This document shows positions 1 through 64,000 of a DNA stretch of 64,000 nt, in pieces. Source of the stretch: Acuticoccus sediminis (lineage in GTDB: Bacteria; Pseudomonadota; Alphaproteobacteria; Rhizobiales; Amorphaceae); the NCBI RefSeq assembly GCF_003258595.1, contig NZ_QHHQ01000004.1, positions 310,001-374,000 on the forward strand, written 5' to 3'. Both the position numbers and the translations under genes were made by a program. Each line of letters begins with the position of its first letter. Position 1 is the first letter of the stretch. The notes below the pieces were generated by a model. That model was not told where the DNA came from. It ran no database searches and was given only the letters and a program-made list of their open reading frames with translations.

Positions 1-1624
<1,624 letters not shown>

Positions 1625-1628
<4 letters not shown>

Positions 1629-2290
1629 AGACCTTCGACCTGTCCCTCTATCTCGTCCTCGATCCAGGCCTGTGCGCCGGGACCGGCATGATCGAGACCG
1701 CACGCGCGGCCGTCGCCGGCGGCGCGACCATGGTGCAGCTGCGTGACAAGACCGGCGGCACCGACCGGCTGGTCGAGACCGGCCGCGATCTGATGGACGC
1801 TCTCGCCGGCACGCCCGCCAGGGTGATCGTCAACGACGACGTGACCGCAGCCATCACCATCGGCGCCCACGGCCTTCACATCGGTCAGGGGGATGGTGCC
1901 GCCGACGAGGCGCGGGCGCGGATCGGTCCGGCCATGATCCTCGGCCTCAGTGTGGAGCGGCCGGACCTCGCAGCCGGCGTCGATCCGGCGGTCGTCGACT
2001 ACATCGGCGCCGGCCCGGTGTTCGCGACGCCGACCAAGCCCGGCCACCACGCGCCGATCGGGTTCGACGGCCTCGCCGGGATCGTCCGGGCGAGTCCCGT
2101 CCCGGCGGTTGCCATCGGCGGCCTCAAGGCGCCGCACGTCGGTGACGTTCTCGCCGCCGGCGCGGACGGCCTCGCCGTCGTCTCGGCGATCTGCGGCGAG
2201 AGCGACCCGCGCTCCGCCGCCCACGCCATCGCCGTCCGGATCGCGGCCTCGCGCCGGTCGATCCCCCGGCTGGCCGGCGCCACCGTCTGA
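1625..2290 (+). CDS. thiE: Thiamin phosphate synthase ThiE
   Basis: ThiE joins hydroxymethylpyrimidine pyrophosphate to the thiazole phosphate to give thiamin phosphate. The 221-residue TIM-barrel protein shows MVQLRDKTGG (pyrophosphate contact), VNDDVTAA followed by GLHIGQGD, GPVFATPTKPGH and the phosphate-binding AIGGL. The start overlaps the thiM stop by four bases (ATGA), making thiC-thiM-thiE one tightly coupled operon. It converges on the adenylate cyclase gene with only about 22 bases between stops, and no clear hairpin terminator fits there. Confidence 0.94.
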
Positions 2291-2312
2291 CGGCGCCGCA
2301 CCCGCATGCGGC

Positions 2313-3737
2313 TCAGCCGTACGAGAGCACGGTCACGGGGTGCATGCGGCCCTTCAGCGTCGCCCTGCCGCGGTAGGCGAAACCGTCGAGGAGGCGGTCG
2401 GCCGTTTCCGGGTCGGCCAGCTTCAGCGCATCGGCGACGTCCATACTGATCACCGCGGACGCGTGGAGCTGGCGCGTCAGGGTCTCCAGCCGCGCCGCGA
2501 CGTTCACGGTGTCGCCGAGCACCGCGAACTCCAGCCGCCGCTCCGTGCCGATGTTGCCGAGCACCACGGGGCCGTAGTGGAGCCCCACCGAGATCGACAC
2601 CGGCGGCGCGCCGCGCTGCGCCCGCTCCCGGTTCCAGGCGGCGAAGTCGTCGACGATCGAGCGGACGCAGGCCACCGCGTTGGCGATGTCGTCGGGCTCC
2701 GGGTCGAGCGTGCCGAACGTCGCCATCATCCCGTCGCCGGTGAACTTGTCGAGCATGCCGTGGTGGCGGAACACCTCGTCCTCGAGCCGGGCGTGCACCG
2801 CGCGCAGCATGACGATGACGTCGTGCGGCGGGTGAGGCTCGGCCCACTTCGTGAAGCCGACAAGGTCGGCGAACATGATCGCGGCCCTCTGCTCGCGCGT
2901 GTCGGCCAGGGTCGTGCGGTCCTGCGCGGCGAGGCGGTCGACGATCGCCGGCGGGAAGTGCCGCGCGAGGTTCACCCGCTCGCGCTCCAGCGTGCTCTGC
3001 CGCAGCACCAGGTGGCGCGAGCGCGCGACGACCGCCGCCATCAGCATCGACACCGTCAGGAACACCATGACGTTCACGAACGGCGCGCGCAGGTCCACGA
3101 AGGTCGGCGAGGCGATCTGCGGTATCGTCGGATCGTAGACAAGGCGCGCGACGTCGGCGATGTCCGTGTCGGCGAGCGAGGCGATCAGCGCGACCGTCGC
3201 CCCCCAGACCAGCGAGCAGGCGACCCCGCCCCACACCACCAGCTTCGGCTGGTAGCTGAACGCGAGCTCCACCAGCAGGATGTAGAAGTAGGTGAAATTG
3301 CTGAAGCGCAGTTCGAGCTGGAGCGGCTGCTCCATCCCGCCCAGCGGATTCGGCAGGACGAGCACCGCCGCCAGCAGGACCGCATCGATGACGACCTGGG
3401 CGTAGGGGAACCACCAGCGGAAGAACCCGAGCCGCTCCAGCCCGTACCGCGCCAGGCCCGACACCAGGAAGAGCAGCAGCATCGCCTCGTAGTAGAGCGA
3501 CTGCGGGAACGGCAGCGTCAAGAAGTTGACGAACGCGATCGCCACCAGCGCCACGATCCGCCCCTTGAGGGCGAGCCGCCGGCCGGCGGCCTCCTCCGCC
3601 GCGAGGCTGCGCTCCGAGCGCTGCTCCATGCGCACGCGAAGTGCGCCTTCGGGTGCGCCGATTGCGGCGGCCGCCCCGATGGCGGCGCCGGGCGGCTCCA
3701 GGCCGGTCCCCGGCGATGCATTTCCGATCGTGCTCAT
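2313..3737 (-). CDS. Membrane-anchored class III adenylate/guanylate cyclase
   Basis: This 474-residue protein has a hydrophobic N-terminal half with about five to six predicted membrane segments (roughly residues 60-245) and a C-terminal class III cyclase domain (about 280-474). The two metal-binding aspartates are visible: D291 in FADLVGF and D335 in KFTGDGMMATFG, 44 residues apart as expected. NIGTERRLEF followed by VLGDTVNVAARLE is also typical. It should make cAMP (less likely cGMP) in the cytoplasm, with the membrane half as sensor or anchor. No HAMP, CHASE or PAS sequence is recognised. ATG 3737 was chosen because it opens a plausible cytoplasmic tail. The signal detected is unknown. 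Confidence 0.88.
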   Translation of the reverse strand: MSTIGNASPGTGLEPPGAAIGAAAAIGAPEGALRVRMEQRSERSLAAEEAAGRRLALKGRIVALVAIAFVNFLTLPFPQSLYYEAMLLLFLVSGLARYGLERLGFFRWWFPYAQVVIDAVLLAAVLVLPNPLGGMEQPLQLELRFSNFTYFYILLVELAFSYQPKLVVWGGVACSLVWGATVALIASLADTDIADVARLVYDPTIPQIASPTFVDLRAPFVNVMVFLTVSMLMAAVVARSRHLVLRQSTLERERVNLARHFPPAIVDRLAAQDRTTLADTREQRAAIMFADLVGFTKWAEPHPPHDVIVMLRAVHARLEDEVFRHHGMLDKFTGDGMMATFGTLDPEPDDIANAVACVRSIVDDFAAWNRERAQRGAPPVSISVGLHYGPVVLGNIGTERRLEFAVLGDTVNVAARLETLTRQLHASAVISMDVADALKLADPETADRLLDGFAYRGRATLKGRMHPVTVLSYG

Positions 3738-3780
3738 TGCCGGTGCTCGTCCCCGCCGTCCCGCCGCCAGGCGCCGCTCG

Positions 3781-5106
3781 TCAGTCGATGGTCCGCAGGA
3801 CCGTCTCGAGCGTCGAGAACAGCGTCTCGATCTCGGCCTCGGAGATGATGAGCGGCGGCGACAGCGCGATCGTATCGCCGGTGACGCGGATCATCAGGCC
3901 CGCCTCGAACGCGCGCTCCATCGCCTCGATGCCGCGTGCGCCCGGCGCCCCTTCGCGGGGGGCGAGCTCGACGGCGCCGATCAGGCCGAGATTGCGGATG
4001 TCGACGACGTGCGGGCGGTCGGCGAGCTTGTGCAGCCGCTCCTCCCAGATCGGCGCCAGCATGCCGGCATTCTCGAACAGCTCGTCCTCGCGGTAGACGT
4101 CGAGGGTCGCGAGGGCGGCGGCGCAGGCGAGCGGGTGACCCGAATAGGTGTAGCCGTGGAAGAGCTCGATCCCGGCCGGCGACGATTCGACGACGGTGTC
4201 GTAGATCCGCCCGGAGGTCATCACCGCGCCCATCGGGACGGCGGCGTTGGTCATCCCCTTGGCGAGGGTCATGATGTCGGGAATGATGCCGTAGTAGTCC
4301 GCGGCCGAGCTTGCCCCGAGGCGGCCGAACGCGGTGATCACCTCGTCGAAGATGAGAAGGATGCCGTGCTTGTCGCAGATCGTGCGCAGACGGTGCAGGT
4401 AGCCCTTGGGGGGAACCAGGACACCGGTCGACCCGGCGATCGGCTCGACGATCACCGCCGCGATGGACGACGCGCCGTGGAGTTCCACCAGCCGTTCCAG
4501 GTCGTCGGCGAGTTCCGGCCCGCCATGGTCGGGCGCCCCCTTGCTGAAGGCGTTCTCCGGCAGGTGCGTGTGGCGCAGATGGTCGACCGGATGGACCGCC
4601 GCGCCGAACTGGGCCTTGTTGCGCTCGATCCCGCCGACCGCCGTGCCACCGAAACCGGACCCGTGGTAGCCGCGCTGGCGGCCGACCAGGAGGGTGCGCT
4701 CCTCCTCGCCGTTGGCGACGTGGTAGGCGAGCGCGATCTTGAGGGCCGAGTCGACCGCCTCCGACCCGGAGTTGGTGAAGAACGCGTGCTTGAGCGCCGA
4801 GGGGAAAAGCTCGGTCAGCCGGTTCGCCAGCGAGAAGGCGAGCGGGTGGCCGAACTGGAAGTTCGGTGCATAGTCCAGCGCGGCCGCCTGCTTCTGGATC
4901 GCACCGACGATCCGGGGGTCGCCATGCCCGGCATTGACGCACCAGAGGCCCGCCGTCCCGTCGAGGATCAGTCGGCCATCGCCGGCGGTGTAGTACATCC
5001 CCTTCGCCGAAACGCACAGCCGCGGGTGAGCCTTGAAGCTCCGGTTGGCGGTGTAGGGCATCCAGAAGCTGGCCAGATCGTTCGGCCGGTTGGCGAAAGC
5101 GTCCAT
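3781..5106 (-). CDS. Class III omega-amino acid:pyruvate aminotransferase
   Basis: A PLP-dependent class III aminotransferase of 441 residues. It resembles beta-alanine/omega-amino acid:pyruvate transaminases, with the early WMPYTANR segment, NSGSEAVDSALKIA, the YHGSGFGG loop, the LIFDEVITAFGR aspartate that holds the pyridine nitrogen, and the PLP lysine in TLAKGMTNAAVPMGA. The frame stays open to 5205, but the ATG at 5106 has a good AAGGGGA ribosome site and starts at the usual family position, so I reject the longer version. It is likely monocistronic. The amino donor cannot be read from sequence; beta-alanine, GABA or taurine-like amines are candidates. Confidence 0.9.
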   Translation of the reverse strand: MDAFANRPNDLASFWMPYTANRSFKAHPRLCVSAKGMYYTAGDGRLILDGTAGLWCVNAGHGDPRIVGAIQKQAAALDYAPNFQFGHPLAFSLANRLTELFPSALKHAFFTNSGSEAVDSALKIALAYHVANGEEERTLLVGRQRGYHGSGFGGTAVGGIERNKAQFGAAVHPVDHLRHTHLPENAFSKGAPDHGGPELADDLERLVELHGASSIAAVIVEPIAGSTGVLVPPKGYLHRLRTICDKHGILLIFDEVITAFGRLGASSAADYYGIIPDIMTLAKGMTNAAVPMGAVMTSGRIYDTVVESSPAGIELFHGYTYSGHPLACAAALATLDVYREDELFENAGMLAPIWEERLHKLADRPHVVDIRNLGLIGAVELAPREGAPGARGIEAMERAFEAGLMIRVTGDTIALSPPLIISEAEIETLFSTLETVLRTID

Positions 5107-5254
5107 GACGGTCCCCTTGCGACGGTCGCACACGGCGCGGCGCAGTCGGCCCCGCACGGTCCACATCCTGCCGCGGTCCCGGCCGATGCCCCTTTCCCAT
5201 AACACCCGCTCGGGCCGGTGGCACCCTGCCGTCCGCCTCGTCCCCGGCGGGCCG

Positions 5255-6340
5255 TCAGGCCCTGGAGCCGAAGACCTCGCGCAGCCGCTCCGGCTCGATG
5301 ACGCCGCGCTCGGTGACGAGCCCGGTCACCAGCCGCGCCGGCGTCACGTCGAACGCGGGGTTCGCGGCGGCGGTCGATGGCGTCGTCACGCAGACCGATT
5401 CGATGCGCCCGTCCGCCGTTCGGCCGGTGATCTCGGTGACCTCGGTGCCGGCCCGCTCCTCGATCGGAACGTCCCGCCCGCTCTGCAGCGAGAGGTCGAG
5501 CGTCGGCGAGGGCAGCGCGACGTAGAACGGGACGCCGTTGTCGTGCGCGGCGAGTGCCTTCAGGTAGGTGCCGATCTTGTTGCAGACGTCGCCGTTGGCG
5601 GCGGTGCGGTCGGTGCCGACGATGCACAGATCCACCCGGCCGTGCTGCATCAGGTGCCCGCCCGCGTTGTCGGCGATGAGGGTGTGGGGCACGCCCGCCT
5701 CGGCGAGTTCCCACGCCGTCAGCGAGGCACCCTGGTTGCGCGGGCGCGTCTCGTCGACCCAGACATGGATCGGGATGCCGGCGGCGTGGGCCTTGTAGAT
5801 GGGCGCGGTCGCCGTCCCCCACCCGACCGTCGCGAGCCAGCCGGCGTTGCAGTGGGTGAGGACGTTGACGGTCTCCCCCGGCCGCGCCTTCTGCGCCGCC
5901 TTGATGAGCGCCAGCCCGTGGTCGCCGATCGCCCCGTTGAGAGCGATGTCCTCGGCGGCGATCGCTTCCGCCTCCGTCCACGCGGCCTCCGCCCGCCGCT
6001 CCAGCGGCAGCGACGCCAGGACGTCGGCGACGCGCGCCAGGGCCCAGCCGAGGTTCACCGCCGTCGGGCGCGTCGCGAACAGGATCTGCCGCGCCAGCGC
6101 GAGGGCGGCGTCGGACGGGTCGACATCCGCGGCGATCGCCATGCCGTAGGCGGCGGTCGCGCCGATCAGCGGCGCCCCGCGGACCCGCATGACGGCGATC
6201 GCCTCGGCGACGTCCTCCACCGAGGCCAGCCGCTTCGTCGCATACTCGTGCGGCAGCCGGGTCTGGTCGATGATCTCGACCGCGCCGTCGCCGGTCGCCC
6301 AGATGGTCCGCCGTGCCGATCCGTCCGCACTGGTCTTCAT
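5255..6340 (-). CDS. mtnA: S-methyl-5-thioribose-1-phosphate isomerase MtnA
   Basis: MtnA isomerises methylthioribose-1-phosphate to methylthioribulose-1-phosphate in methionine salvage. The 361-residue protein has [14 protein letters not shown] near the N-terminus, the catalytic cysteine context [11 protein letters not shown] and the catalytic aspartate in [18 protein letters not shown]. The ATG at 6340 begins MKTSADG and overlaps the stop of the upstream small membrane gene by four bases; a longer frame to 6442 would run through that gene. No MTA phosphorylase or other mtn gene is in the window, so this step is separated from the rest of the pathway. Confidence 0.93.
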
Positions 6341-6570
6341 CGTCCCGGCTCCTGTCGCACCATGACCGCCACCAGCCGCCGCACCATCGGCGCGACAAGC
6401 AGCACCACCGGGAACGCGATCACCCAGGAGGTCAGCCAGCACTCCAGCCAGATCGACGGCAGGTTCGTCACCAGTCCCGCCGCCCGGACCGTCGCGATCC
6501 CCGACACGATGAACGACATGAACCCGGAGAGAAGGAGGCCGAACAGGTAAGGGGCGAATCGAGGGTGCAT
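6337..6570 (-). CDS. Small membrane protein, DUF2798-like
   Basis: A 77-residue protein with two hydrophobic segments (about residues 8-30 and 43-65) separated by a short polar loop containing WLECWLTSW. The [18 protein letters not shown] start and the closing VVRRL-type basic tail match the DUF2798 family of short inner-membrane proteins, whose function is unknown. It overlaps mtnA by four bases and so may be cotranslated, but no functional tie to methionine salvage is known. Confidence 0.75.
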
Positions 6571-6684
6571 GTCGCAGGGCTCAGTCGTTCACGAATGTGA
6601 GGGTCATAGCATCGATCGGCCGTCGCCATGCAACACGCCGGTCGATGCAGCAGGCGCGGCACCGGCGAGTCGAGCCCCGCGCGG

Positions 6685-7596
6685 TCAGGCCGCCGCCGCC
6701 AGCGCCTCGTGCACCGCGGAGGCCGTCGGGATCGGCGCGACGGCCCCGTAGCCGCGGACCGAAAGCGCCGCCGCGCAGGCCGCGTACGTGGCGGCCGCCC
6801 CGGCGTCGCCGGTCTCCAGCCACCGCACGAGGAAGGAGCCGTCGAAGCAGTCGCCCGCGCCGGACGCGTCGACCGCCTCGGTCGGGAAGGTCGGAACGTC
6901 GATGACGCGCTCGCCGTCGCGCACGATCGCGCCGTCCGCGCCCAGGGTCAGCGCGACGACGCCGGGGCCGAAGGCGGCGTAGAAGTCCAGGATCGCCCGG
7001 GGGTCCTGGAGGCCGGAGAGCACCGAGGCGTCGTCGAAGCCCGGCAGCGCCACCGTCGCGTAGCGCAGCGCCTCATGGATGACGGCCCGCGCACGCCCCA
7101 GCGGCCACAGCCGCGCCCGGTAGTTAAGGTCGTAGGAGACGGTGACGTCCGCCCGCTTCGCCTGACGCATCGCCTCGAAGCAGGTGTCGCACGCGGTGTC
7201 GGAGATCGCCTGGCTGATGCCGGAGAGGTGCAGGAGCCTTGCGCCCGCGATCGCCCCGTCGGGGAGGTCCGCCGGCTTCATCAGTGCGGCGGCCGAACCC
7301 GCCCGACGGTAGGAGAAGCTGTGGCCCTTCTCGCCATGGTCGACGAAGTAGATGCCCGTCGGCGCGTCGGCGTGGCGCGTGACGTAGCGCGTATCGACGC
7401 CCTCGGTGTGCCACAGGTCCATGATCGCGTCGCCGAACTGGTCGCGGCCGAGCGCGGAGAGCATGCCGACCTTCGCCCCCTGCCGCGCCGCCGCGATCGC
7501 GACGTTGGACACGTCCCCGCCGAATCCCTCGAGCCACCTCCCGTCCGACTGGCGGTTGAACTCGATCATCGGCTCTCCGAGGCAGAGGATGTCCAT
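6685..7596 (-). CDS. kdgK: 2-Keto-3-deoxygluconate kinase, PfkB family
   Basis: A 303-residue PfkB/ribokinase-type sugar kinase that probably phosphorylates 2-keto-3-deoxygluconate or the galactonate epimer. It begins MDILCLGEPMIEFN, has GGDVSNVAIAAARQG for sugar binding, a substrate-contact stretch with FSYRRAGSAA, and ends with the anion-hole/catalytic motif DASGAGDCFDGSF. The start at 7596 shares one base with the stop of the aldolase gene (TGATG), so the two are translationally coupled. The next enzyme being a KDPGal-type aldolase supports the substrate guess over fructose or ribose. Confidence 0.87.
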   Translation of the reverse strand: MDILCLGEPMIEFNRQSDGRWLEGFGGDVSNVAIAAARQGAKVGMLSALGRDQFGDAIMDLWHTEGVDTRYVTRHADAPTGIYFVDHGEKGHSFSYRRAGSAAALMKPADLPDGAIAGARLLHLSGISQAISDTACDTCFEAMRQAKRADVTVSYDLNYRARLWPLGRARAVIHEALRYATVALPGFDDASVLSGLQDPRAILDFYAAFGPGVVALTLGADGAIVRDGERVIDVPTFPTEAVDASGAGDCFDGSFLVRWLETGDAGAAATYAACAAALSVRGYGAVAPIPTASAVHEALAAAA

Positions 7597-8225
7597 CAAC
7601 GCCCCATCGCCGCGCGGGTCGCAGCCGCGAAGGACTTCGCGTCGGCGGCGACATCCGCCAGCGACTTGCCGGGCTTGTAGAGCGCCGAGCCGATGCCGAC
7701 GCCGTCCGCCCCGCCGGCGAGCCACTCGCCGATGTTGTTGGCGTCGACGCCGCCGGTCACGACGAGGCGCGTGCCCTTCGGCAGCACCGCGCGCATCGCC
7801 TTCACCACCTTCGGCGAGAGGCCGTCGCCGGGGAAGAGCTTCAGCGCGTCAGCGCCCGCCGCCAGTGCCCTGAACGCCTCGGACGGTGTGAAGACGCCCG
7901 GCACCGAGAGGAGCCCGCAGCGCTTGGTCGCCTTCACGACCTCCTCGTCGAAGTTCGGCGACACGATGATGGTCCCGCCCGCGTCGGCGACGCGCGAGAC
8001 GTCCTCCGGGACCAGAACCGTGCCGGCGCCGACGATGGACGACCCGCCGAACCGGTCCGCCTGGATGCGGATCGACCTGAACGGGTCCGGCGAGTTGAGG
8101 GGGACCTCCATCACCGGGATCGCGGCGTCGAGCAGCGCCTGGCCGACGCCCTCGGCCTCGTCCGGCGAGAGGCCACGCAAGACCGCGACGACCGGCATGG
8201 ATTTCAGCGCATCATCGAGGGTCAT
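7596..8225 (-). CDS. dgoA: 2-Dehydro-3-deoxy-6-phosphogalactonate aldolase (DgoA-like)
   Basis: A 209-residue Eda-superfamily aldolase that should split KDPGal (or KDPG) to pyruvate and glyceraldehyde-3-phosphate. VAVLRGLSPDEA, EVPLNSPDPF, GAGTVL and the Schiff-base lysine in ADALKLFPGD are clear; EVPLNSP marks the KDPGal branch. I chose ATG 8225 because it gives the family length. The in-frame ATG at 8252 has a better-looking AGGTAGAG site and would add nine residues. With the adjacent kinase it forms the last two steps of a De Ley-Doudoroff-type hexonate route; the matching dehydratase is not in the window. Confidence 0.88.
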   Translation of the reverse strand: MTLDDALKSMPVVAVLRGLSPDEAEGVGQALLDAAIPVMEVPLNSPDPFRSIRIQADRFGGSSIVGAGTVLVPEDVSRVADAGGTIIVSPNFDEEVVKATKRCGLLSVPGVFTPSEAFRALAAGADALKLFPGDGLSPKVVKAMRAVLPKGTRLVVTGGVDANNIGEWLAGGADGVGIGSALYKPGKSLADVAADAKSFAAATRAAMGR

Positions 8226-8301
8226 GGGAGGTGCCTTTCGTAAGCTTGTCATCTCTACCTGCATCGGCGTCCAGCGCCCGTCAACGCGCGGGCGCGCGCG
8301 G

Positions 8302-8505
8302 TCACCGGACGTTGCCGCCCGAGCCAGCGTCGCCGGGATTTCGGTGCGGGAGGTCGGCGAGGACGGCGGCACGATCCGCCGCGCTCATCGTCGCCCAGCC
8401 GGCGATCTCGTCGATGGTACGCGCGCAGCCGAGGCAGAGCCCCGTCGCCGGCGCGATCCGGCACACCTTGGTGCACGGGCTGTCGCCGGCCGCGCTCACG
8501 GGCAC
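8302..8505 (-). CDS. DUF1289 cysteine-rich small protein
   Basis: A 67-residue protein starting at a GTG. It has the DUF1289 pattern: SPCTKVC close to the N-terminus, then LCLGCART and [10 protein letters not shown]. The four cysteines (CxxxC and CxxC) look like a metal or Fe-S site. Function is unknown; the family is common in proteobacteria, often near housekeeping genes. It lies between the sugar-acid aldolase and rsmB on the same strand, with about 70 bases on either side. Confidence 0.8.
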
Positions 8506-8572
8506 CGCCGGCCAAGCCGCGGCACCGTCGCGGCGCGTGGTCCGTTGTCGGCGGCCCAGGACGGGTCGACGG

Positions 8573-9859
8573 TCATCCGGTGCGCTTCAGGGCAGCGACG
8601 AAGAAGCCGTCGGTGCCGGTGGCGGCCGGGGTCATCGTCATCATCAGCCCCTCGGCGCTCCAGGGCATCGGCGCATCTTCGCCGGCGATATCGACCCAGG
8701 CGTCGGCCATCGAGGTCAGCGTGAAGTCCGCAGCGCGGTCCAGGAAGTCGGCGATCTGCGCCTCGTTCTCCTGCGGCAGCACGGAACAGGTGACGTAGAT
8801 GAGCGTGCCGCCCGGCCGCACGAAGGCGCGCGCCTGGTCGAGCACGGCCGCCTGCTGGTCGGTGCGGCGCTCCAGCGCCTCCGGGGTGAGGCGCCACTTC
8901 GTCTCCGGCCGCCGCCGCCAGGTGCCGGAACCCGAGCACGGCGCGTCGACCAGCACCTTGTCCATCCGGCCCTCCAGCGCCGACAGGTCGGAGCCGGCGC
9001 GGTGCACCTGCGCGTTGCGCACGCCCGCCCGCTTCAGCCGCTCGAAGATCGGGGCGAGCTGGTTCTGGTCGGCGTCCGTCGCATGAAGCTGGCCGCGATT
9101 GTCCATCTGCGCCGCGAGCGCCAGCGTCTTGCCCCCTGCCCCAGCGCACAGGTCGAGGATCTGCTCGCCGGGGTGGGCGAGCACCATCAGCGCGGCCGCC
9201 TGGCTGCCAATGTCCTGCACCTCGACGTGGCCGCGCTGGTAGACGTCCTCGCGCACGATGTTGGGCGAGCGCTCCCACCCGGCGCGGGCCGGAAGGCGTA
9301 CCCCGACGGGGCTGATCGGGCTCGCCGTCGCGCCGAAGCGCTTCAGCGCGGAAAGCACCTTCGCCCGGTCCGACTTCAGCGTGTTGACGCGAAGGTCCAC
9401 CGGCGCGCGTGCGGCCAGCGAGGCCGCCTCGTTCACCCAGTCGTCGCCGAAATTGTCCTCGAACGCCGGGGCGAGCCAGTCGGGCACATCGGCCGCCACG
9501 TCCGGCGGCGCGTCGCCGAGGCGGTCGGCCGACAGCGCCGCGCGCTCCTCCTCGGTGAGGGCGCCCGGGCCGTGCTCCTCGGTGGCGAGCGTCTCGAGGT
9601 CGGCCGGGCCGACGCCCCAGTGGAACCGCAATGTGGCAAGCGTCGCCGCGCGCGGCGTGTCCGCCCCTGCCCGCCAGGCGGACGAGCGGCGCCAGCGCAG
9701 GACGTCGTAGACGAGGTTGCCGATCGCGGCGCGATCGCCGGAACCGGCGAAGCGGTGCGACAGGCCCCAGTCCTTCAACGCGTCCGCGACGGGTCGGTGA
9801 CGCGTCTCGACGTCGGCGAGCACTTCGATGGCGGCTGCGATGCGGCCTGCAGGTCTCAA
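8573..9859 (-). CDS. rsmB: 16S rRNA cytosine-C5 methyltransferase, RsmB/NOP2 family
   Basis: A 428-residue SAM-dependent RNA m5C methyltransferase. The NusB-like N-terminal region (about 1-130) precedes a catalytic domain with the SAM motif [15 protein letters not shown], the [12 protein letters not shown] loop holding the releasing cysteine, and [12 protein letters not shown] with the nucleophilic cysteine. The length and NusB-like part fit RsmB (position 967 of 16S rRNA), but other NOP2-type enzymes cannot be excluded. It lies just downstream of the beta-lactamase and guaB and is probably read from the guaB promoter. Confidence 0.88.
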
Positions 9860-9899
9860 CCCATGACTCCCAACAGTTGGTGCGGCGCGGCGGCGGCCG

Positions 9900-10754
9900 T
9901 CACTCGGCCCCCGGCCCGATGAGCTGGGGCAGGCGTTTCAGGACGTCCGCGCGAAGGCGGATCGGCGGACGCGGCGTCCCGCCGGCCGCGCCCTCGGCGA
10001 ACCGCGCGAAGGCGAATGTGCGCCCGTCGTCCGTCTCGGCCCAGCCGACGAACCACGCGAGCGCGTCGCTCGGCTGCGCGACCCCTCGCGCATCGCGGTG
10101 CCAGGCCGCGCCCGTCTTGCCGCGAACGACCATTCCCGGAGCGTCGAAGCTCGGCATGATCGCCCGCGTCCCGGAAATCGCCGCGTCCGACACCGGCAGC
10201 TCGTGGCGCAGCATCGCCGCGATGAAGGCCACCTGCTCAGCCGGGCTGATCCGCAGCGAGGAATCGATCCAGGCACGCTCCATCCCGTTGCCCGTGCCGG
10301 GATCGCCCGACACGTCCACGTTCCCGTATCCCAGCCGCGCGACGTCCTCGGCATACCGGGCCGCGCCGAGCTCGCGCACCAGATGCTGTGAGTACCATAC
10401 GACGGAGAGATCGAGCCACGACGTCGGGTCGGTCGGCGTTTTGACCCGGCCGGGATCGGCGGGCGGGTTCCAGACCGGAGCATGGGGCCCCGTCAGGATG
10501 CCGCGATCGAAGCCGATGAGAGAGAGCGCGACCTTGAAGGTCGAGGCCGGGCTATGGCGCTCGGCACAGGCACCTTTGCGCGCGATGAGCGCGCCCGTCG
10601 CCACGTCGGCGACGATCATGCAGCCCGGCGCACCCTCCGCGGCCGCGGCTCCGGCGGACCCGGCGCCAAGCGCAAGGACGAGGAACGCGCCGGCCACCGC
10701 GCGCCGGGACAACCCGGCGCGGCGAGCACGCGCGTTCACCGTCCGAGCCGCCAT
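9900..10754 (-). CDS. Class D (OXA-type) beta-lactamase or related penicillin-binding serine hydrolase
   Basis: A 284-residue exported serine hydrolase with a signal peptide ending near residue 39. The full class D set is present: S71-T-F-K74, S117-V-V, Y143-G-N and K213-T-G, with W162 in AWIDSSLRISPAEQ, the tryptophan that shields the carbamylated lysine in OXA enzymes. It should act in the periplasm on beta-lactams. The gene starts five bases after the guaB stop and precedes rsmB, so it is probably cotranscribed with them. It looks intrinsic rather than mobile: no integron, insertion sequence or composition change is visible. Activity and spectrum cannot be inferred. Confidence 0.87.
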   Translation of the reverse strand: MAARTVNARARRAGLSRRAVAGAFLVLALGAGSAGAAAAEGAPGCMIVADVATGALIARKGACAERHSPASTFKVALSLIGFDRGILTGPHAPVWNPPADPGRVKTPTDPTSWLDLSVVWYSQHLVRELGAARYAEDVARLGYGNVDVSGDPGTGNGMERAWIDSSLRISPAEQVAFIAAMLRHELPVSDAAISGTRAIMPSFDAPGMVVRGKTGAAWHRDARGVAQPSDALAWFVGWAETDDGRTFAFARFAEGAAGGTPRPPIRLRADVLKRLPQLIGPGAE

Positions 10755-10759
10755 GGCCG

Positions 10760-12259
10760 TTACCGCGCGGACGGGTAGTTCGGGCTCTCGCGCACGATGG
10801 CGACGTCGTGGACGTGGCTCTCGGCGAGGCCGGCGTTGGTGATGCGCACGAAGCGCGCCTTGTCGCGCAGCTCCGTGAGGTCGTGCGCGCCGACATAGCC
10901 CATCGCCGAGCGGAGACCGCCGATCAATTGGTGGATGACGTTGCCGGCCGGACCCTTGTACGGCACCTGACCTTCGATGCCCTCCGGCACCATCTTCATG
11001 GTGTCGCGCACTTCGGCCTGGAAGTAGCGGTCGGCCGAGCCGCGGGCCATGGCGCCGAGGGAGCCCATGCCGCGGTAGGATTTGAAGCTGCGGCCCTGGT
11101 GCAGGTAGACCTCGCCCGGCGCCTCCTCGGTGCCGGCGAGGAGCGAGCCCACCATCGCGCAGGAGGCGCCCGCCGCCAGCGCCTTGGCGAGGTCGCCCGA
11201 GAACTTGATGCCGCCGTCCGCGATCACCGGCGTGTCGGAACCGGAGGCGGCCTTGCAGGCCTCCATCACGGCGGTGAGCTGCGGCATGCCCACGCCCGCA
11301 ACGACACGGGTGGTGCAGATCGAGCCCGGACCGATGCCGACCTTCACGGCGTCCGCACCCGCGTCGATCAGCGCCTTGGTGCCTTCCGGCGTCGCGACGT
11401 TGCCAGCGAGGACCTGCACCTGATTGGAGAGGCGCTTCACCTGGGCGACGGTGTCGAGCACCTTCTGGGAGTGGCCGTGCGCGGTGTCGACGACGATGAG
11501 GTCGACCTCGGCGTCCACCAGAGCCTCGACACGCTCCATGCCGGCATCGCCGACGTTGGTGGCGGCGGCGACGCGAAGGCGCCCCTTGCCGTCCTTCACC
11601 GCGTTCGGGTAGGCGCGGGCCTTCTCCATGTCCTTCACGGTGATCAGGCCGGTGCAGTTGCCGGCTTCGTCCACCACCAGCAGCTTCTCGATCCGGTGCT
11701 GGTGGAGGAGCCGCTTGGCCTCGTCCTGGCCGACCTCGTCGCGCACGGTAATGAGGTTCCTGGCCGTCATCAGCTCGCGGACCGGCTGCTTCGGGTCATT
11801 GGCGAAGCGCACGTCGCGATTGGTGAGGACGCCGACGAGGCGGCCGCGGATGTGACCGCCGAGGCCGCCGTTCTCGACGACGGGAATGCCCGAGATCTTG
11901 TGGCTGTCCATCAGGGCCAGCGCGTCACCGAGGGTCGCGTCGGGGCCGATCACCAGCGGATCGACGATCATCCCGCTCTCGAACTTCTTCACCCGGCGGA
12001 CCGCGGCGGCCTGTTCGGCCGGGGTCATGTTGCGATGGATGGTGCCCATGCCGCCGGCCTGCGCCAACGCGATGGCGAGCTCGGCTTCGGTCACCGTATC
12101 CATGGCGGCTGACAGGATCGGAATATTGAGTGGCAGCTCGCGCGTGACGTGCGTCGCCACATTCGTCTCATTCGGCAGGACTTCCGACAGTCCCGGCATG
12201 AGAAGAACATCATCGAACGTGAGCGCCTCGATCGTTGCGAGGCTCACAAACTCGGCCAT
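10760..12259 (-). CDS. guaB: IMP dehydrogenase GuaB
   Basis: GuaB oxidises IMP to XMP with NAD, the committed step of GMP synthesis. The 499-residue protein has [10 protein letters not shown] at the N-terminus, a two-CBS Bateman insert (about 100-220), [11 protein letters not shown], the IMP/active-site loop GPGSICTTR with the catalytic cysteine, and [13 protein letters not shown] 12259 has a strong AAGGGGG site; the longer frame to 12334 covers the promoter and is rejected. A promoter-like pair lies about 60-90 bases upstream of the start codon. Confidence 0.97.
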
Positions 12260-12319
12260 CTGGGTCCCCCTTCCCGCGCCACCGTCGCGCGGGGCCGGCG
12301 GTTGGGGCCGCCGTCCGGC

Positions 12320-12348
12320 CTCATAGCGGGACACGGCGGGAACTTCAA
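12320..12348 (-). promoter_or_regulatory. Predicted sigma-70-type promoter of guaB
   Basis: Read on the minus strand, TTGAAG (12343-12348) and TATGAG (12320-12325) are separated by exactly 17 bases. Each matches four of six consensus positions. Transcription would begin about 50 bases before the guaB ATG. The match is by eye only. Confidence 0.5.
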
Positions 12349-12378
12349 CGGACCTGACCGTTCATGCACGGTTAGGTG

Positions 12379-13914
12379 CTATGCAGCTTCCTTGGCGTCG
12401 GCGACGGCGGGGGTGCCGAGATCGTCCACCGGCAGCGTCCCGGTCGGCCGCGAGAGCCGCGCGAGGACCACCCAGTGGAGCCGCTCCTGCGCCCGGGTCA
12501 GCGCCACGTAAGTCAGCCGCTTCCAGAGCGGGATGCCGCCGTCGATCATTCCGGCACGGGCCGCGGCCTTCAGGTCCGGCGCGAACACCTGGACGTCCGG
12601 CCACTGCGAGCCCTGCGCCTTGTGGATCGTCAGCGCCGCGCCGTGGAGGAAGGTCGCGCCCATCCGGGCGACGAAGGGGAACCAGGGCTCCTCCTCCCCG
12701 GTGCGCTCGATCTTCACGATGGAGGCGCAGATGATGTTGGGCTCCTCCGCGCCGACGACGTGCATGCGCGACAGGCCCGGCTTCTTGCCCGGCCCGCGGA
12801 AGATCACCTGCGCGCCGCGGATCAGCCCCCTCGCCTCCAGCTCGATTCGCCGGTTCTGCTGCTTGGCCGGTAGCTCGATCCCGTCGCACAGCAGCGGCTC
12901 GCCCGGCAGCAGCTCGTCGTCGCCCGCCCCGTAGGCCGCGCGGAAGGCGGTGATCAGGCGGATGCGCGTCTGGTTGCGCCAGACGAGGACGGGCGAGCGC
13001 GCCATCAGGTCGGAGTTGACGCGCGGCGAGACGATGACGCGGTCGTCACGCCGCGCCGCGTCCTCCACCATCGCCTCGAACGCGGGAAAGGTGAGGTTCG
13101 GGTCGGAGAGCGCGTGCGCGAGATCGAGGATCGGGCTGTCCGCCTCCTGCCGGTGAACGCGCTCGAGGCGGACGACCTCGGCCGCCGGCATCTTGTCGAA
13201 CACCATGTCGCCGCCCTTCACCGGGGCGAGCTGGGCCGGATCGCCGAAGAGGATCAGCGTCGGGAACAGCTCCTTCAGATCGGCGAGCTGGTTCTCCGAC
13301 AGCATCGACGCCTCGTCGACGAAGCCGATGTCGAGCGTCTCGTCGCGCCGGCTCCAGCCGCTGATGAAGTCGCTGCCCCGGAGGCCCGCCATCGCCAGCG
13401 CGCCCACGACGGACTTGTTGGTCTCGTAGAACTTCGCCGCACGCTGCAGCATCTCGTCGGTGTAGCCCTCGGGCTTCTCGTCGCGCTCGCCCTGGATCCA
13501 GTCGACGACGGCCTGATAGGCCTCGTCGAACACCGGGCGGTAGAGCAGACGGTGCAGCGTGACCGCCGGCACGCCGCGCTGGCGCAGGACGCTGGCGGCC
13601 TTGTTGGTGGGCGTCACGATGGCGAGGCTGCGCTGGCTCGCCTTGCGCTTCTTGTTGTCGTCGGGCGCGGCGATCTCGACGCCGGCGCCTTCCAGGTCCT
13701 TGACGAGCTGGGCGAGGACGTGGGTTTTGCCCGACCCGGCCTTGCCGACGACGGCGACGGTGCCGGAATCATGGTCCGGCTCGTCCGTGGAGCGGGACAG
13801 GATGTCGACGCCGCGCTCGGAGAGGAGCTTTGCGACGCGCGACCACGCGGTGGCCTGGTCCGTTGCGAAATCGCTGTGAGGGCACGGGAAATCGCTCGTC
13901 TCGTCGCCCGCCAT
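12379..13914 (-). CDS. SF1 DNA helicase / AAA ATPase, RecD-like
   Basis: A 511-residue superfamily 1 helicase-like ATPase. Walker A is VVGKAGSGKTHVL (about residue 56), motif II is VDEASMLS, motif III GDPAQLAPV, and near the C-terminus are IHKAQGSQW and YVALTRAQERLHW. This is the architecture of short RecD/Dda-like ATP-dependent 5'-3' helicases without a nuclease domain. ATG 13914 follows GGGGAGGG; a GTG directly before it is an equally good alternative. Its position upstream of guaB is probably accidental, since guaB has its own promoter. The role in replication or repair is unassigned. Confidence 0.85.
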   Translation of the reverse strand: MAGDETSDFPCPHSDFATDQATAWSRVAKLLSERGVDILSRSTDEPDHDSGTVAVVGKAGSGKTHVLAQLVKDLEGAGVEIAAPDDNKKRKASQRSLAIVTPTNKAASVLRQRGVPAVTLHRLLYRPVFDEAYQAVVDWIQGERDEKPEGYTDEMLQRAAKFYETNKSVVGALAMAGLRGSDFISGWSRRDETLDIGFVDEASMLSENQLADLKELFPTLILFGDPAQLAPVKGGDMVFDKMPAAEVVRLERVHRQEADSPILDLAHALSDPNLTFPAFEAMVEDAARRDDRVIVSPRVNSDLMARSPVLVWRNQTRIRLITAFRAAYGAGDDELLPGEPLLCDGIELPAKQQNRRIELEARGLIRGAQVIFRGPGKKPGLSRMHVVGAEEPNIICASIVKIERTGEEEPWFPFVARMGATFLHGAALTIHKAQGSQWPDVQVFAPDLKAAARAGMIDGGIPLWKRLTYVALTRAQERLHWVVLARLSRPTGTLPVDDLGTPAVADAKEAA

Positions 13915-14143
13915 CACCCCTCCCCACACAGCCCGATTCGGCACAACACGGAACAAGAGTAGCACACCGGCACGCCGAGGCCGACTGCCCGCAGTCCTTC
14001 CCGCAAGGTCTCTCGGTCCGGTTCGGATGGAACGGACCGCGTCTCACGAGGGGCTACGCCGCCGCGTCCGCCCCGGCAAGGTTGACCGCTGCCTTTCAAC
14101 GACAACGGGCCGCCCGCACCCAAGGCGGACGACCGGCGCAACG

Positions 14144-14169
14144 AGAAAGGGCGGCCGCGTGGGCCGCCC
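14144..14169 (-). terminator. Rho-independent terminator of the envelope operon
   Basis: An 8-bp perfect stem, 14149-14156 pairing with 14162-14169 (GGGCGGCC / GGCCGCCC), with a 5-base loop. On the minus strand it is followed by TTT and further T-rich bases. It sits 26 bases beyond the stop of the last gene of the minus-strand operon. The T-run is short, so efficiency is uncertain. Confidence 0.6.
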
Positions 14170-14194
14170 CTCGGGGTTTGCAGGGTCGTCGCGG

Positions 14195-15247
14195 TCAGTC
14201 GTTGCGCAGGGTCACCGCGTCGACGACGATCTCGCGCTCGCCGAGGGTCCGCGGGTCGACGAAGACGCCCATCGCCTCGAACATCAGGCGGATGTTGCGC
14301 ATGATCCGTGCCCGGTCGGCCTTGGTCTTGTAGCGGTAGGTCACGCGGGTCAGCGACTCGTCCTCCAGCTCGAGGTTCGAGTAGCAGGACCAGGAGGACA
14401 TGAACTCCTCGATGGCGTTCTTCTGCCGCGCGTCGATCCCCGTGAAGGTCAGCAGGTAGGTCACGGGGAGGTTGTCGCAGCCATAGCCACCCGAGGACGG
14501 GCCGCTCAGCACGGCGCCGTGCGTGGTGCCGCCGTCGATCGCGACGTTCGCGCCCGGCGCGCCGCCGGCGCCGCCGCCGGACGTGTGCAGCGAGCCGTAC
14601 TGCTGGCCGATGATCGAGGCGATCTGGATCGCGATGCGGTTGGCCGCATCCGAGGCCATGCGGCCGAGGTTCTCGGTCACGGCGTCACGCACGCACTGGT
14701 CGTCCGGCGCGATGTCGGCGATCTGGGTGGCGCAGCCCGTCAGCGGGATGCCCTCGGTGTCGAGCTGCACGTTGTCGCCGGCGAGGACGCGGCCGTCACG
14801 GTTGAGGACGCGGTACTGCATCGAGGCGCGCAGCAGCGAGATCTTGGTGTAGGGGTGCGGCACGGCCTTGGCGTAGACGGTGTAGAGGACCACCGCGTCG
14901 ATCGACTGGCCCGGGAAACTGAAGGCCAGCGACAGAAGCTCGGCGTCCTGGCGGCGCTCGCGGTTCGGGTCGTAGCCGAGGCCGCTGTCCACGATGACGG
15001 CCGTCTCGTCGTAAACGTCGAGGCCGTCGAGACCGTATTGCTTCAGGTAGGACCCGATGGCCGGGCCGTTGAGCGCCCCGTTCCACACGTTCAGCATGCC
15101 GCGCTGAACCTGGATGCCGCGGCGCAGGGAGTTCGGATCGGCATCCGACTGCATCACGATGACATCCACCGTCTGAGCAGCAGCGGCCGAGGCGGTGCCG
15201 GCGAGGGCACCCACCGCCATCACGGCGGCAGCAAAGGATTTCAACAT
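14195..15247 (-). CDS. Secreted protein of unknown function, last gene of envelope operon
   Basis: A 350-residue exported protein; the signal peptide runs from MLKSFAAAV to about residue 25 (ASAAAAQ). I do not recognise a family. The mature part mixes alpha/beta-like segments, has a Gly/Ser-rich linker near residues 225-265 and only a few cysteines. ATG 15247 is preceded by a strong GGGGGAAG site, so the longer frame upstream is rejected. It follows the OmpA-domain gene by 29 bases and precedes a hairpin terminator. Context suggests a periplasmic or outer-membrane accessory of the protease/peptidoglycan operon. Confidence 0.75.
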   Translation of the reverse strand: MLKSFAAAVMAVGALAGTASAAAAQTVDVIVMQSDADPNSLRRGIQVQRGMLNVWNGALNGPAIGSYLKQYGLDGLDVYDETAVIVDSGLGYDPNRERRQDAELLSLAFSFPGQSIDAVVLYTVYAKAVPHPYTKISLLRASMQYRVLNRDGRVLAGDNVQLDTEGIPLTGCATQIADIAPDDQCVRDAVTENLGRMASDAANRIAIQIASIIGQQYGSLHTSGGGAGGAPGANVAIDGGTTHGAVLSGPSSGGYGCDNLPVTYLLTFTGIDARQKNAIEEFMSSWSCYSNLELEDESLTRVTYRYKTKADRARIMRNIRLMFEAMGVFVDPRTLGEREIVVDAVTLRND

Positions 15248-15276
15248 TCTAAAACTTCCCCCGTAGACCGATCGGC

Positions 15277-16245
15277 TCAGTTGCCGATGGCGTTGTTCAC
15301 GTCGTCGATGGCGGAGTTCGTGCCGCCCAGTCCGATGGCCTCGTTCCGCTGCGGTGGCACCGGAGCCTGGCCGTATTGGGGCTGGGCGTCGAGGCATTCG
15401 GCCGGCGTCCGACCGGCGCGGAAGTCATCGAGACCCTGCTGGTTGGGACGTGGGTCCGAAAGCTGACCCGTCCGAGTGTCGCAGACCACATTCGTGCTGT
15501 TCTGCTGCGGCACATATTGCGGCGCGACGGGCTGCACGGGCGCGTACTGCTGCGCCGGCGCCGGCTGAACCGGAACCGCCGCCGTCTGCGCGGAAGGCGT
15601 CGCGTCGTAGGACGCTCCGCCGCTCGCCACCGGCGCCGAGCTTTCCGGCTCGATCACGGTGAATTCGACGCGCCGGTTGATCTTGTTGGCGCCGGCGCGC
15701 GGGTCCTTGAGCTCGGTCTCGCCGAACCCGACCGGCTGGAGCCGGTCCGGCGAGATCTTCCAAACGTCAATGAGATAGGCCGTCACCTCGTAGGCCCGGC
15801 GTTCGGACAGCCACTGATTGTAGTCGTCCTTGCCGACGGTGTCGGTGTGCCCGCCGACGAGGAAGAGGTCGTCCCGAAGCTGCTCGGACGAGAGGGCCTC
15901 GCCGAGGATGTCGAGGGTATCGCGGGCCTGACGGGTGAGCTGGAAGGAATCAAATCGGAAATTGATCGTGAAATCCTTGGTGTGGTTGTAGTTCAGAACC
16001 ACGGGAATTTCTTTGATCGCGGCGTTGGTCAGGTAGATGTCCTGATGCGCGATGTCCGGACGGACGTGCAGCGTGCGCGACTTCACGTTCTGACGGTAGG
16101 CCGGCGTGTCCGCAGGGCGACGGTCGAGTTCGTTGATCAGGCTGTTGATCTCGTCTGCCGTTCGCTGTCCCTGCGCCCAGGTCGGCGACACCGACAGGAC
16201 GAGGGCGACAACGCCGGCGCCGATGAAAAGTCTTTTCGATGTCAC
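15277..16245 (-). CDS. OmpA-domain peptidoglycan-binding envelope protein
   Basis: A 322-residue protein with a signal peptide (LFIGAGVVALVLSVSPTWAQ), then an OmpA C-terminal domain at roughly 90-205. In that domain VGGHTDTVG and LSERRA supply the aspartate and arginine that grip diaminopimelate in peptidoglycan. The last third is a Pro/Gln/Ala-rich tail. It starts at GTG 16245, just after GAGGGG and 11 bases downstream of the protease gene. It has no beta-barrel, so it is probably a soluble or tethered periplasmic cell-wall anchor. Its place between a protease and an unknown secreted protein suggests that it positions partners at the wall. Confidence 0.85.
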   Translation of the reverse strand: MTSKRLFIGAGVVALVLSVSPTWAQGQRTADEINSLINELDRRPADTPAYRQNVKSRTLHVRPDIAHQDIYLTNAAIKEIPVVLNYNHTKDFTINFRFDSFQLTRQARDTLDILGEALSSEQLRDDLFLVGGHTDTVGKDDYNQWLSERRAYEVTAYLIDVWKISPDRLQPVGFGETELKDPRAGANKINRRVEFTVIEPESSAPVASGGASYDATPSAQTAAVPVQPAPAQQYAPVQPVAPQYVPQQNSTNVVCDTRTGQLSDPRPNQQGLDDFRAGRTPAECLDAQPQYGQAPVPPQRNEAIGLGGTNSAIDDVNNAIGN

Positions 16246-16256
16246 GGGGTGTCCCC

Positions 16257-17309
16257 TCAATCGTTGGCAAAAGCGTCGGTGATCCGGTTCGATACGTTCG
16301 GGCTCGTGTGTTGTTCGAACGCGCCCGATCCGGCCGGCTGGGCCTGCGTGGCCGTCACCCCCGCTGACGGTTGCGGTGTCGTCAGTTCCTGAAACGCGCT
16401 GTCCTGCGGCGAGCCAGCGGCCGGTGCGGCCGCCCCCACGTTCGGACGGGGCGTCGTCTCGTAAGATGAACTGGAAGGACGAGACGCGACCTGGCTCGCC
16501 GTGCCCGGACGCAAGGTGTCGAGGGCGGCGCGGATGACGCTGGCGCGGGTCGCGAGATTGTAGCTGCCGGCGTCGCTCTTGCTCAGGCCGCCGGTGTGGT
16601 GGAGGCCGACGGGCTGGCGATCGACGTTGACGATCAGCCCTCCGGACGAGCCCGGCAGCGTATCGCAGACGTGGCGCAGCTCGGTCGGCCGCGGCGACGG
16701 GTCCTTGTAGGCGAAGCACTCGTGCACGGTCATCATCTTCGGGCGGCCGGCCGGGTGGTGCAGGATGGTCAGGCGCTCACCGGGCTGGGCGTCGGCGGGC
16801 TCGAAGTCGAGCGGCGTGAGGCCGGCGGGCAGCGGCGCGGTCAGGCGGACCAGCGCGAAGTCCAGCTTGTCGTCGGCCATCACCGGCCGGGTCTCGATGG
16901 GGATCCGCACCGCGTCGGGGTCGTCCTCGTCCTCGTAGCCGAGGAGGATGGAGGCCTGACGGATGTCCTCCCCGAAGCCCGGGATGCAGTGATAGTTGGT
17001 CAGGACGAGGTCGGTCGCGACGATCGTCCCGGTGCAGGTCGACGTCAGCTCGCGCCCGTTGACGCTGATCAGCCGGTCGAGACGGACGACGCGGTCGGAC
17101 ACCTCGCGCAGCTTGTCGTCCGTCCGCAGCCGGCCGACGCGCTGGAAGATGTCCCCGCGCTCGATCACCTGTGAGACGGCCGAGCCCTGGCTTTCACGCA
17201 GACGGAGCGTGACCTGGCCGTAGTCGGACCCTGGAAACGTGCTCGGCTGGGCGAGGGCCGAGGCCGTCCCGATCGCTGCGAAAAATAGCCCAGCAAGACC
17301 CAAGCGCAT
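16257..17309 (-). CDS. Exported trypsin-like serine protease
   Basis: A 350-residue S1-family protease with a signal peptide ending near residue 20 (ASALAQ). The catalytic triad is visible: His in LTNYHCIPG, Asp in KLDFALVRL and Ser in LPGSSGGLIV. Cysteine pairs near TSTCTG/NYHC and HECFAY/RHVCD are likely disulphides. After the protease domain (to about 270) comes a low-complexity Ser/Thr/Pro/Ala tail. There is no PDZ domain, unlike DegP. It is the fifth gene of a seven-gene operon that starts next to an exported caspase, so it could be either a substrate or an executor of the caspases; this is inference. Confidence 0.88.
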   Translation of the reverse strand: MRLGLAGLFFAAIGTASALAQPSTFPGSDYGQVTLRLRESQGSAVSQVIERGDIFQRVGRLRTDDKLREVSDRVVRLDRLISVNGRELTSTCTGTIVATDLVLTNYHCIPGFGEDIRQASILLGYEDEDDPDAVRIPIETRPVMADDKLDFALVRLTAPLPAGLTPLDFEPADAQPGERLTILHHPAGRPKMMTVHECFAYKDPSPRPTELRHVCDTLPGSSGGLIVNVDRQPVGLHHTGGLSKSDAGSYNLATRASVIRAALDTLRPGTASQVASRPSSSSYETTPRPNVGAAAPAAGSPQDSAFQELTTPQPSAGVTATQAQPAGSGAFEQHTSPNVSNRITDAFAND

Positions 17310-17391
17310 GGCAAGCTCGCATCCAAAAATTGTCTGGTCCAGGCCTTAAAGTTGTAGACGAAACGTCGCGGCGCTGGCTAGAGCCCTCAGA

Positions 17392-18885
17392 TCAGGACGC
17401 TTCGACGCGGATCCAAGCGTAGATCTCTGAAATGTTTGTGATCTGCCGAAACTCTTTAGCCAGCGATTCCACCTCGTTCCAGTCCAGGTAGCGCTGCGCT
17501 TTGTGGGCCTCCAGCCAGCGATTCAGCAGCGCATTCGGCGCACGGTTCTTGATGACAAAACAGTGAAACAGAATTGTGCCGGGCGCGAGAAGCTTTTGGT
17601 CCGGCTTGTTGAGGTCATGAGGGATACGGTAAGTCTTGGCGTCGAGGGGCCGGTTCGCCGAACGCTCGGAAAACGGATAGAACACCAGCCCGTTCGCCTC
17701 GTCCTCATCCTGCAGCAGCGCCCAGCAATACGGGAAGACCGGCTGATCGATGGTCAAGTCGATCTCCAAGAGGTCGCCGACCTGGAACGGTGATGCCAGC
17801 GGCGCCATCGTCGACTGGTGGGCCTCGCTCTTGCGCGCGTTGGCGAGGAAGATCTCGAGCCGGTTGTCCCTGCCGGAGGAGGAGGCCGATCCGTCGACGC
17901 ACCGCTTCAGCGCCCCCGGCTGCAGCGCCACGATCCGCGATTCACCCGGCCGGCGCCGCGCCCCGTCCCGCCAGGTGAAGGTGATCACCGCAACGTCGTC
18001 GGCATGCTCCTCGGCGATGCGCACCGAGGTCGTGGCGAGGACCTGCAGGTGCGGCACCGTCTCCGCCTCGTCCGGCGACAGCGGCACGAACGCCCGGCCC
18101 GCCCCGTCCGAGACGGCGATCCCCGTGTTGTCCTGGATCTCGCGCGCGGCGTCGAACAGCTGGCGCGTGAGCTGCTCCGACGAGACGGCGCAGCGCTGTC
18201 CCTCCAGCTTGGAGGTGACCATGAACGGCACGTCCTCCTCCGCCCCCAGGTTGCGCGGGATCGTCGTGCGCAGGCCGTCCCTCAGGGTGGCGTTGATGTC
18301 GTAGATGTCGACCGCCGTCGCCGAGAAGGGCGGCGCCGGGACGCGGTCCAGCGTGTTGGTGTTGAAGTGCCACTGCCGCGTGGCGCTGTCACAGATGCGG
18401 CCGTCCTTCTGGGTGAGCACGATCTCGATCTTCAGCCGCGCGATGTCGAGGTGGTTGCGCACCACCGAGGCGCGCAGCACCGTCTGCGACTCCTCGAAGT
18501 CGGCCACGACGTCGGACGCCGAGGCGCGGTCACGGGCGAAGACGCTGCCCTCGTTGACCGTGCTCGCCACCGCCTCCCCCGACATCAGCACCCAGGTCTT
18601 CGGGATCGCCTGCTTGATGATCTCGTTGAGCTTCTCGCGCACCGGGGCGGACAGGTACGGGTCGCGCTCGGTGATCTCGGAGAAGCGGACGCGCCGATCC
18701 TCCAGCCGCTGCGAGCAGAAATAGAGTGTCGCGTCGTCCTCGTAGAGGCGCAGCAGCCAGTCGGCGATGTCCTCGCGCAGGTCGGCGGTTTCGGCGCGGG
18801 CGGACGACGCGCCGCCGATTGCCCCGCCGACAGCCATCAGGGCTGCCAGTCCGACTGCAGCCACATGCATGACGACGTTGGGCAT
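17392..18885 (-). CDS. Exported DUF4384-like protein
   Basis: A 497-residue protein with a signal peptide ending near ASSARAE. The region around residues 350-430 (FQVGDLLEIDLTIDQPVFPYCW, then VFYPFSE) looks like DUF4384, a beta-rich domain that elsewhere is often fused to bacterial caspase domains. The N-terminal 330 residues are unassigned and contain scattered cysteines. ATG 18885 was chosen over 18909 because GGGAGGTG lies at the right distance. Here the DUF4384-like part is a separate protein, with two caspases encoded nearby, which suggests a split version of the same functional pairing. The family assignment is by eye. Confidence 0.7.
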   Translation of the reverse strand: MPNVVMHVAAVGLAALMAVGGAIGGASSARAETADLREDIADWLLRLYEDDATLYFCSQRLEDRRVRFSEITERDPYLSAPVREKLNEIIKQAIPKTWVLMSGEAVASTVNEGSVFARDRASASDVVADFEESQTVLRASVVRNHLDIARLKIEIVLTQKDGRICDSATRQWHFNTNTLDRVPAPPFSATAVDIYDINATLRDGLRTTIPRNLGAEEDVPFMVTSKLEGQRCAVSSEQLTRQLFDAAREIQDNTGIAVSDGAGRAFVPLSPDEAETVPHLQVLATTSVRIAEEHADDVAVITFTWRDGARRRPGESRIVALQPGALKRCVDGSASSSGRDNRLEIFLANARKSEAHQSTMAPLASPFQVGDLLEIDLTIDQPVFPYCWALLQDEDEANGLVFYPFSERSANRPLDAKTYRIPHDLNKPDQKLLAPGTILFHCFVIKNRAPNALLNRWLEAHKAQRYLDWNEVESLAKEFRQITNISEIYAWIRVEAS

Positions 18886-18923
18886 CGGCACCTCCCACAG
18901 GGCGACCAAGGGTCTCCCTCTAG

Positions 18924-19946
18924 TTAGTAGCGCCTGATGGCCCTCTGTTCACGCACCGTGTCGCTCACGGGTTTCAAGATGCCGAGAGCATCGAGTGCGC
19001 CGAGCGTCACGCCGGGGGGCAGGTGATGGTCCTGCGTGAAGGTGTTCAGCGCCTCGGACCAGCTCTCGCGGAAGTGACCGTCCGCCGGGCCGGGGTGAAG
19101 GTCGGCCCGGATCATCGCCTTCTGCAGCATCGTCCAGTGCCGGGGCGAGAAGAGGTAGGAGATGTCCATCGCGAGCACCGCTTCGCCGTCGCCGGTGCCG
19201 GCGATGGACGCATCCCTGGCGAGGTCGAGCGCGCCCGGCAGGTCCCAGCCGACCCCGAACCCTTCGACCTTGAGGTAGGCGGCGAGCGCCTCGGCGGCGG
19301 GCAGACGGTAGGCGGCGCCGCGCATGGCGATGTCGTAGGCCGCCTCCAGATTGGTGAGGCGGTACTCCATCAGCGCGAGATCGCCGAGCGCGGGGTAGTA
19401 GCCGGCGTCGACGAGCCGGGAGAAGGACTGCCGCGCGGCGATCAGCGTCGAGTAGGTCTCCGGGTCGAGGCGCACCTTGGCGACGGCGGCGAGGTAGCGC
19501 GCGCTCATCCGCTGCGCGGCCGGACCCTTGAGGAGCGACAGGCAGTCGAGCTCGCGCTTGGGATCGGACGGCGCCTTGCACCGGGCGACCTCGCACAGGT
19601 CGCCCGCGCCGTCGCACAGGCCCAGCTCGCTGGCGAGCTTCAGCGCCCGGTCCGGGCTCGGTGCATGCTGCAGCAGCACCCGGACGGCGCCGCGGTGCGC
19701 ATCCGGATCCCACAGCGCGGCGATGCAGTTCGCGGCCGTCCCCAGCGGAAGCTCGGCGACCTGCCGGTCTGACGTGCCGAAGACGTAGCCGAGCGTCCCG
19801 CGCGGCGCCTCGCCGATGCGGGTGCACACGTCCGAGCTCGCCGCCGTGGCCCGGCTCAACGCAACCGTGATCGGTGCCTCGACCGGGCTATGACTGGTCG
19901 CCGGCGCCAGGGCCAGCGCCGCGATCAATGCCAATATCAGGCCCAT
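18924..19946 (-). CDS. Exported protein with peptidoglycan-binding-like C-terminus
   Basis: A 340-residue protein with a short signal peptide (MGLILALIAALALAPATS). The middle is alanine-rich and helical, resembling Sel1/TPR-type repeats (about 110-260). The C-terminal 60 residues, including LQKAMIRADLHPGPADGHF and SEALNTFTQ, resemble the PG_binding_1 repeat (x-AL-x-GxxPGxxDGxFGxxTxxAxxxFQ). The start overlaps the L,D-transpeptidase gene by 59 bases and has GGAG six bases upstream, so the two are coupled. The likely role is docking to the wall beside the transpeptidase. The middle region is unassigned. Confidence 0.7.
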   Translation of the reverse strand: MGLILALIAALALAPATSHSPVEAPITVALSRATAASSDVCTRIGEAPRGTLGYVFGTSDRQVAELPLGTAANCIAALWDPDAHRGAVRVLLQHAPSPDRALKLASELGLCDGAGDLCEVARCKAPSDPKRELDCLSLLKGPAAQRMSARYLAAVAKVRLDPETYSTLIAARQSFSRLVDAGYYPALGDLALMEYRLTNLEAAYDIAMRGAAYRLPAAEALAAYLKVEGFGVGWDLPGALDLARDASIAGTGDGEAVLAMDISYLFSPRHWTMLQKAMIRADLHPGPADGHFRESWSEALNTFTQDHHLPPGVTLGALDALGILKPVSDTVREQRAIRRY

Positions 19947-20562
19947 GCCCTACTCCATACTCGACGACGGGCTCGAAACGGACACGCATACCGTTGCCGA
20001 TACGCTCGAACAGGGACTGCACTTCACTCTCATAAAGCGAGACGCAGCCCCACGTCGCCGCCCGGCCGATCTTGCGTGCATCATTGGTGCCATGGATGAG
20101 GTAGTACTTCCAAGTCAGATTGATGGCGCGCGAGCCGAGCGGGTTGTCTCCGCCGCTCGCGACATATGCCGGGAGGTAGGGGTCGCGCTCCCGCGCCCGC
20201 GGCGTCGGCGACCAGGACGGCTCGACGCGCTTGAAGGTCACCCGCGTGCGGCCGAGCGGGTGGTGCGCCTCCGGCCGGCCGACGGCCACGCGGTAGAGCT
20301 CCACCGTCTCCGGCAGCTCCTCGCTGCGCCAGAAGAGCCGGCGGTTGCGCATGTCCACCACGATGTTCTCCCCCGGCGCGAACACCGGCGCGGCACTGGC
20401 CGGCAGGGTGAGGCGCGACCGCGTCTGGCCGAGGACCATCTCGGTCAACCGCAGCCCGTCCGCCGACGCGGGTGCGGCGGCGGACACGGCAGCAGCGGCC
20501 ATGGCGACCACCAACGCGGCGGTCGGCCCCCTCCCGGCGCGCCCCTTCGCGGCGCGATGCAT
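19888..20562 (-). CDS. L,D-transpeptidase (YkuD family) with variant active-site motif
   Basis: A 224-residue exported YkuD-domain protein (signal to about residue 35). YYLIHGTND supplies the catalytic histidine and TWGCVSLYESEV the nucleophilic cysteine. The usual S-H/S-G-C-I/V-R motif is changed to T-W-G-C-V-S, losing the common arginine. Such enzymes make 3-3 crosslinks or attach proteins to diaminopimelate in peptidoglycan. ATG 20562 has GAGGGG upstream; an ATG at 20586 would add eight residues. It lies 24 bases after the M14-like gene and overlaps the next gene. A different acceptor, or weak activity, is possible given the variant motif. Confidence 0.85.
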   Translation of the reverse strand: MHRAAKGRAGRGPTAALVVAMAAAAVSAAAPASADGLRLTEMVLGQTRSRLTLPASAAPVFAPGENIVVDMRNRRLFWRSEELPETVELYRVAVGRPEAHHPLGRTRVTFKRVEPSWSPTPRARERDPYLPAYVASGGDNPLGSRAINLTWKYYLIHGTNDARKIGRAATWGCVSLYESEVQSLFERIGNGMRVRFEPVVEYGVGHGPDIGIDRGAGPGAGDQS

Positions 20563-20586
20563 CGGGCGGCCCCTCAACGCGGTCAT

Positions 20587-22182
20587 TCAGCCGCCGGCGA
20601 CGGGGCTGTAACCGAGCGTTTCCAGAAACCGGTCGACCATCTCCCGCTGCACCGTCGACCCATGCTCGGCCTCCACGTTGAAATACGGACGACCGTCGTT
20701 CAGGACGACGTGGTTTGAGAAGGAGCAGTCGCTGTTTTTCCGCGTCACATGCTCGTGAACCACGCTGAGACCGGCCTCGTTGAGCTTCTGGCGGATCGCC
20801 GTCGCGTCCCTGTCGTCGGCGATCGGTCTCGGTCCGGCGATGTAGATGAGGTCGTCCGGATCGCCGAAGCGACCGGAGGAGATCGGGTAGCCCTTCTCCT
20901 TGTCGGTCCAGACCCTGGCGGTGATGCCGCCGCCGTTGGTGTTGTTGTGGGCCGAGAAGATGTGCGGCCGGCCGACGAAGAGGCCCATCACGAAGGCGGT
21001 ATAGGTCGGTGTCGCCCGGCGGATGCGGCAGGGCCGCGCGTCCGCGTCGGTGGTGGCGAAGTAGCGGTTGGGGTCGATGCCGCGATAGAAGCGCGTCTCG
21101 TCGCCGGCGACGGCCACCATCCGTCCGCCATAGCGCGCGACGGCGTAGACGGCGGCGTCGAACGCCTCCGCCTCGTTGTCGTGCGGCAGGTACCAGACCG
21201 GTCCGTCCGGATGGTTCCGGTTCTCCACCGACACGAACGTCCACGTGATGGCGCCTTCGGTGAGCCGCACGCGGCCGACGCAGAGCCCTGCCCTTGCGAT
21301 CGCGCCCCGGTTGCGCCGGACGTCCGGGTCGGCGTCGCCCCCGGCGTCGTCGCAGCCGGATGGCGTGGCGACCGCCGCGGCGCCCGGGGCAGCGCTGGCG
21401 GCGGCGGCCTTCAGCGCGGCGCGCACGTCCGGGGCGACGGGGTTGGGTCGCGGCAAGTTGATCGGCGACAGGTCCGGCGTCGCCCCTTCGGGAAAGAACC
21501 CGGCGTCGGCGAGGCTGCGCCGCAGCTCCGGCGGGACCGCCGCCGCGTCGGGCCCGGCAGACCCTGCATCCGCATCGGCCGGGCCGACACCCGCGATCGA
21601 GGCGACCGGCGGCGTCCGCAGGTCCCCCTTCTCGGCCGCCGCTTCCGCCGAGCCCTGCGGCGCGGTCTCGCCCGCCGCTCCCGTGGCGTTTTCCGGCGCA
21701 GCTCCGGCGGCCGCCTCGGCCGCGGGCGCCGGGGCCGGAGGCGCGAAGGGGGATGCGGGATCGAGCGCCGCCGGCTCGTCGGCCTTGCCCATGCGCATCA
21801 CGAAGGCGCGGGCGAACACCTGGTCGTGCATCTCCGACGGGCTCGCCCGAAGCTCCGCCGCGAGGGAGGCGAGATAGGCCATGGGATAGGGACCCGCCTC
21901 GGTGTTGAAGGGCGAGACGTCGATCCGGTAGGCGCCGCGCGCCCGCGCGTCGTTGCCGTAGTCGTCCTCGCCCATCCGGCCGAGCCGCAGCAGCGCGATG
22001 CGCACGTAGCAGGCGAGCTCGCTGTCCGTCGCGACGCCCAGCAGGAGATCGGCGAGCCGAACGTTGTTGGCTTCGGCCCTCACGGTGTTGCAGGCCTCGA
22101 GGTCGAAGGCCGCGGCGCCGGTGGTCGCCGCCGCGACCATCGCCGCCCCCGCGATCGCCGCCGCCCGCAATAAGAGGCGCAT
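20587..22182 (-). CDS. Exported M14-like zinc carboxypeptidase/amidase candidate
   Basis: A 531-residue exported protein (signal to about residue 25), with an N-terminal helical part, a long Ala/Pro-rich linker (about 135-260) and a C-terminal catalytic-looking domain. The latter has H334-D-N-E337 (HxxE), I369-D-P-N-R373, H412 in SAHNNTNGGG, and E504/E506 in FNVEAEHG. The order and type match the M14 metallocarboxypeptidase layout: HxxE, NR, third-ligand His, general-base Glu. The substrate may be peptidoglycan stem peptides, since the next gene is an L,D-transpeptidase. The ATG at 22182 has GGGGAGCG upstream; it is the first gene of the operon. The family assignment is my own reading of motifs and needs profile confirmation. 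Confidence 0.65.
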   Translation of the reverse strand: MRLLLRAAAIAGAAMVAAATTGAAAFDLEACNTVRAEANNVRLADLLLGVATDSELACYVRIALLRLGRMGEDDYGNDARARGAYRIDVSPFNTEAGPYPMAYLASLAAELRASPSEMHDQVFARAFVMRMGKADEPAALDPASPFAPPAPAPAAEAAAGAAPENATGAAGETAPQGSAEAAAEKGDLRTPPVASIAGVGPADADAGSAGPDAAAVPPELRRSLADAGFFPEGATPDLSPINLPRPNPVAPDVRAALKAAAASAAPGAAAVATPSGCDDAGGDADPDVRRNRGAIARAGLCVGRVRLTEGAITWTFVSVENRNHPDGPVWYLPHDNEAEAFDAAVYAVARYGGRMVAVAGDETRFYRGIDPNRYFATTDADARPCRIRRATPTYTAFVMGLFVGRPHIFSAHNNTNGGGITARVWTDKEKGYPISSGRFGDPDDLIYIAGPRPIADDRDATAIRQKLNEAGLSVVHEHVTRKNSDCSFSNHVVLNDGRPYFNVEAEHGSTVQREMVDRFLETLGYSPVAGG

Positions 22183-22371
22183 AGACGCTCCCCGAGCCCC
22201 CTTCACCCATCGGCTGAAACTCTGCGGGGCAGCGCTCGCCGGGGTCAACCCCTGCGCGAGCTTCGCCGGGCAGCTCTCAAATTCAGTCACATTCGCGCGC
22301 GGGCCGGGACACGACGTTAATGTAATGTTAAGATTTGCAGATCCGTCCCCGGGAAGATCCGAGGTATTCCC
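22183..22371. promoter_or_regulatory. Divergent control region between envelope operon and caspase 1
   Basis: This 189-bp gap separates the minus-strand seven-gene operon from the plus-strand caspase gene, so both promoters should be here. The only AT-rich patch is 22316-22335, with a direct repeat TAATGTAATGT followed by TTAAG, about 40-55 bases before the caspase ATG. It could hold its -10 element, but no good -35 was found. No clear promoter was seen for the minus strand. Confidence 0.4.
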
Positions 22372-25077
22372 ATGTGCCGCGCCCTGCGCGTTTTCGCTGT
22401 CCTGATCGGCCTGATCGCCATTGCTCCGGCGGCCTGGAGCGATGCGCGCACGGACGCCATCACCGCAGCGGTCGAAGCGGGCGACAAGCGCTACGCCATC
22501 CTCGTGGGCGTCGGCGACTACCGGCAGGCGCCGCCGGTCGCGTTCGTCAAAGAAAATCTCGACCAGATGGAAGCGATGATGACCGACGTCTTCTTCGTGA
22601 AGCAGTCGAACATCCGTCGCATCGAGGATCCGGACCGGCTGGACCTCGCGGAGATCTTCGGTTTCGAGAAGGGCGAACCCGGAAGTCTCGCCGGCCTCGA
22701 CATCAAGGAGGACAACGCGGAGCTCTTCGTCTACTTCGTCGGCCACGGCTCGCGCGACCTGCGGGCCTCGGGCACGTCCGACGCGGCCTCGGCGGAGGGC
22801 TTCCTCCTCGCCACCAACTCCCGCCCGTCGACGCTGCGCCACACCGCCTACTCGTACGACCTCCTCGTCGAGAACCTCGACAAGGTGCAGAAGCAGCGCT
22901 TCCCGAAGGGCCGCGTCGTCGTCTTCATGGAAAGCTGCTTCTCGGGCGAGACCGCGGACGGCGAGCCGCTGAACCCGTCGATGGCCGCCGCCCTCCTCGC
23001 CCCTTCGGAAGGGTGGGACGAGACCGCCGACCGGTTCGACGTCATCGCCGTCTCCGCCGCCGCGGCCGACACGCCCGCCTACTGGGACCACCAGCGCCAC
23101 GAAGGCGTCTTCACCGGCGCGCTCGTCACCGGACTGCGCGGCGAGGCGGACACGCGGGCCGGCAACAACGACGGCGTGGTGAGCTTCGAGGAGCTGCGCG
23201 ACTGGCTCTCGACCTCGGTGCCGAGCCGCACCGCCCAGCTCGGCAAGGGCCGGCAGACCCCGCAGGTGTCCGAGCATGCCGAGGGTGCACTCGTGCGCCT
23301 CGCCAGGCTGGAGCCGAGCGGCGGCGGCACCGGCGACGTCGAGAACCTCAGCCTCGAGTTCGAGCTGCGCGAGCTGAACCTGCGCGCCGATCAGGTCGAC
23401 GCGCGCGACTGGCCCGCCCTCAGGACGCTCGACCAGGACATCAGCGACTTCGTGAACCGCTGCGACGGCGACGGCTGCCGCGTCTTCCTGCCGACCATCA
23501 TCCCGCTGCGCGAGGTGACGGAGATGCACCTCTCACGCTGCAAGGCCGCCTCGGAGATCGCCGCCAAGTGGATGAGCGCCGGCTCCTTCCGCAGCGTGGA
23601 GCGGCTCGACGCGCTGTGCGTGGCGCCGGACGTCGTCGCGGCCTGCGTCGCCGGACAGGACCCGGCCTCGCGCGCCTGCACCTGCGTCGCCGACCCGTTC
23701 GCGCCGAGCTGCACCGCCGAGGCGGTCGCGGCCTCCACCTGCCCCGCCGACGCCGAGGCCGCCGCGGCCCTCGCCGCCGAGACGCGGAGCCTCGCCCCGC
23801 TCGACGACTTCGCCGCCGCATCGCCCGACTGCGCCGCCGAGACCGCCGCGACGGTGGCGAGCGCGCGCGAGGCGGTGTGTGCGGCGGGCGAAAACGACGG
23901 GGGACCGGTGCCGGCAGGTCTCGAGGCGTGTCCTTTCGCGGTCGCCCTCCGGGACCGGCAGTCGGCTCAGGACGCCTGCATCGCCGCCTACCAGGAGGCG
24001 AAGACCGGCCCCGCCGGGACGCTCGCCCGCTTCCTCACCGAGCACGAAGCCTGCCCGCAGTACGTCAACGCCGTCGCCGAGCGCGACGGGCGCATCAACC
24101 GGGCGATCCAGGCCGCCGAGATCGCCCGCAGCCGGGCCGAACGCGAGGCCGCCGCGGCGACGCTGGGCGAGCTCTCCACCACCTTCAGCGCCACCCTGTC
24201 GGACGCGGCCGTGAAGCGCCTCACCGACCTCGGCGAGACACTCGCCGTCCCCACCTGCAGCGCCGCCTACAAGGACGCAGAGAGGGGCGGAGCGGACGCG
24301 CTCGCCCGGTTCGCGACCGAGCGGTCCGACTGCCGCACCGAGGTGGCCGCCGCGCGCGACCGCCTCGCCGGGCAGCGCTGCCGGGACGAGTACGAGAAGG
24401 TCGACGCCAGGGATCCGGTCGAGCTCTACCGCTTCGCCCAGGGCCATCCGAGTTGCCCGACCGAGACGGCGGATGCGGAGCGGCTGATCGAAAACATCGG
24501 ACGCGAGTGCATCTACGACGCGCAGAACGGGTTGAGCGCCCAGCTCGACGTGATCAACACGGCGCTGGAGAAGCTCGGCGGCTGCCGGCGGATCACGCTG
24601 CTGTCGCCGGCCCTCGACGGCCCCTACGCCGGGGCGGAGAAGACCCTGCGCAACCTGCAGCGCGCCCTCGCGCTCGCCGCGGCGCAGCAGGCGGCCGACC
24701 CGCAGCCCAAGCCCGGCCCCGGCTACACGCCCCCTCCGAGCTACCAGCCTCCGGCGAACACCCCGGCGCCCAGCTCCGCCCGCTCCGTCGCGATCTACTC
24801 CGGCGTCGACTTCTACGGTTCGGACCTGACCTCGACGGGTCTCGGCGCCTCGTCGACGATGGAATGCGCGCAGATCTGCGCCAGCAACAGCCGGTGCAGC
24901 CACTTCACCTACAACGCCAAGGCCAATGTCTGCTTCCCGAAATACGGCTATGGCCGCGTCGAACAATTCCGCGGCGCCCACTCCGGGATCATCCTCTATC
25001 CGGGCCAGAGCGCGCCGGTCCTGCGGGACGACAAGGGCCGTGTCGCCACGGCCACGCGAACGAGCCAAGTATACTGA
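22372..25077 (+). CDS. Exported caspase-family (C14) protease with PAN-like C-terminus
   Basis: A 901-residue protein with a signal peptide ending near residue 23 (APAAWSD) and a caspase p20 domain (about 35-300). The catalytic dyad is H125 in VGHGSRD and C189 in MESCFSGE, 64 residues apart. The long middle (about 310-780) is helical, alanine-rich and studded with cysteines in repeated blocks. The last about 80 residues, with Cys in SSTMECAQICASNSRC and VCFPKYGYG, resemble a PAN/Apple ligand-binding domain. A Pro-rich linker precedes it. GAGGT lies before the ATG. It acts outside the cytoplasm, unlike defence-associated caspases. Its substrate is unknown; the trypsin-like protease and wall enzymes of the divergent operon are candidates. 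Confidence 0.88.
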   Translation: MCRALRVFAVLIGLIAIAPAAWSDARTDAITAAVEAGDKRYAILVGVGDYRQAPPVAFVKENLDQMEAMMTDVFFVKQSNIRRIEDPDRLDLAEIFGFEKGEPGSLAGLDIKEDNAELFVYFVGHGSRDLRASGTSDAASAEGFLLATNSRPSTLRHTAYSYDLLVENLDKVQKQRFPKGRVVVFMESCFSGETADGEPLNPSMAAALLAPSEGWDETADRFDVIAVSAAAADTPAYWDHQRHEGVFTGALVTGLRGEADTRAGNNDGVVSFEELRDWLSTSVPSRTAQLGKGRQTPQVSEHAEGALVRLARLEPSGGGTGDVENLSLEFELRELNLRADQVDARDWPALRTLDQDISDFVNRCDGDGCRVFLPTIIPLREVTEMHLSRCKAASEIAAKWMSAGSFRSVERLDALCVAPDVVAACVAGQDPASRACTCVADPFAPSCTAEAVAASTCPADAEAAAALAAETRSLAPLDDFAAASPDCAAETAATVASAREAVCAAGENDGGPVPAGLEACPFAVALRDRQSAQDACIAAYQEAKTGPAGTLARFLTEHEACPQYVNAVAERDGRINRAIQAAEIARSRAEREAAAATLGELSTTFSATLSDAAVKRLTDLGETLAVPTCSAAYKDAERGGADALARFATERSDCRTEVAAARDRLAGQRCRDEYEKVDARDPVELYRFAQGHPSCPTETADAERLIENIGRECIYDAQNGLSAQLDVINTALEKLGGCRRITLLSPALDGPYAGAEKTLRNLQRALALAAAQQAADPQPKPGPGYTPPPSYQPPANTPAPSSARSVAIYSGVDFYGSDLTSTGLGASSTMECAQICASNSRCSHFTYNAKANVCFPKYGYGRVEQFRGAHSGIILYPGQSAPVLRDDKGRVATATRTSQVY

Positions 25078-25201
25078 GGAGTTTACGTTACCAAGCGTTT
25101 CCGGCGGTCGAGGGTGGAACGAAACGCCCAGGTTCGGCATCACGTCCTGCGAGTCCCCGCCAATCCTACGACCGACGCCCTTTATTAACCGCGAGTGATT
25201 G

Positions 25202-26692
25202 ATGTCCCGACGGATCCTGCAGGTGGGCTGTGCCGCCATCGTCCTTGCGGCGGCCGTCGCGGCAATTGCGCCGACGGCGGCGCAGAAGCACGTCCCCCTG
25301 CCGCCGGAACAGCCCGCCTCGCGCGGCGGTGAGTTCCTCGCCGCCGAGGCGCCGGCCGCCGGCATCGCCATGCGCCCCCGGATCGGCGCCGGCCCCGGCG
25401 CGCCGGAGATCATCGCATCGCCCCGCCCGGCCGCGACAACGGCTGCCGCGACCGCCCGCCCGCCCCTCACCCCGCTCCCGCTGAAGATCGCCCCGGGCGC
25501 CGACCCGACACCCGGCGCGGCCACGCCGTCCGCCGACGACGCGGATCTGCCGCTCCTCGGTGAGGGCGAGCGCCCGGCCGGGGACGGCGCCCTCGTCACC
25601 GTGGTCCCCCGCGCCAAGCCGGAGCGCCCCGGCCGCCGCCGCTTCCCGTCCTATGTCGCCGGCGAGGGCGACCCGCCGCTCGAGGTGATGGTCGGGCAGA
25701 TGCTCATGGTCGGCTTCCAGGGCGACGACGTCGACCAGCCCGGGCCGCAGCGCATCGCCCGGCACATCGAGGCGGGCCGCCTCGGCGGCGTGATCTTCTT
25801 CCGCCAGAACGTGAAGAGCGAGGCGGCGGTGAAGCGCCTCACCCACCTTTTCCGCGCCTCGGCCCCGCCGGGCCTTCCCGTCCTGATCGCGGTCGACCAG
25901 GAAGGCGGCCACGTGCAGCGGCTCAACACCGAGGTCGGTTTCCCGGACACCCCGTCGGCAAAGCGCGTCGCGGCGCGCGGCGAGGCGGCCGCCAAGCGCA
26001 TCTACACCCGCCTCGCCCGGGACCTCGCGGAGTGGGGGTTCAACGTCAACCTCGCGCCGGTCGTCGACCTCGGCAACCAGCGTGACAACCCGATCATCGC
26101 CAAGCTCGGCCGCGCCTTCTCCGGCGATCCGGCGACCATCGCGTCCTACGCCTCCCTCTTCGTCGAGGCGCACCGCGACGCCGGTGTCCTCACGGCGCTG
26201 AAGCACTTTCCCGGCCACGGCTCCTCGCGCGGCGACACCCACAAGGGCTTCGTCGACGTCTCCTACTCGTGGACCGAGACGGAGCTGACGCCGTACCGCG
26301 ACCTCGTCGCCGAGAACATGGTCGACATGGTGATGGTGGCCCACGTCCACCTCGCCAAATACGGACCCGGCGGGCTGCCGGCTTCCCTGTCCGAGCCGAT
26401 GATCGAGGGGTTGCTGCGCGGCAACATCGGCTTCAACGGCGTGGTGATGTCGGACGACCTCGAGATGGGGGCGATCCGCAAGCTGGGTTCGCCCATCCGC
26501 ATCGCCAAGCAGGCGATCCTGGCGGGCAACGACATCCTCGTCTATGCCGGCGGCGCTGCCGGTCGCGGCGACCTCGTCGGCGAGCTGCAGGCGCGTCTCC
26601 AGGTGGCCGCCCGGGACCCGGTCTTCGCCGCCCGGATCAAGGACAGCTACCACCGCGTCATGACCATGAAGGCCAAGCTCCCCGGCGAGTGA
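25202..26692 (+). CDS. Exported GH3 beta-N-acetylhexosaminidase (NagZ-like)
   Basis: A 496-residue glycoside hydrolase family 3 enzyme. It has a signal-like N-terminus (to about ATAQ at 28) and a Pro/Ala-rich region to about 160, then a GH3 domain with VDQEGGHVQRL, KHFPGHGSSRGDTH (the His-Asp acid/base pair of NagZ-type enzymes) and the nucleophile in VVMSDDLEMGAI. NagZ removes GlcNAc from muropeptides and is normally cytoplasmic in Gram-negative bacteria; the export signal and linker here point to the periplasm or surface. I start at ATG 25202; TTG 25199 is adjacent. It lies 124 bases after the caspase gene on the same strand. Confidence 0.87.
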   Translation: MSRRILQVGCAAIVLAAAVAAIAPTAAQKHVPLPPEQPASRGGEFLAAEAPAAGIAMRPRIGAGPGAPEIIASPRPAATTAAATARPPLTPLPLKIAPGADPTPGAATPSADDADLPLLGEGERPAGDGALVTVVPRAKPERPGRRRFPSYVAGEGDPPLEVMVGQMLMVGFQGDDVDQPGPQRIARHIEAGRLGGVIFFRQNVKSEAAVKRLTHLFRASAPPGLPVLIAVDQEGGHVQRLNTEVGFPDTPSAKRVAARGEAAAKRIYTRLARDLAEWGFNVNLAPVVDLGNQRDNPIIAKLGRAFSGDPATIASYASLFVEAHRDAGVLTALKHFPGHGSSRGDTHKGFVDVSYSWTETELTPYRDLVAENMVDMVMVAHVHLAKYGPGGLPASLSEPMIEGLLRGNIGFNGVVMSDDLEMGAIRKLGSPIRIAKQAILAGNDILVYAGGAAGRGDLVGELQARLQVAARDPVFAARIKDSYHRVMTMKAKLPGE

Positions 26693-26986
26693 CGCGTCCG
26701 ACGCGCCCCCATAAGCCGCAGCGACGACCCGCATCGGAAGAATGGGCGGCAGCCCACATGCCGGCTCGCCGAGCGCCGCCGGATCCCGCCGGTCCTAACG
26801 CCAGCCGAAGCGCCAATGCGCCGGTTCCGACGCGCCGCGAGCGGCCGGCGGAGAGTTTCCTGCCGACCTCGCAGGTCCATCACGCCGAATTTAGCGGCAC
26901 CTGGTTAACTGCGCTCACGAAACCGTGTTGTGCGCCTCCACCCGCGCATCGTCTCGCCCAGGACTGACAGGACTTCTCGAGTCTAC

Positions 26987-27006
26987 TTGACTGCATATGC
27001 GGTCAA
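26987..27006. promoter_or_regulatory. 20-bp near-perfect palindrome, candidate operator
   Basis: TTGACTGCATATGCGGTCAA reads as an inverted repeat with mismatch only at the symmetric pair 6/15 (18 of 20 positions paired). Its left arm also looks like a -35 hexamer (TTGACT), with AT-rich sequence GATTTAAAT about 20 bases on. This is the shape of a dimeric regulator site, for example a LuxR-type box, but the regulator cannot be named. Confidence 0.45.
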
Positions 27007-27061
27007 TTTGGGATTTAAATCAACCAGAGGCATCATTTCCTGTCACAACTCTGGCCGAAAT

Positions 27062-27088
27062 TGTCCAAAAAAACCAATTTCTTGGACA
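27062..27088. repeat. Inverted repeat with A-rich loop
   Basis: TGTCCAA (27062-27068) and TTGGACA (27082-27088) form a perfect 7-bp stem around a 13-base A-rich loop. There is no T-run after it on the plus strand, so it is not a standard terminator. It may be a second protein-binding site or an RNA hairpin in the leader before the RTX gene. Confidence 0.35.
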
Positions 27089-27219
27089 GAAACACGACTG
27101 CGGCGCCGAGAATGTTCTCATCCATAACAACGAGTGATACTCTCTATTTCACGATGTCGTGATAAGGGATCGGCAATCCCGTAATGCACTCCTTTTTTCT
27201 CCAACAGGGAAGAAACAAG

Positions 27220-27244
27220 CCGCAACCTCAGCGCGAAGTTGCGG
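27220..27244. repeat. Inverted repeat in RTX upstream region
   Basis: CCGCAAC (27220-27226) and GTTGCGG (27238-27244) form a perfect 7-bp GC-rich stem with an 11-base loop. No T-tract follows. It lies about 90 bases before the tiny ORF and 220 bases before the RTX start, so a leader-RNA hairpin is possible. Confidence 0.35.
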
Positions 27245-27332
27245 TTCAGGCGCACATCAGTACGCAAGTTGTTTCAACTGTGAAGAACTCAATGCTTGAC
27301 TGAACAAACTCCGTCTCTCAGAAGGAGATCGG

Positions 27333-27395
27333 ATGAGTCCTCGGCAAATGATGCAGCCGTGTATTACGGCAAAGAGCCATAACTCGGCGGTATAG
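27333..27395 (+). CDS. Possible 20-codon leader ORF upstream of RTX gene
   Basis: ATG 27333 follows GAAGGAGATCGG, one of the strongest ribosome sites in the window with good spacing, and is read for 20 codons (MSPRQMMQPCITAKSHNSAV) to TAG. No homologue or motif is recognised, and no codon repeat typical of attenuation leaders is present. It ends 68 bases before the RTX start. It may be a leader peptide, an unrelated small protein, or chance. Confidence 0.3.
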   Translation: MSPRQMMQPCITAKSHNSAV

Positions 27396-27463
27396 TCATT
27401 GGGTTTTCGCCTGTCCGTGGGCAAGTCAATGAATGACGCGAACGATTTAAAAAGGAACGCCGG

Positions 27464-28528
27464 ATGGCTATACGGTTAGGGACGAGCATCGCGGACAAAC
27501 TCGTCGGCACCCCACTTGCGGACTATATTCGCGGCTATGCCGGAGACGACACACTCGTCGGTGACGACGCGGGCGGCGCCGGCAACGACATCATCGTCGG
27601 CGACGAAGGCAACGACATCATCTATGGCGGCGTCGAAGAAGGCGCCGACACCGGCAACGACGTGATGATGGGCGGCGACGGCGACGACTCCATCTTCAGC
27701 TACGGCGGCCGCGACTACATCGACGGCGGCGACGAGCTTCTCGGCGGCGACGGCGACTTCGCGCTGATTGACCGTTCCGACGCATCGAGCGCCCTCACGG
27801 TCTACGGCACCGGCTTCGGCGGGCTCATCCCGGCCGCGCGCTTCAGCCCCTCGAGCGCGGCGGTCATGAGCGACGGCACGATCTTCACCGACATCGAGCG
27901 CCTCGAGCTCATCGCCACCGACTATTCGGACCGGCTCTACCTCGCCAACAACTTCGGCCTCGATGAGACCGAGATCCACGCGGGCGCAGGCGGTGACGTC
28001 GTTCAGACCGGCTCGAGCGTCGACAAGGTCTGGGGCGAGGACGGCAACGACTACATCGGCCTCGGCGCGGGCGACGACACCGCCTACGGTGGCGTGATGA
28101 ACGACACCGTCGACGGCGGCGCCGGCGACGACGTCGTGCGCGGCGGCGATGGCAACGACTCCCTCCTCGGCGGCGATGACAACGACGAGCTGTTCGGCGG
28201 CGACGGCAACGACATCGTCTCGGGCGGCGACGGCGACGACGAGCTGCACGGCGGCGCCGATCAGGACACCTATATCGGCGGCGAGGGCGCGGACTCCTTC
28301 TACCTCGCCTACGGCACGATCGACTTCGACCTGATCGCCGACTACGAGCCGGGCGAGGACACCATCATCGTCAGCTTCGTCGGCATCGAGGAGGAGGACG
28401 TGCTCATCGACGTCCTGAACCCGGCGACCGGCCTGGTCTCCGTCGCGGTCGACGGGATGGAATCGGAGTACTTCTTCGCCGACGGCATCACCAGCTCCGC
28501 CGAGATCGAGACGCAGTTCCTCGTCTGA
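27464..28528 (+). CDS. RTX-type calcium-binding secreted protein
   Basis: A 354-residue, very acidic protein with no N-terminal signal and no cysteines. GGxGxDxxx nonapeptide repeats occur in two blocks: near residues 24-60 (GYAGDD, GGAGND, GDEGND) and about 195-285 (GGDGND, GGDDND, GGDGDD). They fold as a calcium-binding beta-roll. Such proteins normally leave by a type I system using the C-terminal end; no T1SS genes are in the window. No enzymatic domain is recognised in the middle (about 90-180). AAGGA precedes the ATG and a hairpin terminator follows. It could be a surface or matrix component, or a calcium-dependent partner for the envelope proteins around it. Confidence 0.82.
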   Translation: MAIRLGTSIADKLVGTPLADYIRGYAGDDTLVGDDAGGAGNDIIVGDEGNDIIYGGVEEGADTGNDVMMGGDGDDSIFSYGGRDYIDGGDELLGGDGDFALIDRSDASSALTVYGTGFGGLIPAARFSPSSAAVMSDGTIFTDIERLELIATDYSDRLYLANNFGLDETEIHAGAGGDVVQTGSSVDKVWGEDGNDYIGLGAGDDTAYGGVMNDTVDGGAGDDVVRGGDGNDSLLGGDDNDELFGGDGNDIVSGGDGDDELHGGADQDTYIGGEGADSFYLAYGTIDFDLIADYEPGEDTIIVSFVGIEEEDVLIDVLNPATGLVSVAVDGMESEYFFADGITSSAEIETQFLV

Positions 28529-28584
28529 CGCGAACGCGGGGGGCCGCTGCCGGCGCCTCCGCCCACCTCAACCACACGACGGCC

Positions 28585-28613
28585 ACGGCGCTCGCCCCCG
28601 CGAGCGCCGTTTT
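28585..28613 (+). terminator. Rho-independent terminator after RTX gene
   Basis: ACGGCGCTCG (28585-28594) pairs perfectly with CGAGCGCCGT (28601-28610) around a 6-base loop and is followed by TTTT counting the last stem base. It lies 57 bases past the RTX stop and is a clear intrinsic terminator, separating the RTX gene from caspase 2. Confidence 0.8.
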
Positions 28614-28866
28614 CGCGTCGCGCCGCCCGCGCCGCGTCGCCCTCCCGAGGGGCCCGGTGAAGGGCTTCGGTGTGTCATGCGCCAATATCAATTTTAGCGT
28701 GCATTCCCATCCGTCCCCCGGCAAGGTCCTCGCGCCGCCCGCGAGGCACGCCGTGCCGGTCCCGGAAACGCTCCCACATGCCGGCACTCCGGGCGATCCG
28801 CGCGGCGCGGGGCTTACACGAGCGCGCCGGATTCGTCACAATCCGGAGAGGCGTGCGTTGATCGCT

Positions 28867-28895
28867 TTGTCCAGCGCCGGGACAATCACTAGTGT
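28867..28895 (+). promoter_or_regulatory. Weak promoter candidate for caspase 2
   Basis: TTGTCC (28867-28872) and TAGTGT (28890-28895) are 17 bases apart, with four and three consensus matches. They lie about 38 bases before the chosen ATG. This is a visual match only and could be chance. Confidence 0.28.
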
Positions 28896-28932
28896 TATGT
28901 GCACGCGACCGGGTTTTTGGAGCAGAGGGAAC

Positions 28933-31689
28933 ATGGCGAGGATCGTGGCACGGATCGGATGGTCGCTCCGTCTCGCCGTTCTGGCGCTCGTGGCCACTGC
29001 CGCGCTGATCTCGGCGGCCGCCGCCGAGACCGACAAGGAGCGCCTCGAACGACTGATCGCGGAAGGCAACAAGCGCTATGCCCTGCTCGTGGGCATCGGC
29101 GACTATTCCGAGACCGTGCCCGTCAAGTTCGTGCAGGAGAACCTCGACGCGGTGACGCGCCTCCTCACCGAGGACCTCTTCATTCCCGCCGCCAACATCG
29201 TGCGGATCGAAAATCCCGACAACATCTCCCTCGCCGGCACCTTCGGGTACGACAAGGGCGAGCTGGGCGACTTCGGCGGCCTCGACATCACCCATCCGGA
29301 CGCCGAGCTCTTCGTCTATTATGTCGGTCACGGCTCGCGCGACCTGCGCGGCTCGAACACGACCAACGCGGCCGAGTCGGAAGGATACCTCCTCGCCACC
29401 AACTCGCGCCCCGCGCTCCTCTCCCGCACGGCCTACTCGTACGACACGCTGCTGGCGAACCTCGACGCCTACCAGAAGCGCAATTTCCCCGACGGCCGCG
29501 TTGTTCTCTTCATGGAGAGCTGCTTCTCGGGCGAGACCAACGACGGCGTGGCGCTCAACCCGTCGATGGCCGCCGCGCTGCTGGCGCCGACCGAGGGCTG
29601 GGACGAGCCGCAGAGCGAGCACGACGTCATCGCCATCGCCGCGGCCGGGGCCGACACCCCGGCCTACTGGGACGAGGAGCGGCACATCGGCCTCTTCACC
29701 GACGCCCTCGTCGCCGGTCTCTCCGGCCGTGCCGACAGCGAGGGGGGCGACGGCAACGGCACGATCACCGTCGCCGAGCTCGGCGACTTCCTGCGCCAGT
29801 CGGTCTCCGCCCGCGCCCGCACCCTCGGCAAGGGCGACCAGCGCCCCCAGGTGCAGGAGCAGGACCTCGAGAAGACCCTCGCCAACCTCGCCCGCACGCC
29901 GCAGCCCACCGCCTCGCCGCTGATCGAATTCGAGGTGAAGGACCTCGAGGCGCGCCTCGCCGAGATCGACCCCCGCAACCTTCCCGGCCTCAAGCGCCTG
30001 TCGCGCGACGTCGAGGCGTTCCGCAACAGCTGCGGCGACGACTGCCGGAGCTACCTCGCACGGCTCATCCTCCTGCAGGACGACCTGCGGCGGCAGGTGG
30101 ACCTGTGCGACGCGGCCGCCACCATGTCCGGCCGCTGGCAGGAGCGCGGCGCCTTCAACCGCCTGGCCGAGTTCGACCAGATCTGCGCGCCGCCCGACAT
30201 GGTGGACGCGTGCGTCGCCTCCCGCGACCTCTCCTCCAAGGCCTGCCAGTGCCTGCGCGACCCGGAGGACGAGAGCTGCCAGATCGATCCGGCGCAGATC
30301 TGCGCCGACGGGCTGACGTCGGCGACCGAGGCGGGCGTCGCGCAGACGAGCCTCGACCCGCTCCTCCAGTTCCAGCGCCTCCAGCGCAACTGCGCGCGCG
30401 ACACCGAGGCGCTCGCCGCCGCCCGGGAGACGGTCTGCGCCGCCGCCGAGAAGGGCTTCGACGCCAACGGACCGATCGCGCCGGGCATCGCCGCCTGCCC
30501 CTTCGCCAAGACGATCGCGACCCAGCGGCGCGAGGCGGAACGCTGCCGCAGCGAGTTCGCCGCCGTCGAGGCGCAGTCCGGCGACCACACCCGCCTCGCC
30601 AACTTCATCGCCGAATACCCCAACTGCGGGCAGATCTCCGACGCGCGGGTGCTCCTCGACCGCCGGATCGCCGATGCGCTCGGCAAGGCGGACACCGCCA
30701 GGACCCCGGCCGACCGCAAGCGCGTCCACGGCGACCTCACCGCGATCCGCAACGCCTTCGAAGGCTCGCTGTCGCGCGCCGCCCTCGCCTCGATCGACGA
30801 CGCGATCTCGGCGCTCGACGAGACCGCCTGCCCCGTCGCGCTGCGCAGCGCCAAGGAGAAGGGCCTTGCAGCGCTCAGCCAGTTCGTGCGCGAGCGGCCG
30901 AACTGCGAGGCCGAGATCGCCGAGGCGCAGAAGCTCGTCGCCACCGGCGAGTGCCGGGCCCAGTTCGAGCGCGTGTCGGGCGACGACGCCACCCAGCTCA
31001 TCGCCTTCACCGAGCGCAACCGGAGCTGCGAGGCGGAGGTGGCGAACGCCAACGCCCGGCTCGAGACGCTGGCGACCCAGTGCATCCACCGCGCCGGCGA
31101 GTACGAACGCGCCGAGCCGCGCGAGGCGATCCGACGCTATCGCGCCTGCAGCTCCACCTTCGGCGGAACGTTCGACTGGGTGGGCACGCAGGCGAGCAGC
31201 AGCCTCGCCCGCCTCAACCGGACGATCGTCTGCGCCGACGCCTTCGACGCCATGCCGCACGACGACGCCGACGCGCTGATCGCCTTCATCGGCCGCTTCA
31301 AGGCGCAGTGTCCGAGCTACACCGAGGAGGCGGCCCGTCTCTACGCGGCCCTCCCCGCCGCGGTCCCGGACGTGACGCAGTTCGACGGCATCTACACCGG
31401 CCAGCGCGGCTACACGGAGCCGGGCCGCAAGAGCCCCGACCGTTCCTGCCTCGACCGGTACGAGTTCACCGCGACCGTCGAGAACGGCGAGATCCGCTTC
31501 GATAGCGACGACCGCTCCTGGACCGGAAGCGTCGGCGCGGACGGGGCGATCCGCATCACCCGCGAGGGGATCAGCCCGCGGACCAAGTCGGAGATGTGGA
31601 TCTCCGGCAGCCTGTCGGGCGCCTACGCGCGCGGCGAGATGTTCTCCGGCTACTGCGGAACGGGCTACTTCGAGCTGTCACGCCGCTGA
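28933..31689 (+). CDS. Second exported caspase-family (C14) protease
   Basis: A 918-residue paralogue of the caspase at 22372. The signal peptide ends near residue 35 (SAAAAET) and the p20 domain spans about 45-310, with dyad H133 (VGHGSRD) and C197 (MESCFSGE), again 64 residues apart. The cysteine-rich helical middle is collinear with caspase 1 (shared CQC/CTC blocks, then an ACPFA segment). The C-terminus differs: no PAN-like part, but a 90-residue beta-rich domain starting FDGIYTGQRGY and ending GYCGTGYFELS. ATG 28933 follows AGAGGGA; an upstream ATG at 28897 lacks such a site. It was probably formed by local duplication followed by exchange of the targeting domain. Confidence 0.88.
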   Translation: MARIVARIGWSLRLAVLALVATAALISAAAAETDKERLERLIAEGNKRYALLVGIGDYSETVPVKFVQENLDAVTRLLTEDLFIPAANIVRIENPDNISLAGTFGYDKGELGDFGGLDITHPDAELFVYYVGHGSRDLRGSNTTNAAESEGYLLATNSRPALLSRTAYSYDTLLANLDAYQKRNFPDGRVVLFMESCFSGETNDGVALNPSMAAALLAPTEGWDEPQSEHDVIAIAAAGADTPAYWDEERHIGLFTDALVAGLSGRADSEGGDGNGTITVAELGDFLRQSVSARARTLGKGDQRPQVQEQDLEKTLANLARTPQPTASPLIEFEVKDLEARLAEIDPRNLPGLKRLSRDVEAFRNSCGDDCRSYLARLILLQDDLRRQVDLCDAAATMSGRWQERGAFNRLAEFDQICAPPDMVDACVASRDLSSKACQCLRDPEDESCQIDPAQICADGLTSATEAGVAQTSLDPLLQFQRLQRNCARDTEALAAARETVCAAAEKGFDANGPIAPGIAACPFAKTIATQRREAERCRSEFAAVEAQSGDHTRLANFIAEYPNCGQISDARVLLDRRIADALGKADTARTPADRKRVHGDLTAIRNAFEGSLSRAALASIDDAISALDETACPVALRSAKEKGLAALSQFVRERPNCEAEIAEAQKLVATGECRAQFERVSGDDATQLIAFTERNRSCEAEVANANARLETLATQCIHRAGEYERAEPREAIRRYRACSSTFGGTFDWVGTQASSSLARLNRTIVCADAFDAMPHDDADALIAFIGRFKAQCPSYTEEAARLYAALPAAVPDVTQFDGIYTGQRGYTEPGRKSPDRSCLDRYEFTATVENGEIRFDSDDRSWTGSVGADGAIRITREGISPRTKSEMWISGSLSGAYARGEMFSGYCGTGYFELSRR

Positions 31690-31730
31690 CCGGCACGCCC
31701 GGCGGCGCCCAGTCCCGCGACGGTCGACCG

Positions 31731-31751
31731 CCGACGGCCGACGGCCGACGG
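31731..31751 (+). repeat. Three tandem copies of CCGACGG
   Basis: A 7-bp unit repeated three times without interruption in the 274-bp gap between caspase 2 and atpI. It is too short to be a CRISPR or typical VNTR; it may be slippage in GC-rich DNA. No promoter could be fixed in this gap. Confidence 0.5.
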
Positions 31752-31963
31752 CGGCGATGGCGGCGAACCGTTCGACAATCCACGGTGGACATTGGCGGCG
31801 CCCGGCGCGCCGCTATTTGCCGCAGGAGTTGTGGGCGGATGTCGAAATGGAGGCTCCCACCGGCGCTCCGGCTTGGCATATCACTGCGACCCCGACCCCT
31901 GTCCGCTTTCCCACAGGGTTCGATCGACGACGCCCGACCCCGTCCCGCTCCAGGAGGCGCCAC

Positions 31964-32290
31964 ATGACCGACGATTTCGAGGAACGCCGCAGCAAACTGC
32001 GCCGTCAGCTGGACCGGCACGAGGCCGCCGAGCGCGCCGAGCAGGCGAAAGAGGCGCAGAGAACGGCCTCCAGCTATGCCATCGCCTTCCGCCTCTCGAC
32101 CGAATTCGTGAGCGCCGTCGTGGTGGGTCTCGCGATCGGCTGGGGGCTCGATTGGGTCGCCGGAACCCTCCCACTTTTCATGGTGGTGTTCCTTTTGCTC
32201 GGCTTTGCGGCAGGTGTCCTCAACGTTTTACGTTCGGCGGGCTTGATTCAAACGCCCGAGCCGGGCAAGAGACCACGCGGCGAGCGATGA
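31964..32290 (+). CDS. atpI: ATP synthase protein I (AtpI)
   Basis: A 108-residue small membrane protein that starts the Fo operon. It has a charged N-terminal helix (DDFEERRSKLRRQLDRHEAAE) and two membrane segments, the first with the FVSAVVVGLAIGWGLDW motif typical of AtpI/Zn-Mg transport-like proteins that help c-ring assembly. AGGAGG precedes the ATG. Order atpI-atpB-atpE-atpF'-atpF is the usual alphaproteobacterial arrangement, with the F1 genes elsewhere on the chromosome. Confidence 0.9.
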   Translation: MTDDFEERRSKLRRQLDRHEAAERAEQAKEAQRTASSYAIAFRLSTEFVSAVVVGLAIGWGLDWVAGTLPLFMVVFLLLGFAAGVLNVLRSAGLIQTPEPGKRPRGER

Positions 32291-32350
32291 ATCGCTGCGC
32301 AGATAGTACACTTCCGCCGGCTCGGCGGGCCAACCGGGACTACAATTCAC

Positions 32351-33118
32351 GTGGCAACGGCTGAAGGCGGCGGGCTCGACCCCATTCACCAGTTCGAAGT
32401 GCATCCGCTGTTCGACATCGAGGTCGGCGGCGTAGATCTTTCGTTCACCAACGTCTCTCTCTACATGCTGGTGACCGTCGGCGTGACGATCGCCCTCATG
32501 CTGCTTCCGACGGGGCGCCGTGCGCTCGTTCCCGGCCGGTGGCAGAATGTCGCCGAGATGAGCTACGAGTTTGCGGGCAGCATGCTGCGCTCGTCCGCGG
32601 GTGCCGGCGGGATGAAGTTCTTCCCGTTCGTGTTCTCCATCTTCATGTTCGTGCTCGTCGCCAATCTCATCGGCATGTTCCCGTACTTCTATACGGTGAC
32701 CAGCCAGCTGATCGTGACCTTCGCGCTCGCCCTGACGGTGATCCTCGTCGTGGTCATCTCGGGCCTGCGCCAGCACGGTCTGTCCTTCTTCGGGGTGTTC
32801 GTGCCGTCCGGCGTTCCGGGCTACATCATCCCTCTGGTGTCGACGATCGAGGTCATCTCGTTCCTGTCGCGCCCCATCTCGTTGTCGGTTCGTTTGTTTG
32901 CCAACATGCTGGCCGGCCACATCATGCTGAAGGTGTTCGCCGCATTCGTCGTTTCGATGAGCGCGTTCGGAGCCGTCGGCGTCATCGGCGCGGTGTTGCC
33001 GCTGGGCATGGCGGTGGCGATCACCGCTCTGGAGTTCCTGGTGGCGGGTTTGCAGGCGTACGTCTTCGCGGTGTTGACCTGCATCTACCTCAACGACGCC
33101 GTTCATCCTAACCACTGA
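32351..33118 (+). CDS. atpB: F-type ATP synthase subunit a
   Basis: A 255-residue membrane protein forming the proton half-channels of Fo. The essential arginine is in [14 protein letters not shown], and later helices contain [14 protein letters not shown], both diagnostic. The start at 32351 is a GTG with a weak upstream purine tract; no better in-frame ATG exists before the conserved FEV segment. It lies 60 bases after atpI. Confidence 0.95.
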
Positions 33119-33166
33119 CCCTAACCCGCGCTGCAACTGACACTAGCGCACGATAAGGAGCCCCCC

Positions 33167-33394
33167 ATGGACGCGGAAGCTGCCCGTTATCTTGGTGCCG
33201 GCATCGCCTGTTTCGGTCTCGCCGGAACCGCGATGGGCCTCGGCAACATGTTCGCCAACTACCTCGCCGGCGCGCTGCGCAACCCGTCCGCTGCCGACGG
33301 CCAGTTCGGCCGCCTGATCTTCGGCTTCGCGGTGACGGAAGCGCTCGGCATCTTCTCGCTGCTGATCGCGCTGCTGCTGCTCTTCGCGGTCTAA
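33167..33394 (+). CDS. atpE: F-type ATP synthase subunit c
   Basis: A 75-residue two-helix hairpin that forms the rotor ring. The polar loop is RNPSA, and the ion-carrying glutamate is in [12 protein letters not shown]. There is no Gln/Ser-Thr sodium signature, so protons are the expected ion. AAGGAG lies just before the ATG. It contrasts with the N-ATPase c subunit at 57136-57381. Confidence 0.96.
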
Positions 33395-33400
33395 TCCTCA

Positions 33401-34039
33401 ATGTCGAAGCTCGAACTGGCCCAGGTCGAGGTCGCCCCGGACAAGCTTCACCCTGGTGACCTTGTCGACACCGGGACGACGGGGACGCACATCACGCACC
33501 CTGACGGTTCGGTCGTCGAACCGCTTCACGGTGGTGGTGAAAGCATCTTCCCGCCGTTCGACTTCGACGCCTTCCCGTCGCACCTCTTCTGGCTCGCGAT
33601 CTCGTTCGGCATCCTCTTCTTCTTCGTCAACCGGGTCATCATGCCCAAGGTCGGCGGGATCCTGGAGGACCGGCGGGACCGGATCGCGAGCGACCTCGGC
33701 GAGGCCTCCCGGCTCTCGCGCGAGACGGACGAGGTGATCGCGGCGTACGAGCGCGAGCTCAGCGAGGCCCGCCAGCGGGCCTACGCCATCGCGCACGAGC
33801 GCCGCGAGGAGATCAAGGCCGAGCAGGCTCGCCAGCAGGCCGAGACCGAGGCTGCGCTCGGCAAGCGCATCGCCGAGGCCGAAGCCGAGATCGCTGCGCG
33901 CCGCGACGCGGCCCTCGCCGACGTCAATACCATTGCGTCGGGCGCGGCCCAGGCCATCGTCCAGAAGCTGTCCGGCGTCGCCATCACTCCCGAGGATGCC
34001 GGCGCAGCCGTGAGCCAAGCCGAGGGTGCCCGTGCTTAA
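33401..34039 (+). CDS. atpF': F-type ATP synthase subunit b' (AtpF2/AtpX)
   Basis: A 212-residue stator subunit with an unusually long N-terminal extension of about 60 residues before the single membrane segment (LFWLAISFGILFFFV). A long charged coiled coil, rich in Glu/Arg/Ala, follows. It pairs with the b subunit encoded next; a b/b' heterodimer is typical of alphaproteobacteria and phototrophs. It begins six bases after atpE and overlaps atpF by 14 bases. Confidence 0.9.
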   Translation: MSKLELAQVEVAPDKLHPGDLVDTGTTGTHITHPDGSVVEPLHGGGESIFPPFDFDAFPSHLFWLAISFGILFFFVNRVIMPKVGGILEDRRDRIASDLGEASRLSRETDEVIAAYERELSEARQRAYAIAHERREEIKAEQARQQAETEAALGKRIAEAEAEIAARRDAALADVNTIASGAAQAIVQKLSGVAITPEDAGAAVSQAEGARA

Positions 34040-34517
34040 CACCGATACCTTTTGGGCGTTTGTCGCGCTGGTCCTCTTCCTGCTCCTCGTCATTGCTGTC
34101 GGCGGGCCGAAGATGATCGTCAACGGTCTGGATGCCCGGACCCAGCGCATCCGCAATGAGCTGGACGAGGCCCGCAAGAACCGTGAGGAAGCCCAGGCTC
34201 TCCTCGCGGAGTACCAGCGGCGCCGCCGGGATGCCGAAGCCGAGGCCGCCTCGATCGTCGAGGAGGCGCGCAAGGAAGCCCGCCGCCTGACCGAGGAAGC
34301 CAACGAGAAGCTGCGCGACATGGTCGAGCGGCGGACCAAGACGGCCGAAGCGAAGATCACCCAGGCCGAGACCCAGGCGACGGCCGAGATCCGCGGCCGC
34401 GCCGCCGAGCTTGCCATCGCCGCCGCGGGGGACATCCTCAAGGCGCGCGTCTCCGGCGGGACGGCGAACCGATTGATCGACGACTCGATCGAAACCGTGC
34501 GTGCGCGCATGAACTGA
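34026..34517 (+). CDS. atpF: F-type ATP synthase subunit b
   Basis: A 163-residue stator subunit: N-terminal membrane segment (TFWAFVALVLFLLLVIAVG) followed by a coiled coil with LDARTQRIRNELDEAR, the conserved b-subunit signature. The start is probably the GTG at 34026, inside the end of atpF'; a second GTG at 34032 is also possible. It is the last gene of this Fo operon and is followed by a strong terminator. Confidence 0.92.
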   Translation: MPVLNTDTFWAFVALVLFLLLVIAVGGPKMIVNGLDARTQRIRNELDEARKNREEAQALLAEYQRRRRDAEAEAASIVEEARKEARRLTEEANEKLRDMVERRTKTAEAKITQAETQATAEIRGRAAELAIAAAGDILKARVSGGTANRLIDDSIETVRARMN

Positions 34518-34543
34518 GGGCGCCAACGCCCTCCACGATCCCC

Positions 34544-34574
34544 AAGCGGTCGCCCCGGCGGCCGCTTTTTTTTG
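34544..34574 (+). terminator. Rho-independent terminator of the Fo operon
   Basis: AAGCGG (34544-34549) pairs with CCGCTT (34562-34567), extended inward by a T-G wobble and three GC pairs. It is followed by a run of eight T residues (34566-34573). It lies 27 bases after the atpF stop and is the clearest intrinsic terminator in the window. Confidence 0.9.
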
Positions 34575-34731
34575 TGCCCGCCGCCGGCACCGTCCGCCGT
34601 CCCGCCGGTGGCCCCGCGCGCGAACGGCCGCGCCGCGATCCCCGGCAGCGACACGGCAAGCGACACGGCACTGGCTCGCCGCGACGAAATGTGCATCCTC
34701 CCTCCCCGCTCGAGCGATGGAGGAATGGCGG

Positions 34732-35343
34732 ATGAAGCTCTACGGCATGTTGGACTCGCCCTATGTGCGGCGCGTCGCGGTCTCGCTGAAGCTGCTCGAC
34801 CTGCCGTTCGAGCACGTCCCACTGTCCGTTTTCCGCGACTACGAGCGCTTCGCGGCGATCAACCCCACGGTCAAGGCGCCGACCCTGACGACGGACGACG
34901 GCATCACGCTGATCGACTCCACTCTGATCCTCCAGCACATCGAAGATGTCGCCGGACCGGGCCGCTCGCTGCGTCCGACCGATCCGATCGCCCGGCAGAA
35001 AGGCCTGCGCCTCACCGGGCTGGCGCTCGCCGCCTGCGAGAAGACGGTGCAGATCGTCTACGAGCACCAGCTCCGGCCGGACGACAGGCGCCATCAGCCC
35101 TGGGTGGAGCGTGTCGACGGGCAGCTCCGCGCCGCCTACGCGTTGCTGGAGGCGGAGGTGGACCCCGATGGCTGGATGGGGGGCGAGCGCATGCTGGACC
35201 CCGACATCGCCGTCGCGATCACCTGGCGCTTCACGCAGTTCATGATGCCGGAGCGGATCGTGGCCGCCGACTATCCGCGCCTCGCCGCTCTCAGCGCCCG
35301 CGCCGAGGCTCTCCCCGCCTTCGCCTCGACGCCGCTGGACTAG
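34732..35343 (+). CDS. Glutathione S-transferase family protein
   Basis: A 203-residue GST-fold protein: thioredoxin-like N-terminal domain (MKLYGMLDSPYVRRVAVSLK, then NPTVKAPTL and the IDSTLILQHIED glutathione contact) and an all-helical C-terminal domain. The catalytic Ser/Tyr is likely in the LDSPYVRR segment. ATG 34732 was chosen because GGAGG precedes it and it begins at the beta-1 strand; an ATG at 34717 adds five residues. Substrate unknown. It is flanked by terminators or gaps, so it is probably transcribed alone. Confidence 0.85.
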   Translation: MKLYGMLDSPYVRRVAVSLKLLDLPFEHVPLSVFRDYERFAAINPTVKAPTLTTDDGITLIDSTLILQHIEDVAGPGRSLRPTDPIARQKGLRLTGLALAACEKTVQIVYEHQLRPDDRRHQPWVERVDGQLRAAYALLEAEVDPDGWMGGERMLDPDIAVAITWRFTQFMMPERIVAADYPRLAALSARAEALPAFASTPLD

Positions 35344-35424
35344 CCGTCCTGCGGCGATCGGAGCCTGCCGCGAATCCCTTGTGATCGGGTGCGAACGGCG
35401 CGAGAAGGAGAGAAAGGAGACATC

Positions 35425-36291
35425 ATGGTCACGCGCGCTTTCGCAACCCTCGGGGTTGGCGATCAATACGAGTCCATCGCCGAGCAGATGATTGCGACGC
35501 TGGACGTCCTGGTGGACGACGGCGAGCCGATCCTGTCGGCCTACCGGCCACTGCAGGACGGCGAGTGGCTGATCGACGTGATGTTCGTCGACAAGGACGC
35601 GGACGCGCGTGCGCGGTGGCTGGCCGAAGCGCGCGAGCTTCTGCCGGAGCTGCCGGATTTCGAAGAGGATCCGGTCGCCGAGCGCGACTGGGTGGCCGAG
35701 AGTCAGAAGGCGCTGCATCCGATTCATGCCGGACGCTTCGTCGTGTTCGGCTCGCACGACAGGGACAAGATGGTCCCGACGCAGTGGCGGATCGAGATCG
35801 ACGCCGGCCGCGCCTTCGGCACCGCGCATCATGCTTCGACGCGCGGATGCCTCATCGCGTTGGAAAAGCTGGCCAAGCGGCGGCCGCTGACCACTGTGGC
35901 GGATGTCGGTACGGGCACGGGCGTCCTCGCCATCGCTGCCGATCGGCTCGGAGCCAGAGCGGTAGCGGCAGGGGACATCGATCCCGTTTCAGTGGAGGTG
36001 GCCCGCCGCAACATCGCCGTCAACCGTACGCACAGACCCATACCGGTTGTCGTGAAAGCGGGACCGTTCGCGATCGCCGACACGGTGATCGCCAACATCC
36101 TGGCGCGCCCTTTGATCGCGATGGCCAACGATCTGGCGTTGGCCACGGGGCGTACGCTCGTTCTCTCAGGGCTGAGAACGGCGCATGTTCGCCCCGTGAA
36201 GGCCGCCTACCGCGCCCGAGGGCTGGTCGTGGCGGATCAGATCATCATCGAGGACTGGGCCACCCTGACGCTCGAACGGCCGCTCAGATGA
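35425..36291 (+). CDS. prmA: Ribosomal protein L11 methyltransferase (PrmA-like)
   Basis: A 288-residue SAM-dependent methyltransferase that should trimethylate ribosomal protein L11. The C-terminal domain has the SAM motif VADVGTGTGVLAIAA, an acidic turn GDIDPVSVEVARRN, and the PrmA-type NILARPL stretch. The N-terminal recognition domain is longer and more diverged than in E. coli. ATG 35425 follows AAAGGAG with good spacing. It converges on the DUF1127 gene. Confidence 0.88.
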   Translation: MVTRAFATLGVGDQYESIAEQMIATLDVLVDDGEPILSAYRPLQDGEWLIDVMFVDKDADARARWLAEARELLPELPDFEEDPVAERDWVAESQKALHPIHAGRFVVFGSHDRDKMVPTQWRIEIDAGRAFGTAHHASTRGCLIALEKLAKRRPLTTVADVGTGTGVLAIAADRLGARAVAAGDIDPVSVEVARRNIAVNRTHRPIPVVVKAGPFAIADTVIANILARPLIAMANDLALATGRTLVLSGLRTAHVRPVKAAYRARGLVVADQIIIEDWATLTLERPLR

Positions 36292-36344
36292 GGCGGGTGC
36301 GTCGAGCCGGTCGCGAGCGGTCCGGTCCGCGAGGGACGATGCCG

Positions 36345-36566
36345 TTAGACGAAGGGGTAACCGCGCGGGTCGCGCTTGACGATCTCGTCGCGCTCATAGC
36401 CAAGCTTGGTCAGCGTGGCGTCGTCGAGGCTGAGAAGGTACGCGGCGACGGCGCGATCGGCCTGGCGCTTGCGGGACTCCATGACCTTCTCGCCGAGGCG
36501 AGCAAAGAACCCCTTCTGGGCTACCGGACGGTCGTTGGCGAAGTCTTGCGTGGCGGTGATGGCCAT
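36345..36566 (-). CDS. Small DUF1127-like protein
   Basis: A 73-residue protein, charged and probably cytoplasmic. The stretch LLSLDDATLTKLGYERDEI is the DUF1127/YjiS-like segment (xxLxxLDDxxLxDIGxxRxxI), followed by RDPRGYPFV. DUF1127 proteins in alphaproteobacteria have been linked to RNA and phosphate metabolism, but the role here is unknown. It is divergent from the aminopeptidase gene across a 206-bp gap. Confidence 0.75.
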   Translation of the reverse strand: MAITATQDFANDRPVAQKGFFARLGEKVMESRKRQADRAVAAYLLSLDDATLTKLGYERDEIVKRDPRGYPFV

Positions 36567-36772
36567 TTCATTAATCCCTGGTTTGTGCGCCGCAACATCT
36601 TACGAACACTTCGTTGTCGGCGGCTGACGGTGACGAAGGTACGAAACTCCGCTGCGATCTCAATGCACAGACCTGCATGGCTGGCTCCGCGTAGTGCAAT
36701 GCAATATGCATGGCCTGCTGCGCATGGCCGCTCGAACCCGCCCCTGAACTTATTGTCGACGCCCAGAATCGC

Positions 36773-38563
36773 ATGACCTTCCAGACCTTCGACACCGCCT
36801 CGACGCCCGCCCCCGACATCGAAAAACGGGTGCAACATCTGAGAGATAGCCTCGACGCGCTGGGCGTGGACGGGGTCGTCGTCCCGCACGAGGACGCCTA
36901 CCAGAGCGAGTACTTGCCGCCCTCCGAAGACCGCCTGCAGTTCATGACCGGTTTTACTGGGTCGGCAGGCCGGGCTTTCGTTTTGCGGGATGCTGCCATG
37001 TTCGTGACGGATGGCCGTTACACGCTGCAAGCTTCGGCCCAGGTTCCGCCACTCTTCCACATCGTCAGCGACCAGCCCGCCGCGCGGGAATGGGCCCGCG
37101 CGAATCTGGCCGGCAAGCGGCTCGGCGTCGACCCGCACCTCCATACCCGTAGCGACCTCGAGCGGATCGCCAAGCTCGCCGAGGGGCTGACCCTCGTGAA
37201 GCTGGACCGCAACCCCGTCGATCCCGTCTGGCCGGACCGCCCTGCCCCTCCGCGCGGTATGGTGCGGGCCCACCCCGAGACGCTCGCCGGCCGCAGCATG
37301 CCCGAGAAGATCGCCGACGTGCGGGCGGCGATGGAGGGCGATGCTCTCTATATCGCCGACAGCGACAGCGTCTCGTGGCTCCTCAACTGGCGCGGCGCGG
37401 ACGTCGCGCATACGCCCCTCGTCCTGTCCCGCGCCTTCGTCCCGCGGGAGGGTGAGGTCAGCGTCTTCGTCGACCCGCAGAAGGTGCCGAACGACCTTGC
37501 CGGCGCGCTCGCCGGGCACGCCGCCATCGTGCCGGAGGACCAGCTCCTCGCCCGCCTCGCCGGACTGTCGGCCGGCAAGTCGGTGATGGCCGACCCCGCC
37601 CGCGCGTCGGACGCCGCCCTCGCGGCGATCGAGGCCGAGGGGACGCTCCTCCCCCGCACCGACCCGGTACAGCGCCTCAAGGCGGTCAAGAACGCGGCCG
37701 AGATCGACGGCATGCGCCACGCCCACCAGCGCGACGGCCTCGCCCTGGTCCGCTTCTTCGCCTGGTGCGAGGAGAACGCCGTCGGCGCCACCGAGATCGA
37801 CCTCGTGAAGCGCCTGGAGGCCTTCCGCCGCGATGCCGGGGCCATCGACATCTCGTTCGACACCATCTCGGGCTCCGGCCCGAACGGCGCCATCGTACAC
37901 TACCGGGTGGACGAGACGACCGACCGTGCGATCGAGGAGGGCGAGCCGGTCCTGATCGACTGCGGCGGCCAGTTCGAGGACGGCACAACCGACATCACGC
38001 GCACGTTCGTCGCCGGCGGCGGCACAGGCTCGGACGAGTTCCGCGTGCAGTATACGCGCGTCCTGAAGGGCCACATCGCCATCGCCCGGCAGCGCTTCCC
38101 GGAGGGCACGCAGGGCTCGGAGCTCGACCCCTTCGCCCGGGCGGCGCTGTGGAATGCCGGGTTCGACTTCAAGCACGGGACCGGCCACGGGATCGGCGCG
38201 GCGCTCGCCGTGCACGAGGGCCCGGCCTCGATATCGCGGCGCGGCACGACGGCGCTGGAGACGGGCATGATCCTCTCCAACGAGCCGGGCGACTACCACA
38301 CCGGCGCGTTCGGAATCCGCATCGAGAACGTTTGTCTGGTTCGCGAGGCGCGGGTGCCGCTGGGCGGGTCCATCCCGTGCCACTGGTTCGAGACGCTGAC
38401 GCTGGCCCCGATCGACACCCGGCCGATCGTCGCGACCCTCATGACGGCCGACGAGATCGGCTGGCTGGACGCCTACCACGCCCGGGTGCGGGGCGCCCTC
38501 GCCGGCGACCTCACGCCGACCGAGCGTGCCTGGCTGGAGGCCCGCACGCGCCCACTCGGCTGA
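36773..38563 (+). CDS. pepP: Xaa-Pro aminopeptidase, M24B family
   Basis: A 596-residue cytoplasmic metallopeptidase that removes N-terminal residues preceding proline. Two creatinase-like N-terminal domains (about 20-310) precede the pita-bread catalytic domain (about 315-540). The metal ligands are visible in LIDCGGQFEDGTTDITRTF, GTGHGIGAAL, NEPGDY and GIRIENV. A C-terminal extension gives the long APP1 form typical of alphaproteobacteria. ATG 36773 was chosen as the family start; the frame stays open to 36710. Confidence 0.92.
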   Translation: MTFQTFDTASTPAPDIEKRVQHLRDSLDALGVDGVVVPHEDAYQSEYLPPSEDRLQFMTGFTGSAGRAFVLRDAAMFVTDGRYTLQASAQVPPLFHIVSDQPAAREWARANLAGKRLGVDPHLHTRSDLERIAKLAEGLTLVKLDRNPVDPVWPDRPAPPRGMVRAHPETLAGRSMPEKIADVRAAMEGDALYIADSDSVSWLLNWRGADVAHTPLVLSRAFVPREGEVSVFVDPQKVPNDLAGALAGHAAIVPEDQLLARLAGLSAGKSVMADPARASDAALAAIEAEGTLLPRTDPVQRLKAVKNAAEIDGMRHAHQRDGLALVRFFAWCEENAVGATEIDLVKRLEAFRRDAGAIDISFDTISGSGPNGAIVHYRVDETTDRAIEEGEPVLIDCGGQFEDGTTDITRTFVAGGGTGSDEFRVQYTRVLKGHIAIARQRFPEGTQGSELDPFARAALWNAGFDFKHGTGHGIGAALAVHEGPASISRRGTTALETGMILSNEPGDYHTGAFGIRIENVCLVREARVPLGGSIPCHWFETLTLAPIDTRPIVATLMTADEIGWLDAYHARVRGALAGDLTPTERAWLEARTRPLG

Positions 38564-38578
38564 CGGACTGCCCCGTCG

Positions 38579-38612
38579 CCCCGAAGGCCCGGACCGGGTC
38601 CGGGCTTCGGGG
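38579..38612. terminator. Long GC hairpin between convergent genes
   Basis: CCCCGAAG plus CCCGGACC (38579-38595, one bulged G) pair with GGTCCGGG plus CTTCGGGG (38597-38612). The hairpin lies between the convergent ends of pepP and the TPP enzyme and probably stops transcription in both directions. It has no T-tract, so it may work through Rho or as a barrier. Confidence 0.45.
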
Positions 38613-38620
38613 GACGCGGC

Positions 38621-40165
38621 TCAGTCGATGATCGCCTCGATCAGCTTCGGCCCCGGCTCCTTCACCGCGTCACGGATCGCCTGGCAGAGCGTCGCGGCGT
38701 CCTCGACGCGCCGGCCCGGCACGCCCATCCCCTTGGCGATGGAGACGAAGTCGAGCGCCGGCCGGTTGATCTCGAGCATGTCGAGAGCACTGCGGCCGGG
38801 GTTCGCGCCGACGCGCACCAGCTCCTGCTTCAGGAGCTCGTAGGTGCCGTTGGCGAAGATCACCGTCGTCACGTTGAGGTTCTCGCGCGCCTGGGTCCAG
38901 AGGCCCTGGATGGTGTACATCGCCGAGCCGTCCGCCTGCAGCGCCACCACCGGCCGGTCCGGACAGGCGATGGCGGCGCCGGTCGCGAGCGGCGGGCCGA
39001 TGCCGATCGATCCGCCGGTAATCGCGATCCAGCTCATCGGCGGCGCGCCGGCAGTCGCGTCGTAGATGCCGCGTCCCGCCGTCAGCCCCTCGTCCATGAC
39101 GATGACATCCTCGGGCAGCGCGGCGGCGATCGCCATCTCCAGCGAGCGGTAGTCGATCGGCACCCGCTGCGGGCGGATCGGGCGCGGCGCGTCCACCGGC
39201 GTCGCCGGCTTGGCGCCGACGCGGTCGGCGAGCGCCCGCACCGCCTCCGGACCGTCGTCGTGGAGATCGGCGAGGGTCAGGCGGGCGCACTCGTCCGGCA
39301 GCAGCACGGACGGCTTGCCCGGGTAGGCGAAGAAGGCGACGGGCTGGCGCGCCTCGATGAGGATCGCGTGCCGGAAACCCTTCAGCATCTCCACCGCGAG
39401 GTCGACCGCGAACGGCACCTTGGCGAAGTTCGCCCGTCCCGCGCCACGCTCGAGGCGGCGGTTCGCCGGCGGGACCGCGATGGTGCAGCCGGTCTTCTCG
39501 GCGATGCCGAGGAGCAGCGACGTCAGCTCCGGCTGCTCCAGCACCGAGCCGCCGGCGAGGATCAGCGTCTCCTTGCCGTGGCCGAGCGCGGCGACGGCGG
39601 CGTCGAGCGCCGCGGGCTCGATGGGCGCGGGTCCCTGCGGCCGGCGCGGCTCGGCGACGACGCCGCCCTCGTCCCACCCGGTGTCGGACGGGGCGATGAG
39701 GGTGGCGACCTTGCCGGGGGCGCTCATCGCGGCGGCGAGCGTCTCGGCCCCGTCGGCGCCGATCTCGGCCGCCGAGCGGGTGACGCGCACGAAGTCGCTG
39801 AAGGGGAGCGCCGCACCCTCGACGTCCGCCGTGAGCGGCGCGTCGTAGGCCTGGTGGCGCAGCGCGTGGTCACCGACGAGGTTGACCATCGGCGTGCGCG
39901 CCTTGCGGGCGTTGTGGAGGTTCGCCGAGGCGTTCGCGAGCCCCGGGGCGAGGTGCAGGAGCGTCACCGCGGGCTTGCCGGCCATGCGGGCGTAGCCGTC
40001 GGCGGCACCGGTCACAACACCTTCGAAGAGCCCGAGAACGCATCGAATCAGGCGGGTGCGGTCGAGCGCGTCGACGAACTGCATTTCCGACGTGCCGGGG
40101 TTCGCAAAACAAACCTCGACACCCCCCGCGGAAAGGGTGCGCACCAGGCTTTCTGCGCCGTTCAT
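38621..40165 (-). CDS. Thiamin diphosphate-dependent enzyme, acetolactate synthase-like
   Basis: A 514-residue ThDP enzyme with the three-domain layout of acetolactate synthase/benzoylformate decarboxylase relatives. The catalytic glutamate is in LGLFEGVVTGAADGYARM and the ThDP-Mg motif starts ADGSAMYTIQ and ends near FANGTYELLKQEL. There is no small regulatory subunit gene beside it and the FAD region looks degenerate, so a decarboxylase or C-C lyase role is more likely than valine synthesis. ATG 40165 has GGAG five bases upstream; a GTG at 40171 is less likely. It is divergent from the molybdenum hydroxylase genes and may belong to their pathway. Confidence 0.82.
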   Translation of the reverse strand: MNGAESLVRTLSAGGVEVCFANPGTSEMQFVDALDRTRLIRCVLGLFEGVVTGAADGYARMAGKPAVTLLHLAPGLANASANLHNARKARTPMVNLVGDHALRHQAYDAPLTADVEGAALPFSDFVRVTRSAAEIGADGAETLAAAMSAPGKVATLIAPSDTGWDEGGVVAEPRRPQGPAPIEPAALDAAVAALGHGKETLILAGGSVLEQPELTSLLLGIAEKTGCTIAVPPANRRLERGAGRANFAKVPFAVDLAVEMLKGFRHAILIEARQPVAFFAYPGKPSVLLPDECARLTLADLHDDGPEAVRALADRVGAKPATPVDAPRPIRPQRVPIDYRSLEMAIAAALPEDVIVMDEGLTAGRGIYDATAGAPPMSWIAITGGSIGIGPPLATGAAIACPDRPVVALQADGSAMYTIQGLWTQARENLNVTTVIFANGTYELLKQELVRVGANPGRSALDMLEINRPALDFVSIAKGMGVPGRRVEDAATLCQAIRDAVKEPGPKLIEAIID

Positions 40166-40387
40166 AGCCACTCCATCGTGAGGATCGCCATCGCGGGGAA
40201 AGGCGATGGCCGCAGCCGGGAATGGCGCGTGTTACAATCCTTCCAACCAAAACGATGTTTGGCAACTCCAACGCTCGACCCGGAAGGGAGCGGGAACCTG
40301 CCCCGCACATTTCGCGGGCACGCCTAAAGATTTGACATCCTCGAAGAGACGGATACCGTTCGCATACCAACGAGCTGGGGAACCATT
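40166..40387. other. Divergent gap between TPP enzyme and hydroxylase operon
   Basis: A 222-bp region that should hold promoters in both directions. It is a little AT-richer than its surroundings and has a small dyad, CCAAA-N6-TTTGG, around 40247-40262 as a possible regulator site. A promoter candidate for the plus strand is listed separately. Confidence 0.35.
40332..40359 (+). promoter_or_regulatory. Promoter candidate for the hydroxylase operon
   Basis: A perfect TTGACA at 40332-40337 is followed after 16 bases by TACCGT (40354-40359), a poor -10. Transcription would start about 20 bases before the ATG at 40388. The weak -10 suggests that an activator is needed. Confidence 0.38.
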
Positions 40388-41221
40388 ATGGCACCGGCGA
40401 GGCCTCTGACCCTGGACGACGCGCTGACCGCTCTGGCGGCAGGCCCCGCGCGGATCCTCGCAGGCGGCACGGATCTTCTCGCCGCCACCGGGCCCCGCCT
40501 CTCCGGCCCCGTCCTCGACCTTTCCGGCGTCGCCGACCTCGCCGCGATCGAGACCACGGACGCGGGCTGGCGCATCGGCGCGGGCGTGACCTGGTCGGCT
40601 CTGGCGGACGCTCACCTGCCCCCCGTGTTCGACGCCCTGAAGGCCGCAGCCCGGCAGGTCGGCTCGATCCAGATCCAGAACCGCGCGACGCTCGCCGGCA
40701 ATCTCTGCAACGCCTCCCCCGCGGCCGACGGGGTTCCGGCGCTGATCGCCCTCGACGCCGTGGTCGAGACCGCCTCGCCCGCCGGCCGGCGGCGGCTGCC
40801 CGTCGCATCGTTCATCCTCGGCCCCCGACGGACCGCGCTGGACCCCGGCGAGATCGTCTCCGCGATCATCGTGCCGCCACAGCCGGACGGGGCGGTCAGC
40901 GTCTTCTCCAAGCTCGGCAGCCGGCACTATCTGGTGATCTCCATCGCCATGGTGGCCGTTGTCCTCGCCGCCGAGGACGGGGTCGTGACCGCCGCGCGCG
41001 TCGCGGTCGGCGCCTGCTCCCCGGTCGCCGTGCGGCTCGGCGCGCTGGAGGCGAGCCTCGTCGGCCGCCCCCTCGCCGACGTGGCCGCGATCCCGGCAGC
41101 GGACCACCTCGCTCCGCTGTCGCCCATCGACGACGTGCGCGCGAGCTCCGCCTACCGGATGGACGCGGCGCTCGTGCTCGTGCGCCGCGCGCTGGCGGAC
41201 GCGGCCGGGAGGCTCCCGTGA
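40388..41221 (+). CDS. Molybdenum hydroxylase FAD-binding medium subunit (CoxM/XdhB-like)
   Basis: A 277-residue FAD subunit of the xanthine dehydrogenase family. The FAD motifs are AGGTDLLAA near residue 25 and TLAGNLCNASPAADGVPAL near residue 98; the C-terminal CO-dehydrogenase flavoprotein domain follows from about 170. It passes electrons from the 2Fe-2S clusters of the partner subunit to an acceptor. GGGGA precedes the ATG. Its stop overlaps the GTG of the fused small/large subunit gene, so the two chains should be made together. Confidence 0.9.
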   Translation: MAPARPLTLDDALTALAAGPARILAGGTDLLAATGPRLSGPVLDLSGVADLAAIETTDAGWRIGAGVTWSALADAHLPPVFDALKAAARQVGSIQIQNRATLAGNLCNASPAADGVPALIALDAVVETASPAGRRRLPVASFILGPRRTALDPGEIVSAIIVPPQPDGAVSVFSKLGSRHYLVISIAMVAVVLAAEDGVVTAARVAVGACSPVAVRLGALEASLVGRPLADVAAIPAADHLAPLSPIDDVRASSAYRMDAALVLVRRALADAAGRLP

Positions 41222-43965
41222 ACGTCGTCCCGGCGAAGATCGCCGCCCGACCGCCCGACCGCGAAGAACCCGCGTCGTCGCTCGTGCTGAACGGAGAGCG
41301 CGTCGACTACGCCCCGCGCGAGGGCGAGCGGCTCTCCGACACGCTGCGCGCGCTGGGCGCGCTCGACGTGAAGGTCGGCTGCAACGCGGGCGACTGCGGG
41401 GCCTGCACGGTCCTCGTCGACGGCGAGCCGGTGTGCGCCTGCCTCGTCGCCAGCACGCAGGCGGACGGTCGCGACGTGACCTCGCTCGCGGGCCTCCGCG
41501 CGGAACCCGCGATGCAGCGCCTCGCCGACGCCTTTCATCGCAACAATGCCGCCCAATGCGGGATCTGCACACCGGGGATGCTGGTGAGCGCCGCCGCCCT
41601 CCTGCGCCGCAACGCGCAGCCGAGCGAGGCGGAGGTGAAGGATGCGCTCGGCGGCGTCCTCTGCCGCTGCACCGGCTACCGCGCGATCATCGACGCCGTC
41701 CTCGGCACTGTTCGGGACGTTCCGGCGGACGACACGATCGGCACCGGGGTCCCCCGCATCGACGGCCGCGCCAAGGTTCACGGCACCGAGCGCTTCGGGG
41801 ACGACGTCGCACCGGCCGACGCGCTGGCGCTCCGGGTGATCCGCTCGCCTCACCCGCGCGCCCGCATCGTCTTCGGCGACCTCGCCGCCTTCGCGGCCGG
41901 CACCGGCATCGCCGCGGTTCTGACGGCGGACGACGTTCCGGGCGCCAACCGCTTCGGCGTCATTCCGGCGTTCGCCGACCAGCCGGTCTTCGCCGTCGGC
42001 GAGGCGCGCTACCGGGGCGAGGCGGTCGCCGCCGTCGTCGGCGATCCGGACGTCATCGCCGCGCTCGACGCGTCGACGTTCCCGGTCCGCTTCGAGCCGC
42101 TCCCCGCCGCCACCTCGCCCGCCGAGGCCGAGGCGGCGGACGCCGCCGTGCTGCATGCGGGGCGCGCCGGCAACCTGATGTGCGAGGGGCTGGTGCGGAA
42201 GGGCGACGCCGAGGCGGCACTGGCCCGCGCCGCCATCGTGGCGGAAGGCCGCTTCCGGTCCCCGTTCGTGGAGCACGCCTACATCGAGCCCGAGGCGGGG
42301 TACGCAGAGGTCGTCGCCGGGCGCGTCGAGGTGCACGCCTCGACGCAGGCGCCGGTCATGGACCGCGACGGCCTCGCCGGGATCCTCGGCGTCGAGCCGG
42401 AGGCGGTGCGGATCGTGCCGACCGCATGCGGCGGCGGTTTCGGATCGAAGCTCGACCTCTCGGTGCAGCCGTTCCTGGCGCTCGCCGCGCTCAAGACCGG
42501 CCGGCCGGTCCGCTGCGCCTACAGCCGCACCGAGTCGATGCAGTCGACCACCAAGCGGCACCCCTCCGACATCCGCTGCCGGATCGGCGCCACCGCAGAC
42601 GGCACGATCTGCGGCTTCGACTTCGCCGGGACCTTCGACACCGGCGCCTACGCGAGCTGGGGCCCGACGGTGGCGAACCGCGTCCCCGTCCACGCCTCCG
42701 GCCCCTACCGGATCGCCGACTACCGCGCGACGAGCCGCGCGGTCCACACGCACAACCCGCCCTCAGGCGCGTTCCGCGGCTTCGGCGTGCCGCAGTCGGC
42801 GATCGCGCAGGAGGTGCTGTTCGACGACCTCGCGATGGCGCTCGGCATGGACCGCCTCGCCTTCCGCCAACGCAACGCGCTCGCCAACGGGACGCCCACC
42901 GTGTGCGGCCAGGTGTTCACGCAGGGCGTCGGCATCGGCGCCTGCTTCGAGGCCATCTCCCCGCACTGGGCCCGCGCACTCGCGGGCGCGGATGCGGCCA
43001 ACGTCGCCGGCGGTGCCGTGCGCCGGGGCGTCGGCGTCGCGGCCGGCTGGTACGGCTGCGGCAACACCTCGATGCCGAACCCGTCGACCATCCGCGCCGG
43101 TGTCCGCGCGGACGGCGGCATCGTGCTCCACCAGGGCGCCGTCGACATCGGCCAAGGCGCGAACACGGTGATCGCGCAGATCTTCGCGACGACGCTCGGG
43201 GTGCCGCTTTCGGCGGTCGAGATCGTCGGCCCGGACACGGACGTCACGCCGGACGCCGGCAAGACCTCCGCCTCGCGCCAGACGTTCGTCTCAGGCAATG
43301 CGGCGCGCCTCACCGCCGAGGCACTGCGGGCCGAGATCCTGCGCCTCGCCAATGCCGGTCCCGACGCGGTGATCCACACCGGCGACGGCCTCGTCGTCGA
43401 GGACGGCGAGCGGCGCCAGCGGCTGGAGCTCACGGCGAGCGGCCCGTACGCCCTCGAGGCGGCGGAGAGCTACGACCCGCCGACCGCCCCCCTCGATGCG
43501 AACGGCCAGGGCGCGCCCTACGCCGTCTACGGCTACGCGGCGCACATGGTGGAGCTCGACGTCGACATGGAGCTCGGCACCGTGACGCTCGTGAAGGTCA
43601 CCGCCGCGCACGACGTCGGCCGGGCCATCAACCCCGTGCTGGTGGACGGCCAGATCCATGGCGGTGTCGCCCAGGGCGCCGGGATGGCCCTCATGGAGGA
43701 GTACATCCCCGGCCGTACCGAGAACCTGCACGACTACCTGATCCCGACCATCGGCGACATTCCGCCCATCGAGACGCTCATCGTCGAGGAACCGGACGCG
43801 CACGGCCCCTACGGCGCGAAGGGCCTCGGCGAGCACGCCCTCATCCCCACCGCCCCTGCGATCCTCAACGCCATCCGCCACGCGTCGGGCGCGCGCCTCA
43901 CGGCCGTGCCGGCGACGCCCGACCGGGTGCTCGCGGCGATCCGCGCCGCAAAGGCCGCCCCATGA
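41218..43965 (+). CDS. Fused 2Fe-2S and molybdopterin subunit of a molybdenum hydroxylase
   Basis: A 915-residue protein joining what are usually two subunits. Residues 1-160 hold the two 2Fe-2S clusters (GCNAGDCGACTV with CAC, then CGICTPGM and CRCTGY). Residues 175-915 form the molybdenum-cofactor part with GGGFGSKLDL, GAFRGFGVPQ and the catalytic glutamate in AKGLGEHALIP. It should hydroxylate a heteroaromatic ring or aldehyde using water. The next gene resembles 6-hydroxynicotinate reductase, so nicotinate or a related pyridine/pyrimidine is the best guess. It starts at GTG 41218 and ends in an ATGA overlap with the reductase. Confidence 0.9.
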   Translation: MNVVPAKIAARPPDREEPASSLVLNGERVDYAPREGERLSDTLRALGALDVKVGCNAGDCGACTVLVDGEPVCACLVASTQADGRDVTSLAGLRAEPAMQRLADAFHRNNAAQCGICTPGMLVSAAALLRRNAQPSEAEVKDALGGVLCRCTGYRAIIDAVLGTVRDVPADDTIGTGVPRIDGRAKVHGTERFGDDVAPADALALRVIRSPHPRARIVFGDLAAFAAGTGIAAVLTADDVPGANRFGVIPAFADQPVFAVGEARYRGEAVAAVVGDPDVIAALDASTFPVRFEPLPAATSPAEAEAADAAVLHAGRAGNLMCEGLVRKGDAEAALARAAIVAEGRFRSPFVEHAYIEPEAGYAEVVAGRVEVHASTQAPVMDRDGLAGILGVEPEAVRIVPTACGGGFGSKLDLSVQPFLALAALKTGRPVRCAYSRTESMQSTTKRHPSDIRCRIGATADGTICGFDFAGTFDTGAYASWGPTVANRVPVHASGPYRIADYRATSRAVHTHNPPSGAFRGFGVPQSAIAQEVLFDDLAMALGMDRLAFRQRNALANGTPTVCGQVFTQGVGIGACFEAISPHWARALAGADAANVAGGAVRRGVGVAAGWYGCGNTSMPNPSTIRAGVRADGGIVLHQGAVDIGQGANTVIAQIFATTLGVPLSAVEIVGPDTDVTPDAGKTSASRQTFVSGNAARLTAEALRAEILRLANAGPDAVIHTGDGLVVEDGERRQRLELTASGPYALEAAESYDPPTAPLDANGQGAPYAVYGYAAHMVELDVDMELGTVTLVKVTAAHDVGRAINPVLVDGQIHGGVAQGAGMALMEEYIPGRTENLHDYLIPTIGDIPPIETLIVEEPDAHGPYGAKGLGEHALIPTAPAILNAIRHASGARLTAVPATPDRVLAAIRAAKAAP

Positions 43966-45476
43966 CCGACACACCGTCATCCGAATCCGCGTCGCCCGAG
44001 ATCCTGCCGCCCCCCGGCGCCGAGAAGATCCGCTGCGACGCCTGCCCGGTGCTCTGCTACATCGCCGACGGACGCACCGGGGCGTGCGACCGCTACGCCA
44101 ACCGTCACGGCGAGCTCGTGCGCCTCGACCCCCTCACCATCATCAAGGCCGGGACCGACAAGCTCGTCCCCTTCCTGCCGGAGGGCGCCGGCGGGCCGGA
44201 CGACTGGGACGGCGACGTCCTCGGCAACGGCCGCACCTTCGTGACCGCCATCGGCGCGGGGACCACCTACCCGGACTACAAGCCCGCCCCCTTCATCATC
44301 AGCCAGCCGCTCGGCGGCGTGGACATGGTGACGGTCGTGACGGAGGGGATCTTCAGCTACTGCGGCGCCAAGGTGAAGATCGACACCGACCGCCACATCG
44401 GCCCGGAGCGGGCGTTCGTGCGGGTCGCGGGCGAGCCCATCGGCCACGTCACCACCGGCGAGTACGGGTCGAAGATGCTCTCGCTCGGCGGGGTGGAGCA
44501 TCTGACCGGCGGCACCAAGAAGGAGGGCCGCGTCACCTGCGAGGCGCTGCTGTCGCTGTGCAACCGCGAGCCGGTTGAAATGTCCGTCGACGACGGGGCG
44601 GAGCTCGTCATCACCGCGGGGCAGGCGCCCATCGTCAACGGTGTCACGGAGGCGCGGATGCGCGTCGGCTGCGGCTCGGCCACCATCGGCATGTTCGCCA
44701 TGCAGTGGCACGGCCTCGTCGACGAGGTGGTGGTGGTCGACGACCACATCACCGGCGTCCTCTCCGAGCACCAGTCCGGCCGGCTGCTGGGGATGGAGCC
44801 GAGCGGCATCAGGATCAAGGGACGCCGCTCCACCCCCGGGCGCTACTTCCAGGTCGCCGACCCGGGCACGGACTGGGGCGGCACCAACGTCACCGACCCG
44901 CTGTCGATCCTCGGCCCCTTCGACCCCAGGCGCGCCCGCCCCGGAATGACGCTGCTCATGGTCTCCACGACCGGCGAGCAGTGGGCCTACTTCGTTCTCG
45001 ACGAGGGCCTCGTACCGCAGCCGGCGCCACTGCCGGGACCGCTGCACGCGGTGGTGGAGCGCATCGCGGAGAACTGCGAGCCGGCGGTCGCGTCGGTCCT
45101 GTTCATGGGCGGCGCGGGCGGCTCGCTGCGGGCTGGTGTGACGCAAAACCCCATCGCCCTCACCCGATCCGTCCGCGACGCGCTAACGCGCGTGACATGT
45201 GGGGGCGCCCCGGCCTACCTTTGGCCGGGCGGTGGGATCACGTTCATGGTCGACGTGATGGACATGCCCACCAACGCGTTCGGCTCCGTGCCGACCCCGG
45301 CGCTCGTCGCGCCGATCGAGTTCACAATGTCGGCAGCCGACTATGCGGCGCTGGGCGGACATGTGGACGAGGTGCGCGACATGGCCGATGTTATCCGTGA
45401 GGCGGAGGCCAAGGGCCTTCGCACAGTGCCGAACGGCACCAGCCGTTCCGCCAGTAAACGAGGAAAGGCCGCATGA
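43962..45476 (+). CDS. 6-Hydroxynicotinate reductase-like Fe-S protein
   Basis: A 504-residue protein resembling 6-hydroxynicotinate reductases, which reduce the hydroxylated pyridine ring to the tetrahydro-oxo form in the reductive nicotinate route. An N-terminal Fe-S motif is visible at C25, C28, C32 and C42 (CDACPVLC, then GACDRY). Further conserved-looking segments are TYPDYKPAPFIISQPLGG, GIFSYCGAKVKID and the glycine-rich FMGGAGGSLRAG. It overlaps both neighbours (ATGA at each end). The substrate is inferred; many family members are named only by similarity. No enamidase gene for the following step is in the window. Confidence 0.78.
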   Translation: MTDTPSSESASPEILPPPGAEKIRCDACPVLCYIADGRTGACDRYANRHGELVRLDPLTIIKAGTDKLVPFLPEGAGGPDDWDGDVLGNGRTFVTAIGAGTTYPDYKPAPFIISQPLGGVDMVTVVTEGIFSYCGAKVKIDTDRHIGPERAFVRVAGEPIGHVTTGEYGSKMLSLGGVEHLTGGTKKEGRVTCEALLSLCNREPVEMSVDDGAELVITAGQAPIVNGVTEARMRVGCGSATIGMFAMQWHGLVDEVVVVDDHITGVLSEHQSGRLLGMEPSGIRIKGRRSTPGRYFQVADPGTDWGGTNVTDPLSILGPFDPRRARPGMTLLMVSTTGEQWAYFVLDEGLVPQPAPLPGPLHAVVERIAENCEPAVASVLFMGGAGGSLRAGVTQNPIALTRSVRDALTRVTCGGAPAYLWPGGGITFMVDVMDMPTNAFGSVPTPALVAPIEFTMSAADYAALGGHVDEVRDMADVIREAEAKGLRTVPNGTSRSASKRGKAA

Positions 45477-46354
45477 TGACCGACCCGACTGCAGCGCTCC
45501 TTCCCGACGGCCGCCTCCACCTTCAGCACGGCCCTATCGACGTCATCGTTTCCGCGGACGGCAGTGAAACCGCCGTCGAAACCGCCTTCACAGCCGCCGC
45601 CGGACGCTTCGCGACCGTGCTGACGGAGATCGTGGAGGAGCTCAACGAGCTGCGCCGCCCCGCCAGCACCGACACCGAAATGGAGGGCCTCGTCGCCTCC
45701 CGGATGGCGGCCGCGGTCCGCGTCCACGCCGCCGACACCTTCATCACTCCGATGGCGGCCGTCGCCGGCGCCGTCGCCGACGAGATCCTCGACACCATGA
45801 CCGCGTCCGCCCCGCTGACGCGCGCCTTCGTCAACAACGGCGGCGACATCGCGGTGCACCTTTCGGGCGGGCAGATGGCGCATGCCAAGATCTCCGCGCA
45901 CGACAACACCCACCTCGGCACCGTGAAGCTGAAGGCGGGGGACGGGATCGGCGGGATCGCCACCTCCGGCCGGTCCGGCCGCAGCCTCTCGCTGGGGATC
46001 GCCGATTCGGTGACCGTGCTCGCCGCCTCCGCCGCTGAGGCGGACGCCGCCGCCACGCTGCTCGCCAACGCGGTCGACCTCCCCGGCCACCCGGCGATCG
46101 AGCGCGCGCCGGCCGAGTCGCTCGACCCGGACTCCGACCTCGGCTCGCGCCTCGTCACCACCGGCTGCGGCACCCTCACCGAGGCGGAGAAGACGCTCGC
46201 CATCGGCCGCGGCGCCCGCCTCGCGCGCAAGATGCTCGCCGACGGAACGATCCGCGGCGTCGCCTTCTACCTGCAGGGTCAGGCCCGCTCGCTCGGCTGG
46301 GGTGATTCGATCAGCCGCGACACCGCGCCGGACGATCACGACCAGGAGGACTGA
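45473..46354 (+). CDS. UPF0280 family protein (ApbE-related)
   Basis: A 293-residue protein of the UPF0280/COG2122 family, distantly related to the flavin transferase ApbE. FVNNGGDIAVHL and GGIATSGRSGRSLSLGIADSVTVLA correspond to the conserved NxGGD and TSG regions of that superfamily. Its start overlaps the reductase stop, so the two are coupled. Function is unproven; inserting or handling a flavin on the reductase is an attractive inference. M45473 and M45476 are both possible starts. Confidence 0.82.
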   Translation: MMTDPTAALLPDGRLHLQHGPIDVIVSADGSETAVETAFTAAAGRFATVLTEIVEELNELRRPASTDTEMEGLVASRMAAAVRVHAADTFITPMAAVAGAVADEILDTMTASAPLTRAFVNNGGDIAVHLSGGQMAHAKISAHDNTHLGTVKLKAGDGIGGIATSGRSGRSLSLGIADSVTVLAASAAEADAAATLLANAVDLPGHPAIERAPAESLDPDSDLGSRLVTTGCGTLTEAEKTLAIGRGARLARKMLADGTIRGVAFYLQGQARSLGWGDSISRDTAPDDHDQED

Positions 46355-46359
46355 GCGCG

Positions 46360-46809
46360 ATGAGCGGCGCGGACGGCTTCGTCCCCAGGAAGGTCAACAT
46401 CGCCGACTGGGGCCGGCCGGGCTGGTCGCCGGAGACCATCGCGACGGACCCCGCCTGGCGCGGCGAGATCCCCGGGGAGGCGCTCGGCACCGACGTCACC
46501 GTGCTCTTCTACGCCACCGACAAGGTCGGCGACGGACCGGCCTACCACGTGCACCCGTACGGCGAGATCTTCATCGTAAGGGAGGGCCGCGCCCGCTTCT
46601 TCATCGGCGACACGGTCGTCGAAGCCGGGCCGGGGGACGTGCTGTTCGGACCCGCGGACGTGCCGCATACCTTCCGCAACCTCGGTCCCAGCCGCCTCGC
46701 CACGACCGACATCCACCTCAGCCCCCGGCGCATCCAGACGAACCTCGACGCACCGCCCGGCCTCGACCTCTCGGTGTCGCCGGCCGTGCCGGCGGACACG
46801 GCGGTCTGA
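46360..46809 (+). CDS. Cupin-domain protein
   Basis: A 149-residue single-domain cupin. The metal-binding motif is HVHPYGEIFIVREG, with the second histidine in DVPHTFRN; PGDVLFGPADVP is the standard cupin_2 turn. It starts five bases after the UPF0280 stop and is probably the last gene of the hydroxylase operon. It could be an isomerase, dioxygenase or ligand sensor for the pathway; the sequence does not decide. Confidence 0.85.
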   Translation: MSGADGFVPRKVNIADWGRPGWSPETIATDPAWRGEIPGEALGTDVTVLFYATDKVGDGPAYHVHPYGEIFIVREGRARFFIGDTVVEAGPGDVLFGPADVPHTFRNLGPSRLATTDIHLSPRRIQTNLDAPPGLDLSVSPAVPADTAV

Positions 46810-46906
46810 ACGGCGGAACGACACCGGCTGGCGCGGTCATGCCGCGCGACAGCGGCGTGCGCGCCCCTTGTGGTGCGGGATCAACCGTTTAAGACTTTCG
46901 GCAAAC

Positions 46907-46925
46907 GGCGAAGACCGCCTTCGCC
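46907..46925 (+). repeat. Small hairpin before the ABC-binding protein gene
   Basis: GGCGAAG (46907-46913) and CTTCGCC (46919-46925) form a perfect 7-bp stem with a 5-base loop, ending just ahead of the GAGAGGA ribosome site of the binding-protein gene. It may stabilise or end the upstream message, leaving high expression of the binding protein. Confidence 0.35.
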
Positions 46926-46945
46926 GATCCGACGAGAGGACTCCC

Positions 46946-48169
46946 ATGCTCACGCGTCGCGCATCCCTACGCGCAGGCATTGCCGCGCTCGCCCTCACCG
47001 CAGCTCCGTTCACGCCGGCCGCCTTCGCGCAGGACGGTGCCCCGATCAAGATTGGTGAGATCAATTCCTACACCCGCATGGCGGCCTTCACCGAGCCCTA
47101 CCGCAAAGGCTGGGAGCTCGCCCTGGAGCAGATCAACGAGGCCGGCGGCGTCAAGGGACGCCCGCTCGAGGTCCTGTCCCGCGACGACACCGGCGATCCG
47201 GCGACCGCCATCCGCATCGCCGACGAGCTCGTCAACCGCGACCACGTCACGCTGATCTTCGGCACCTTCCTGTCCAACATCGGCCTCGCGGTGTCGGATT
47301 TCGCGAACCAGAGCCAGACGCTGTTCATCGCGTCCGAGCCGCTGACCGACGCGATCATCTGGTCCAAGGGCAACCGCTACACCTATCGCCTCCGTCCCGG
47401 CACCTCGATGCAGGCTTCCATGCTCGCCGAGCAGGCCGCCAAGACCGACGCCGTGAAATGGGTGACCATCGCGCCCAACTACGCCTACGGCACCGACGCC
47501 GTGGAGGCCTTCAAGCGCGAGCTGACGAAGCTGAAGCCCGAGGTCGAGTTCGTCGAGGAGCAGTGGCCCGCGCTCTTCAAGATCGACGCCGGCTCCACCG
47601 TGCGCGCGCTGGAGCAGGCCAAGCCGGACGGCATCTTCAACGTCACCTTCGGCGGCGACCTCGCCAAGTTCGTGCGCGAGGGTTCGCTTCGCGGCCTCTT
47701 CGACGACCGCGTCGTCGTCTCGCTGCTGTCGGGCGAGCCTGAATACCTCGAGCCGCTCGGCAGCGAGGCGCCCGAGGGCTGGATCGTCACCGGCTACCCT
47801 GGTTTCGACATCGACACGCCCGAGCACAAGGCCTTCGCCGACGCCTATCAGGCCAAGTGGGGCGAGGAGCCGAAGACCGGCTCGATCGTCGGCTACAACT
47901 CCATGATGACGATCAAGACGCTCCTTTCCGAGGCGCCGACGCTTGAGACCGAAGCGCTGCTCGACACCATGGAGGGGCTGCGCGTGGAGAGCCCGACCGG
48001 CGAGTTCCTCTACCGTCCGGTCGACAACCAGGCGACGATGGGCGCTTACGTCGGCAAGACCGGTCTCGTCGACGGCAAGCCGCGCATGGTCGACTGGCAC
48101 TACGCGCCGGGCGAGGACTACCTGCCGTCCGAGGCCGACGCGCTGACGCTGCGTCCGGACCGCCAGTAG
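46946..48169 (+). CDS. ABC transporter substrate-binding protein, branched-chain amino acid type (LivK-like)
   Basis: A 407-residue periplasmic binding protein with a signal peptide ending at AAFAQD; a twin arginine (TRRASLR) is present but the rest looks Sec-like. The Peripla_BP_6 fold shows IKIGEINSYT, a substrate-side GTFLSNIGLAVSDF and the hinge-side GYNSMMTIKTLL. In this family such proteins bind amino acids, amides, urea or aromatic acids, so the ligand may be the substrate of the hydroxylase operon just upstream. GAGAGGA precedes the ATG. Confidence 0.87.
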   Translation: MLTRRASLRAGIAALALTAAPFTPAAFAQDGAPIKIGEINSYTRMAAFTEPYRKGWELALEQINEAGGVKGRPLEVLSRDDTGDPATAIRIADELVNRDHVTLIFGTFLSNIGLAVSDFANQSQTLFIASEPLTDAIIWSKGNRYTYRLRPGTSMQASMLAEQAAKTDAVKWVTIAPNYAYGTDAVEAFKRELTKLKPEVEFVEEQWPALFKIDAGSTVRALEQAKPDGIFNVTFGGDLAKFVREGSLRGLFDDRVVVSLLSGEPEYLEPLGSEAPEGWIVTGYPGFDIDTPEHKAFADAYQAKWGEEPKTGSIVGYNSMMTIKTLLSEAPTLETEALLDTMEGLRVESPTGEFLYRPVDNQATMGAYVGKTGLVDGKPRMVDWHYAPGEDYLPSEADALTLRPDRQ

Positions 48170-48191
48170 GCGACGCGGGTCGGACCCTGCC

Positions 48192-48620
48192 ATGACGGTT
48201 CTCACACTCGAGCTCGCGACGCGGATGATCGCCGCGGGCTTCGCGCACGCCCGCACCGAGGGGCTCCGGCCGATGGCCATGGTCGTCCTCGACACCGGCG
48301 GCGCGCCGATCGCCTTCCAGCGGGAGGACGGCGCCGCGCCCGGCCGCTACAACCTCGCCCACGGCAAGGCCTACGGTACCGCCATGCTTCAGCTCCCGGG
48401 CCGAGCGCAGGCGGCGCTCTCGGAGCGCTTCCCCGTCCTCATGGGCGCTGCCAACGGCGTCTTCGGCGGGGCATTCGTCCCGGTGCCGGGCGGCGTCCTC
48501 GTGCGCGACGCGGACGGCGCGGTGCTCGGATCGGTCGGCGTCTCGGGCGGCATGCCCGAGGACGATGCCTCCGTCGCCATCGCCGGCATCGAGGCGGTAA
48601 GCCTCACGGCGGAGGCCTGA
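48192..48620 (+). CDS. GlcG/HbpS-like DUF336 protein
   Basis: A 142-residue protein of the DUF336 family: LELATRMIAAGFAHA at the start, AMVVLDTGGAPIAFQREDGA, then AHGKAYGTAM and a closing VGVSGGMPEDD. Members include the haem-binding HbpS and GlcG of glycolate operons; they often accompany catabolic genes. It lies 22 bases after the binding-protein gene. The ligand is unknown. Confidence 0.82.
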   Translation: MTVLTLELATRMIAAGFAHARTEGLRPMAMVVLDTGGAPIAFQREDGAAPGRYNLAHGKAYGTAMLQLPGRAQAALSERFPVLMGAANGVFGGAFVPVPGGVLVRDADGAVLGSVGVSGGMPEDDASVAIAGIEAVSLTAEA

Positions 48621-48838
48621 CGTGCCTGCGGCGCACTCCCGTTCCCGGACCGCGCCGGGCGCCCCTCGCCCGGCGCGCCGGCAAGGGAGCGCGCGCCGCC
48701 GTCCGAATGAGGTGACGCTCGGCCCCGCCGGTGCGTTCGGCCTGCGCCTCCTCGCATCGCGGCCGGCAGCCTGATGCCGGCCGCGTCCCCGCCCGTCTCG
48801 ACACCCGACGTCACGACCCAAGGAGCGTCAACGCCTCA

Positions 48839-50683
48839 ATGATGGGCTTCTACTTCGCCCAGCTCCTGACCGGGCTCGCGAACGCGTCTTCGCTTTTCCT
48901 CATCGCCTCGGGGCTGTCGATCATCTTCGGCGTGACGCGCGTGGTGAACTTCGCGCACGGCTCGCTCTACATGCTCGGCGCGTACATCGCCTACACGCTG
49001 GTGACGACCTTGCCGGGGGTCGTCGGCTTCTGGACCGGCGTCCTCCTCGCCGCCGTCGCGACGGCGCTGATCGGCGCGGTGATCGAGATCCTCATCCTGC
49101 GCCGCATCTACAACTCGCCCGAGCTCTTCCAGCTCGTCGCCACCTTCGGCGTCGTCCTGGTGGTGCAGGACGTCGCGCTCCACGTGTGGGGCTCGGAGGA
49201 CCTCCTCGGCCCCCGCGCGCCGCTCCTCGACCGCGCGGTGCGGATCTTCGGCGAGCCGATCCCCGAGTATGACCTCGCCCTCATCGTCATCGGCCCGGTG
49301 GTGCTGGGGCTGATCTGGCTCCTGTTCCAGCGCACACGCTGGGGCATCCTCGTGCGGGCGGCGACGCAGGACCGCGAGATGGTCGGCGCGCTCGGCGTCA
49401 ACCAGCGCTTCCTGTTCACCTCGGCCTTCATGGTCGGCTCGTTCCTGGCCGGGCTCGGCGGGGCGCTGCAGGTGCCGCGCGAGTCGGTCAACCTCCTCAT
49501 GGACCTCAACATCATCGGCGAGGCATTCGTCGTCGTCGTGATCGGCGGGATGGGGTCGGTGACCGGCGCGTTCGTCGCCGCCGTCATCATCTCCGTGGCC
49601 AACGCCTTCGGGGTGCTGGTCTTCCCGCAGATCTCGCTGATCCTGCCCTTCCTGGTGATGGCGATCGTCCTCATCGTGCGGCCCTACGGCCTCTTCGGGA
49701 CGCCCGCCTCCGCGCACGGCGCCACCGTGCCGGAGGCGCCGCTGCGGGCCCTCCCGCCCGCCGGCGCCGCGCTCTTCGCGGTCGCCGTGGTGGCGGCCGC
49801 GATGCTGCCGATGTTCGACGACGGCTTCCTGCTGGTGCTCGCGATCGACCTCCTCGTCGCGATGCTGTTCGCGGCGAGCCTCCATTTCCTCATGGGGATC
49901 GGCGGCATGGTCTCGTTCGGCCACGCGGCCTACTTCGGCCTCGGCGCCTACGCGGCGGCGCTCGCGGTCAAGGCCCTCGGACTGCCGATGCTGGCGGCGA
50001 TGGCGTTCGCCCCCGTCGTCGCGGCCCTCGGCGCGCTGGTGTTCGGCTGGTTCTGCGTGCGTCTCTCGGGCGTCTACCTCGCGATGCTGACGCTCGCCGC
50101 GGCGCAGATCCTGTGGGGCGTCACCTTCCAGTGGCAGGGCGTCACGGGTGGCGACGACGGCATCCTCGGCGTCTGGCCGGCACGATGGGCGTCCGACCGG
50201 ACCGTCTACTTCTACCTCGCCCTCGTCCTCTGCGGCGCGGGGATCCTCGTCATCCGCCGCATCGCCCACTCCCCGTTCGGCTACGTGCTGCGCGGCGGAC
50301 GCGACTCGGCGCCGCGGGCGGAGGCGATCGGCATCGACCTGCGCACGCACCAGTGGCTGGGCTTCATCCTCGCCGGCGCGCTCGCGGGCGTCGCGGGCGC
50401 GGTGTTCGCCTTCTCGAAGGGCAGCGTCTTTCCCGACACGCTCGCCATCGGGCAGTCGGTGGACGGGCTCATCATGGTGCTGCTGGGCGGCGTGCAGTCC
50501 CTCCTCGGCCCGCTCTTCGGCGCCGCGGCCTTCGTCCTGATCGAGGACTGGGTGACCCGGCTCGACTACTGGCGCGCGATCTTCGGCGGCATCATCCTCG
50601 CCATCGTGCTCCTCGCCCCTGACGGGATCGCCGGGTTCCTCGGCCGGGCCGTCGCCCTCGTCCGCCCCGGGAGGACGGCATGA
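48839..50683 (+). CDS. Fused branched-chain-type ABC permease (LivH-LivM)
   Basis: A 614-residue membrane protein that combines LivH (about 1-290) and LivM (about 300-614) in one chain. The LivH half has GLSIIFGVTRVVNFAHGSLYMLGAY and GGMGSVTGAFVAA. The LivM half has GIGGMVSFGHAAYFGLGAYAAA and LLGGVQSLLGPLFGA. The junction is a short loop near ALPPAGAALF. The start is not certain: AAGGAG lies 13 bases before ATG 48839, which is long, and a second ATG follows at once. It overlaps livG by four bases. Confidence 0.9.
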   Translation: MMGFYFAQLLTGLANASSLFLIASGLSIIFGVTRVVNFAHGSLYMLGAYIAYTLVTTLPGVVGFWTGVLLAAVATALIGAVIEILILRRIYNSPELFQLVATFGVVLVVQDVALHVWGSEDLLGPRAPLLDRAVRIFGEPIPEYDLALIVIGPVVLGLIWLLFQRTRWGILVRAATQDREMVGALGVNQRFLFTSAFMVGSFLAGLGGALQVPRESVNLLMDLNIIGEAFVVVVIGGMGSVTGAFVAAVIISVANAFGVLVFPQISLILPFLVMAIVLIVRPYGLFGTPASAHGATVPEAPLRALPPAGAALFAVAVVAAAMLPMFDDGFLLVLAIDLLVAMLFAASLHFLMGIGGMVSFGHAAYFGLGAYAAALAVKALGLPMLAAMAFAPVVAALGALVFGWFCVRLSGVYLAMLTLAAAQILWGVTFQWQGVTGGDDGILGVWPARWASDRTVYFYLALVLCGAGILVIRRIAHSPFGYVLRGGRDSAPRAEAIGIDLRTHQWLGFILAGALAGVAGAVFAFSKGSVFPDTLAIGQSVDGLIMVLLGGVQSLLGPLFGAAAFVLIEDWVTRLDYWRAIFGGIILAIVLLAPDGIAGFLGRAVALVRPGRTA

Positions 50684-51462
50684 GCGTCCTCACCGTCACC
50701 GGCCTCACCAAGCGCTTCGGCGGCCTCCTCGCGGTCTCGGACGTCACCTTCGCGCTCGGCTCCGGCGAGTTCCTGGCGCTGATCGGCCCCAATGGGGCGG
50801 GCAAGACGACCTGCTTCAACATGCTGAACGGCTACATCCGCCCCGATTCCGGCACCGTCGCGCTGGAGGGGCGGACCATCACCGGGATGCCGCCGCGCGC
50901 GGTCTGGCGGCTCGGCGTCGGCCGCACGTTCCAGATCACGCAGACCTTCGCCTCCATGACGGTCGCCGAGAACGTGCAGATGGCGCTCATCTCGCACCAC
51001 CGCCGCACCCTCAGCATGTTCGCGCGGGCGACGCGCCTCTACCGCGCCGAAGCCGACGCTCTGCTCGACCGCGTCGGCATGCTCCAGCACGCCGAGCGCG
51101 GCGCCAACACGCTCGCCTACGGCGACCTGAAGCGCCTCGAACTCGCCGTCGCCCTCGCCCACCGGCCCAAGGTGCTCCTGATGGACGAGCCCACCGCCGG
51201 CATGGCACCGGCCGAGCGCACCGCGCTGATGGCGCTGACGGGCGAGATCGTCGCCTCGGAAGGCGTGAGCGTGCTCTTCACCGAGCACGACATGGACGTC
51301 GTCTTCGCCCACGCGCACCGGATCCTCGTGCTCAATCGCGGCGAGTTGATCGCGGAAGGCACCGGACCCGAAATTCGCGCCAACCGGACGGTACAGGACG
51401 TGTACCTTGGGGGCGGCACGCTGATGTCCTCCACCCCGCCGCAACCAGGAGCCACGCCGTGA
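50680..51462 (+). CDS. ABC transporter ATPase, LivG-like
   Basis: A 260-residue ATPase of the branched-chain importer. Walker A is GPNGAGKTTCFNM and Walker B VLLMDEPTAGMAP; the signature region is the LivG-type LAYGDLKRLELAVAL, and the switch histidine is in FTEHDMDVVF. Its start and end overlap the permease and the LysE-type gene. It works as a heterodimer with the LivF encoded one gene later. Confidence 0.93.
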   Translation: MSVLTVTGLTKRFGGLLAVSDVTFALGSGEFLALIGPNGAGKTTCFNMLNGYIRPDSGTVALEGRTITGMPPRAVWRLGVGRTFQITQTFASMTVAENVQMALISHHRRTLSMFARATRLYRAEADALLDRVGMLQHAERGANTLAYGDLKRLELAVALAHRPKVLLMDEPTAGMAPAERTALMALTGEIVASEGVSVLFTEHDMDVVFAHAHRILVLNRGELIAEGTGPEIRANRTVQDVYLGGGTLMSSTPPQPGATP

Positions 51463-52067
51463 GCCTCGAATTCCTCGCCATGTCGCTCGTCGTCGTGCTG
51501 ATGCCGGGCACCGGAGTGATCTACACCGTGGCCGTCGGATTGGGCCGGGGCTTTTCCGCCAGCGTCGTCGCGGCGTTCGGGTGCACCCTCGGGATCGTGC
51601 CGCAGATTCTGGCGAGCCTCGTCGGCCTCGCCGCCGTCCTCCATACCAGCGCCGTCGCCTTCCAGGTGCTCAAGTTCGCCGGCGCGCTCTACCTCCTCTA
51701 CATGGCGTGGGGCGTGCTGCGCTCCGGCGACATGCTGCGGGTGGAGCGGCGCGAGACCGTCTCCGCCGCCCGCACCATCCGCGACGCGATCCTCCTCAAC
51801 GTGCTGAACCCGAAGCTCTCGATCTTCTTCCTTGCCTTCCTGCCGCAGTTCGTGCCGGCGGACAGCACGAACCCGACGCTCGCCATGGTCCCCCTCGCCC
51901 TCACCTTCATGGCCATGACCTTCGTCGTCTTCGTCCTCTACGGCGCCCTCGCCGCGGCGGCCCGCACGGCGGTTCTGGAGCGTCCGGGCGTCATGAAGTG
52001 GCTGCGGCGGGTGTTCGCGGGGACGTTCGCCGCCCTCGGCCTGCAGCTCGCCCTCGCGCAGCGATAG
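51459..52067 (+). CDS. LysE/RhtB-family exporter inside the importer operon
   Basis: A 202-residue membrane protein with about six helices. VVLMPGTGVIYTVAVGLGRG is the LysE/RhtB N-terminal signature, followed by KFAGALYLLYMAWGVLRSG and NPKLSIFFLAFLPQFV. These proteins export amino acids or similar small metabolites. It starts at a GTG overlapping livG and ends nine bases before livF, so it is fully embedded in the import operon. It may relieve accumulation of the imported compound or a product. Confidence 0.9.
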   Translation: MSLEFLAMSLVVVLMPGTGVIYTVAVGLGRGFSASVVAAFGCTLGIVPQILASLVGLAAVLHTSAVAFQVLKFAGALYLLYMAWGVLRSGDMLRVERRETVSAARTIRDAILLNVLNPKLSIFFLAFLPQFVPADSTNPTLAMVPLALTFMAMTFVVFVLYGALAAAARTAVLERPGVMKWLRRVFAGTFAALGLQLALAQR

Positions 52068-52076
52068 AGCCGCCGC

Positions 52077-52778
52077 ATGCTCGATCTCGAAGCCGTCAAC
52101 ACGTTCTACGGCGGCGCGCACATCCTGCACGACGTGACGTTCGGTGTCGGCCCGCATGAGGTGGTGGCTCTGCTCGGCCGCAACGGGGCGGGCAAGTCCA
52201 CCACCATCCGCTCCGTCATGGGGCTGACGCGCCCGCGCTCCGGCACCGTGCGCTTCGACGGCACGAACATCACCGGCTGGCCGCCATACCGCGCCTGCCG
52301 CCTCGGCCTCGGCTTCGTGCCGGAGGACCGGCGCGTGTTCCGCGAGCTCTCGGTGATGGAGAACCTCGAGGTCGGCCGGCGCCCGCCGCGCGACGATGCC
52401 CCGACGTGGACCGCCGACGCCCTCTTCACGCTGTTTCCGAACCTTGCCGAGCGGCGGACCACGGCCGCCGGACGTCTCTCCGGCGGCGAGCAGCAGATGC
52501 TCACGATCGCGCGCACCCTCGTCGGCAACCCGCGCCTCATCCTGCTGGACGAGCCGTCGGAGGGGATCTCGCCGCTCATCGTCGAGCAGATGGCGAAGGT
52601 CATTCTCGAGATGAAGTCGAGCGGGCTCGCCGTTCTCCTTTCGGAACAGAACCTTCATTTCGCCCGGCTGGTTGCCGATCGCGCCGTCATCATCGAAAAG
52701 GGTGCGGTGCGCTTCGACGGCGCGTTCGCCGCGCTCGACGCCGAGCCGGACATTGCACGCGAGACCCTGGCCGTATGA
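52077..52778 (+). CDS. ABC transporter ATPase, LivF-like
   Basis: A 233-residue ATPase partner of LivG. Walker A is GRNGAGKSTTIRS, the signature LSGGEQQMLTIARTL, Walker B LILLDEPSEGISP, and LSEQNLHFARLVADRA near the end is characteristic of LivF. It overlaps the MarR gene by four bases, putting the regulator in the same transcript. Confidence 0.93.
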   Translation: MLDLEAVNTFYGGAHILHDVTFGVGPHEVVALLGRNGAGKSTTIRSVMGLTRPRSGTVRFDGTNITGWPPYRACRLGLGFVPEDRRVFRELSVMENLEVGRRPPRDDAPTWTADALFTLFPNLAERRTTAAGRLSGGEQQMLTIARTLVGNPRLILLDEPSEGISPLIVEQMAKVILEMKSSGLAVLLSEQNLHFARLVADRAVIIEKGAVRFDGAFAALDAEPDIARETLAV

Positions 52779-53197
52779 CGAACGACAGGCCGTACGTTCT
52801 GGACGACCAGATCGGCTATCTGATGCGCCTCGCCACGCAGCGACACACCTCGATCTTTCAGGACAGGATGGACGAGGGGCTGACGCCGACGCAGTTCAGC
52901 CTGATGACCCGCCTCGCCGAGGTGGGCCCCAGCTCGCAGAACCATCTCGGCCGCCTCGCCGCGCTCGACGTGGCGACCGTGAAGGGCGTGGTGGACCGCC
53001 TCGCCGCCAAGGGCCTCGTCGTCGTCGCGCCGGACCCGTCGGACGGGCGGCTCCGGATCGTCTCGCTGTCCAGCCGGGGCGCGGCGCTGCTGCCGCAGCT
53101 CCAGGCCCGCGGCCACGAGATCACCGAGGAGACGATGAAGCCGCTGACCGCGCGCGAGCGGGAGACCATCGTCCGCCTCCTGCGCAAGCTCGCCTGA
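52775..53197 (+). CDS. MarR-family transcriptional regulator
   Basis: A 140-residue winged-helix regulator. The DNA-binding part includes LTPTQFSLMTRLAEVG, NHLGRLAALDVATVKGVVDRL and the wing VVVAPDPSDGRLRIVSLS, all typical of MarR proteins that respond to phenolic or aromatic ligands. Start ATG 52775 overlaps livF. As the last gene of the operon it is a good candidate for controlling the transport and hydroxylase genes by ligand release. Confidence 0.9.
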   Translation: MTNDRPYVLDDQIGYLMRLATQRHTSIFQDRMDEGLTPTQFSLMTRLAEVGPSSQNHLGRLAALDVATVKGVVDRLAAKGLVVVAPDPSDGRLRIVSLSSRGAALLPQLQARGHEITEETMKPLTARERETIVRLLRKLA

Positions 53198-53323
53198 GCG
53201 GCGGGCCCGCCCGGACGTCCCGGGCGCCGTGCCGGATCTGCCGCCGGCGGGCGATTCATGCTATCGAGGTAAGGCCCTGACGGCCCCCGGCAGCGGCGAC
53301 GAGACCTCACCGGAACGAGCGCC

Positions 53324-53953
53324 GTGACCCGAATGACCCGCCCCCTCGCCCTCCTCGCCGCCCTTGTGACCGCCGCCGTCGCCGGACCGGCACTCGCCGA
53401 GGAAGGTCCCTCCTTCGACTGCGCCGGCGTGACCGGCGAGGTCGAGACGTTGATCTGCGAGGACCCCGATCTCGCCGCCCTCGACCGCCGCCTCGCCGCC
53501 CGCTACGAGGCCGCCCTCACCGTTGTCGACAGGCTCGGCGCCGGGACGGAGGAGGCGGAGAACGAGCTTCGCGCCACGCAACGCGGCTGGATCGGCGGCC
53601 GCGACGACTGCTGGAAGTCGGAGGACGCCGACACCTGCATCGAGGACGCCTACCTCAGGCGCGAGGCCGAGCTCGTCGCCCGCTACATGCTGGAAGAGCC
53701 GTTCAATACCGTGACCTGGATCTGCGACGGCAACCCCGCCAACGAGGTGGTGACGATGTTCTTCCACACCCCGCTCGAGAGCCTGCGGTTCGAGCGCGGC
53801 GACACCGTGGACGTCGGCACGATCGTGCGCACGGCGTCCGGCGCGAAGTACGATGGAAGCTTCGGCCGCTCCATCTGGATGAAGGGCGACAACGCGATGT
53901 ACCGCGAGGCCGACCCCGACGGAACGGAATACGACTGCACCGTCGCGAAGTAG
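53324..53953 (+). CDS. Exported LprI-MliC chimeric protein (lysozyme-inhibitor-like)
   Basis: A 209-residue exported protein (signal to about residue 25, PALAEE). The N-terminal half has the DUF1311/LprI pattern: FDCAG, ETLICEDPDLAALDRRLAARY, QRGWIGGRDDC and a CIEDAYLRR close. The C-terminal 75 residues look like MliC, a membrane-bound inhibitor of c-type lysozyme: TWICDG, FERGDTV, TASGAKY, WMKGDNAMY and a final C. Both halves have known lysozyme-inhibitor relatives. The GTG at 53324 is one start; ATG 53333 is equally possible. It converges on the N-ATPase operon. Confidence 0.82.
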   Translation: MTRMTRPLALLAALVTAAVAGPALAEEGPSFDCAGVTGEVETLICEDPDLAALDRRLAARYEAALTVVDRLGAGTEEAENELRATQRGWIGGRDDCWKSEDADTCIEDAYLRREAELVARYMLEEPFNTVTWICDGNPANEVVTMFFHTPLESLRFERGDTVDVGTIVRTASGAKYDGSFGRSIWMKGDNAMYREADPDGTEYDCTVAK

Positions 53954-54014
53954 CGCCCCGACCACCGGACCTGACCCTCGCCATCGGATCCGGCGGGTCG
54001 CCGCCGAGGCTCCG

Positions 54015-54857
54015 CTAGCTCCGTGCGGCCTCCGCGCCGGCACACAGCTCGATGATCTCGGAGGTGATCTCCTCCTGCCGCAGCGCCTTCTCCGTCATCG
54101 AGAGGTCCGTGAGGCGCTGCTCGATGTTGTTGCGGGCGGCGGCCATCGCCCGCAGCCGCGCATCGTTTTCGGCGACGTAGGCGTGCATCGCCGTCGCGCA
54201 GAGCGCGGCGAAGACGTACTCGGCCGCGAGCCGCTCCACCAGGACGGCGGGCGGCAGCGTGGTCAGCGGCGGCTCGGTCCGCTTCTGCGGCCGGAAGCGG
54301 GCCGTGTCGAGCGGGAGGACGGAGATGCGCTCGGCGGCGACGGCGCTGTCGGAGACCTGCCGTCCGAACACCACCTCGAGGCGGGAGACCTCCCCCTCCG
54401 CCAGCATCTCGTAGACCATGTCCACCAGGCTCGTGGCGAGCGCCGGGAGCGCGTCGACATGGCTCGGCATGACGGCGGTGTGCGTCGGCTCGATGCCGCG
54501 TTCGCGGGCGATCGCCGCCCCCCGGGTGCCGACGATGATGAGCGCCTCGGGTGCCGCCGCCGCGACCGCGTCCAGGATGTGTTCGCTGAATGCGCCCGCG
54601 AACCCTTCCTCGGCACAGAAGGCGACGAGCGCTGTTCTGGGCGGCGCGGACGCGGCGGGCGTCTCGTCCGCCGTGGCGCCGACCGCGGCCCTGCCGATCG
54701 CTCCGCCGACGAGGCGCCCGTAGGCGTCGATCGCCGAGAGGAGCGAGCGGCCGTGCTGGGCGCGTGCGGCGGCGATCCCGCGCATCGCCGTCACCACCGC
54801 CTGAAGCTGGGTGACGTTGGCGATCCGTGCCTGGATCTCCGCGTGCCGGTCAGCCAC
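54015..54857 (-). CDS. atpG: N-ATPase gamma subunit
   Basis: A 280-residue rotor-shaft subunit, the last gene of the N-ATPase operon. It has the N- and C-terminal coiled-coil helices of gamma ([18 protein letters not shown]-like start; [14 protein letters not shown] and [14 protein letters not shown] at the end) but a strongly diverged middle. The divergence is usual for N-ATPases compared with standard AtpG. It overlaps the alpha-subunit gene by eight bases. Confidence 0.85.
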
Positions 54858-56415
54858 CGTCCGCCGCCCCCGCCGGCTCGGCCGCGCTCGGCTCAGAGGT
54901 CGACCGCGTGAGGTCGGCGACCAGCGCCGTCATCGCCGACAGCAGCGTCTCGCGACCCGCATCGTCCAGCGTGCCGGTGGCCTCGACGCTCTCGACCACG
55001 CCGCCCGCCGCCCGGTCCAGCGCCGCGGGCAGGCCGGTGCGGAAGGCCGGCACCTTGTCGACCGGGAGCGGGTCGAGGACGCCGCCCTGCACGGCAAGCA
55101 CCATCGCCACCTCGTCCACCAGGCGGAACGGCGCGTACTGGTCCTGCGACAGCACCGCCCGGATGCGCCGTCCGCGTGCGATACGGTCCTTCACCTTCGC
55201 GTCCGTGACACCGCCGAAGCGGGTGAACATCTCGATCTCGAGGAACTGCGCGTAGTCGAGCCGCAGCATGCTGGCGGCCTTGCGGAGCGCCGGCGCCTGC
55301 GTCTTGCCGCCGACGCGGCTGACGCTGCGCCCGACGTCCACCGCAGGCTTCTGCCCCGCCTGGAACAGCGCCGAATCGAGAACGATCTGCCCGTCCGTGA
55401 TCGAGATGAGGTTGGTCGGGATGTAGGCCGACAGGTTGCCGGCATCGAGCTCGGCAATGGGCAGCGCCGTCAGCGAGCCGCCGCCGTGCTCCTTCGACAG
55501 TTTCGCCGCCCGCTCCAGGAGCCTCGCGTGGACGTAGAAGACATCGCCGGGGTACGCCTCGCGGCCGGGCGGCTGGCGGGTGATGAGCGCGATCTCCCGG
55601 TGGGTGGCGGCGTGCTTGGTCAGGTCGTCGATGACGATCAGCGCGTGCTGGCCCCGGTCGCGGAAATGCTCTGCCATCGTGGCGGCGGCAAACGGCGCGA
55701 TCCACTGCAGCCCCAGCGCGCTCGACGGCGAGGCGACGACGATGATCGTGCGCTCCGGCGCGCCATGGCGACGGATCGCCTCGATCACGCGCGCGACCGT
55801 GGACGACTTCTGCCCCACCGCGACGTAGACCGAGATGATGTCGGTGTTCTTCTGGTTGATGATCGCGTCGACACCCACCGCGGTCTTGCCGATCGCGCGG
55901 TCGCCGACGATCAGCTCCCGCTGGCCCCGCCCCAGGGCGAACATCGCGTCCACGACGAGCAGGCCGGTCTTTACCGGCTCCGTCACGAAGTCGCGCGCCT
56001 GGATGGGCGGCGCGGGACGCTCCACCGGCTCCTGCGCCTCGCCGTCGATGGGGGGACCGCCGTCGAGCGGCCGGCCGAGCGGGTCGACGACGCGGCCGAG
56101 AAGCGCCGGCCCCGTCGGCACCCGCACCACCTCGCCGCTGCCGGTGACCCGGTCGCCGGCGAGAACGCCCGCCGCGTCGTCGAGAAGCACGCAGGCGACG
56201 GTATCGGCATTGAGGGAGGAGACGTAGCCCACCCCGCCGCGCTCGAATCGTACCAGCTCGTCGAGCCGCACCCCGGGGAGGCCGGAGACGAAGGCGACGC
56301 CGTCGGCCGCCGATTCCACCCGGCCCACCTCCTCGGCGGAGGCGCCGATGTCGGCGGCTTCGACCTTCGCGCGCGCGGTGTCGAGCCAGGCGTCAAGCTG
56401 CGTGGCGTCGCTCAC
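54850..56415 (-). CDS. atpA: N-ATPase alpha subunit
   Basis: A 521-residue non-catalytic nucleotide-binding subunit. The P-loop is [10 protein letters not shown] (about residue 170). [41 protein letters not shown] and SISRVGG-like [10 protein letters not shown] are the usual alpha segments. It overlaps the b subunit gene by 23 bases. Position eight of nine in the atpDCQRBEFAG order identifies it as N-type rather than the housekeeping F1 alpha, which must be elsewhere. Confidence 0.92.
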
Positions 56416-57133
56416 TGGAAACCTCCTTCTGAATGCGTTCGAGGTCCGCCCGCCAGGAGTTGCGCACCACCAGCGACGCGGCCTGGATCTCGAGCCCGGC
56501 GATCAGCGCCGGATCGACGGTGACGCTGACGGACACCCCGTCGCCCAGCACCCCGGCGAGGGCGGCGCGCACCGCGGGCTCCGCATCGCCGAGCGGCGCC
56601 GCGCTGACGAGATGGACGTCCTCGGCGGCGAGGCGCCGGCGGTCGTCGTCCGGGAGGGCCGCGACCTGCGCCACGAGGCCGTCGAGGAAGGCGAGCGTCA
56701 GCGCCTCGGCCGGGATCCGCTCGACGAGGCGGCGGGCGATGGCGAAGGCGAGCTGCGACGCGTGGCCGGCGACCGCCCTCTCGGCGGCGGCCCGGTCGCG
56801 GGCGACGTCGGCCTCGCCGGCCTCCCGCACCTTCGCCGCCTCCGCCTCCGCCGCGGCGACGAGGCCCTGACGGTGCTTCTCGGCCTCGGCCTCGGCGGCG
56901 GCGAACAGGCGGTCCCGCTCGGGGCCGACGGTGGCGAGCCGCGCCTCGCGCTCGACCTTCAGCCGGTCCGCCTCCTCGCGCGCGGTCCTCGCGTCATCGA
57001 GGCTTCTGGCGATCTCCGCCTTCCGCCTGGCGACGATCTCCGCCACCGGTCTGAAGAAGAACCGTGCCAGCAGCCCGACGAGGATGAGGACGTTGATCGT
57101 CTGAAACGCCAGCGTCCACCAGTCGATGCTCAT
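56393..57133 (-). CDS. atpF: N-ATPase subunit b with delta-like C-terminus
   Basis: A 246-residue stator subunit, about 80 residues longer than ordinary b. Residues 1-30 are the membrane segment ([20 protein letters not shown]), 35-140 a charged coiled coil, and 145-246 look like the C-terminal part of the delta subunit ([13 protein letters not shown], then [20 protein letters not shown]). N-ATPase operons lack a separate delta gene, and this extension explains how the stalk meets F1. ATG 57133 was chosen because it precedes the membrane segment directly; the open frame upstream covers atpE. Confidence 0.88.
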
Positions 57134-57135
57134 CG

Positions 57136-57381
57136 TCAGCCGATGAACGGGTTCGCGAACAGGAGCAGCAGCGCGACGACGAGGCAGTAGATCGCCGTCG
57201 TCTCGATCATGGCGAGGCCGACGAAGAGCGTGCGCGAGATGGTGCCCGCGGCTTCCGGCTGCCGGGCGATGGCGTCCATCGCGGCGGCGACCGACCGTCC
57301 CTCGCCGAGCGCCGGCCCGATCGCTCCGGCGGAGACCGCGATACCGGCCGCGATGATGCTGGCGATCTCGACCCAGTTCAT
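57136..57381 (-). CDS. atpE: N-ATPase subunit c with two-carboxylate ion site
   Basis: An 81-residue rotor-ring subunit. Compared with the Ilyobacter sodium ring, the inner helix has GPALGEGRS, with Glu in place of the sodium-ligand Gln, the loop is ARQPEA, and the outer helix has MIETTAIY, keeping the key Glu, a Thr and the Tyr. A double-carboxylate site is the hallmark of N-ATPases. These were proposed to move sodium, but protons have also been considered, so the ion is undecided. It differs clearly from the proton-type c subunit at 33167-33394. Confidence 0.92.
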
Positions 57382-58070
57382 GGCGTGTCACTCCTGTCGG
57401 TTTGTTGCCGGCCCTCCTCGAGGGCGCTGGCGATGAAGACCATGGCGAGGGCGGCGAAGATGTACGCCTGAACCGCCCCCGTCAGCAGATCGAGTGCCAT
57501 CAGCGGCACCGGCACCAGGATCGCGGCGAGCGAGAGGATGATGCCGATGATGAACACCCCGCTCATCACGTTGCCGAAGAGACGCACGATCATCGAGAAG
57601 GTCCGGGTGAAGACCTCGACGAGGTTCACCGGCATCATCAGGATCGTCGGCTGGGCGAACGTGGCGAGGTAGCCCCTGAGGCCCAGCTCCTTGATGCCGA
57701 AGCCGAGCGTCGCGACGAAGACGATGAGGCCGAGCGCGGCGTCCGTCTCCACATGCGCCGTCGGCGGTTCGACGCCGGGGACGAGGGACGACCAGTTCGC
57801 CGTCAGGATGAAGATGAGCAGCGTACCGATGAGGGCGCGGTAGGGCTCCGGCTCGGCGCGCATCGTGACGCGGATCTGGTCGTCGATGACGCCGACGACG
57901 AGTTCCAGGACCGTCTGCCACGTGCCCGGAACCAGCGAGAGATGCCGTGTGACGAGGCAGGCCCCGCCGGCGAGCACGGCGATGATGCACCAGGTGATCA
58001 CCACCGGCTCGGTGATCGGCACGGTGCCGATCCAGAAGTCGACCTTGGCGACGAGGGGCGTGCTATCCAT
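57378..58070 (-). CDS. atpB: N-ATPase subunit a
   Basis: A 230-residue channel subunit. The essential arginine lies in [14 protein letters not shown], and [20 protein letters not shown] is the conserved C-terminal region. It is shorter than the housekeeping subunit a at 32351-33118 and only distantly similar. Its ends overlap atpE by four bases and atpR by eight. Confidence 0.9.
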
Positions 58071-58401
58071 GCGACCGCTCCTGCCGAAGCGTCTCGGCGG
58101 CGAGCGCCGCCTCCCCCGCGCGCCGTTCCCGCCGCATGAGGAGCGCGCGCGTTGCGAGCACGCCCGCCGCGGCGGCCACGAGGGCGACCCCGCCGGCGAG
58201 ACGCACGATCGCGAAGAGCGCGGCGATCAGCACCGCGTGGCGGGCGACCTGCAGAACGACGGGTGCGAGGACGCGGCCGGACGTGATCCACCGCACGCTG
58301 GTGCGCAGCGACAGGAAGTGCGCCGCGCCGATGGCGATGCCGAGGGCGAAGAACCCCGCCGCCAGGCCGGCGATGTGAAGCGTTTCGGCGTTGAGCGTCA
58401 T
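58063..58401 (-). CDS. atpR: N-ATPase accessory membrane protein AtpR
   Basis: A 112-residue membrane protein with about three hydrophobic segments (GLAAGFFALGIAIGAAHFL; LQVARHAVLIAALFAIV; ALVAAAAGVLATRALL). This is the AtpR position and shape, a subunit found only in N-ATPase operons and thought to help a/c assembly. ATG 58401 overlaps the atpQ stop by four bases; the longer open frame belongs to composition. Confidence 0.8.
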   Translation of the reverse strand: MTLNAETLHIAGLAAGFFALGIAIGAAHFLSLRTSVRWITSGRVLAPVVLQVARHAVLIAALFAIVRLAGGVALVAAAAGVLATRALLMRRERRAGEAALAAETLRQERSHG

Positions 58402-58681
58402 TGCCGGTGCATCCAGCGCCAGGCCGACCAGCAGCCGGCCGCGAGCCCCAGCATCATCAGCGGGGCGGAGAAGAAGATCTGGGTGCCGGCGAGATGGTCG
58501 AGCCACCGGCCGACGAACAGGAACAGCAGCGTCGGCGCGACGACGATCCATCCCAGGAGGCCGATCTGCCCGACCTGGCGCATCATCGAGGGCTCGCCCT
58601 CCCTGTACCAGCGGCGCTCGCGCTCGTGCCGGCGCCGGGCACCGGCGGCGAGGCCCTGGGTGGGATCCTCCTCGGCCTTGG

Positions 58682-58685
<4 letters not shown>
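58398..58685 (-). CDS. atpQ: N-ATPase accessory protein AtpQ (AtpI-like)
   Basis: A 95-residue protein with a charged N-terminus and two membrane segments (LLGWIVVAPTLLFLFVGRWLD; FFSAPLMMLGLAAGCWSAW). It is related in layout to AtpI and sits where atpQ is expected, between atpC and atpR. It overlaps both neighbours by four bases. Confidence 0.82.

Positions 58686-64000
<5,315 letters not shown>

Follow-up and report, generated by a model that had tools for sequence, protein, structure and literature searches.

The window, a 64,000-nucleotide stretch of an Acuticoccus sediminis contig, contains eleven consecutive genes between positions 14195 and 31689 (Table 1), and all eleven ORFs described for this region in an earlier note are present. 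Pfam matches above cut-off were obtained for OmpA, Trypsin_2, YkuD and Glyco_hydro_3, and for Peptidase_C14 and PAN_4 in caspase 1. A strongly hydrophobic N-terminal segment was found in ten of the eleven proteins, the RTX protein being the exception, which agrees with the ten exported products claimed in the earlier note; the export calls come from a simple hydropathy script combined with a permissive cleavage pattern and not from SignalP, and in two of the ten (the DUF4384-like and PG-binding-like proteins) no K/R precedes the hydrophobic segment. The spacing among the seven minus-strand genes ranges from a 59 bp overlap to an 82 bp gap (ORF coordinates) and is therefore consistent with one transcription unit, as had been proposed, with the divergent caspase 1 gene 189 bp from the first of the seven.

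Table 1. Predicted genes at the caspase locus of the window, with the basis of each assignment.
Feature	Position	Strand	Basis
g1, predicted exported 350-aa protein; proposed system member	14195..15247	-	AF2 model, fold search and synteny
OmpA C-terminal-domain protein, predicted exported, GTG start; proposed system member	15277..16245	-	Pfam OmpA 3.3e-17
Trypsin-like serine protease, predicted exported, putative triad H107-D150-S222; proposed system member	16257..17309	-	Pfam Trypsin_2 1.4e-16
DUF4384-like protein, predicted exported; proposed system member	17392..18885	-	
PG-binding-like protein, predicted exported; genus-level neighbour (also G003, G004)	18924..19946	-	Weak PG_binding_1
YkuD L,D-transpeptidase, predicted exported	19888..20562	-	Pfam YkuD 1.1e-15
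M14-like protein, predicted exported; genus backbone, occurs without caspases	20587..22182	-	Motifs
Caspase 1; proposed system member	22372..25077	+	Pfam Peptidase_C14 1.9e-6, PAN_4 1.5e-8
NagZ-like GH3 enzyme, predicted exported; genus backbone; TTG start or ATG at 25202	25199..26692	+	Pfam Glyco_hydro_3 5.2e-58
RTX repeat protein without N-terminal signal	27464..28528	+	RTX repeats read by eye
Caspase 2, tandem paralogue of caspase 1; proposed system member	28933..31689	+	Homology to caspase 1

Bacterial caspases have mostly been discussed as proteases that act inside the cell in cell death or immunity. Caspase 1 of the window consists of a predicted signal peptide, a C14 domain (residues 40-301) with the dyad H125/C189 and an EF-hand-like loop, and a C-terminal PAN domain. 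Caspase 2 also has a predicted signal peptide and keeps the dyad; it shares 44% identity with caspase 1 (query residues 8-719), has a C-terminal domain unlike that of caspase 1 and gave no Pfam match at E ≤ 0.1. Judged by the dyad, both are predicted caspases/orthocaspases (peptidase C14), caspase 2 by homology. The catalytic His/Cys pair is present in 26 of 26 aligned copies, and 28 of the 29 caspases of this subfamily have a hydrophobic N-terminal segment. The subfamily was delimited by E < 1e-50, a limit set after the list had been seen; the best caspase matches per genome show a gap between 6.1e-60 and 2.5e-35. The low-scoring caspase of locus L108 clearly matches the Pfam caspase model but belongs to another subfamily, and the two caspases of L223 are also low-scoring. 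A contig scan with caspase 1 alone as query found no relative.

Through the triad given in Table 1 the trypsin is predicted to be a trypsin-like S1 protease, and the H-D-S residues are kept in all 11 complete copies and in one truncated copy. The protein encoded at 17392..18885 is named DUF4384-like only, because it gave no match to Pfam DUF4384 and its homologues in G003 and G026 fell below the Pfam cut-off, that of G253 lying above it (61.7 vs 27). Caspases of Jiella, Aurantimonas and Fulvimarina are fused to a segment of this family: with a profile built without fused proteins, that segment was the N-terminal half in all seven complete fusions, and Pfam DUF4384 was not found in the fused protein of L096.

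Window g1 gave no match in Pfam or NCBIfam, 31 of its relatives gave none in Pfam, and a g1 profile found no useful match among PDB sequences. An AF2 model (pLDDT 76.9) and fold searches suggest two domains, domain 1 (approximately residues 24-218) with an outer-membrane-lipoprotein fold and domain 2 (approximately 259-350) with a small alpha/beta fold. Domain 1 aligned with HpaA, XCC0632 (PqiC-like), PelC and CsgG with Z scores of 9.2 to 10.7 and rmsd values of 3.1 to 4.2; the best Foldseek E value for g1 was only about 1e-3. In this model, domain 1 has the CsgG/PelC-type outer-membrane lipoprotein fold. The outer-membrane lipoproteins HpaA, PqiC-like (DUF330), PelC, CsgG and LptE share this fold, but g1 differs from them in its second domain, in having no sequence match and in the window copy having no lipobox: its signal ends in AAAAQ and no lipobox cysteine was seen by eye. 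A lipobox-like ISCA was seen in g1 relatives such as those of L173 and L088. L22e-like matches of domain 2 were set aside as a common arrangement.

The surroundings of g1 were compared across genomes. The g1 alignment search gave 37 loci, and counts refer to 42 loci, among them two contigs from the same Fulvimarina MAG (L094, L095), and to ten further loci; the locus genes come from a simple gene finder, so that their starts are approximate. OmpA adjoins g1 in 26 of the 42 and 10 of the 10 loci (unchanged with a domain-only query), cl1 in 26/42 and 6/10, and a caspase in 20/42 and 5/10, several loci being cut by contig ends. DUF4384-like genes are present in 21 of the 42 (seven fused, that of L118 weak) and in six of the ten (L231 weak), and a subtilase, defined by the S8 domain alone, in 14/42 and 0/10. 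All 15 g1 loci with a trypsin have the order trypsin-OmpA-g1, and cl1-cl4-cl2 have one order in the loci mapped. A full one-operon form, with caspase, DUF4384-like, cl1, cl4, cl2, trypsin, OmpA and g1, occurs in G558 and G579; Jiella, Aurantimonas and one Fulvimarina contig keep this order, have cl9 in addition and carry the caspase in the fused form described above. This operon is common to eight of the nine Jiella, Aurantimonas and Fulvimarina loci, the ninth being cut to its trypsin-OmpA-g1 end, which suggests stable inheritance. Within the window's own genus, G003 has the whole window set except RTX. The linkage of caspase, trypsin, OmpA, DUF4384-like and g1 across families and orders is well supported, and the conserved synteny that had been postulated for the exported caspases thus extends to these partners far outside the genus.

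The caspase is not obligatory. It lies beside g1 in 25 of the 52 loci, two of which have only low-scoring members of other caspase subfamilies, and G448, G483 and G680 have OmpA-g1-cl1-cl4-cl2 with no caspase within the 20 kb examined. g1 with cl1-cl4-cl2 also occurs in Gammaproteobacteria, there with no caspase found in the vicinity. Profile searches of 385 genomes of the class found g1 in 7, cl1 in 19 and both in 7; among 317 genomes of the order the numbers were 14, 14 and 11. High-scoring caspases are present in 14 of the 385 class genomes, and cl1 was found in 11 of these 14 versus 3 of the other 47 caspase genomes; in five class genomes cl1 is present and a caspase match at 1e-8 is absent. 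Exceptions to the pairing are G035, G549 and G681 (g1 without cl1) and G005, G514 and G551 (cl1 without g1). The profile searches score first-look candidates only, the genome counts ignore kinship, and the cl1 profile rows came from four of the seven class genomes that have both g1 and cl1.

In the window genome itself (G000), cl1-cl4-cl2-cl9 and a second OmpA lie on another contig, with the cl1 locus at G000:C8:150639-154182. The prediction that genomes with g1 and a caspase also have cl1 and cl2 was borne out in all four genomes queried, at a second locus in G000, G003 and G047; the cl1 and cl2 copies of G026 had been in the profiles, and those of the other three genomes had not. Such a split over two contigs is beyond what the window sequence alone could show. 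The families g1, cl1, cl4 and cl2 are newly defined, and none of the members scanned matched Pfam or NCBIfam. The cl1 protein is all-helical, without an export signal by eye; its profile found no useful match among PDB sequences and its model (pLDDT 81.7) no convincing fold match, by which a new fold is not shown. In cl2, which has one membrane segment by eye, S108 and K155 are invariant. Comparison of cl2 with the genome's Lon gave an HHalign P of 0.005 and a probability of 7% (unrelated control, P 0.38), PDB Lon was matched with E 0.14, and Pfam Lon gave no match among 12 cl2 members, so that cl2 is at best weakly suggested to be a Lon-like Ser/Lys protease.

That exported caspases, a trypsin, a wall anchor and two little-characterised envelope proteins are kept together across orders suggests an envelope protease system that is apparently undescribed. 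The reading we favour, with a probability of roughly 0.55, is that the caspases, trypsin, OmpA, DUF4384-like protein and g1 together form the envelope-side half of a conserved multi-gene system that acts as a protease relay, with cl1-cl4-cl2-cl9 and the second OmpA as its other half. OmpA would anchor the complex to peptidoglycan and g1 would be placed at the outer membrane. The DUF4384-like protein may hold the caspase or sense for it, in keeping with the fusions of its family's N-terminal half to the caspase seen in some genera. We infer that trypsin and caspase could form a periplasmic proteolytic relay, inactive while in the cytoplasm and activated once outside it, perhaps by Ca2+ and trypsin cleavage; cl2, cl4 and cl1 might relay its state to the cytoplasm, or load it. 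The probable output would be a limited cleavage of envelope proteins when the envelope is damaged or growth changes. A more specific version, which we put forward tentatively and at somewhat less than even odds, is an undescribed alphaproteobacterial extracytoplasmic caspase relay in which exported, possibly Ca2+-dependent caspases and trypsin act on an OmpA/PelC-like scaffold under cytoplasmic control by cl1, with relatives in Gammaproteobacteria. If a conserved gene set indeed exports caspases and links them with a trypsin, a wall anchor and a protein of outer-membrane type, caspases would also have a role beyond the cytoplasm, and the abundance of caspases in Alphaproteobacteria would be explained in part. 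Isolates of Jiella, Aurantimonas and Actibacterium allow direct tests of function.

As the earlier note supposed, no described system of this make-up was found in the literature searched. Among the nearest published sets are metacaspase operons (Asplund-Samuelsson et al., 2012; PMC3501461): 14 of 217 were reported to contain OmpA, and four Rhizobium strains to have an operon for protease/protease-inhibition functions. These operons may overlap in part with the present set; the sections of that paper drawn on here describe neither such a gene set nor an envelope system.

The same genes could instead build a trans-envelope assembly or secretion machine. In it g1 would occupy the outer membrane and OmpA the wall, some lineages would add a TolQ-like motor and a lytic transglycosylase, and caspase and trypsin would process the cargo. 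The likeness of the g1 fold to PelC and CsgG fits such a machine, as do an SLT lytic transglycosylase in 12 of the 42 g1 loci, a TolQ-like gene in three and a kinase-FGE protein in one gammaproteobacterial locus. The G438 operon combines caspase, DUF4384-like, g1, a small membrane protein, SLT, cl1, cl4 and cl2, followed after three genes by the TolQ-like gene. Tol-Pal and Zorya-type motors likewise have peptidoglycan-binding parts, to which OmpA and, in some lineages, the TolQ-like membrane protein and the transglycosylase would correspond. However, the loci examined showed no recognisable ATPase, secretin or obvious cargo gene, the SLT and TolQ-like profiles had no match at the second locus of the window genome, where no motor gene was found, and the ZorA profile match behind the TolQ reading is weak (E 4.8e-4). 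Unlike in these motors, proteases belong to many of the present gene sets. We regard an assembly machine as unlikely, if the most serious competitor.

Improbable, and more so than such a machine, is a conflict or altruistic-death system in which caspase and trypsin, activated by damage to the envelope, destroy that of a cell that is infected or damaged. The patchy occurrence of g1 in the window's genus (two of eight genomes) and the interchangeable enzymes beside the core would suit it, and caspase, trypsin and OmpA domains occur in the NTP-dependent conflict systems described in the sections of PMC7159879 (eLife 2020) drawn on here. Those sections also describe the EACC1-caspase pair, a two-gene membrane conflict system with the caspase as constant component and variable domains, acting near the membrane, features which the present loci recall. 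The window caspases nevertheless reached only 58.1 and 50.9 bits against the NCBIfam EACC1-associated caspase cut-off of 140, have predicted signal peptides and lie beside OmpA, trypsin and g1; by inspection, no EACC1-like single-TM gene was recognised beside them. No NTPase or vWA partner was recognised either. PADLOC gave only weak caspase, protease and ZorA matches on single members and none for those of g1, DUF4384-like, cl1 and cl2, and the stable inheritance suggested by the Jiella, Aurantimonas and Fulvimarina operon also speaks against a conflict role.

The earlier note had tied the exported caspases to peptidoglycan remodelling, which would make them regulators of the wall enzymes encoded at their own locus (M14-like, YkuD and GH3). 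The M14-like protein gave no Pfam match and no PDB sequence match; HDxE, DxNRxF and a later H and E are invariant in 13 of 13 aligned relatives (the G006 copy, with a stop codon, was left out), and we take HxxE, DxNR and the later H and E to be the M14 carboxypeptidase signature. The GH3 protein has the GH3 domain and scored 171.8 bits against a cut-off of 207 for the NCBIfam beta-N-acetylhexosaminidase, and PG_binding_1 fell below cut-off on the PG-binding-like protein (E 0.017). These enzymes and the caspases are all exported by the script and adjacent in G000 and G003, the only two of the eight genus members with a whole YkuD at the locus and the genus's two caspase genomes. In G047 and G045, moreover, a C-terminal domain like that of caspase 2 ends proteins with hydrophobic N-termini encoded just upstream of the M14-like gene. 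Comparison did not support the tie: in six same-genus genomes without caspases the M14-like gene is at the locus in 6/6, GH3 in 4/6, RTX in 2/6 and PG-binding in 1/6; outside the window genome, RTX lies at this place in G002 and G004. The synteny with M14-like and YkuD genes expected across alphaproteobacteria was likewise not seen, since M14, YkuD, PG-binding and GH3 genes adjoin g1 only in the window and G003 among the 42 loci, and RTX only in the window. The M14 gene, the only wall gene sought there, was found at none of the ten further loci. Regulation of these wall enzymes by the caspases therefore appears very improbable. That the genes are merely independent envelope genes clustered by chance or shared transfer has next to no likelihood: gene content varies between lineages, but the constant gene orders, the matching genome profiles, the gene fusion and the finding, as predicted, of cl1 and cl2 on other contigs all stand against it.

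Wall links of another kind appear in other lineages, namely the SLT lytic transglycosylase and sub-threshold PG_binding_1 matches at the end of some caspases (G026, G047 and G558).

The eleven open reading frames that the earlier note had read as a run of mostly exported genes were confirmed in the Acuticoccus sediminis genome (7.76 Mb, 44 contigs), and a hydropathy script supported an export signal in all of the proteins except the RTX protein (10/11). The two caspases are tandem paralogues with 44% identity; in alignment both keep the His-Cys dyad, and both carry an EF-hand-like loop inside the caspase domain, which a strict pattern detected in 15 of 29 subfamily caspases, both window copies counted. 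Caspase 1 ends in a C-terminal PAN domain (Pfam).

Coordinates of the features discussed (SLT, lytic transglycosylase family; FGE, FGE-sulfatase domain)
Feature	Sequence	Positions	Strand	Genes
Transpeptidase-domain gene	window	9900-10754
Eleven-gene set	window	14195-31689	both	minus: M14-like, YkuD, PG-binding-like, DUF4384-like, trypsin, OmpA, g1; plus: caspase 1, GH3, RTX, caspase 2
g1 (350 aa)	window	14195-15247	minus
NagZ-like GH3	window	25199-26692	plus
Second locus	G000 (window's genome), contig C8	150639-154182		cl1, cl4, cl2, cl9; then another OmpA protein
G438 operon	L173	3582-16937
Gammaproteobacterial form	L122	1589-15663
Gene upstream of M14-like, G047	L066	14448-16274
Gene upstream of M14-like, G045	L067	14282-14989
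Caspase with FGE domain, G474	L225	10399-12162
Caspase with Sel1 repeats, G558	L227	16966-19059
TIR-DnaJ protein, G047	L036	13138-14274

The proposal that caspases, protease and peptidoglycan-remodelling enzymes form one new envelope system was half right: the caspase, trypsin, OmpA, g1 and DUF4384-like genes are conserved together, whereas most of the wall enzymes are neighbours of long standing. A second Acuticoccus genome, G003, has the set of the window minus RTX, adjoining atpI, in the order caspase 2, GH3, caspase 1 and, divergently, M14, YkuD, PG-binding, DUF4384-like, trypsin, OmpA, g1. In the stretches examined of the six other genomes of the genus, the M14-like gene was found in 6/6, GH3 in 4/6, RTX in 2/6 and PG-binding in 1/6, but nothing there matched the caspases, the DUF4384-like protein, trypsin, OmpA or g1; the persistence of these genes in genomes free of the caspases argues against their being part of the system. 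Genome-wide, the same six gave no caspase 1 match beyond the PAN region and no g1, and therefore G000 and G003 are the only two of the eight with g1; they are also the only ones in which a whole YkuD gene was found at the locus, so that YkuD may be linked to the set at genus level. M14 and GH3 belong to the genus backbone, as does RTX, though less strictly. Just upstream of the M14-like gene, G047 and G045 encode proteins with hydrophobic N-termini that end in a domain resembling the caspase 2 C-terminus (41% and 31% identity), possibly an older link between M14 and this domain.

Because it is rare (7/385 class genomes, strict profile), g1 was chosen as marker beyond the genus. A scan of named genomes yielded 37 loci from six Jiella, one Aurantimonas, two contigs of one Fulvimarina MAG, Actibacterium, two Terasakiella, Rhodospirillaceae and other alphaproteobacterial MAGs, and a few records titled Gammaproteobacteria, Hahellaceae or Moraxellaceae. 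Together with four others and the window this gave 42 loci, several of which end at contig ends. Neighbours of g1 were OmpA (26), cl1 (26), cl4 (23), cl2 (23), caspase (20), trypsin (12) and SLT transglycosylase (12), and, by cleaned profiles, DUF4384-like (21) and subtilase (14). Ten more loci from an order search had caspase in five, OmpA in all ten, trypsin in three and cl1 in six; synteny of caspase and OmpA with g1 does extend beyond the genus. The order trypsin, OmpA, g1 was kept in all 15 trypsin-bearing loci. G558 and G579 share the operon caspase, DUF4384-like, cl1, cl4, cl2, trypsin, OmpA, g1; eight of nine Jiella, Aurantimonas and Fulvimarina loci keep this order with cl9 added, and in the ninth the trypsin-OmpA-g1 end alone is visible. 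In the eight, the N-terminal half of the DUF4384-like family precedes the caspase in one fused protein (seven complete proteins tested). The enzyme next to the core varies: trypsin in the window, an OmpA-subtilase fusion (G340), an animal-haem-peroxidase-like protein (G026), a di-haem oxidoreductase (G281), lytic transglycosylases (G253) or a caspase-FGE fusion (G474).

All members of g1, cl1, cl4, cl2 and cl9 that were scanned fell short of the Pfam and NCBIfam cut-offs (Pfam: 31 g1, 13 cl1, 12 cl2, two cl4, one cl9; NCBIfam: one to three each). In a g1 model built from 31 sequences (pLDDT 76.9), the predicted domain 1 resembles HpaA, PqiC-like XCC0632, PelC and CsgG (Z 10.7, 9.9, 9.6 and 9.2); Foldseek alone gave E about 1e-3. 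cl1 is predicted to be all-helical save a few short strands, and its fold search returned no convincing match. In cl2 a Ser and a Lys lying 47 residues apart do not vary; the pair may, with weak support, be Lon-like.

If the window genes belong to the g1 system, cl1 and cl2 would be expected elsewhere in G000, and a second locus on another contig indeed holds them. Such a locus is also present in G003 and G047, and G026 has everything at one place; the cl1 and cl2 profiles included the G026 copies and none from G000, G003 or G047. G005, of the same genus, has cl1-cl4-cl2-cl9 at another locus with a trypsin-family gene nearby. Among 385 class genomes, g1 occurred in 7, cl1 in 19 and both in 7 (Fisher 2e-10; by genus 5/5, p 1.5e-7), values inflated by relatedness and obtained with a cl1 profile whose rows came partly from four of the seven genomes having both. 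In the order set (317 genomes) g1 and cl1 each occurred in 14 genomes, and 11 had the two together (Fisher 2e-15; by genus 8/10, p 1.6e-9, likewise inflated by relatedness). Seven of the ten g1 genomes new from the order search had cl1, in G474 on another contig. Caspase matches at 1e-8 were found in 61 class genomes, the high-scoring subfamily in 14; cl1 was present in 11/14 of the latter versus 3/47 other caspase genomes.

In the parts of Asplund-Samuelsson (2012; PMC3501461) covered, OmpA occurs in 14/217 metacaspase operons, and a membrane class comprises 98/671 sequences, the majority of which have a helix at the N-terminus, perhaps a signal peptide; these parts describe no caspase-trypsin-OmpA-g1 system. 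Nor do the portions covered of a 2020 review and a 2016 survey, and an eLife paper (2020; PMC7159879), also covered in part, reports EACC1-caspase systems and OmpA-bearing iSTAND systems. Open-access listings on DUF4384, with or without caspase, yielded no such system, no open-access paper was found that combines caspase, TolQ and lytic transglycosylase in an operon, and among the matches listed no open-access title on exported or periplasmic caspases concerned bacteria's own. The caspase-trypsin-OmpA-g1-DUF4384-like set is a real, conserved and, measured against open-access literature without supplements, apparently undescribed envelope system.

We favour, at a probability of roughly 55%, a periplasmic protease relay in which the proteases of the set would act on a scaffold anchored in outer membrane and wall, coupled to the cytoplasm through cl2, cl4 and cl1. 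The data show the linkage, the gene order, the fusion, the catalytic residues, the script-based export signals and the g1 fold; for the relay we infer from them interaction of the members, an order of activation, a role for Ca2+ and an output. The main rival, a trans-envelope assembly or secretion machine, we consider rather unlikely. It is suggested by the G438 operon, which has caspase, DUF4384-like, g1, a small membrane protein, SLT, cl1, cl4 and cl2, then a gene read by eye as a lipoprotein, two others and a TolQ-like gene, and by the gammaproteobacterial form, with cl1-cl4-cl2, SLT, g1 and a protein joining Ser/Thr kinase and FGE domains (Pfam); the stretch examined of the latter showed no caspase. 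This stretch also encodes a TolQ-like protein and a longer g1-like protein, which has no Pfam match but, by eye, an FHA-like part.

Several caspases carry further domains. The one adjoining OmpA-g1 in G474 has its FGE-sulfatase domain by Pfam, the C-terminal end of the G558 caspase consists of Sel1 repeats and a PG_binding_1 match below threshold, and the caspases of G026 and G047 also match PG_binding_1 below threshold. Adjoining a tandem caspase pair, G047 has a gene whose product combines a TIR domain with DnaJ zinc-finger and C-terminal domains (Pfam). Caspase 1 shares its PAN domain with open frames of about 1,800 aa in many genomes of the order (L003, L023, L031), which may be alpha-2-macroglobulin-like. 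NagZ is usually cytoplasmic; the NagZ-like enzyme of the window has an N-terminal export signal, and in several genomes of the genus such an enzyme is encoded near the ATP synthase genes. Elsewhere in the window, flanked by RNA methyltransferase-like and guaB-like genes, a Penicillin-binding transpeptidase-domain protein (Pfam) has STFK, YGN and KTG motifs, as do class D beta-lactamases.

Follow-up and report, generated by a model that had tools for sequence, protein, structure and literature searches.

M14 metallopeptidases carry an HxxE motif between a strand and a helix and have their glutamate base on the last strand, and the Asn144-Arg145 pair of carboxypeptidase A binds the C-terminal carboxylate of the substrate. 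The oxyanion is stabilized by Arg86 in Csd4 and by Arg226 in BcCCP. The murein tripeptide amidase MpaA is a cytoplasmic enzyme of the recycling pathway. Csd4 and Pgp1 are D,L-carboxypeptidases of Helicobacter and Campylobacter; the metal motif of Csd4 is QxxE, and its Arg86-Asn93-Arg94 set has an Arg to Asn spacing of 7 (PMC4220969), while Arg226-Asn235-Arg236 of BcCCP has a spacing of 9 (PMC3940198). The recycling context of MpaA has been described as well (PMC11980594). Here, a window of 64,000 nucleotides from Acuticoccus sediminis (the whole stretch of DNA analyzed) was found to encode a protein whose predicted fold is that of M14 enzymes, yet which fits none of the named M14 families. It thus represents a previously unannotated variant of an enzyme fold that is already known.

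The gene (window:20587-22182) is a single intact ORF of 531 aa on the minus strand. The GC contents of codon positions 1 to 3 on this strand are 0.71, 0.56, and 0.90, and the same pattern is found in the neighboring genes. Hence, the minus strand is the coding strand, and a plus-strand ORF at 20749-22173 was discarded as a shadow ORF on the basis of codon-position GC. The protein comprises an export signal, a small helical domain, a linker, and a C-terminal catalytic domain (Table 1). N termini of lipobox or Sec type occur among its relatives as well. The helical domain (about 110 aa) was modeled by AlphaFold2 with a pLDDT of 90 and a pTM of 0.84, and gave no convincing match in the PDB (best Foldseek E of 1.9, best VIA-align Z of 3.2). 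It is present in four genomes of the same genus (G003, G002, G007, and G001), and several relatives of the peptidase are without it. In the catalytic domain, C385 and C486 co-vary, 31 of the 36 aligned sequences having both cysteines and five having neither; such a paired gain or loss is consistent with a disulfide bond, as the protein carries an export signal.

Table 1. Features of the peptidase, its neighbors, and its paralogue (window positions unless a locus is named).
Feature	Position	Strand	Basis or conservation
Sec-type signal peptide, residues 1-25	22108..22182	minus	translation, read by eye
N-terminal helical domain, residues 26-135, two conserved Cys	21778..22107	minus	alignment A3 and AlphaFold2
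Ala/Pro-rich low-complexity linker, residues 136-274 (~140 aa)	21361..21777	minus	translation
M14-fold catalytic domain, residues 275-531 (257 aa)	20590..21360	minus	AlphaFold2, Foldseek, VIA-align
H334-D335-N-E337, predicted zinc ligands (His and Glu), Asp between them invariant	21172..21183	minus	H, D, E 36/36
R364, probable oxyanion arginine	21091..21093	minus	36/36; spacing to N372 of 8
N372-R373 in D-P-N-R motif, predicted substrate-carboxylate pair	21064..21069	minus	N 36/36, R 35/36
H412, predicted third zinc ligand, within an HxN motif whose N414 is invariant	20947..20949	minus	36/36
E504, predicted general base, last beta strand, YxNxE motif	20671..20673	minus	34/36
C486, probably forming a disulfide with C385 (21028-21030)	20725..20727	minus	alignment of 36
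L,D-transpeptidase-fold (YkuD) protein, next in operon	19888..20586	minus	PF03734 E=1.2e-15
Exported 340-aa protein, weak C-terminal PG_binding_1-like stretch	18924..19946	minus	PF01471 E=0.017, below cut-off
NagZ-like GH3 protein, apparent signal peptide	25199..26692	plus	PF00933 E=5e-58
Lipoprotein paralogue locus (own genome, G000:C3); also L066, L067, L068, L069	L070:1148-5831		

The initial annotation had described the protein as otherwise unfamiliar, with a long linker, and this description holds for both the linker and the sequence databases. Indeed, no significant family match was obtained for the peptidase in Pfam, NCBIfam, or PHROGs. The Peptidase_M14 model (PF00246) did not match the window protein or anything elsewhere in its own genome, and its best score among the 36 relatives, E=0.048, did not reach the cut-off. 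Likewise, the AstE/AspA models (PF24827 and PF04952) gave no match above cut-off in the window protein or in these relatives, the two PF24827 matches of the genome being different genes. Searches against the PDB with phmmer and hmmsearch returned nothing significant, and no paper on the family was found with the literature terms tried. When hhalign was run against sets of M14 and AstE proteins taken from other genomes, all probabilities were below 7%; nevertheless, the best local match to the M14 sets fell mostly on DPNRNF, in register, and in a sub-threshold profile match N372-R373 was in register with the D-x-NRNF of carboxypeptidase B2.

An M14-like fold had been set beforehand as the test of the assignment. 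The catalytic domain was modeled by AlphaFold2 from alignment A1 with a pLDDT of 95 and a pTM of 0.92, and its best Foldseek matches in the PDB, with E values from 4e-8 and a probability of 1.00 but modest TM-scores of 0.4-0.5, were entries annotated as metallopeptidases and proteins of the AstE/aspartoacylase type. These matches included MpaA (4axv) and Csd4 (4q6m, with 4wcm also among the top structural matches). With VIA-align, the top match was the M14D carboxypeptidase 4b6z (Z of 12.5, rmsd of 4.1, 202 aligned residues), and carboxypeptidases A, B, and T followed with Z values of about 12. In BFVD, most of the significant matches fell on viral carboxypeptidases, peptidases, and AstE-like proteins. 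The overall alpha/beta fold of clan MC was thus recovered by both Foldseek and VIA-align on a confident model. Together, the fold matches and the silent sequence profiles place the protein in the M14 fold but outside the named M14 families.

The catalytic residues proposed in the initial annotation, i.e., H334xxE337, N372-R373, H412, and E504, were all located at the claimed positions and in the claimed order when the translation was checked. Residue order in one sequence alone is weak evidence, conservation being the test that matters. Conservation was therefore counted on alignment A1, which contains 36 sequences from two phyla, and reached 100, 100, 100, 97, 100, and 94% for H334, E337, N372, R373, H412, and E504, respectively. 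The probability that residue-matched random picks would all be at least 90% conserved was about 1.5e-5. The invariant positions of the alignment are H334, D335, E337, R364, D370, N372, H412, N414, and Y500. Among them, R364 was absent from the list of the initial annotation and completes the clan MC series, in which HxxE, His, Arg, Asn-Arg, and Glu are all found and in the expected order; we take it to correspond to Arg127 of carboxypeptidase A, and E504 presumably corresponds to Glu270 of the same enzyme. The model places HxxE at the junction of a strand and the next helix, and E504 on the last strand (E226-232 of the model). The predicted secondary-structure positions and the spacing of the catalytic residues fit those of M14 enzymes.

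From the conserved set and by analogy with M14 enzymology, one zinc ion would be held by H334, E337, and H412, the zinc-bound water would be activated by E504, and the oxyanion would be stabilized by R364. The free carboxylate of the substrate would be bound by N372-R373, which would make the protein a carboxypeptidase, or an amidohydrolase acting on a carboxylate-ended substrate. The N-terminal helical domain, on its flexible linker, may position the enzyme. Export (signal read by eye), predicted fold, and conservation of the catalytic set form the basis of this scheme, in which zinc binding and chemistry are drawn from known M14 enzymes. An M14-type zinc hydrolase is very probable. Sequence profiles thus miss a family in which the predicted M14 active site is complete, and a probable exported zinc carboxypeptidase is lacking from the annotation of these genomes.

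The closest described enzymes resemble this protein only in part. Like Csd4, it has the M14 fold (VIA-align Z of 12.1, 183 aligned residues, 14% identity) and a two-arginine arrangement with a close spacing (8 here vs. 7 in Csd4), and the Glu-to-His and His-to-Glu spacings are 75 and 92, vs. 79 and 94 in Csd4. A YkuD gene is also its neighbor, and H. pylori has a YkuD-fold partner, Csd6. A Csd4 homologue was however rejected: the motif is HxxE in 36/36 sequences instead of QxxE, and nothing follows the peptidase domain, which leaves no room for the beta-barrel and Ig-like domains of the three-domain Csd4 architecture. In addition, it differs from Csd4 by its N-terminal helical domain, its probable disulfide, and the absence of a sequence match. 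MpaA shares the fold (4axv, Foldseek E=3e-5), but the protein described here carries an export signal and has no sequence match to MpaA. The best VIA-align scores (Z up to 12.5) were obtained with the bacterial cytosolic carboxypeptidases of M14D (4b6z, 4a37, and 3k2k), in which an Arg, an Asn-Arg pair, and a Glu are likewise conserved (PMC3940198). Unlike them, the window protein is exported rather than cytosolic, and its N-terminal part consists of a small helical domain for which the PDB gave no convincing match. Finally, the succinylglutamate desuccinylase/aspartoacylase-like enzymes 2qj8, 3fmc, and 6twl gave some of the lowest Foldseek E values (5e-8 to 1e-5), whereas the corresponding Pfam models gave no sequence match.

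The genomic context was then considered for the substrate. As proposed initially, the gene stands at the head of an operon and adjoins an L,D-transpeptidase: the YkuD gene starts directly after the peptidase stop codon through a TGA-ATG junction and is itself followed, still on the minus strand, by the gene of the PG_binding_1-like protein and by one that encodes 505 aa. Trypsin-like and OmpA-like genes lie beyond. This gene order is common to the sister genome G002, and the gene of the PG_binding_1-like protein is kept beside the peptidase gene in G002 and G003. An intact L,D-transpeptidase neighbor was otherwise found in G002 only, with a remnant in G003, and no transpeptidase relative was detected in the other genomes of the genus within the roughly 5 kb read on each side. 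A fixed partnership with the L,D-transpeptidase was rejected on the basis of synteny, the partner not lying beside the peptidase gene in most genomes of the genus. The usual motif of these enzymes is SHGC-x-R; the window protein has HGTN...TWGCVSL, of which TWGCVS is kept in G002, and it may be an altered YkuD enzyme judging from its sequence.

On the other side, the NagZ-like gene is the divergent neighbor of the peptidase gene in G007, G006, and G001, is separated from it by one caspase-like gene both in the window and in G002, and is thus nearby in five of the eight genomes of the genus. Because these genomes are closely related, this context is counted as probably one ancestral arrangement rather than five independent ones. 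The NagZ-like protein shows KHFPGHG...DTH and matches the NagZ model PRK05337 with E=2e-50, under the 207-bit cut-off. NagZ is usually cytoplasmic; this protein (25199-26692) apparently carries a signal peptide, and its N-terminal part includes a long stretch of low complexity. An ORF at 27464-28528 contains many GGxGxD-type repeats resembling calcium-binding RTX repeats, as read from the ORF list.

The C-terminal domain was found by protein and profile searches in all 10 genomes examined of the same bacterial family and in 21 of the 297 sampled from the order, of which G290 gave only a weak match that does not cover the catalytic residues. Its occurrence elsewhere is patchy: 3 of 385 genomes sampled from the class and 5 of 398 sampled from the phylum encode it, with the own genome included each time. 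Eleven Campylobacterota contigs, e.g., from Sulfurovum and Nitratifractor, also encode it, with no obvious cell-wall genes as neighbors. No relative was found in plasmid records, and none of the 37 pattern matches in IMG/VR was confirmed as one. With the YkuD gene kept intact in a single sister genome and an uninformative context in Campylobacterota, the stem-peptide role is only plausible. The neighbors weakly suggest a peptidoglycan role, which is the leading proposal for the window gene, with periplasmic stem peptides or fragments as the likeliest substrates. An exported zinc metallopeptidase of the M14 (clan MC) fold acting on such substrates has about an even chance of being correct as a whole, and peptidoglycan as the substrate is given a probability at or slightly below that level. 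If the enzyme does trim stem peptides, it would provide an exported path to short muropeptides that depends on neither Csd4 nor MpaA.

Among the alternatives, the strongest retains the fold and chemistry and assigns a non-peptidoglycan substrate, the protein being a periplasmic scavenging carboxypeptidase or an N-acyl-amino-acid/amide hydrolase of the AstE/aspartoacylase/DoeB/CphZ type. The very diverse neighborhoods of the relatives and structural neighbors such as the aspartoacylase-family 2qj8, DoeB/EutE 6twl, and CphZ 8ein give it some weight, but the YkuD and NagZ-like genes of the own genus and the silent AstE/AspA profiles make it rather unlikely. It appears improbable that the peptidase belongs to a secreted protease cascade or conflict system and that the neighboring caspase-like and trypsin-like proteins remove its N-terminal domain as a pro-domain. 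Two related exported caspase-like proteins are indeed encoded in the window (22372-25077, with a C-terminal PAN domain, and 28657-31689), together with a trypsin-like protein (16257-17309), and the caspase, YkuD, trypsin, and OmpA neighborhood is also found in G002. However, most relatives have neither a caspase nor a trypsin gene beside them, many are without such an N-terminal domain, and PADLOC gave weak matches, none of them for the peptidase.

Compared with the peptidoglycan-directed enzyme, a catalytically silent M14-fold binding protein is very improbable, even though M14 pseudoenzymes such as Ecm14 are known (PMC7706225). Catalytic residues are changed in only 3 of the 36 sequences, E504 being replaced by Thr in L037 and L038 and R373 by Gln in L035, and these three are possibly inactive or altered enzymes from their sequences; the window protein and 33/36 sequences have the complete set. 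That the motif is coincidental in an unrelated exported protein, a loose HxxE...NR...H...E pattern being present in 1.9% of the shuffled versions of the 257-aa domain and no sequence profile matching, is the least credible reading given the M14 fold matches and the invariance over two phyla.

Besides the window gene, a lipoprotein paralogue (L002 in the own genome) is found in the own and four sister genomes and forms its own clade with a support of 100/98. It offers a second, testable role for the family, since it follows a YcaO-type gene. The own copy of this gene is SagD-like (TIGR03604, E=3e-42), and the other four were recognized from position and sequence resemblance only. From the sequences, these loci look like a putative, undescribed YcaO RiPP cassette with an M14-fold lipoprotein. 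A broader scheme can be imagined, in which an undescribed exported M14-fold carboxypeptidase family would consist of a stand-alone, cell-wall-trimming branch and a lipoprotein branch recruited to the YcaO-dependent cassette, where it would process or inactivate a peptide outside the cytoplasm; we consider this scheme speculative and unlikely as a whole. A regulator-like gene of about 670 aa lies near the paralogue, and all but one of the five loci contain a small ORF that weakly resembles NHLP leaders, has a conserved end around LGT[MA]AVLGC, and terminates in LGCCRP or a variant of it.
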